From a virus: DNA of 20,011 bases. The notes below the pieces were generated by a model. That model did no database searches. It had not been told where the DNA came from and saw only the letters and a list, made by a program, of their open reading frames with translations. The position numbers and the translations under genes were made by a program. Shown piece after piece: positions 1 to 20,011 of the stretch. How positions within the stretch are numbered: position 1 is the first letter of the stretch; every line of letters starts with the position of its first letter. The DNA lies in the IMG/VR virus record IMGVR_UViG_3300036651_000048, positions 1 through 20,011 of that record; one strand, given 5' to 3'.

Positions 1-520
1 CCCGTTCGAGCTGACCTGCCTCGCCTGGCGTCAGCCGCAGTTCCTGCGCCGGTTCGGGCTGGGGCAGTTCTGTTTCCGCTTCGTCCTCGTGCCCCAGGTG
101 GAGCAGGTGGATCAGTGCGGCTGCGAACCCCAGGGTCACGACCGGTAGGCAGGAGACCGCCGTGGTGATCTCCCACGGCGCGTGGATCACATGCGCGGCG
201 TTGAGCAGGTGGTAGGCGATCTGCCCGAACATGCCCAGGAACAGCGACCCGAACGTTGACCTCTTGGCGAACGTCCGGGCAGCCTTCGGGGTGTCAGGGG
301 ACATCCACGCACCCATCGCATACGCGGCGTAGGCTTCGACGCCGATCGGCAGCGTGATCGCGGTGTTCAGGTGGAAGCTGTCCCAGATGCCCGGCAGCGG
401 GTGGATGACGCCGAAACCCGCCAGGGTCCCTAGCCCCACCCACCCGGACCAGACGGCGACAGCCGCCGACGAGCCGATGAGGTAGAGCGGCCATCTGCGC
501 ACGCGGCGCTTGTCCGTCAT
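1..520 (-). CDS. Multi-pass membrane protein, mobile-element type (C-terminus cut by window edge)
   Basis: The minus-strand frame is open from the ATG at 520-518 to the window edge (173 codons visible, no stop). The protein starts MTDKRRVRRWPLYLIG and shows four hydrophobic segments, at about residues 11-37, 52-73, 89-112 and 118-142. The third and fourth are separated by a short loop, and a charged acidic tail with Pro/Glu (EDEAETELPQPEPAQE) follows. The phrase LPIGVEAYAAYAMGAWM between segments matches my memory of a membrane-protein family frequent in actinobacterial plasmids, integrative elements and phages, often loosely labelled transfer-associated or permease. Its true function is unknown. 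Its ATG overlaps the stop of the upstream 50-aa gene (ATGA), so the two are probably one operon from the promoter at 712-741. I see no transporter motif. Confidence is high for a real gene and low for any function. Confidence 0.75.
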   Translation of the reverse strand, partial: MTDKRRVRRWPLYLIGSSAAVAVWSGWVGLGTLAGFGVIHPLPGIWDSFHLNTAITLPIGVEAYAAYAMGAWMSPDTPKAARTFAKRSTFGSLFLGMFGQIAYHLLNAAHVIHAPWEITTAVSCLPVVTLGFAAALIHLLHLGHEDEAETELPQPEPAQELRLTPGEAGQLER

Positions 521-669
521 TGTGTCTCCGTCTTCCTCACGGCCCAGATCTTGAGCCTCGTCCACGCCGCCCAGAGGGCGATCCACGCCCCGGCGACGAC
601 CCACACCAGCCATCCGGGCGCACCGGCCGGGACAAGAACTCCCACGACGAATGCGCCTAACAGAAGCAC
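517..669 (-). CDS. Small membrane protein, 50 aa, unknown function
   Basis: This is a short minus-strand gene from GTG at 669-667 to TGA at 519-517. The start is set by a strong ribosome binding site, GGGAGGAG, seven bases upstream. The nearer ATG at 674 is followed at once by a stop. The product begins MLLLGAFVVGVLVPAGAPGW and is hydrophobic through about residue 36, then ends in a basic tail (RLKIWAVRKTETQ), consistent with one long or two short membrane segments and a cytoplasmic end. The stop overlaps the start of the downstream membrane gene by ATGA, implying translational coupling. Codon 4 is the rare TTA. I do not recognise the family. Confidence 0.65.
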   Translation of the reverse strand: MLLLGAFVVGVLVPAGAPGWLVWVVAGAWIALWAAWTRLKIWAVRKTETQ

Positions 670-711
670 TACATCACTCCTCCCTTGAACGGTGGCTCGG
701 TACAGACTTGT

Positions 712-741
712 ACTCTACCTTCTACGTTCCAGGTTCGTCAA
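712..741 (-). promoter_or_regulatory. Sigma-70-like promoter for the leftward membrane-protein operon
   Basis: Read on the minus strand, the -35 box TTGACG (741-736) and -10 box TAGAGT (717-712) are separated by 18 bases. Transcription would start near 705, leaving about 35 bases before the GTG at 669 with its strong ribosome binding site. Both hexamers are close to consensus in an otherwise GC-rich region. This is the best-formed promoter in the window. The 120-base gap 670-789 also has to serve the rightward gene at 790, for which I see only a weak -10 candidate, GATAAG at 744-749. Confidence 0.55.
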
Positions 742-789
742 GCTGATAAGCTGGGTGGGTCACACACGGACAAGACATCGGGATACGAC

Positions 790-1275
790 ATGCCAGCAGC
801 AGGAGTACAGGGACCACGCAACGCCAGCCCGCGCACGCAGCGCAAGCGCCCGGGTGACCTGACCGGGGTACGTGGCCAGCAGCTCGCCGCGAGCGCAGCC
901 CTTGAGAAGGCAGAGCAGGCGGCGCAGGTCGCGGAGGGCCTGGAAGAGCAGAGGGCCGCGAAGCTCGCAACCGAGGTGGACTACTCCTCCGAGGCCCGGC
1001 AGAAGGAGCGCCTGGCCGCTGCGGCGGACCCCGTGGCTGAGGTCGAAGTCGAGGTGCGCGAGAAGACCCGGCGCATCCGGGTGAACTACCCGATCGAGGA
1101 CATGACCTTCGGCAAGGAGATCATCACCGACGCGAAGTACGACGAGAACGGCGTCATGACGGCGGCCCCCGTGCTCGGCGGACTGAAGACCTACACCTTC
1201 GAAGAGGGCCGCTGGTACACGGTGGACACCGACCTGGCCGACCACCTGGCGTTCCTGGGCTACATCTACGAGTAA
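790..1275 (+). CDS. Hypothetical phage protein, 161 aa, coiled-coil N-terminus
   Basis: The first ATG (790) is chosen over a TTG at 685 because the intervening sequence is the divergent promoter region and its translation looks random. The product starts MPAAGVQGPRNASPRTQRKR. It has a basic, probably disordered N-terminus of about 35 residues. An Ala/Glu/Lys/Arg-rich helical stretch follows at about 38-95 and could form a coiled coil. A compact C-terminal domain (about 96-161) contains IRVNYPIEDMTFGKE and ends TVDTDLADHLAFLGYIYE. The ending resembles small proteins often encoded beside capsid genes, in which a Tyr-x-Val strand precedes a HL...GY helix, but I cannot name the family. It is the first gene of the rightward structural run. 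No TTA codon is present. Confidence 0.7.
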   Translation: MPAAGVQGPRNASPRTQRKRPGDLTGVRGQQLAASAALEKAEQAAQVAEGLEEQRAAKLATEVDYSSEARQKERLAAAADPVAEVEVEVREKTRRIRVNYPIEDMTFGKEIITDAKYDENGVMTAAPVLGGLKTYTFEEGRWYTVDTDLADHLAFLGYIYE

Positions 1276-1284
1276 GGACGGGCG

Positions 1285-1959
1285 ATGGCGGGACAGTTAA
1301 CCGCTCTCGGCGCGCAGTCGCTGGTTAATGCCGTTGGTGGCATTGTCCCGCCGCACATCGGGACGACGGCACCCACGTGGCAGCCGGGCCTGTACTGGAT
1401 CAACACCACGGCAGGCGCGGTCCTGGAGTACTGGAACGGGTCCGCGTGGGTGGCGGGCACCGAGCCGCTGTACATCGCCCTGTTAACCGGCGACCCGTCA
1501 GTCTCAGGGCCGGGCGGCGGCTACGCGCTGAACATCTCCGACCTGATCGAGGACACCACGTCCGGGTACGCGCGCCAGGCCGTGACGTTCGCCGCCCCGG
1601 TGCCGTACCTGTCGGCCACGACCTACACCTCGGGCCAGAAGGTCATCTACCAGGAGTTCGTCTACCAGTGCGCGGTGGGCAGCATCAGCGGTACCGCCCC
1701 GTCCGGCACGGCGACCAACAACACCGACTGGACGTACATCGGCCCGGCCTACCCGGCGTCGGCCGCGAACTCGAACACCCTGACCTTCAGCTACTCGGCC
1801 GCGCAGCCGTTCCCGGTCCAGTGGGCCGCGCTGGTCACCGCTTCGACCGGCACCACCGGGCTGCTGAAGTACCTGTGGACGCTGCCCCAGCCGCAGCAGG
1901 TGGCCGGGTCGCAGTCGATCCAGATTGGGGCCGGGATGGCAGCCCTGATGCAGGCGTGA
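1285..1959 (+). CDS. Phage structural protein, 224 aa, with a carbohydrate-binding-like module
   Basis: ATG 1285 follows AAGGA with a six-base spacer, nine bases after the previous stop. The N-terminus is beta-rich and includes a fibre-like phrase, LYWINTTAGAVLEYWNGSAW. Residues about 108-156 look like a small carbohydrate-binding (CBM5/12-type) module: SATTYTSGQKVIYQEFVYQC followed some 20 residues later by NNTDWTYIG, i.e. the Y-x-x-G-x-x-V-x-Y-x-x-x-x-Y-x-C/A ... W spacing. The last 60 residues are Ala/Ser/Thr-rich. Its stop overlaps the next GTG (GTGA at 1956-1959). TTA codons occur at codons 5 and 67. Composition and position suggest a virion decoration or minor head/neck protein, which is inference. 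Confidence 0.7.
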   Translation: MAGQLTALGAQSLVNAVGGIVPPHIGTTAPTWQPGLYWINTTAGAVLEYWNGSAWVAGTEPLYIALLTGDPSVSGPGGGYALNISDLIEDTTSGYARQAVTFAAPVPYLSATTYTSGQKVIYQEFVYQCAVGSISGTAPSGTATNNTDWTYIGPAYPASAANSNTLTFSYSAAQPFPVQWAALVTASTGTTGLLKYLWTLPQPQQVAGSQSIQIGAGMAALMQA

Positions 1960-2501
1960 ACATCAGCGAAGTCCAGATCCTGCTGGCCGCGCCCCAGGCG
2001 GCGGGCGGCTACCAGTCACCCGGCGCGGTCTACAACTCGCTGGGCCGGTGGGCATCGACCACGCAGCTCAACGCGGGCGTCCCGCTGAACAACCTGTTCC
2101 CCGACCTCACGGGACCGCAGAACGCGGCCGGGCAGGTGGACTACCAGTGCCTGTTCGTCTACAACTCCGACAACGCAGCCACGCTGGCGAATGTGTACGC
2201 GTGGATTCCGTCCACGAGCGTCGTCGGCGCGGTGCAGTGGGCTACCGGCGCGGACACGACAGTGCCGAGCGGCTACAGCGTGACGGGGACCCCGCAGGCT
2301 GGCTACATCTCCTCACCGACCATCGCCCCCTCGACGGTGCAGTCCTGGTTCGGCGGTGTGGGGCAGGCGTCCCAGGGTGCCCGCCTGCCGTCCATCGGCC
2401 CCGGCGAGGTCGCGGCCTTCTGGGTCCGGCGCACGGCGGTGAACAGCCAGGCGTTCTCGGGCGCGGGCTTCGGCCTCCAGGTCACATTCGACGTGGCGTA
2501 G
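1956..2501 (+). CDS. Hypothetical phage structural protein, 181 aa
   Basis: GTG 1956 overlaps the preceding TGA by four bases, which marks the start. Longer in-frame extensions upstream are shadows of the previous gene. The product starts VNISEVQILLAAPQAAGGYQ and is Ala/Gly/Ser/Val-rich with many aromatic-alternating stretches (YNSDNAATLANVYAWI, GFGLQVTFDVA), consistent with a beta-sandwich. It contains GPGEVAAFWVRRTAVNSQAF, a phrase style seen in virion surface or collar proteins. There is no signal peptide, membrane segment or catalytic motif. Close coupling to the gene before it suggests the two products assemble together. I do not recognise the family. Confidence 0.65.
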   Translation: MNISEVQILLAAPQAAGGYQSPGAVYNSLGRWASTTQLNAGVPLNNLFPDLTGPQNAAGQVDYQCLFVYNSDNAATLANVYAWIPSTSVVGAVQWATGADTTVPSGYSVTGTPQAGYISSPTIAPSTVQSWFGGVGQASQGARLPSIGPGEVAAFWVRRTAVNSQAFSGAGFGLQVTFDVA

Positions 2502-2504
2502 CCG

Positions 2505-2648
2505 ATGAGCCTCAGCGTCAGCGTCCAGTGCAACGTCTACTTCGGCATGGACCTGGAAGTTACAATAGAGATGAACGTCGGTGCCCCCTACCAGGGCAAT
2601 ATCAGCAGCCTCGCCACCGACCGCTGGTACCCGATGTACCCCTCGTGA
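2505..2648 (+). CDS. Small hypothetical protein, 47 aa
   Basis: ATG 2505 lies three bases after the previous stop. The frame runs to TGA 2646-2648, 12 bases before the next gene, so it exactly fills what would otherwise be a 159-base gap in a nearly gapless operon. The product begins MSLSVSVQCNVYFGMDLEVT and ends ATDRWYPMYPS, with no recognisable motif. The middle is AT-rich for this window (codons GTT ACA ATA at 2559-2567). The ribosome binding site is weak. It may be real, or the region could instead be a leader or promoter segment for the gene at 2661. Confidence 0.45.
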   Translation: MSLSVSVQCNVYFGMDLEVTIEMNVGAPYQGNISSLATDRWYPMYPS

Positions 2649-2660
2649 TCTAGGAGCGTC

Positions 2661-3626
2661 ATGGCTGACATAACGACCATGATCGCCCGGGTCCGTTTCG
2701 AGATCGGGGACCCGCCGCAGCCGTTCCGGTCCACGGGCATCGGGGACGGCGCGACCGTGCTGTTCGACCTGCCGAAGCAGGAGCTGAACGAGGGCTCGCT
2801 TGAGGTCTTAGTCGTCAACGGCGCGACCCAGACGTCCTACGCCGACCAGACTGCGGCGCAACCGTGGAACGTCTCGACCGCCTACACCACCGGCATGGTC
2901 GTGACGCAGGGCACCGGCTTCTACCAGGCGGCACAGACCTCCACCGGCCATCAGCCCGTCGCGGGCGGCAACGCCTACTGGACGGACGTCACGTCCACGA
3001 CCTACACCGTGAACGCCGAGCTGGGCAAGGTCATCCTGGGCCAGCCGATCGCGGTCAACGCCACGCTGATCATCTCGGGCACGAGCTGGGCGCTGTTCAG
3101 CGACATGGACCTGTACCGGACCATCCTCGAATCCTGCAATCAGCACGTCTACGGGTCGGAGATCGAGGAGCGCTACCGGGACGCCCACGGCTTCATCGGC
3201 TTCCGCGAGACCCCCAAGACCCTGCTGAACCTGCCAGCGATCGAGGAACCGCTGGTGATCATGCTGTCGGTGATCAACGCCTTCTGGTCAATGGCGAACG
3301 ACGCCGCGACCGACGCCAACATCCAGACGGCCGAGGGGACGGCCATCGACCGCACGACCCGGTACCAGCACCTGATGCAGCAGATCCAGGCCCTGACCGC
3401 CCGCTACCAGGACTACTGCGGGCAGCTCAACGTCGGGCTGTACCGGGCCGAGACACTCCAGCTCCGTCGCACGAGCCGGACGACCGGCCGCCTGGTGCCC
3501 CTGTTCCGGCCGCGCGAGTACGACGACCACCGCTGGCCGCAGCGCGAGATCCCGGCCGTGGACCACCGCAACGACGACAACTCTGGCGTGCCGTCGCCGC
3601 TGTGGTCCTCCAACTGGGGGTCCTGA
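2661..3626 (+). CDS. Probable head-tail connector (adaptor) protein, 321 aa, with inserted carbohydrate-binding-like module
   Basis: ATG 2661 follows AGGAG with a four-base spacer. The N-terminus (MADITTMIARVRFEIGDPPQ) and the helical second half (DLYRTILESCNQHVYGSEIE through a long helix at about 210-255) resemble neck adaptor proteins, which bind the portal ring and receive the tail. The beta domain at about 25-150 has the pattern of an N-terminal jelly-like fold. It is interrupted at about residues 69-112 by a stretch with the CBM5/12-type pattern (STAYTTGMVVTQGTGFYQAA ... NAYWTDVT), after which the fold resumes with YTVNAELGKVIL. The C-terminal 60 residues are Arg/Pro-rich and probably extended. 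It shares one base with the next gene (TGATG). One TTA occurs at codon 50. The adaptor role is inferred from shape and order, not from a diagnostic motif. Confidence 0.6.
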   Translation: MADITTMIARVRFEIGDPPQPFRSTGIGDGATVLFDLPKQELNEGSLEVLVVNGATQTSYADQTAAQPWNVSTAYTTGMVVTQGTGFYQAAQTSTGHQPVAGGNAYWTDVTSTTYTVNAELGKVILGQPIAVNATLIISGTSWALFSDMDLYRTILESCNQHVYGSEIEERYRDAHGFIGFRETPKTLLNLPAIEEPLVIMLSVINAFWSMANDAATDANIQTAEGTAIDRTTRYQHLMQQIQALTARYQDYCGQLNVGLYRAETLQLRRTSRTTGRLVPLFRPREYDDHRWPQREIPAVDHRNDDNSGVPSPLWSSNWGS

Positions 3627-4168
3627 TGTCACGGATGGACTACAAGCGCGGGAGGTACAACCCGGACTCCGAGACCGACGCGATGTTCGCCGCCATGCGC
3701 GGCTGGCAGAGCGTTGACGGCGACTGGGTGAACTACTACCGCTTCGATGAGGCGCACAGCGAGATCCACCCGATCTACGACGAGCCGACAGGCAACGGGC
3801 TGATGTGGCTTGCGCCCGTCCGCGTCGAGGCCCTGCACGTCACGCACGTCGAGGGCGCGAACGAGGACTCCGACCGTGGCTTCTACTACAACGACAACCT
3901 GGACGTCACCGTCCCGTTCGACCTGTTCATCCAGGCTGGCATGTCTAAGGCTGACATCGACACGGGCAACTACCTCAAGGACCGCGTCGTCTACGATAGG
4001 AAGGTCTTCCGTATTAAGAGCATCTCTATTCGTGGCCAGATGCAGCAGCGGGACACCATCGTCGGCATCACCGGCACCCAGCTCAAGCCTGACGAGCTGG
4101 TCTGGGATCAGCAGTTCGCGCAGTGGGCTCCGGGCGGGGCCTTCACCCTTCAGGGAGGTACCCAGTGA
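3626..4168 (+). CDS. Probable head-closure (stopper) / neck protein, 180 aa
   Basis: ATG 3626 overlaps the preceding TGA by one base. The product starts MSRMDYKRGRYNPDSETDAM and contains a beta-barrel-like C-terminal half: VPFDLFIQAGM, then DRKVFRIKSISIRGQMQQRD, then TIVGITGTQLKPDELV. The signature of a strand pair followed by 'I.G.QL.PDEL' at the C-terminal end resembles phage head-closure or stopper proteins that seal the portal channel below the adaptor. The position directly after the probable adaptor supports this. Codons at about 3991-4035 (GAT AGG AAG ... CGT ATT AAG ... TCT ATT CGT) are AT-rich compared with the rest of the gene. Other neck or minor tail roles are possible. Confidence 0.5.
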   Translation: MSRMDYKRGRYNPDSETDAMFAAMRGWQSVDGDWVNYYRFDEAHSEIHPIYDEPTGNGLMWLAPVRVEALHVTHVEGANEDSDRGFYYNDNLDVTVPFDLFIQAGMSKADIDTGNYLKDRVVYDRKVFRIKSISIRGQMQQRDTIVGITGTQLKPDELVWDQQFAQWAPGGAFTLQGGTQ

Positions 4169-4797
4169 CCACGCCGCCAACCACCGGCACCACCAACTGG
4201 GGCGGCCCGCTCGACACCTACCTGGCCGCGCTCCAGGCCGAGGCCGACAACAACGGGGTCAACTTCGCGGACCACATCTCGGCCGCGCCAGCCGGGACGC
4301 CGTTAACCGACCCGCATGGTGACCGGGCCTACGCGCTCGGCCTGATGGCCCCGATCCAGCAGCTCGTCAACCAGCCGAGCGGCTTCGTGCAGCTCGGGCC
4401 GGGCGGCAGGCTGCCAGGCCGTCAGTGGCAAGACCTGCGCCCGGTATCGGGCTCGTTCGCGCCGCCGACCGGGCACTACCCACCGCAGTACCGGACCACC
4501 CTGGACGGGAAGATCGAGCTGGCAGGCTACGTGGTCATCTCTGCCGCGACGTACAACGGCGTGACTATCTTCCCTGCGGCGCTCCCAGCAGACTGCCGCC
4601 CGAATCTCGACGTGGACATCCTGGTCACGCTCAGCGCGGCCGGAAGCGCTCCCTCAGCCGCCACGCCCATGATGACCATCGCGGCGGACGGGACCATGAC
4701 CTTCAGCGGGCTTCCGGGCGGCCTGGCACCGGGCACCCTCGTCGGGATCAAGGGATGGTTCCCGCTGGACTCCTACTACGAACTCTTGCAGAGCTAG
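4165..4797 (+). CDS. Fibre-like virion protein, 210 aa, encoded among neck genes
   Basis: GTG 4165 overlaps the previous stop by four bases and has AGGGAGG six bases upstream. The N-terminal half (TNWGGPLDTYLAALQAEADN, later SGFVQLGPGGRLPG) has the low-complexity, Gly/Pro-rich look of the shaft-attachment region of actinophage minor tail proteins. The C-terminal half (about 92-208) looks like a beta-sandwich tip. It has an aliphatic strand (KIELAGYVVI), then LPADCRPNLDVD, then MMTIAADGTMTFSGLPGG, and ends in a GWFPLDSYYEL strand. The same plan (strand, LP-x-x-YxP, dG strand, F/YPL end) is found at the C-terminus of the spike at 14677-16500. It may be a collar whisker or neck fibre; that is inference. 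TTA is at codon 47. Confidence 0.6.
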   Translation: MTTPPTTGTTNWGGPLDTYLAALQAEADNNGVNFADHISAAPAGTPLTDPHGDRAYALGLMAPIQQLVNQPSGFVQLGPGGRLPGRQWQDLRPVSGSFAPPTGHYPPQYRTTLDGKIELAGYVVISAATYNGVTIFPAALPADCRPNLDVDILVTLSAAGSAPSAATPMMTIAADGTMTFSGLPGGLAPGTLVGIKGWFPLDSYYELLQS

Positions 4798-4799
4798 CT

Positions 4800-5540
4800 A
4801 TGCCCTGGTTATTCAACGAGGACGCGGCGATGAAGGCCCGTCTCCAGGGGCTGCTGGTCCAGGACGCGACCTCGCCCAGCGGCGGCCGGGAGGTCCCGGT
4901 CAGGTACCGGCTGCCGGATGACGAGCTGGCGAACCTGACCTACCCGGTCGTCATCATCGAGCACGCGGGGATCTACCCGGCCCAGGAGCGGATGCACTCG
5001 GGCTACGTCCAGCTCCCGTACGCGCCCGAGGGCAGCACGCCGTACTGGCAGCCGGGCGAGGCGATCTACCCGCTGGCATCCCCGTACTACGCGCCCGTGC
5101 CGACGCCATACAACTTCGACTACCAGGTCACCGTATTCGGCCGGTTCTGGGGCGCGCACATCGCCCCGCTGATCGGGGAGCTGGCAACGCTGTGGCGGCT
5201 GCCCGCGAAGGCCGGGCGGCTGTGGGTCCCGCAGGACAGCACCACCCGGACGATGCGCCTGCTCGGCGGCCCGGAAGAGGGCTATGGCACGGACGAGGAC
5301 GGCAAGAAGCTGTTCAAGGTCGTGTACCTGGTGCGCGTGTTCTCCGAGCTGGTCGAGAACGTGGCGAGCAGCACCGGCTGGGGCGGCAGCCTGACGCCTG
5401 TGAATACGGTGGACATCGACCTCAGCGTCTACGCCTCGCTGGACGATATCGACCTCTCGTCTCCTACGGGCATCCAGGAGAGCATCGGGATTTACAGCGT
5501 CGGCGCGAGCAGCACGGTCAACGTCCAGCAGTCTCCGTAG
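4800..5540 (+). CDS. Probable tail terminator / tail completion protein, 246 aa
   Basis: ATG 4800 lies two bases after the previous stop, with no clear ribosome binding site, so it is probably translated by coupling. The product starts MPWLFNEDAAMKARLQGLLV. Its core has PVVIIEHAGIYPAQERMHSG, YNFDYQVTVFGRFWGAHIAP and an alternating strand LFKVVYLVRVFSELVE. The order of helix, long strand Y-x-V-x-V-F, helix with 'L..LW.LP', 'D.T.R...LLG' and final strand fits the tail-terminator fold, which caps the tube and contacts the neck. Location immediately before the sheath gene agrees. A Ser/Asp-rich tail of about 45 residues is extra relative to the fold. TTA is at codon 4. Confidence 0.55.
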   Translation: MPWLFNEDAAMKARLQGLLVQDATSPSGGREVPVRYRLPDDELANLTYPVVIIEHAGIYPAQERMHSGYVQLPYAPEGSTPYWQPGEAIYPLASPYYAPVPTPYNFDYQVTVFGRFWGAHIAPLIGELATLWRLPAKAGRLWVPQDSTTRTMRLLGGPEEGYGTDEDGKKLFKVVYLVRVFSELVENVASSTGWGGSLTPVNTVDIDLSVYASLDDIDLSSPTGIQESIGIYSVGASSTVNVQQSP

Positions 5541-5577
5541 GCCCTCCAGGGCTGACGCACATGTTCTGGCTAAGGTT

Positions 5578-5586
5578 CTCTATACT
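5578..5586 (+). promoter_or_regulatory. Candidate promoter -10 element before the tail sheath gene
   Basis: The 87-base gap 5541-5627 is one of the few real gaps on the plus strand and contains TATACT at 5581-5586, a near-consensus -10 box. Transcription would start near 5593, 35 bases before the sheath ATG. No convincing -35 hexamer stands 16-18 bases upstream, so either an activator or a phage-modified polymerase would be needed. The AT-rich stretch 5571-5610 contrasts with surrounding coding DNA. Confidence 0.3.
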
Positions 5587-5627
5587 AAGTGTTGAGTTCC
5601 TTACCTAGACGACGAGAGAGCCGCCGC

Positions 5628-7616
5628 ATGAGCAACTACTCCCGGCCCGGAGTCTTCGTCAACACGAGCCTGACGCCGTTAACCTCCAGCCCCTCCGGGG
5701 TCACGGGCGGGGCGGTGGCTTGCTTCGTCGGCGCGTACAACAGGGGTCCGACGCAGCCCACGCTCGTGACGAGCTGGCAGAACTTCGCCAACTTATACGG
5801 CGGCTTCAACGTCGCCAACGGCTCGCCGCTGGCCTACGCGGTCTGGCAGTACTTCTCCAACGGCGGGTCCGCCTGCTACGTCTACCGGGTCCCGAACACC
5901 GACGCCGTGGTCTCCAGCCTGGCAGTCGGCAGCGTCGAGCCGACCCAGGCCGCGCTGGCTGCGCCCGGGTCTGTCACGCCCACCACGGCGACCTCGGGCG
6001 GCACCGTCGCGGCCGGGACCTACCAGGTCCAGGTCACCTACGTGGACTCCTTCGGTGAGACCACGGCTTCCGCGTCCCACTCGATCGTCACGACCGGCTC
6101 TGCCTCGACCATCACGATCCCCTCGCCGCCCTCCGAGTCCCCGGCGACCGGCTGGTACGCCTACGTCACCCAGGCCGGTGGCAGCACCTACACCCGGCAG
6201 CAGACGGCCGGGTCGCCTACGACCATCGGCACGCCCCTGGTCATCACGGCCCCGCCGACCAGCTCGGGCGCGGCCCCGCCGAGCACGAACACGACCGCCT
6301 CGACCACCTCGGAAGTCGCGAACCTCCTGACCTTCATCTCCAACAGCCCGGGTGCGTACGGCAACACCCTGTACACCGAGATCGTGGCGGGCGCGTCGAG
6401 CCTGAACGACCCGACGTCGGTCTTCACGGTGAACGTCTACCTGGGCGGAACCGCCGCCGCCAACCTGGTGGAGACCTGGCCTGCGGTCTCGCTGAACCCG
6501 GGAAGCGCACGCAACCTCGTGTCCATGATGAACGCCAGCATCGGCGGGTCGAACTTCGTGTCCGCCAAGGTGGCCTTCGCGAGCGGCAGCTACGTCGCGG
6601 GTGACGGCTCCTCGGACCCGATGCCACAGTCCCCGACCGCGCTGACCGGCGGCTCGGATGGCACCGTCGCCCCGTCGCTGGACACCGCGATCACCACCGG
6701 CCTCTCTGCCTCGGGCGGGAACCCGTGGAACTCCCCGGGCCTGGGCAGCCTGTCCAACGTGGTGCTGAACGTCAACCTCCCGGCCGGGCCGTCTGCCGGG
6801 ATCGCGCAAACCGTCCTGAACAACGTCATCACCTGGGCAGAGAACCAGGGGAACGTCTTCGTGATCATCGACGCCCCGTTCGGCGGGGTGCCGCTGCTGT
6901 CGTCCTCGCAGTTGGTCACCAGCTACCAGTCGTACCTGACGACCGGCACGGCGATCAGCGCCTCCCCGAACGCGGCGATCTACGGGCCGTGGCTGTCGAT
7001 CAAGGACCCGGCCTCGGCCGCCCCGACCGCTACCGCGTGGGTCGCCCCGGGCGGCGCGGTGCTCGGCGTGTGGGCGCAGAACGACACGAACTACAACCTG
7101 TCGCACACGCCAGCCGGGACCTCGGCCACGGTCGGCGCGGTCGCGCTGGAGGGGTACTTCACCCCGGCCGACCTCAGCAACCTGGAGACCATGCAGGTCA
7201 ACCCGATCAAGCAGATCCCGGGCTCGGGCCTGTGCGTCTTCGGCGGCCGGACGCTGGGCACCGGGTACCCGAACCGGTACATCAACGTCAGCCGGACCCT
7301 GATGCAGTTCACCACCGACTTCGTGAACATCACCCAGTTCGCGATCTTCCAGAACAACGACCCGAGCCTCTGGCAGTCGATCACCACCGTCCTGTCCAAC
7401 TACCTCATGCAGGCGATGCAGGCGGGGATGCTGGCGAGCACGACCCCCGAGACCTCGTTCTCGGTGGTCTGCGACGGCACGACCACCTCGGCGGCCCAGG
7501 CCCAGGCTGGGATCGTCAACGCGCAGGTCGCGGTGGCCCTGGCTAGCCCGGCCGAGTTCATCATCATCAACCTCAGCCAGATGCAGGGTGGCGGGTCCGC
7601 CACCGTCAGCTCGTAA
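5628..7616 (+). CDS. Contractile tail sheath protein, 662 aa
   Basis: Subunit of the sheath that surrounds the tail tube and contracts on infection. ATG 5628 is chosen because the product then starts MSNYSRPGVFVNTSLTPL, matching the PGV(Y/F)V opening of the family. The N-terminal core is at about 1-104 (ACFVGAYNRGPTQPTL, NFANLYGGF). Residues about 105-229 form a Thr/Ser/Pro-rich insertion with an Ig/Fn3-like pattern (GTYQVQVTYVDSFGETTASA ... GWYAYVTQAG). The core resumes at NSPGAYGNTLYTEI. The conserved C-terminal sheath domain (about 530-655) has RYINVSRTLMQF, FQNNDPSLWQSI and SPAEFIIINLSQMQG. At 662 aa it is near T4 gp18 (659) and much longer than P2 FI. TTA codons are at 18 and 56. The identification is firm. 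Confidence 0.95.
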   Translation: MSNYSRPGVFVNTSLTPLTSSPSGVTGGAVACFVGAYNRGPTQPTLVTSWQNFANLYGGFNVANGSPLAYAVWQYFSNGGSACYVYRVPNTDAVVSSLAVGSVEPTQAALAAPGSVTPTTATSGGTVAAGTYQVQVTYVDSFGETTASASHSIVTTGSASTITIPSPPSESPATGWYAYVTQAGGSTYTRQQTAGSPTTIGTPLVITAPPTSSGAAPPSTNTTASTTSEVANLLTFISNSPGAYGNTLYTEIVAGASSLNDPTSVFTVNVYLGGTAAANLVETWPAVSLNPGSARNLVSMMNASIGGSNFVSAKVAFASGSYVAGDGSSDPMPQSPTALTGGSDGTVAPSLDTAITTGLSASGGNPWNSPGLGSLSNVVLNVNLPAGPSAGIAQTVLNNVITWAENQGNVFVIIDAPFGGVPLLSSSQLVTSYQSYLTTGTAISASPNAAIYGPWLSIKDPASAAPTATAWVAPGGAVLGVWAQNDTNYNLSHTPAGTSATVGAVALEGYFTPADLSNLETMQVNPIKQIPGSGLCVFGGRTLGTGYPNRYINVSRTLMQFTTDFVNITQFAIFQNNDPSLWQSITTVLSNYLMQAMQAGMLASTTPETSFSVVCDGTTTSAAQAQAGIVNAQVAVALASPAEFIIINLSQMQGGGSATVSS

Positions 7617-7626
7617 GGAGCCTGGG

Positions 7627-8256
7627 ATGCCATTCAGCCAGTCCGCGTCGATCGCGCACTTAGCGACCGACCCGCTGCGGAACTTCAAGTTCCTGGTGGA
7701 CATCACGGCCAACCCCTCGGGCACGTCCCTGGCTCCCTCGGGGAACACCCTGAGCCTGGGCTTCATGTCGGTGTCGGGGCTGAACGTCAACGTGTCGGTG
7801 ATTGCCTACCGCGAGGGCGGCATGAACACGGTCACGCAGAAGCTCCCGGGCCAGGCCGACTTCTCGCCCATCGTCTTACAGCGGGGCGTGGCTGTCGGTC
7901 ACTCCGAGGACATCAAGTGGCTCAAGGAACTCTTCCAGGTCATCCAGGGCAGCTCGTCCGGGTCCACGGCCGGTAAGGACTTCCGGCAGACCATCGACAT
8001 CCGCGTGCTGGCCCACCCGGTGACCGGGCCGTCCGCGCCCGTGTCCGCGTGGTTCAAGGTGTTCAACGCGTGGCCGACTGCGGTTGCCTACAGCGACCTG
8101 GACGCGGGCACCAACCAGCTCCTGCTGTCGCAGATGACGCTGGCGCACGAGGGCTGGGACTACGCGCTGTCCAGCTCGGTGACGGGCGATGCGACCGACC
8201 CGTCCAAGTCCAGCGGCGGCAGGGCGTTCGGCATCCAGTCAGCGGGCGCTGCATAG
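7627..8256 (+). CDS. Tail tube protein (T4 gp19-like), 209 aa
   Basis: Forms the rigid inner tube through which DNA passes. ATG 7627 follows TAAGGAG with a six-base spacer, where the sheath stop TAA forms part of the ribosome binding site. Family landmarks run in order: DPLRNFKFLVDI, GFMSVSGLNVNVSVIAYREG, KLPGQADFSPIVLQRGV, IDIRVL ... AWFKVFNAWPTAVAYSDLDA and LAHEGWDYALS near the end. This is the gp19-like tube family shared by myoviruses and extracellular contractile injection systems. The RNFKF start, YREGG loop and NAWP motif are especially close to the injection-system branch. TTA codons are at 12 and 84. Confidence 0.94.
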   Translation: MPFSQSASIAHLATDPLRNFKFLVDITANPSGTSLAPSGNTLSLGFMSVSGLNVNVSVIAYREGGMNTVTQKLPGQADFSPIVLQRGVAVGHSEDIKWLKELFQVIQGSSSGSTAGKDFRQTIDIRVLAHPVTGPSAPVSAWFKVFNAWPTAVAYSDLDAGTNQLLLSQMTLAHEGWDYALSSSVTGDATDPSKSSGGRAFGIQSAGAA

Positions 8257-8299
8257 TAGACTGCCCACGTAAAACATCGAACTTAACATGGAGCAATAC
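8257..8299 (+). promoter_or_regulatory. AT-rich gap before the chaperone gene, with weak promoter-like elements
   Basis: This 43-base gap is AT-rich against its surroundings and includes TAGACT (8257-8262) and TAAAAC (8270-8275), either of which could act as a -10 box. No good -35 box is present. GGAG at 8290-8293 sits six bases before ATG 8300 and marks that codon, not ATG 8288, as the preferred start of the downstream gene. Confidence 0.25.
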
Positions 8300-9157
8300 A
8301 TGGGTGCAAGCCGTACGCGGGAAGAGGCGTTAGCCAGCCCGGGGAAGACCAACGCAGATGTAGACGCCATCCTGTCCGGCGCGGGTGTCAATGACGCGCC
8401 CGAGGTGGAAGCCCCGCCCGCCGACCTGGTGAAGCTCCCCGGCGGCCTGGTCCAGGGTGGCAAGGTCCGCAAGTCAGCCGTCGTGCGCGAGCTGAACGGC
8501 TCCGACGAGGAGGCCCTGTCCCGGGCGCTCCAGTCCGGCTCGGTGTTCCACTTCATGGACGTCCTGATCGAGCGGGGCACCGTGTCGGTCGGTGACCTCC
8601 AGGCCACCCCGGAGATCCTGAAGAGCCTGCTCATCGGTGACCGCGACGAGCTGGCCCTGGCCATCCGGATCGCGACCTACGGCGACGAGATGAGCATCGA
8701 GCGGTGGACCTGCCCGGCCTGCCAGAAGATGTCGGACATCTCCTTCAGCCTGGCCGAGGATGTCGAGCGCAAGACGCTGAAGGCCGAGGACGGCGTCTTC
8801 GAGGTCAGCCTGCGCAAGGGCGCGACGGCCAAGGTCCGGCTGCCCAACGGGGCCGACCAGGACGCGCTGTTCGAGGACGACGACTGGACGACCGCACAGC
8901 GGAACACCATCCTCATCAGCCGGTGCGTCCTGAGCTACACCGACCCGGACGGCCAGGAGTTCAACATGGCCGCCTTCCCGAGCATGTCGCTGAACTTCTC
9001 TATTCCTGACCGGCAGAAGATCATCCGCGAGATCAGCGAGCGCCAGCCTGGCCCCCGGTACAATGAGATCGGGTTCACCCACCAAGAGTGCAAGAATGAG
9101 GTGGTCCTCGCACTCGGGGTGAGGGACTTGTTTCGCGACCTTATCCTCTTCCTTTAG
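8300..9157 (+). CDS. T4-baseplate-type tail assembly chaperone, 285 aa (upstream frame)
   Basis: Start ATG 8300 is preferred to ATG 8288 because GGAG at 8290-8293 is spaced six bases from it. The N-terminal 60 residues are Asp/Glu/Pro-rich and probably disordered. The core includes SAVVRELNGSDEEALSRALQ, ERGTVSVGDL, LLIGDRDELALAIRIATYGD, a CPAC pair (TCPACQK, possible half of a zinc site) and YNEIGFTHQECKNEVVLALG near the end. This matches the T4-baseplate-type proteins encoded between the tube and tape measure in contractile tails, which probably act as assembly chaperones on the tape measure. The last 11 codons are rich in rare codons (TTG TTT, CTT, CTT) and end CTT TAG G, the likely site of +1 frameshifting into the frame ending at 9326. 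TTA is at codon 11. Confidence 0.8.
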   Translation: MGASRTREEALASPGKTNADVDAILSGAGVNDAPEVEAPPADLVKLPGGLVQGGKVRKSAVVRELNGSDEEALSRALQSGSVFHFMDVLIERGTVSVGDLQATPEILKSLLIGDRDELALAIRIATYGDEMSIERWTCPACQKMSDISFSLAEDVERKTLKAEDGVFEVSLRKGATAKVRLPNGADQDALFEDDDWTTAQRNTILISRCVLSYTDPDGQEFNMAAFPSMSLNFSIPDRQKIIREISERQPGPRYNEIGFTHQECKNEVVLALGVRDLFRDLILFL

Positions 9158-9326
9158 GGGACTGGAGTACAGGGCCACGCTCGAAGAAGTCGGAGCGTTG
9201 TCCCGGTTCTTCGCTGGCTGGTCGCGCACGGACCTCATGAGCCTGCCGGTGCGTGAGCGCCGTTACTGGATCAGGTGGGCCACCTATGTGGTGGCACAGC
9301 AGGAGCGCGCGAACGACGGGAGGTAG
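9123..9326 (+). CDS. Downstream frame of the tail chaperone, probably expressed by +1 frameshift
   Basis: This frame opens after a TGA at 9120-9122, overlaps the chaperone end by 35 bases and closes at TAG 9324-9326. It encodes RGLEYRATLEEVGALSRFF, then a compact tryptophan-rich part with SRTDLMSLPVRERRYWIRWA. That L-x-V-R-E-R-R-x-W pattern resembles the very small helical protein that follows the T4-baseplate-type gene in injection systems and contractile phages. No usable start was found: TTG 9198 has GGAG only two bases away, and ATG 9237 has no ribosome binding site and would cut off the first helix. A +1 shift on CTT (9152-9154), skipping T9155, reads directly into AGG GGA CTG and gives a 341-aa fusion (285 + 56). 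Expression as a fusion is inferred. The coding nature of the frame is well supported by GC3 and motif. Confidence 0.65.
   Translation, partial: GTCFATLSSSFRGLEYRATLEEVGALSRFFAGWSRTDLMSLPVRERRYWIRWATYVVAQQERANDGR
9152..9158 (+). promoter_or_regulatory. Putative +1 programmed ribosomal frameshift site (CTT TAG G)
   Basis: The last sense codon CTT and the stop TAG form CUU UAG G. A leucine tRNA on CUU can re-pair with UUU one base downstream, as it does at the CUU UGA site of the RF2 gene. After the slip the frame continues as AGG GGA CTG GAG without interruption to 9326. Unlike RF2, no Shine-Dalgarno-like stimulator is obvious just upstream. The surrounding 9126-9157 is unusually pyrimidine- and AT-rich. 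Confidence 0.5.
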
Positions 9327-9328
9327 CA

Positions 9329-10210
9329 GTGGCCAGCAAGAGCGCCCTTCCGAAGCTGGTCACCCAGCCGCCGTTCGCCGCGCAGATACGGGACTTACCC
9401 CGGGCGCTGGGGACGAACGTCGCCCTTCAGCGCGGCTACATGATCTGGGCTAAGCCGATGACGTCGTTCTACGGGGGCGGCGGCCCGCTGGGCGATGGCC
9501 GGGACATGATCAAGTTCCTGTTCAACCCCTCCACCGTCAGCACGGACTACAACGTCGCCAACGCCAGCCTCCAGGCCGCGATGATGTACACCGTGCCCGG
9601 CGACCAGGGCAACCTGCTGGCCCCGCTGTTATCCCAGTCTGTCTCCTGGTCGCTGTACTTCGACCGGACGTACGAGCTGAACTACGGCGGCAATTCCAGC
9701 GCCATCAATGACCCCGCCGTGGTCGGTGTCCAGGCCGACGTCTACCAGTTCATGCAGTTCACGGGCGTCTTAGCGGACCTCAGCAGGCAGCAGTCAAGCC
9801 AGCTTTCCGGTGCCGTCAACACCGCTGGCGGCGGCACGTCAAACGCCCAGATCGGCGGGTCCACGGGCGGGATCATGATGATGGTCCCGTGCTACGTGTT
9901 CTTCGGCAGCTCGCTCCAGCAGATGACCAACAACCCGAAGAGCAGCAACTTCAACGCGCTCGCGAGCCAGCTCGCGTTCTACGGGTTCATCAGCGAATGG
10001 AGTGTCGAGTACACCCACTGGACGTCCAACATGGTGCCTATCCGGGCCGTCGTCTCGGTGAGCTTCACGATGCTGCCCGCGCCGCCCAAGGGCGTCCAGA
10101 GCGCCGTCTGGCGTGACCTCAACCGGCTCGGGAAGGCCCCGTCCACCGCGCCTATCCCGTACGCGCCCGGCCAGACCGGGACGCCTCCCATCGGAGTGAT
10201 CGGTGGCTAG
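9329..10210 (+). CDS. CIS_tube-like baseplate protein (Afp7/PVC7-type N-terminal domain), 293 aa
   Basis: GTG 9329 is two bases after the previous stop, with GGGAGG (9318-9323) five bases upstream. The product starts VASKSALPKLVTQPPFAAQI. It carries the family layout: FLFNPSTVSTDYNVAN, then SWSLYFDRTYELNYGG, a helix AVVGVQADVYQFMQFTGVL, MMMVPCYVFFG, YGFISEWSVEYTHWTSNMVP and a closing strand IRAVVSVSFTML. This order of FNP, Fd, V..v..L, P...fvwG and G.PvRA.v.V fits proteins that bridge tube and hub in contractile injection systems. In those systems this domain is normally fused to a LysM domain; here the LysM is a separate gene beyond the tape measure. It overlaps the tape measure start by eight bases. 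TTA codons are at 23, 101 and 148. Confidence 0.72.
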   Translation: MASKSALPKLVTQPPFAAQIRDLPRALGTNVALQRGYMIWAKPMTSFYGGGGPLGDGRDMIKFLFNPSTVSTDYNVANASLQAAMMYTVPGDQGNLLAPLLSQSVSWSLYFDRTYELNYGGNSSAINDPAVVGVQADVYQFMQFTGVLADLSRQQSSQLSGAVNTAGGGTSNAQIGGSTGGIMMMVPCYVFFGSSLQQMTNNPKSSNFNALASQLAFYGFISEWSVEYTHWTSNMVPIRAVVSVSFTMLPAPPKGVQSAVWRDLNRLGKAPSTAPIPYAPGQTGTPPIGVIGG

Positions 10211-13200
10211 CGGCGAGTTCAACGCGGGCGCGGGCGGGCTGCTGGGGACCAATGACCTCCAGCAGTCGATCGACACGTTCAAGAGCGCAGTCGATGACCT
10301 GAAGTCCACCGTCGCCAACCTCGGGACGTCGATGGGCAGCGGGATGCTCCGACACCCGGCCATGGGGATGCTGTCCGAGGGCCAGACCTTCACCAGGGGG
10401 TCGCTGAACGGCATGGCCATGGGGGGCAACGGCTCCTTCCTGACAAGCTCTCAGCAGCGCGGTGCGGTCATCCTCGGCCAGGGCCAGGGTGGCAGCCAGG
10501 GGTCCTCCTCCCCGACGCCCACGATGAACGACACGGCGTCTGGCGGGGGTGCCAACGGCGGCGGTTCCTCCTTCGGCGGTCCTCGCGGCGGCGGCGGCAG
10601 CGGGTCCGGCAGCTCGGGCTCGTCCGGCAGCTCGGGCAGCGCCAGCCCGCCGCCCACGATGGGCTCCACGGCAGCAGGCGGCGGTGCCAACGGCGGCGGT
10701 GCCACGTTCGGCGGCGGCTCAGGCGGTGGTCCTGGCGGCCCTGGTGGTCCCACAGGCCCGATCGGCGGTCCTCGCGGCCCGGGGATGGGTGCCACGCCCG
10801 CGTCGTTCCTCAGCCGTGCTGGGGGCGCGGCCATGGGCGGGTTCGCCGCCATGGGGATGAGCCAGTACGGCAACCAGCTCCTGTTCAACGCCTACGGCCA
10901 GCAGATGGCCGCCACGTACGGCTACGGAGCCCAGTCCGCCCAGAACAACGCCTTCGGCAACGGCAACGGCATGGTCAACGCGGCGGCGGCGGGCAGCGCC
11001 CAGGGCGCGGCGTCCGAGTTCACCACGCTCAACCAGATGGCCGGTGGCGGCGCGATCGGCTACGGCAACGCGCTCCAGGCGGCGAACGCCTTCGCCTTCA
11101 CCAACCAGGGCCTGGGCGCGGCCGGGGGAGCGCAGCTCGCCTCGTCGGTGTACAACCCGGTCAATTCCCTGCGGATGCAGATGCTCACGGGCGTCAGCTC
11201 GATCAACCCGCAGTCCGGCCAGATGAACAGCATGGCAAGCGTCATCGGCGGCCTGGCCTCGGACAACTACCTCGGCGGTGGCGGCTACAACTCCCGCACG
11301 GGGACGTTCCGCCAGTCGGCGCTGAACGCATCATTCACGCCCGGCCGTGGCACGAGCTACATGAACCTCCAGTCGCTGGGATACAACCCGACGCAGATCT
11401 CCGACATCCAGTCCATGACGAGCCAGGCCAACCAGGCGGCGAACCGGGGCCACACGTCTCTCTCGAACGTGCTGGGCACGATGGGCCACGCGGAGTACGG
11501 CTCCGAGGGCCAGATCCAGTCGGCCGACGCCCAGCTCAAGAAGTGGGGCATCAACCTCTCCACGATCCAGAAGCAGGGCAACTTATCCAGCCTGGGCATG
11601 GCCCAGTCGCAGAGCCAGTCGAGCACCTTCAACGAGGCCATCTCGGGTGCCACCTCGGTGATGACGAAGTTCACCCAGGCGGTCAACTACTTCCTGGACA
11701 AGACCGGGCTCAACAAGGCCATGGGGCTCGGCGGGGGCATCTCCGCAGGCGCAGCGTCCACCGGGCTCAGCGGCATCATGTCCGGTATCGCGGGCACGGC
11801 CATGTCCATCGCGAGCATCGGCGGCGGCGCGGCGGGCGTGTCCACGGCCCAGCCGATGACGAGCCAGGGCAGCAGGCCCGGCAGCTCGCTGTCCGGCGTT
11901 TCCGGGTCGGCCGCGACGGCGGTCAAGGATGCCGAGGGGCAGGTCGGCAAGCCCTACGTCTACGGCGGCAGCAACCCGCAGACCTCGTTCGACTGCTCGG
12001 GCCTGGTCATGTGGGCCTACGGCCAGGCGGGCGTCAAGCTCCCGCGCACGAGCCAGCAGCAGTGGGCGGCGCTGAAGAACAAGTCCGTCCCGGCGAACCA
12101 GGCCCGCGAGGGCGACATCGTCTTCCAGGCCGGATCGGACGGCACCGCGCAGGCCCCGGGCCACGAAGCCCTCATGATCTCCAGCAAGCAGATCGTGGAA
12201 GCGCCGTACACGGGCGCGAACATCCGCATCCGGGCGTACAACCCGAACGAGTGGCAGCACGTCGGCCGCCCGGTGGGCAAGGGCGGCGGCAGCGGCAGCT
12301 CGTCGGTGTCCGGCACGCAGACCGGCAGCACGTCGTCCTCGCTGGGGGCGGGCAACTCGGGGGTCGGGAACTACGGCTCGACTGAGGAAGTCGATGCTGT
12401 CGCCAGCGCCCTGGGCGGGGGCACGTCCGGCGGTGCCACGCACCTCATGTCCACGACGACCAACGGGTCAGCCACATCCGGCAGCAAGGGCAACCTCAAC
12501 GTCGGGACGGCGGGCGGCGGCGGTGCGGGCGCGAACAAGGCGCTCGCGAAGAAGATGGCCGCGCAGATGTACGGCTGGAGCGGGAGCGAGTGGTCGCAGG
12601 GCCTGGACCCGCTGTGGACGCAGGAGTCCGGGTTCCGCAGCAACGCCCAGAACCCGACCAGCACCGCCTTCGGCATCGCCCAGTTCCTGGACAGCACGTG
12701 GGGTCCGTACGGGCCGAAGACGTCCAACCCGGGGCTCCAGATCAAGTACGGCCTCGAATACGTCCACAACCGGTACGGCAACCCGCTCGCCGCCGAGGCG
12801 CACGAGAAGCAGTACAACTGGTACGGCACCGGCACCCGGAGCGCGGCCCCGGGCATGGCGCTGGTGGGTGACCGTGGACCGGAGCTGATCGACCTGGGCG
12901 GCGGCGGCCAGCAGATCCACAACGCGCAGGCGACCTCGAACATCCTGCGTGGCAACTCGGCGCTCCCGGCTCAGTCACCGTGGACGGCCTCGCCCGGCCA
13001 GCAGCTCCTGCTCGACACGATGACCCCGGCCAACAATCACGCGCGGGGCTCGGGCGGCGGCGTGACCATCACGCTGACGGTCGAGAAGGGCGCGTTCCAG
13101 CTCACCGGCACCGGGATCAGCGGCTCGTCCGATGTCCAGTCGCTGGCCGACGCGTTCGGCCAGGCGGTCGAGTCCCGCCTCCAGAAGTCCGAGCTGATCC

Positions 13201-13229
13201 GGAACATCGCGAGGGGGAACACGGGCTGA
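10203..13229 (+). CDS. Tail tape measure protein with NlpC/P60 and lytic transglycosylase domains, 1008 aa
   Basis: Sets tail length and, on ejection, helps open the cell wall. GTG 10203 has GGAG six bases upstream. Residues about 95-205 are Gly/Ser/Pro low complexity. Residues 205-580 are Gln/Asn/Ala/Gly-rich with a hydrophobic stretch at about 505-545. An NlpC/P60 peptidase spans about 575-690: Cys598 in FDCSGLVMWAYGQAG, His654 in PGHEALMISS, followed by VEAP. A transglycosylase spans about 780-880: KMAAQMYGWSGSEW, catalytic Glu808 in LWTQESGF, AFGIAQFLDSTWG, IKYGLEYVHNRYG and a final NWYG. The C-terminus has ALVGDRGPELIDLGG, frequent near tape-measure ends, and an amphipathic tail. Carrying both a peptidase and a glycosidase is typical of actinophage tape measures. 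The only TTA is codon 461. Identification is firm; the tail length it would give cannot be read from sequence. Confidence 0.93.
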   Translation: MASGEFNAGAGGLLGTNDLQQSIDTFKSAVDDLKSTVANLGTSMGSGMLRHPAMGMLSEGQTFTRGSLNGMAMGGNGSFLTSSQQRGAVILGQGQGGSQGSSSPTPTMNDTASGGGANGGGSSFGGPRGGGGSGSGSSGSSGSSGSASPPPTMGSTAAGGGANGGGATFGGGSGGGPGGPGGPTGPIGGPRGPGMGATPASFLSRAGGAAMGGFAAMGMSQYGNQLLFNAYGQQMAATYGYGAQSAQNNAFGNGNGMVNAAAAGSAQGAASEFTTLNQMAGGGAIGYGNALQAANAFAFTNQGLGAAGGAQLASSVYNPVNSLRMQMLTGVSSINPQSGQMNSMASVIGGLASDNYLGGGGYNSRTGTFRQSALNASFTPGRGTSYMNLQSLGYNPTQISDIQSMTSQANQAANRGHTSLSNVLGTMGHAEYGSEGQIQSADAQLKKWGINLSTIQKQGNLSSLGMAQSQSQSSTFNEAISGATSVMTKFTQAVNYFLDKTGLNKAMGLGGGISAGAASTGLSGIMSGIAGTAMSIASIGGGAAGVSTAQPMTSQGSRPGSSLSGVSGSAATAVKDAEGQVGKPYVYGGSNPQTSFDCSGLVMWAYGQAGVKLPRTSQQQWAALKNKSVPANQAREGDIVFQAGSDGTAQAPGHEALMISSKQIVEAPYTGANIRIRAYNPNEWQHVGRPVGKGGGSGSSSVSGTQTGSTSSSLGAGNSGVGNYGSTEEVDAVASALGGGTSGGATHLMSTTTNGSATSGSKGNLNVGTAGGGGAGANKALAKKMAAQMYGWSGSEWSQGLDPLWTQESGFRSNAQNPTSTAFGIAQFLDSTWGPYGPKTSNPGLQIKYGLEYVHNRYGNPLAAEAHEKQYNWYGTGTRSAAPGMALVGDRGPELIDLGGGGQQIHNAQATSNILRGNSALPAQSPWTASPGQQLLLDTMTPANNHARGSGGGVTITLTVEKGAFQLTGTGISGSSDVQSLADAFGQAVESRLQKSELIRNIARGNTG
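10518..10715 (+). repeat. Imperfect direct repeat in glycine-rich part of the tape measure
   Basis: Two copies, starting at 10518 and 10653 (135 bases, 45 codons apart), each encode the pattern PTM-x-x-TA-x-GGGANGGG-x-x-FGG. Copy one reads TASGGGANGGGSSFGG and copy two TAAGGGANGGGATFGG. Between them lies a Gly-Ser tract with repeated SGS units. The arrangement points to an in-frame duplication in a flexible linker. Confidence 0.7.
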
Positions 13230-13507
13230 TGAGCATCTCCGCTAACTCCCGCTACGCCGCTAGCCCGGTCATTGCGCTGAACCGCAGCGGCCAGGTGATC
13301 AACATCATCGTGCCCGCCCAGCAGCAGGCACTGACGATCAGCTACGTCTCGCACATGGTGACCGACAATGACCGGCTGGACAACCTGGCGAACCAGTACT
13401 ACGGCGACCCGACCCAGTGGTGGCAGATCGCGAACGCGAACCCGGAACTTCCACCGGACTGGACTAATATAAGCGCTGGAACGATCATCCGAATCCCGTT
13501 CTCGTAA
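13229..13507 (+). CDS. LysM-domain baseplate protein (T4 gp53-like), 92 aa
   Basis: ATG 13229 overlaps the tape measure stop by one base (TGATG). After about 35 residues including VINIIVPAQQQALTISYV, the protein is essentially one LysM-like module: HMVTDNDRLDNLANQYYGDP, then TQWWQIANANPELPPDW, then ISAGTIIRIPFS. The pattern of 'D.LD.LA..YYGDP..WW.IA.ANP' and a closing 'G..IRIP' is that of the LysM domain in baseplate proteins such as T4 gp53 and the C-terminus of CIS Afp7-type proteins. There it is used for protein-protein contacts in the baseplate rather than for wall binding. It is likely the missing partner of the CIS_tube-like gene at 9329. No TTA codon. Confidence 0.85.
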   Translation: MSISANSRYAASPVIALNRSGQVINIIVPAQQQALTISYVSHMVTDNDRLDNLANQYYGDPTQWWQIANANPELPPDWTNISAGTIIRIPFS

Positions 13508-13516
13508 GGAGGCGAC

Positions 13517-14677
13517 GTGCCCTTACCCGTTGGACCCGTCGTCTACCAGATCTACGTCAACGGGACCCTCGTGTCGGACCCAGCGCTGGACGTCTCGATT
13601 GAGCAGACGTGGGGATGCCACGACATCTTCACCGTCCGGATCGAGTACAACCGGGGCTACCCGATGAACTCGATCGTGCCGTGGGCGGACAATGCGCCCG
13701 TCTCAGTTGTCTGGGGCAGGCGGCCGAACGCCCTCCAGACCTGGTATGGCTACGTCAACCACCACGAGCTGAAGAGCAACGCGGACTCCGGAACCCATAA
13801 CCTCCAGTACACGTACTATCTCATCGGCACGTCGAAGCCGATGAACACCGAGAACAGCTACGTCTGGGGCAACGTCAGCCCGACCTACATCGCGAAGCGG
13901 CTCGCGCTCAAATACCACCTGCGCAGCGTGCTGACCTCCACCACCTGGGTCCTCCAGAACGAAACCCAGGCGAACATGTCCGACTTCGCTTACCTGAACT
14001 ACATCGCGGACAAGACCGGCTTCCGGTTCTGGGTGAGCGGCGGCACGCTCTACTTCATCGACCCGGCCGTGATCCTGGCCGGGACCTCGCGGCAGGCGGT
14101 CCCGTCCTACCGCCAGGACAAGTCGATGACCCAGCAGGACACGATGCGGGACTTCGAGCTGCTGCGCGGTGACAACCTGCCCGGCTCGACGCTGGCCCAG
14201 CGGCAGATCTACGGCATCGACCAGACCTCCGGGCACTTGTTCGGCGCGGGCACCGGCAGCGGGAACGTGACGAAGGTCAACACGGCCCGCGTAGCCCAGT
14301 CCTGGGGGGAGGCCAACCGCGTCATCAAGGCGTGGCAGGGCCTGAGCCAGTTCTGGATCGGGGCGCAGGCCGAGCTGTTCGGGGAGAGCCTGATCTACCC
14401 GGGCAAGGTCGTCTACCTCAACGGGACGGCGCTGCCGGGCGGCAACATCGGCTACTGGCTCGTGACGAGCGCCAAGCACATCCTGACGTCCTCATACACC
14501 GGGGTGCCGACAAACGACAAGTACGTCACGCAAGCCGTTCTCATGCGCAACTCTTCCGCGACAGTCCCGGTGATCCGGGGCCTGAACGTGGTCAGCCCCG
14601 AGTTCGTGACGTGCAGCCCCAGCAACGGGGTCTGGTATTCGAGCAGCCTCCAGACCATTTACGACGGGGTGAACTGA
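13517..14677 (+). CDS. Baseplate hub protein (gpD / gp27-like), 386 aa
   Basis: GTG 13517 follows AAGGAGG, nine bases after the LysM gene stop. The product starts VPLPVGPVVYQIYVNGTLVS and has the hub layout. A first beta-barrel has SIEQTWGCHDIFTVRIEYN and APVSVVWGRRPNALQTWYGY. A middle domain has ISPTY-like NVSPTYIAKRLALKYHL and MSDFAYLNYIADKTGFRFWV followed by GGTLYFIDP. A second barrel near the end has GESLIYPGKVVYLNGTALPG and YWLVTSAKHIL. The phrase 'S.faFL..la...Gf.f....g.lyf.dp' is the hallmark of gpD/gp27/VgrG-N hub domains, which form the trimer below the tube. The adjacent spike gene supports the role. TTA is at codon 3. Confidence 0.85.
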   Translation: MPLPVGPVVYQIYVNGTLVSDPALDVSIEQTWGCHDIFTVRIEYNRGYPMNSIVPWADNAPVSVVWGRRPNALQTWYGYVNHHELKSNADSGTHNLQYTYYLIGTSKPMNTENSYVWGNVSPTYIAKRLALKYHLRSVLTSTTWVLQNETQANMSDFAYLNYIADKTGFRFWVSGGTLYFIDPAVILAGTSRQAVPSYRQDKSMTQQDTMRDFELLRGDNLPGSTLAQRQIYGIDQTSGHLFGAGTGSGNVTKVNTARVAQSWGEANRVIKAWQGLSQFWIGAQAELFGESLIYPGKVVYLNGTALPGGNIGYWLVTSAKHILTSSYTGVPTNDKYVTQAVLMRNSSATVPVIRGLNVVSPEFVTCSPSNGVWYSSSLQTIYDGVN

Positions 14678-16500
14678 TGGCCAGCGGCAACGGGGGCGTG
14701 TACTTACGTACGGCCGGTGAGAGCCCCGTCCGGCAATGGTGGGGGATCTACTACGGCTACATCGCCGTCAACCAGGACCCGCTCAACACCGGCCGGGTGA
14801 AGTTACGCGTCCCGCAGATCTTCGGCAACACCACCTCCGGGTGGGCGTCCCCGATGGTGCCGGTGACCTACATCCCGAAGGTCGGCACGGCGGTCACCGT
14901 GATGTTCGTCGGTGGCGACCCGACGCAGCCGGTGTGGTTCGGGAACTTCGCCGTGGCCGGGTCGGGCATGGTCCTCACCGGGATCACCACGCCCAGCGAC
15001 ACCCCCAGCCCTGTGCCGCCCGTAGGAACCATCTACTACCAGCTCGACAGCAACAACAACATCCAGGGGCAGTACGAATGGAACGGCGCGGGCTGGGTCG
15101 AATACTTCATCGGCGGCAACTTCATAACCGGTGACTCCATCAACTCCGCACTGTTATCCGGCGCTGGTCTTAGCGCAGGGACCATCGGGCTAGGCGCACT
15201 TGACAACTTAACCGCCAGTGGCATGACCCTGTATGAGGGCACCGTCGCCGCCGCCGATGTCATCGTGTCCGGGCCATCGGGTGGCCTCTTCATCTACGGC
15301 ACTGGCGGCACGCTCGTCCAGACCTTCAGCAACGTAGGCACGTTCACCTGGAAGTGCCCGCCCGGCGTGACCACGGTCTACGTCGAATGCTGGGGAGCTG
15401 GCGGCGGCGGTGGCCGTGGCAACGAGCCTTCCGACGACGGCGGTACCGGCGGCGGTGGCGGTGAGTACGGCGCGAACGCCGCGTACACCGTGGTGCCGGG
15501 CTCGACCTACACATTCGTGATCGGATCAGGCGGCTTCGGCGGGCATACGGGCAGCTCGTCCGGTGGGCCGGGCGGATTCACCCTGTTCGACACGACGGGG
15601 GTCGGCGTTCAGGCCAACGGCGGCAACGGCGGTGCGCCCGGCGGGACCGGGGGAGGCGCGGGGACTGGCGGCACCGGAGGCGGTGCGCCCATTGCCTTCC
15701 CGGGCGGCAAGGGTAACCCCTACACCTTCCCGGCCCAGCATGGCATGGGTGGCGGCGCGTCAGGTGGCCCGGACGGACCCGGCCAGGGCAACAACACGGA
15801 CTCGCGGTCGGGTAACCCCGGTGGCCCCGATGCCGGTCCTGGTGGAGACGGCGGGTCTTCGGTCGGCCCGACTGCCGGTTCCAAGCCGCCTGCGCCAGGC
15901 GGCGGTGGCGGTGGCGGTGGCACCTCGGGCAACAGCGCCGCCGATGGCGGGGCCGGGGCACACGGGCAGATCCGGCTGACCTACACCGCATCGGCGGCCA
16001 ACCTCACCGGGTCCATCACGGGCCAGGCGGGCGTAGACCCGGTCAGCGGCGCGGCGGTACCCGAGGGCGCGAAGTTCGACAACCTGACGGTCGGCACGCA
16101 GCTCACCGCGACCGGCGGCACCATCACCAACCCCACGGTGGTCACGACCGACACCTGGCACGAGACGGGCGGCCTGGAAAGCGGGTGGGGCAAGGGGTCC
16201 GGGTTCTTCAAGTACACCCTGCTGCCGAACAACATGGTGGCAGTGTGCGCCCAGGGGCTGACCATAGGCACGGTTGCCGATACCACCCCGATCCTGTCCG
16301 CAGCCAACGGCCTCCCGCCTGCCTACCAGCCGACCACCCCCAAGTCCCTCGTGGCCGACACGAACAACATCAAGGCGGGTAGCGCCACCTACGAGAACGC
16401 GAGGCTCACGTTCAACACCGATGGATCAGTGATCATCAGCGGCTTCAACCTGAACGCGACGTACTGCAACCTCAACGGCATATTCCCCCTCGGCTTCTAG
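14677..16500 (+). CDS. Baseplate spike with gp5-like OB domain and glycine-rich adhesin-like region, 607 aa
   Basis: ATG 14677 overlaps the hub stop by one base. Residues about 20-95 are an OB-fold: YYGYIAVNQDPLNTGRVKLR, VPQIFG, ASPMVPVTYIPKVGTAVTVM and DPTQPVWFGNF, as in the gp5/gpV/VgrG spike. A linker with QYEWNGAGWVEYF follows. Residues about 220-437 are glycine-rich, starting VYVECWGAGGGGG (Cys238) and containing many GGxGG runs. This resembles glycine-rich adhesin domains, not the usual beta-helix needle. The C-terminal domain (about 494-607) starts WHETGG, includes LPPAYQPTTPKSLVADT and DGSVIISGF and ends NGIFPLGF, the same plan as the C-terminus of 4165-4797. I see no PAAR gene or tip motif in the window. 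TTA codons are at 10, 43, 160 and 178. Confidence 0.82.
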   Translation: MASGNGGVYLRTAGESPVRQWWGIYYGYIAVNQDPLNTGRVKLRVPQIFGNTTSGWASPMVPVTYIPKVGTAVTVMFVGGDPTQPVWFGNFAVAGSGMVLTGITTPSDTPSPVPPVGTIYYQLDSNNNIQGQYEWNGAGWVEYFIGGNFITGDSINSALLSGAGLSAGTIGLGALDNLTASGMTLYEGTVAAADVIVSGPSGGLFIYGTGGTLVQTFSNVGTFTWKCPPGVTTVYVECWGAGGGGGRGNEPSDDGGTGGGGGEYGANAAYTVVPGSTYTFVIGSGGFGGHTGSSSGGPGGFTLFDTTGVGVQANGGNGGAPGGTGGGAGTGGTGGGAPIAFPGGKGNPYTFPAQHGMGGGASGGPDGPGQGNNTDSRSGNPGGPDAGPGGDGGSSVGPTAGSKPPAPGGGGGGGGTSGNSAADGGAGAHGQIRLTYTASAANLTGSITGQAGVDPVSGAAVPEGAKFDNLTVGTQLTATGGTITNPTVVTTDTWHETGGLESGWGKGSGFFKYTLLPNNMVAVCAQGLTIGTVADTTPILSAANGLPPAYQPTTPKSLVADTNNIKAGSATYENARLTFNTDGSVIISGFNLNATYCNLNGIFPLGF

Positions 16501-16503
16501 CCC

Positions 16504-16531
16504 ATGACGAACCTGACGCAGCCGGTAGAAT
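16504..16531 (+). promoter_or_regulatory. Candidate promoter giving a leaderless transcript for the gp25-like gene
   Basis: ATGACG at 16504-16509 (matches TTGACA at four positions) is 16 bases before TAGAAT at 16526-16531, a near-consensus -10 box. The expected transcription start, seven bases beyond the -10 box, is 16538, exactly the first base of the GTG start codon. The in-frame TAG at 16526 excludes any start further upstream, and the only Shine-Dalgarno-like GGAG overlaps the start codon itself, so a leaderless message is plausible. Confidence 0.4.
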
Positions 16532-16537
16532 ACAGGA

Positions 16538-16948
16538 GTGTCGATCGAGATTCAGACTCCGTTCCAGCTCACCCCGTCCGGGGCCATCGCGGTCACTACG
16601 GACCCGGGTGTGCAGGCGCAGCAGCATGTGACCTCGCTGGTGTCCACGTCGCCGGGCGAGCGCGTCATGCTGCCCGCCTACGGTGTCCCGCTCGCGGCGC
16701 TGGTCTTCGCCTCGAACGACCCCGTGGTCGTCGCCACCATCGAGCAGGACGTCACGACTGCGCTGGCCGAGTGGGAGCCGAGCATCATCGTGAACTCGGT
16801 CAGCCCGGCAGCGGGCCAGGACCCCTCGCAGGGCGCGGCGATGGTGAACGTGGACTTCCAGGCCGGTGCGACCCCGGGCGCTCCGGGCGCGAGCGTGCAG
16901 ACGGCGACCATCCTCGTCGGCGGAACGGTGGTCTCTGATGACATCTAG
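16538..16948 (+). CDS. Baseplate wedge protein, gp25-like, 136 aa
   Basis: GTG 16538 is the only start near the conserved N-terminus, since a TAG lies 12 bases upstream in frame. The product starts MSIEIQTPFQLTPSGAIAVT. It has the family signatures VTSLVSTSPGERVMLPAYGV (the pGER...P.yG motif), LAALVFASNDP, ALAEWEPSIIVNSVSP (the wEPRi motif, with Ser in place of Arg) and a final strand MVNVDFQAG. gp25-like proteins anchor the first sheath ring to the baseplate and are needed to start sheath growth. Length is normal for the family. The C-terminal 35 residues are Ala/Gly/Thr-rich, and the gene overlaps the J-like gene by 11 bases. No TTA codon. Confidence 0.9.
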   Translation: MSIEIQTPFQLTPSGAIAVTTDPGVQAQQHVTSLVSTSPGERVMLPAYGVPLAALVFASNDPVVVATIEQDVTTALAEWEPSIIVNSVSPAAGQDPSQGAAMVNVDFQAGATPGAPGASVQTATILVGGTVVSDDI

Positions 16949-18452
16949 CAACAACGTTGCCAACGTCTCCCCGGCGTTACAGGTCCCGCAGACCATCGAC
17001 TACACGAGCAAGGACTTCACCGCGTTCATGCAGTCGATGATCGCCTACGCCAAGACGGTCATGCCCGACTGGAACACGGGCTCCGAGGGCGACATGGGCG
17101 TGGCGCTCCTGGAGATGTTCGCCTACCCGCTGGACATCCTGAGCTTCTACGGTGACCGGATCTCCGCTGAGTCCTACCTGCCGACCGCCACACAGCGCCT
17201 GAGCCTGCTTAACATCGCCCAGCTCCTCGGATACACCGTCTCGAACGGGAGCCCGGCTACGGGCACTGTGACGTTCCAGACGGCCAACCCTGGCCCGGCC
17301 GTGGACATCCCTCCGGGGACGCAGGTCGCCTCCAGCTTCAACACGGCCATCGACTCCCCGGTGATCTACGAAATCGACGCCGGGCAGGGCACCTACACGG
17401 TGCCCGAGAACGGCGGCACGCTGACCCTGAAGGTCACCCAGGGCGAGACCACCACCCAGGTCCCGGTCGGGACTTCGACCGGCTTACCCGGGCAGGCATT
17501 CCAGCTCTCGCAGACCGGCATCATCGACGGCAGCACCCAGGTGTTCGTCCAGACCGACGTGAACCCGCAGCAGTGGGCCGCCGTCCAGTACCTCGTGGAC
17601 TCCGGGCCGTCCGACATGGTCTACACCACCTACGTGGACGCCAGCGGACTGACCTGGATCGAGTTCGGGGACAACCTCAACGGGCTCATCCCGTCCCAGG
17701 GCCTGATCATCTACGCCACCTACCGGGTCGGCGTCGGCAGCGCGGGCAACGTCGCGGCCGGTGTCATCGGGGAGATGGTCAACCCGATCGACGGCGTCAT
17801 GGTCGGGGTCCAGGCGGACGGGGTCACCTTCCAGTCCTCGGCCATGGCGGGCGGCTCCGACCCGGAGACCAACGACCAGATCCGGGCCAACGCGCCCGGC
17901 GTCTTCGCGACCCAGCAGCGGGCCGTCAGCGTGGCCGACTTCGAGGCCATCGCCAAGAACGTCCAGGGCGTCAGCGCGGTCAACGTGGTCGCGCAGCACT
18001 CCACGTCGGTCTCGGTCTACGCGCTCGGCCCGGACTACCAGCCCGCCGCCACGGCGCTCCAGAACCAGATCCTGGCCGCCTTCGCGGGCAGGACCCTGGC
18101 CGGTGTGTCGGTCACCTGCACGCAGCCCGCGCTGATCGCGATCGACGTCGGCTCAACTGGCAACCAGGTGCAGCTCCAGGTCGCGGACAACTACCTCCAG
18201 TCCTCCGTCGTCCAGAACGTGCAGACCGCGCTCACCGCGCTGCTCCAGCCGCCGAACGTCTCCTTCGGGCAGCTCGTGACGGTCGGTGAGATCTACCTGA
18301 CCATCCTGGCCATCGCGGGTGTCCAGTGGTGCGTCGTGCCCGTCATCACCCGCGAGGACGTGACCCAGACCGGCACCGCGAGTATCCAGCTCCGCGCCTC
18401 GGAGATCGCCACCCCGGGCACCTTCTACATCACCGCATCGGGAGGCTTCTGA
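16938..18452 (+). CDS. Baseplate wedge protein, J / gp6-like, 504 aa
   Basis: ATG 16938, inside the end of the gp25-like gene, gives MTSSNNVANVSPALQVPQTI and then the conserved opening IDYTSKDFTAFMQSMIAYAK, DWNTGSEGDMGVALLEMFAY. The N-terminal helical part reaches QLLGYTVSNGSPATGTVTF. A beta-rich middle has VDIPPGTQVAS and WIEFGDNLNGLIPSQG. The signature core is GGSDPETNDQIRANAPGVFA followed by QQRAVSVADFEAIAKNVQGV. A C-terminal region has two ferredoxin-like repeats (VSVYALGPD..., ALIAIDVGSTG...). This is the wedge component that forms the iris around the hub and links to gp25 and gpI. Length fits injection-system and actinophage versions. TTA codons are at 14 and 183. It overlaps the next ATG by one base. 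Confidence 0.92.
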   Translation: MTSSNNVANVSPALQVPQTIDYTSKDFTAFMQSMIAYAKTVMPDWNTGSEGDMGVALLEMFAYPLDILSFYGDRISAESYLPTATQRLSLLNIAQLLGYTVSNGSPATGTVTFQTANPGPAVDIPPGTQVASSFNTAIDSPVIYEIDAGQGTYTVPENGGTLTLKVTQGETTTQVPVGTSTGLPGQAFQLSQTGIIDGSTQVFVQTDVNPQQWAAVQYLVDSGPSDMVYTTYVDASGLTWIEFGDNLNGLIPSQGLIIYATYRVGVGSAGNVAAGVIGEMVNPIDGVMVGVQADGVTFQSSAMAGGSDPETNDQIRANAPGVFATQQRAVSVADFEAIAKNVQGVSAVNVVAQHSTSVSVYALGPDYQPAATALQNQILAAFAGRTLAGVSVTCTQPALIAIDVGSTGNQVQLQVADNYLQSSVVQNVQTALTALLQPPNVSFGQLVTVGEIYLTILAIAGVQWCVVPVITREDVTQTGTASIQLRASEIATPGTFYITASGGF

Positions 18453-19117
18453 TGGTCGCTCCTATCTACCCCAGGGCGTTAGTGAGCTGGACCGACCGCA
18501 TCGACGGTACCGACATTGTCTGGGCGGCCGACCCGAACAGGCTCGCGGCCGAGATCATCTCGATCGAGCAGACCCTCGGGTCGATGCCACAGGTCGAGCC
18601 GGACCCGCCGGTCGGCAAGCCGGTGACCTACAGCTCGGTCAGCGCCCGGATCTCCGACGCCATGCTCGGCGGCCAGCTCCCGTACGTCTCCATCACCAAC
18701 GCGAACTTCAAACTCGGCAAGGGCGGCGGGTACTACAACGGCCAGTTCAACACGTTCAACCAGGTGGTCTCGGACAACTGGAATTACTTCAACGGCTCTG
18801 ACATCACCATCCGCGAAGAGGGCGTGTACCTCATCGACGCCTCGCAGTCCTGGGCAAGCAACTCGACCGGCTACGTGATGATGATGCTGGTCATCAACAC
18901 CGCCCGGATGCGCCTCGGCCGGTGGAATTGGGCCGACTTCGACCCGGACGGCACCAGCACCGACTACGCATCCACGGATGTGCACTGGATGGGCACCCTC
19001 AGCGAGGGCGACCGCATCCGCATTGCCTCGCAGAACGCGACCGATAAGAACCCGACGACCGTCACCTTCTCCAACCTGCACGTGCAGTACCTGCGGAAGC
19101 CGCCCCCGGCGTCATGA
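18452..19117 (+). CDS. Minor tail / baseplate-decoration protein with C1q-like C-terminal domain, 221 aa
   Basis: ATG 18452 overlaps the J-like stop by one base and has GGGAGG six bases upstream. The N-terminal part (YPRALVSWTDRIDGTDIVWA, then AADPNRLAAEIISIEQTLGS) is a short tail-protein adaptor that I have seen in actinophage minor tail proteins. After a Pro-rich linker, the C-terminal 120 residues have a C1q/TNF-type jelly-roll pattern: FNTFNQVVSDNWNYF, the paired ITIREEGVYLIDASQSWASN strand, YVMMMLVIN, LSEGDRIRIASQNAT and VTFSNLHVQYLRK. Such domains form trimers at fibre tips and bind sugars or proteins. It lies between the J-like and gpI-like wedge genes, an unusual place for a decoration. 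TTA is at codon 10. Confidence 0.65.
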   Translation: MVAPIYPRALVSWTDRIDGTDIVWAADPNRLAAEIISIEQTLGSMPQVEPDPPVGKPVTYSSVSARISDAMLGGQLPYVSITNANFKLGKGGGYYNGQFNTFNQVVSDNWNYFNGSDITIREEGVYLIDASQSWASNSTGYVMMMLVINTARMRLGRWNWADFDPDGTSTDYASTDVHWMGTLSEGDRIRIASQNATDKNPTTVTFSNLHVQYLRKPPPAS

Positions 19118-20011
19118 CGACCTACGGGATCAGCAACTACGGGCGGCCGAATCTGTACGGCCCGTCCCGTGCTGCCACCGTGGTCCCGGGCGGCCCGTCT
19201 ATTCCGCTGGTCAACAACGCCTACCTGATCGACCCATTCGTGGCCACGCCGATCGACTACCACTCGGTGCTGCTGACGTGGCACGGCCCGGACCCGACCA
19301 CGGACACGCCGATGAACGAGTTCCGGCTGCTGTCCTCGCGCTACGGATTCCCGGTCGATGAGAACGACGGCAACATCCTGCTCGACACGACCAGCCTGCC
19401 GGGGACCCAGTTCGTGGACCAGACCGTGGTCCCGGGCCAGATCTCCTACTACGGCTTTTACATCCTCGGCGCGAACAGCCAGTGGATTCGCTCGGGCTTC
19501 ACCGCCTGCCTGATGCCGGTCAACCACGGCTACGCCACCCAGTTATGGTCCTACCTGCCCGAGTACCTGCGCGACGTGCAGGACAACGAGCTGACCGCCG
19601 ACGCGGCCGGTGACACCTTCCTGTCACAGTTCCTGGCTGTCGCCGGGTGGTCGATGGACTATCTCAAGACCCAGTACGACTTCCTGTTCAGCAACCAGAA
19701 CGCCCCGATGAAGATGTCGTTCACCGACCTGGCGGACCTCGCCGGGGAAATCGGCATGCCGTTCTCGGGGGAGATCCCGGCTTACTTCCTGCGCAAGGCG
19801 GCAGCGAACTGGGCGACGGTGATGCGCCAGCGGGGATCGCTGTCGGGCATCTCCGAGCACATGAGCCTGCTGTCGGGCTACACCGCCGACGTCCAGATCT
19901 CCCGCAACATCATGCTGGAGAACGACCAGTCGCTGCCGTTCAGCCCGCAGTTCAGCCCGTGGTCGGCGGGCATCCCGTACCTGGTCGGGGAGATCGTGTC
20001 CTGGCCGGTCT
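19114..20011 (+). CDS. Baseplate wedge protein, gpI-like, with N-terminal Fn3-like domain (3' end cut by window)
   Basis: ATG 19114 overlaps the previous stop (ATGA). The frame is open to the window end (299 codons visible). The product starts MTTYGISNYGRPNLYGPSRA. Residues about 48-130 read like a fibronectin type III fold (YHSVLLTWHGPD, NEFRLLSSRYGFPV, FVDQTVVPGQISYYGFYILG). From about 144 the gpI-like part begins: LWSYLPEYLRDVQDNE, then GDTFLSQFLAVAGWSMDYLK, FTDLADLAGEIGMPFSG, then the motif AAANWATVMRQRGSLSGISE. The phrase L..Y...D, a long helix, and RGS..G are typical of P2 gpI / phage tail protein I, which forms a wedge dimer with J. The fused Fn3-like part is common in actinophage and injection-system versions. 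TTA is at codon 144. The C-terminus is not visible. Confidence 0.82.
   Translation, partial: MTTYGISNYGRPNLYGPSRAATVVPGGPSIPLVNNAYLIDPFVATPIDYHSVLLTWHGPDPTTDTPMNEFRLLSSRYGFPVDENDGNILLDTTSLPGTQFVDQTVVPGQISYYGFYILGANSQWIRSGFTACLMPVNHGYATQLWSYLPEYLRDVQDNELTADAAGDTFLSQFLAVAGWSMDYLKTQYDFLFSNQNAPMKMSFTDLADLAGEIGMPFSGEIPAYFLRKAAANWATVMRQRGSLSGISEHMSLLSGYTADVQISRNIMLENDQSLPFSPQFSPWSAGIPYLVGEIVSWPV

What the first reader, a model, noticed from the sequence alone, without database searches (positions are those of the whole stretch)
1285..19117. Rare TTA leucine codons sit near the 5' ends of most structural genes
Seen: I count 24 in-frame TTA codons in the annotated genes. Ten plus-strand genes carry one within the first 25 codons: 1285 (codon 5), 4800 (4), 5628 (18), 7627 (12), 8300 (11), 9329 (23), 13517 (3), 14677 (10), 16938 (14) and 18452 (10). 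The leftward 50-aa gene has one at codon 4. The 1008-codon tape measure has only one, at codon 461, so the codon is not spread evenly. Known: TTA is the rarest codon in Streptomyces, read by the developmentally timed bldA tRNA, and tends to lie early in the genes it controls. Inference: expression of the virion genes may be tied to host UUA-tRNA level, or the codon may act as a slow 5' ramp. A phage-encoded tRNA-Leu(UAA) elsewhere in the genome is another possibility.
Basis: partly seen in the sequence, partly recalled or inferred. Interest (0 to 1): 0.7.

Follow-up and report, generated by a model that had tools for sequence, protein, structure and literature searches.

The report
Early UUA codons in phage tail genes
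A group of soil viruses that infect actinobacteria places one of the rarest codons of their likely hosts, UUA, near the start of many tail genes, and related viruses keep it there even as the exact position moves, which suggests that making virus particles depends on a scarce transfer RNA.

Summary
All 24 in-frame TTA codons are present at the stated positions. Ten of the 23 on the plus strand lie within the first 25 codons (1.9 expected, p = 2e-6). TTA is also strongly over-used: 23 TTA against 4 TTG and 1 CTA in a genome whose third codon positions are 92% G or C. TTA columns align with leucine in relatives, so the codon is not reassigned.

The pattern recurs. In six distinct lineages of 66-67% GC relatives, 23 of 33 TTA codons are early. 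A 42.5 kb relative has 14 of 27 early, including in replication genes. Sheath codons 15 and 35 are TTA in 8 of 8 contigs. The tube gene has one early TTA, at either of two leucines; the tape measure has one, at one of three neighbouring leucines. TTG, CTT and CTA show no such bias.

Known Streptomyces phages and several relatives avoid TTA almost completely. I found no phage tRNA-Leu(UAA) in the TTA-rich contigs, but all are fragments.

Best reading: early UUA codons are selected to make translation depend on a scarce UUA-decoding tRNA, as bldA does for Streptomyces genes. A slow-start ramp is the main rival. The host is probably actinobacterial, otherwise unidentified.

The parts
1285..1959 (+). 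g2, possible head-associated protein (weak PHROG match); TTA at codon 5 (1297) and codon 67 (1483)
   Evidence: both sites align with Leu in L008
2661..3626 (+). g5, conserved structural-region gene; TTA at codon 50 (2808); orthologues L223 and L228 have TTA at codon 28
4165..4797 (+). g7; TTA at codon 47 (4303); orthologues L109 and L228 have TTA at codon 16
4800..5540 (+). g8, homologue of a LuckySocke minor tail protein; TTA at codon 4 (4809); high-GC relatives lack it here
5628..7616 (+). g9, tail sheath; TTA at codons 18 (5679) and 56 (5793); L109-clade sheaths have TTA at codons 15 and 35 in 8 of 8 contigs
7627..8256 (+). g10, tail tube; TTA at codons 12 (7660) and 84 (7876); relatives have exactly one, at codon 12 or codon 17
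8300..9157 (+). g11, T4_baseplate-family baseplate hub protein (possible tail assembly chaperone); TTA at codon 11 (8330), same aligned column in L109, L111, L224, L226, L227
9329..10210 (+). g12, homologue of a LuckySocke minor tail protein; TTA at codons 23 (9395), 101 (9629), 148 (9770)
10203..13229 (+). g13, tape measure with NlpC/P60 domain; only one TTA, codon 461 (11583); L109-clade relatives have one, at codon 19, 20 or 25
13517..14677 (+). g15, tail protein (PHROG match); TTA at codon 3 (13523); L111 has TTA at codon 36
14677..16500 (+). g16, Phage_base_V/OB-domain spike-like protein; TTA at codons 10 (14704), 43, 160, 178
16938..18452 (+). g18, baseplate wedge (J-type); TTA at codons 14 (16977) and 183 (17484); relatives at codon 24 (L109), 29 (L132), 10 (L108)
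18452..19117 (+). g19; TTA at codon 10 (18479); the 42.5 kb relative G001 has TTA at codon 10 as called
19114..20011 (+). g20, homologue of a LuckySocke minor tail protein, runs off the contig; TTA at codon 144 (19543)
517..669 (-). 50-aa leftward membrane-protein-like ORF, TTA at codon 4; overlaps the start of the next leftward gene (2-520)

Best explanation
The early TTA codons are selected control points. In many independently started phage genes, usually one UUA sits within about the first 25 codons, so ribosomes can pass only if tRNA-Leu(UAA) is available. That would tie production of the contractile tail (and, in relative G001, of replication proteins) to the level of a scarce tRNA, most simply the host's bldA-type tRNA, whose level in Streptomyces rises with development. 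Placing the codon early makes a stall cheap and blocks translation before much protein is made. Shown here: TTA over-use, 5' bias, TTA specificity, conservation per gene with moving positions, and preference for genes with separate rather than overlapping starts. Inferred: that the tRNA is limiting, that it is the host's, and that the outcome is timing or cell-state dependence.
For: 5' bias: window 10/23 early vs 1.9 expected, p = 2e-6; L109 6/7 vs 0.6; L111 5/7 vs 0.55; G001 14/27 vs 3.7, p = 2e-6. TTA is the most 5'-biased codon in the window, in the pooled high-GC relatives and in G001; in G001 CTT 21/137, CTA 7/50 and TTG 4/28 early are at expectation. Over-use: window 23 vs 0.07, L109 clade 33 vs 0.4, G001 27 vs 3.4 expected from TTG x CTA / CTG. 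Conservation in the L109 clade: an aligned Leu keeps TTA 81% of the time, against TTG 57%, CTT 18%, CTA 6%. Position turnover with gene-level retention: tube codon 12 or 17; tape measure codon 19, 20 or 25; baseplate J codon 10, 14, 24 or 29. Synonymous identity near the sheath start equals the rest of the gene, so no wider conserved RNA element explains it. Early TTA in 29/40 genes with separate starts vs 4/18 with overlapping starts, pooled p = 5e-4. Parallel: Streptomyces eCIS clusters are bldA-controlled; 42 of 56 contain a TTA gene (PMC10020575) and slpR has a UUA in its 5' region (PMC8505568). A 5' bias of TTA is described for streptomycetes, not for other actinobacteria (PMC4255298).
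Against: The host is not identified and no expression data exist. Lower-GC relatives, including ones that carry their own tRNA-Leu(UAA), show a weak 5' bias too (1.4-3.6 fold), so part of the bias may be general. The window has 13 further TTA codons outside the first 25 codons, more than a single gate needs. L108 shows no clear early bias (1/5) and L132 little (1/3). In two streptomycete-like genomes the 5' bias of TTA was only about 2 fold and not significant.
Confidence: 0.5

Rival explanations
1. Slow-start ramp: UUA is placed early because it is the slowest codon and the most A/U-rich Leu codon, which spaces ribosomes and loosens mRNA structure in strongly translated virion genes. No dependence on cell state is intended.
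For: Other A- and T-ending codons are also 1.6-1.9 fold enriched early in the window, and CCA, GCA, GTA, ACA, ATA 2.5-3.6 fold in high-GC relatives. Separately started, probably highly expressed genes carry most early TTAs.
Against: TTG, CTT and CTA are not enriched early. In streptomycete-like genomes the most 5'-biased codons are TCA, AAA and ACA, not TTA. TTA is 5-8 fold early-biased and two base changes away from CTC or CTG. Over-use outside the 5' region is not explained.
Confidence: 0.25
2. Phage tRNA supply: the phage encodes its own tRNA-Leu(UAA) and uses UUA as a privileged codon that its own tRNA serves.
For: 116 kb relatives G016, G017 and G018 encode about 30 tRNAs each including Leu(UAA) and use TTA freely; relatives with tRNA arrays lacking Leu(UAA) (LuckySocke, 55 kb contig G012) have almost no TTA.
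Against: No tRNA gene in the window, in L109, L111 or other high-GC contigs, or in the 42.5 kb relative G001. Phages with their own Leu(UAA) show only weak 5' bias, so this does not explain early placement. The rest of these genomes is unseen.
Confidence: 0.15
3. Tolerance: UUA is counter-selected because it stalls ribosomes and persists only near the 5' end where stalling is cheap.
For: Lower-GC relatives L327, L331, L347 and L348 show TTA below expectation in gene bodies with 2.6-3.6 fold early bias.
Against: In the window and the L109 clade TTA is about two orders of magnitude above the expectation from TTG and CTA, also at early sites (10 vs 0.01; 23 vs 0.05), and is conserved at 81%. Relaxed selection cannot produce that.
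Confidence: 0.05
4. Codon reassignment, or a non-coding DNA motif that happens to contain TTA.
For: None found beyond the TTA excess itself.
Against: TTA columns hold Leu in relatives about as often as other Leu columns do (47/92 scored cells with gaps counted for neither). In window, L109 and L111, 21 of 23 TTA triplets within codons 2-25 are in frame. Flanking synonymous sites are not specially conserved.
Confidence: 0.02

Closest known systems
bldA-dependent translational control in Streptomyces (tRNA-Leu(UAA) checkpoint)
   Same: A rare UUA codon near gene starts, retained in particular genes with turnover between orthologues; positional bias reported for streptomycetes (PMC4255298)
   Different: There only a small share of genes carries UUA, many of them regulators; here half of the genes in a virion module carry an early one, at roughly 17-24 times the per-codon density measured in streptomycete-like genomes
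Streptomyces extracellular contractile injection systems (SLP/eCIS) under bldA control (PMC8505568, PMC10020575)
   Same: A contractile tail machine whose production depends on UUA decoding
   Different: There about half of the TTA genes found are regulators and the known dependence runs through slpR/sco4263; here the structural genes themselves carry early UUA and the element is a phage
Streptomyces phage CW39 (PMC13350457)
   Same: TTA-containing phage genes with a suggested bldA link
   Different: Nine TTA genes, HNH endonucleases and hypothetical proteins; no positional bias or conservation mentioned in the passage read
BRock/LuckySocke-type Streptomyces phages (about 112-116 kb, contractile tails)
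   Same: Nearest annotated relatives of the baseplate protein and of the relative G001's DNA polymerase
   Different: They almost completely avoid TTA: LuckySocke 1 vs about 64 expected, BRock 0 vs about 20 in 50 kb

Membership tests
bldA/UUA-type translational checkpoint | TTA concentrated near gene starts | tested here: met
   10/23 in first 25 codons, p = 2e-6; repeated in L109, L111, G001
bldA/UUA-type translational checkpoint | Early TTA retained in orthologues more than other rare Leu codons | tested here: met
   81% retention vs CTT 18%, CTA 6%; sheath codons 15 and 35 in 8/8 contigs
bldA/UUA-type translational checkpoint | TTA rare in the host genome and decoded by a single regulated tRNA | tested here: inconclusive
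   TTA is 0.15-0.21 per 1000 codons in three sampled actinomycete genomes, but the phage's host is unknown
bldA/UUA-type translational checkpoint | Expression lost without the UUA-reading tRNA | not testable with these tools
   needs reporters or infection of bldA mutants
Phage-encoded tRNA compensation | tRNA-Leu(UAA) gene in the phage genome | tested here: inconclusive
   none in the window or 42.5 kb relative; genomes incomplete
General 5' A/U-rich ramp | All A/U-rich Leu codons enriched near starts | tested here: not met
   CTT, CTA and TTG early counts at expectation in G001 and near zero in high-GC contigs; other NNA codons modestly enriched
Codon reassignment | TTA columns align with a residue other than Leu | tested here: not met
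   Leu is by far the most common residue at TTA columns

The most novel reading that the evidence does not exclude
A lineage of actinobacterial phages has placed an early UUA codon across much of its virion and replication genes so that particle production is licensed by the host's developmentally regulated UUA tRNA, the opposite of the TTA avoidance seen in known Streptomyces phages.
Probability: 0.35. Interest if true: 0.85.

Novelty: new variant of a known kind. Interest (0 to 1): 0.68.

Why it matters
The known Streptomyces phages examined here have essentially no TTA, as expected if UUA is poorly translated in growing hyphae. A phage clade that instead keeps an early UUA in gene after gene would be a natural case of module-wide control by one scarce tRNA. 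It would make the idea raised by Hesketh and colleagues (PMC2000904), that UUA codons in highly expressed phage genes could have shaped the bldA checkpoint, directly testable with simple reporters. It could also help explain why some actinobacterial phages are hard to isolate on vegetative lawns, and it offers conserved 5' segments as ready-made sensors of UUA-tRNA activity.

Tried and rejected
Codon reassignment: rejected by alignment. Relics of a low-GC past: rejected because TTG and CTA, which would also be relics, are nearly absent while TTA is conserved. DNA or RNA motif: rejected because TTA near starts is in frame in the high-GC contigs and flanking synonymous sites are not specially conserved; in G001 out-of-frame TTA is common, so the frame test is uninformative there. 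Strict 'one early TTA per gene' rule: early TTAs fall in distinct genes in the window, but not significantly more than chance (p = 0.09). Host search with the g15 alignment in genome contigs found nothing; the baseplate alignment found one Terracoccus locus with no TTA. Searches for longer high-GC relatives through the DNA polymerase found only TTA-poor contigs or the lower-GC group. SCP1 and pSLA2-L plasmids as controls were not held, so segments of genomes of unnamed streptomycete-like species were used. Computing mRNA folding of synonymous variants was left out.
Full report
What the window is. The window is a complete 20,011-base IMG/VR record, linear and probably a fragment, 67% GC. It holds about 20 plus-strand genes of a contractile-tail phage: sheath, tube, a T4_baseplate-family protein, an NlpC/P60 tape measure, a small hub-like protein, an OB-domain spike-like protein, baseplate wedge proteins and homologues of minor tail proteins, plus leftward genes at the left end. 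It has no tRNA gene and no near match among phage records. The nearest annotated relatives by baseplate J protein are Streptomyces phages LuckySocke, Alone3, BRock, GiJojo and pSt2308 at 35-37% identity. One chromosomal relative lies in a Terracoccus genome. The leftmost protein resembles proteins on Nocardia and Cellulosimicrobium plasmids and in a Thermobifida phage. The host is therefore very probably an actinobacterium, not further identified.

The observation. Within codons 2-25 there are 37 Leu codons, of which 10 are TTA, against 1.9 expected from the 23 TTA among 445 Leu codons (p = 2.5e-6). Permuting within genes gives p < 5e-5. Of all sense codons TTA is the most 5'-biased. It is rarer than CTG or CTC, but far commoner than composition allows: 23 TTA against 4 TTG and 1 CTA, where the corresponding A:G-ending ratios elsewhere are 2:110 (Lys), 6:331 (Gln) and 10:171 (Val). 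So two facts need explaining, over-use and early placement.

Is TTA still leucine? Yes. At TTA columns relatives hold Leu in 47 cells, far more than any other residue, and at about the same share as at other Leu columns.

Relatives fall into three regimes. First, avoiders: L002, L003, L007, L008, L009 and Streptomyces phages LuckySocke, BRock, phiC31 and phiSASD1 have none or almost none (LuckySocke 1 against about 64 expected from TTG x CTA / CTG; BRock 0 against about 20 in 50 kb; phiC31 0 against about 6). Second, lower-GC relatives use TTA around or below expectation, with a weak 5' bias (1.4-3.6 fold); three 116 kb members encode about 30 tRNAs each including Leu(UAA). Third, the high-GC group: the window (23 TTA against 0.07 expected), the L109 clade (33 against 0.4) and, less extremely, the 42.5 kb contig G001 of 58-61% GC (27 against 3.4).

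The pattern repeats. In L109 6 of 7 TTA codons are early (expected 0.6, p = 2e-6), in L111 5 of 7 (p = 3e-5), and in G001 14 of 27 (expected 3.7, p = 2e-6). G001 also carries replication genes, and its early TTAs include DNA polymerase (codon 24), DnaB-like helicase (24) and another helicase (15 and 25); a UvsX-like gene has one at codon 27. In G001 the other A/T-rich Leu codons are not early-biased: CTT 21/137, CTA 7/50, TTG 4/28. For six distinct L109-clade contigs pooled, 23 of 33 are early (expected 2.7); that p-value (4e-19) is not phylogenetically independent. L227 is 99.9% and L225 97.3% identical to another member at the sheath gene, and both were left out of the pooling.

Conservation and turnover. 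Within the L109 clade, where sheath DNA identity between distinct members is about 77-91%, an aligned Leu keeps TTA 81% of the time, against 57% for TTG, 18% for CTT and 6% for CTA. That count includes the two near-duplicate contigs. Sheath codons 15 and 35 are TTA in all eight contigs. The tube gene has one early TTA, at codon 12 in L111, L225, L226, L227 and the window and at codon 17 in L109, L223 and L224. In L109, L111, L224, L226 and L227 the tape measure (226-926 codons present) has exactly one TTA, at codon 19, 20 or 25, in three alignment columns; the window's tape measure (codon 461) and that of L108 (300, 500) are exceptions. Baseplate J has an early TTA at codon 14 (window), 24 (L109), 29 (L132) or 10 (L108). 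Keeping the codon per gene while changing the leucine used is what selection for 'an early UUA' predicts and simple inheritance does not. Synonymous identity over sheath codons 1-40 (0.77-0.78) equals that of the rest of the gene, so there is no wider conserved RNA element.

Where in the operon. Pooled over high-GC contigs, early TTA occurs in 29 of 40 genes with a separate start but in 4 of 18 whose start overlaps the upstream gene (p = 5e-4, post hoc and not independent; window alone 7/9 vs 3/8; G001 shows no clear difference). This fits gating at independent initiation points, but also fits a ramp in strongly translated genes.

Controls in bacteria. In 400 kb sampled from each of two genomes with many chaplin genes (streptomycete-like), TTA is 0.16-0.21 per 1000 codons with a 2.0-2.4 fold, non-significant 5' bias; in a third actinomycete the bias is 1.0. 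The most 5'-biased codons in these genomes are TCA, AAA, ACA or CTA, not TTA. The window has 3.6 TTA per 1000 codons. The literature reports a 5' positional bias of TTA in streptomycetes and not in other actinobacteria (PMC4255298).

Interpretation. The evidence supports selection for UUA itself near gene starts. The best mechanism is dependence on a scarce UUA-reading tRNA, most simply the host's bldA-type tRNA. bldA-dependent expression is established for the contractile SLP/eCIS particles, whose regulator slpR has a 5' UUA (PMC8505568), and 42 of 56 Streptomyces eCIS regions contain a TTA gene (PMC10020575). [quoted passage not shown] A 2026 report lists nine TTA genes in phage CW39 and suggests a bldA link (PMC13350457). 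I found no report, in the library searched, of an early UUA conserved across a virion module.

Limits. Lower-GC relatives with their own tRNA-Leu(UAA) also show a slight 5' bias, so some of the effect may be general. A UUA-specific slow-start ramp remains the main alternative.

Noticed in passing
window 9100-9328; also L109, L111, L224, L226, L002, L007 at the same place: The T4_baseplate-family gene g11 is followed by a conserved +1-frame ORF with no start of its own (...RGLEYRATLEEVGALSRFFAGWSRTDLMSLPVRERRYWIRWATYVV...), joined at CTT-TAG, CTT-TAA or GTC-TAG. This resembles a programmed +1 frameshift of the RF2 type in a tail-assembly-chaperone-like gene pair.
   Followed up: partly
window g12 (9329-10210) and g13 (10203-13229); L109, L108, L107: Gene order differs: the minor tail gene g12 precedes the tape measure in the window, L002, L007 and L008, but follows it in L109, L108, L107 and LuckySocke.
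   Followed up: no
L217:16463-19282 (G001) and L221:3239-6046: The family A DNA polymerase of the 42.5 kb relative, and probably that of L221, carries an intein (PF14890 match in L217); LuckySocke and BRock polymerases are shorter.
   Followed up: no
LuckySocke (L004) and G012 (L214) tRNA arrays: Large phage tRNA arrays (30 and at least 24 genes) include Leu(CAA), Leu(UAG) or Leu(GAG) but no Leu(UAA), and these phages avoid TTA; related 116 kb phages with Leu(UAA) use TTA.
   Followed up: partly
window 2-669, minus strand: Two overlapping leftward genes at the contig end; the larger resembles proteins on Nocardia and Cellulosimicrobium plasmids (52-58% identity) and a Thermobifida phage protein.
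   Followed up: no
G017 (L211:6119-6191): ARAGORN calls a tRNA with anticodon TTA (a possible UAA suppressor) in the tRNA array of a 116 kb relative; weakly supported, may be a degenerate tRNA.
   Followed up: no

Follow-up and report, generated by a model that had tools for sequence, protein, structure and literature searches.

In a large family of contractile phages, infecting actinobacteria and other hosts, the tail assembly chaperone of the T4 type appears to be made in two lengths by a +1 shift at UUU_C. We analysed one such gene in a 20,011-base virus record, a fragment (hereafter the window). Comparison with its relatives strongly supports a programmed +1 frameshift in the chaperone gene. 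Slippage at UUU_C would very probably give a chaperone with a short form of 285 residues and a long form of 341 residues, the two products that the sequence-only reading of this DNA had already proposed for a +1 shift. To our knowledge, the frameshifted tail chaperones described so far nearly all use a -1 shift, and T4-like chaperones have been thought to rely on another mechanism. As for UUU_C, it is known mainly from eukaryotic viruses. The present family supplies many natural variants for learning what makes this sequence slip on bacterial ribosomes.

Frameshifted tail chaperones, the role of T4 gp26 and gp51 as chaperones, the -1 poly-T sites of myophages and the +1 chaperone of HSTV-2 are already known. 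In the literature searched, Vladimirov et al. 2022 excepted, no conserved UUU_C +1 site was found in the PF12322 chaperone family, and no mention of DUF6760 was found in the literature searched. The deep conservation of such a site in the PF12322 family is therefore new, as far as we found.

The chaperone gene and its +1 extension

The window contains a contractile tail module made of sheath, tube, PF12322 protein, CIS_tube protein and tape measure-like protein, then spike and baseplate genes; the features located below are on the + strand. The chaperone gene lies between the tail tube and tape measure genes. The tail tube protein, of the gp19 type, occupies 7627-8256 (start codon approximate; PF06841 at E=2e-25 and phrog_4542 at E=9e-32, both on 7588-8253). 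The zero frame of the chaperone gene, 8300-9157, codes for 285 residues and matches PF12322 T4_baseplate, the family of T4 gp26/gp51, at E=2e-9 (37.9 bits for a curated cut-off of 24.5), which bears out the T4-baseplate type first read from the letters. It also matches phrog_150 at E=1e-10. The next gene, 9329-10210, codes for a CIS_tube (LysM-type hub/tube) protein (PF19266, E=5e-7), and is followed by a tape measure-like protein with an NlpC/P60 domain at 10203-13229 (PF00877, E=3.5e-22; phrog_13339, tail length tape measure, E=7e-36). The C-terminal region of the latter protein matches a transglycosylase family. In the window, the CIS_tube gene separates the chaperone from the tape measure, an order not shared by the Streptomyces relatives, where the chaperone region is directly followed by a long gene of the tape measure type.

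An AlphaFold model, made of the short form only, has a pLDDT of 90. When this model was compared to the PDB with Foldseek, the top match was the HK97 tail assembly chaperone 2ob9, a weak one (E=0.19, prob 0.84), and YqbN (3klu) was at rank 20. By analogy, we infer that the window gene codes for a tail assembly chaperone, the short and long forms of which would act like lambda gpG and gpGT.

No stop interrupts the +1 frame between 9123 and 9323; the one that closes it is at 9324-9326. Over 9123-9154 this frame overlaps the zero frame while the latter still codes, and this overlap holds the slip site in every relative. Counted from AGG at 9156, the +1 frame contains the 56 residues announced in the sequence-only reading. 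With TTTC translated as a single Phe, the extension spans 9135-9326, that is 63 residues plus the stop (ATLSSSFRGLEYRATLEEV...VRERRYWIRWA...NDGR). It matches PF20546 (DUF6760) at E=2.6e-4 and 21.4 bits, under the curated cut-off of 27. The extension is, on this profile evidence, a relative of DUF6760 and not a formal member, linked by profile to in-frame fusions and to the DUF6760 of extracellular contractile injection system (eCIS)-like loci.

Relatives were collected by scanning IMG/VR and bacterial genomes with alignment queries. These scans gave 251 loci with the chaperone, 245 of them with a complete end, from which 166 distinct junctions and 79 representatives (<70% identity) were derived. 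Single-sequence searches for relatives in viral contigs and genome contigs gave no match where alignment queries did, and a plasmid search gave no match either. The nearest cultured relatives found are the Streptomyces myophages BRock, LuckySocke, Alone3, GiJojo and pSt2308, with a chaperone identity of 34-38%. In each of them, the DUF6760-like segment follows the chaperone immediately, in the +1 frame; the deposited annotation of these phages gives this segment a late start or lacks it. The corresponding ORFs (BRock gp135, LuckySocke 91; nothing annotated in pSt2308) would thus belong to a known protein, as its C-terminal part.

Throughout the phage relatives, the +1 extension follows the chaperone without any frame-breaking stop. 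When substitutions between relatives in the extension are sorted by codon position of the +1 frame, 363 are at the first position, 184 at the second and 880 at the third, the distribution expected of a coding sequence, and this pattern indicates that the extension is coding. The conservation suspected from the single sequence is thereby upheld and, on such comparative grounds, the +1 extension is a real protein segment under coding selection rather than a chance open frame.

An independent start for this segment is not apparent. In the window, the +1 frame lacks ATG and GTG upstream of the conserved core, and the only start-like codons of that frame are CTG at 9162, directly abutting AGGGGA, and TTG at 9198, inside the domain. 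ATG, GTG and TTG are all absent upstream of the core in 27 of 76 representatives, among them the window, and the starts found in the other representatives are not conserved. The idea that the segment lacks a start of its own is supported by this comparison.

The TTT_C site in the overlap

Within the last 14 codons of the chaperone frame, 166 of 166 distinct junctions and 79 of 79 representatives have TTT as an in-frame codon with C as the next base, always inside the overlap. Position by position, TTTC is the sole four-base stretch that is 100% conserved across the representatives. Elsewhere in these genes, windows of 14 codons contain an in-frame TTTC in 1.6% of cases (0.4% in GC-rich phages). 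Shared ancestry inflates such site counts; with the 19 clusters at 50% identity that have GC-rich members, P is still ~1e-22 under independence. In the window, TTT_C is at 9131-9134, the Phe codon being that of F278 of the chaperone, and the E, P and A site codons of the proposed shift would be TTG TTT CGC (9128-9136).

Codon usage singles out the same place. The Phe codon of the slip site is TTT in all 79 representatives, while other Phe codons are TTT in 32% of cases overall and in 7% in the 31 GC-rich representatives. Measured against codon use in genes of like GC class, the synonymous-codon anomaly at the slip-site Phe reaches z=20.6 in GC-rich phages; at other positions in this group it is at most about 2.5, and none at the stop is comparable to that of TTT. 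In the main genes of the window, TTT accounts for 1 of 136 Phe codons, the one at 9131, which also forms their only in-frame TTTC. TTG accounts there for 3 of 344 Leu codons, one of which directly precedes the slip-site TTT.

The codon after TTT varies (Arg, Leu, Gln, Pro), yet its first base is always C. The A site is CGN in 52 of the 79 representatives. GC-rich members most often have CGC in the A site; it makes up 45% of their Arg codons and is not rare, so that the usual hungry-codon stimulus is missing. The E site is TTG in 39 and CTG in 21 of the 79 representatives (60/79 together); TTG represents ~8% of the Leu codons in these genes. A downstream RNA structure, pseudoknot or stem-loop, was looked for in 78 representatives and gave no signal (mean z = -0.01). 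A weak mean Shine-Dalgarno-like signal occurs 1-6 nucleotides upstream of TTT and is probably driven by a conserved Gly-Asp motif.

Considering these features, the following mechanism may be envisaged. Most ribosomes would terminate at UAG (9155) and release the short form. In a fraction of them, the Phe-tRNA in the P site would slip by +1 from UUU to UUC at 9131-9134. The anticodon of the Phe-tRNA, GAA, is a better match for UUC than for UUU. The E-site Leu codon possibly contributes to the slip. Slipped ribosomes would continue into the extension and produce a long form made of 278 plus 63 residues, ending in the DUF6760-like domain. If the two forms work as lambda gpG/gpGT and T4 gp26/gp51 do, the tape measure protein would be coated by the short form, and tube subunits would be brought in through the extension. 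We infer shifting at UUU_C, its efficiency, the P-site mechanism and the role in assembly from the architecture of the gene and from precedent: influenza PA-X and human PLEKHM2 shift by +1 at UUU_C, with a preference for CGN in the A site, and sites of this type are well established (PMC3498833, PMC12551717).

Other arrangements of the two domains and alternative explanations

The same two domains are joined in other ways outside the phage clade. In two actinobacterial genomes with contractile tail-like loci (L273 and L275), the chaperone and a DUF6760-like segment form one uninterrupted ORF, matching the fused profile at E=9e-19 and 3e-15, respectively. In 19 actinobacterial eCIS-like loci (L094-L112), DUF6760 is a separate gene, the start of which overlaps the stop of the upstream protein. 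This upstream protein resembles the N-terminal half of the chaperone; the start is apparently CTG in 2 of the 19 (L101 and L104). Comparison therefore finds the chaperone and DUF6760-like parts fused in frame, encoded separately, or in a +1 overlap.

The sequence-only reading had placed the shift elsewhere, with a Leu-tRNA slipping by +1 on CUU at the stop codon, as in RF2. CTT (9152-9154), TAG (9155-9157) and G (9158) do occupy the positions it gave. CTT TAG sits in the overlap, +1 slippage at CUU_U is known from RF2, and some of the nearer relatives of the window also end with CTT followed by TAA, TAG or TGA (L007, L008, L013, L022). However, the last sense codon is CTT or CTC in no more than 19 of the 79 representatives, the other endings being GTC TAG, GGC TAA, GAT TGA, CGC TGA and more, and the conservation of CUU URA at the overlap, proposed in that reading as a test on related loci, does not hold. 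In addition, the codons behind TTT have no synonymous anomaly comparable to that at TTT, and a slip at CUU_UAG G (9152-9158) leaves the invariant TTT_C unexplained. The invariance of TTT_C, the codon anomaly and the variability of the codon before the stop thus favour UUU_C (9131-9134) over CUU_UAG as the place of the slip. The site first proposed was about seven codons too far downstream, TTT C in the overlap having been missed. Similarly, the rare-codon stretch noticed at the outset does contain rare codons, but these are TTG TTT at 9128-9133. Slippage on CUU is hence highly improbable.

Besides slippage at UUU_C, it may be imagined that the DUF6760-like segment is made as a small protein of its own, from a start translationally coupled to the chaperone stop. 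The eCIS-like loci offer a model for this, since in 19 of 19 an ATG, GTG or CTG overlaps the stop; an overlapping ATG is also present in Vibrio phage KVP40, and the window has CTG at 9162 and TTG at 9198. The eCIS form has the look of independent initiation, and the window is unlike it: the segment of the eCIS-like loci is in frame +2 and that of the phage clade in frame +1, which is always open back through TTT_C. Moreover, the absence of a start before the core in 27 of 76 representatives, its lack of conservation in the others and the location of TTG 9198 inside the domain all speak against coupling, which we consider very unlikely. Another view would be that of a sequencing error or a decayed gene, both frames really being one gene; a frame break between two halves that are fused elsewhere (L273, L275) could give such a picture. 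However, the same +1 arrangement is found in finished isolate genomes (BRock, GiJojo, LuckySocke, pSt2308) and in bacterial prophages, it recurs in 166 distinct junctions, and indel errors would not preserve TTT_C. The isolate genomes and the 166 junctions refute a sequencing error, and the chance that both frames are really one gene is practically nil. Finally, the +1 frame might be reached via a -2 shift, transcriptional slippage or a phage tRNA reading UUUC as four bases, with a similar end product, and the 20-kb fragment at hand leaves room for the tRNA-based variant. Against these routes, re-pairing of the Phe anticodon at -2 would meet UGU, a mismatch, while +1 re-pairing on UUC is perfect according to established decoding rules; three T's in a row would not suffice for the polymerase to slip; and phages that differ widely in GC keep the slip site. 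There is little probability left for any of them, and a +1 slip at UUU_C is by far the preferred explanation.

Comparison with known systems

T4 solves the problem with two genes. Its gp26 (L278:5803-6429, - strand) matches PF12322 at 9e-64 and its gp51 (L278:6480-7229) at 4e-52, the latter match covering residues 1-201 of 249. At its C-terminus, gp51 has about 48 residues more, and a profile of the cyanophage short form plus extension aligns its extension there. The two T4 proteins are members of the same family as the window protein, gp26 corresponding to the short form and gp51 to the form with a C-terminal extension. In T4, these are paralogues, short and long, without any frameshift, whereas the window phage has one gene and a +1 frame. 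Vladimirov, Gautam and Davidson reportedly described gp26 and gp51 in 2022 as tail chaperones with paralogous short and long forms (cited in PMC10885494 and PMC12846349). In T4, both proteins are listed as hub assembly chaperones (PMC3004832). According to passages of papers citing Vladimirov et al. 2022, some T4-like phages have one short and one long, fused, chaperone copy (PMC10885494).

Among distant members of the PF12322 family, the frame of the extension varies. TTT C with a +1 extension is found in Streptococcus phage GXN1, Bacillus phage SP-15, Flavobacterium phage immuto and the 484-kb megaphage LR756508, and TTT TTT then A or T, again with a +1 extension, in Listeria phage LIS04 and Microcystis phage Mel-JY01 (locus set L279, L280, L281, L282, L276 and L277). 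In cyanophage Bellamy, Vibrio phage KVP40 and Agrobacterium phage Atu_ph07, the chaperone ends with U_UUU_UUC and the DUF6760-like extension is in the -1 frame (cyanophage gp26 loci L287-L366, and L285, L286 and L283). The -1 heptamer is present in 78 of 78 distinct Bellamy relatives. An in-frame ATG (at +14 in the -1 frame) follows the heptamer in all of the 30 Bellamy relatives listed, and separate initiation from that ATG may operate in these phages. Profiles of the +1 and -1 families can be aligned with each other (hhalign 94.6%, E=7e-8). The register of the T-run in the distant +1 phages differs from that in the -1 phages. It is tempting to imagine, and we incline slightly to this view, that within the family combining PF12322 with a DUF6760-like extension evolution moved between +1 UUU_C and -1 U_UUU_UUC through a change of register in a Phe-coding T-run at one aligned place, as in GAA TTT TTT CAC of SP-15 (+1) and GAT TTT TTC GTA of KVP40 (-1), besides gene duplication, fusion and a separate coupled gene, and that UUU_C works there without a detectable stimulatory RNA structure or a rare A-site codon.

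The poly-T sites at which TAC-N genes of T4-like and other myophages shift by -1 (PMC12846349) answer the same functional problem in the opposite direction, with a T-run register different from that of the window. In the window and its clade, the extension is in the +1 frame, so that the gene falls outside the -1 X_XXY_YYZ class. Lambda gpG/gpGT and the equivalents in P2, HK97 and the SEA-PHAGES collection are also encoded between tube and tape measure, with a short and a C-terminally extended form. As in the window, there is one gene, with frames overlapping near the 3' end. However, these chaperones are of another family and mostly use a -1 shift (-2 in Mu), whereas the window would use +1 at UUU_C in PF12322.

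In the haloarchaeal myovirus HSTV-2, a two-piece chaperone join is annotated between tube and tape measure, and a +1 shift is considered very likely (PMC5009743). The overlap (L088:15456-15515) contains TCC TTT CGC, an influenza-like motif. The host is archaeal, and no PF12322 or DUF6760 similarity was detectable in the HSTV-2 chaperone. Beyond chaperones, RF2 (prfB) also shifts by +1 near the end of its ORF, at CUU_UGA, whereas CUU_URA is not conserved in the window family. The FseA site of a Mesorhizobium ICE, in an unrelated gene, involves a P-site UUU slip like that proposed here (PMC5009743). UCC_UUU_CGN of influenza PA-X and PLEKHM2 shares with the window the P-site UUU slip and the CGN A site (PMC3498833, PMC12551717). 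These genes are unrelated to the chaperone and have YCC in the E site, whereas the window family has YUG in the E site and, in the A site, a CGC codon that is not rare.
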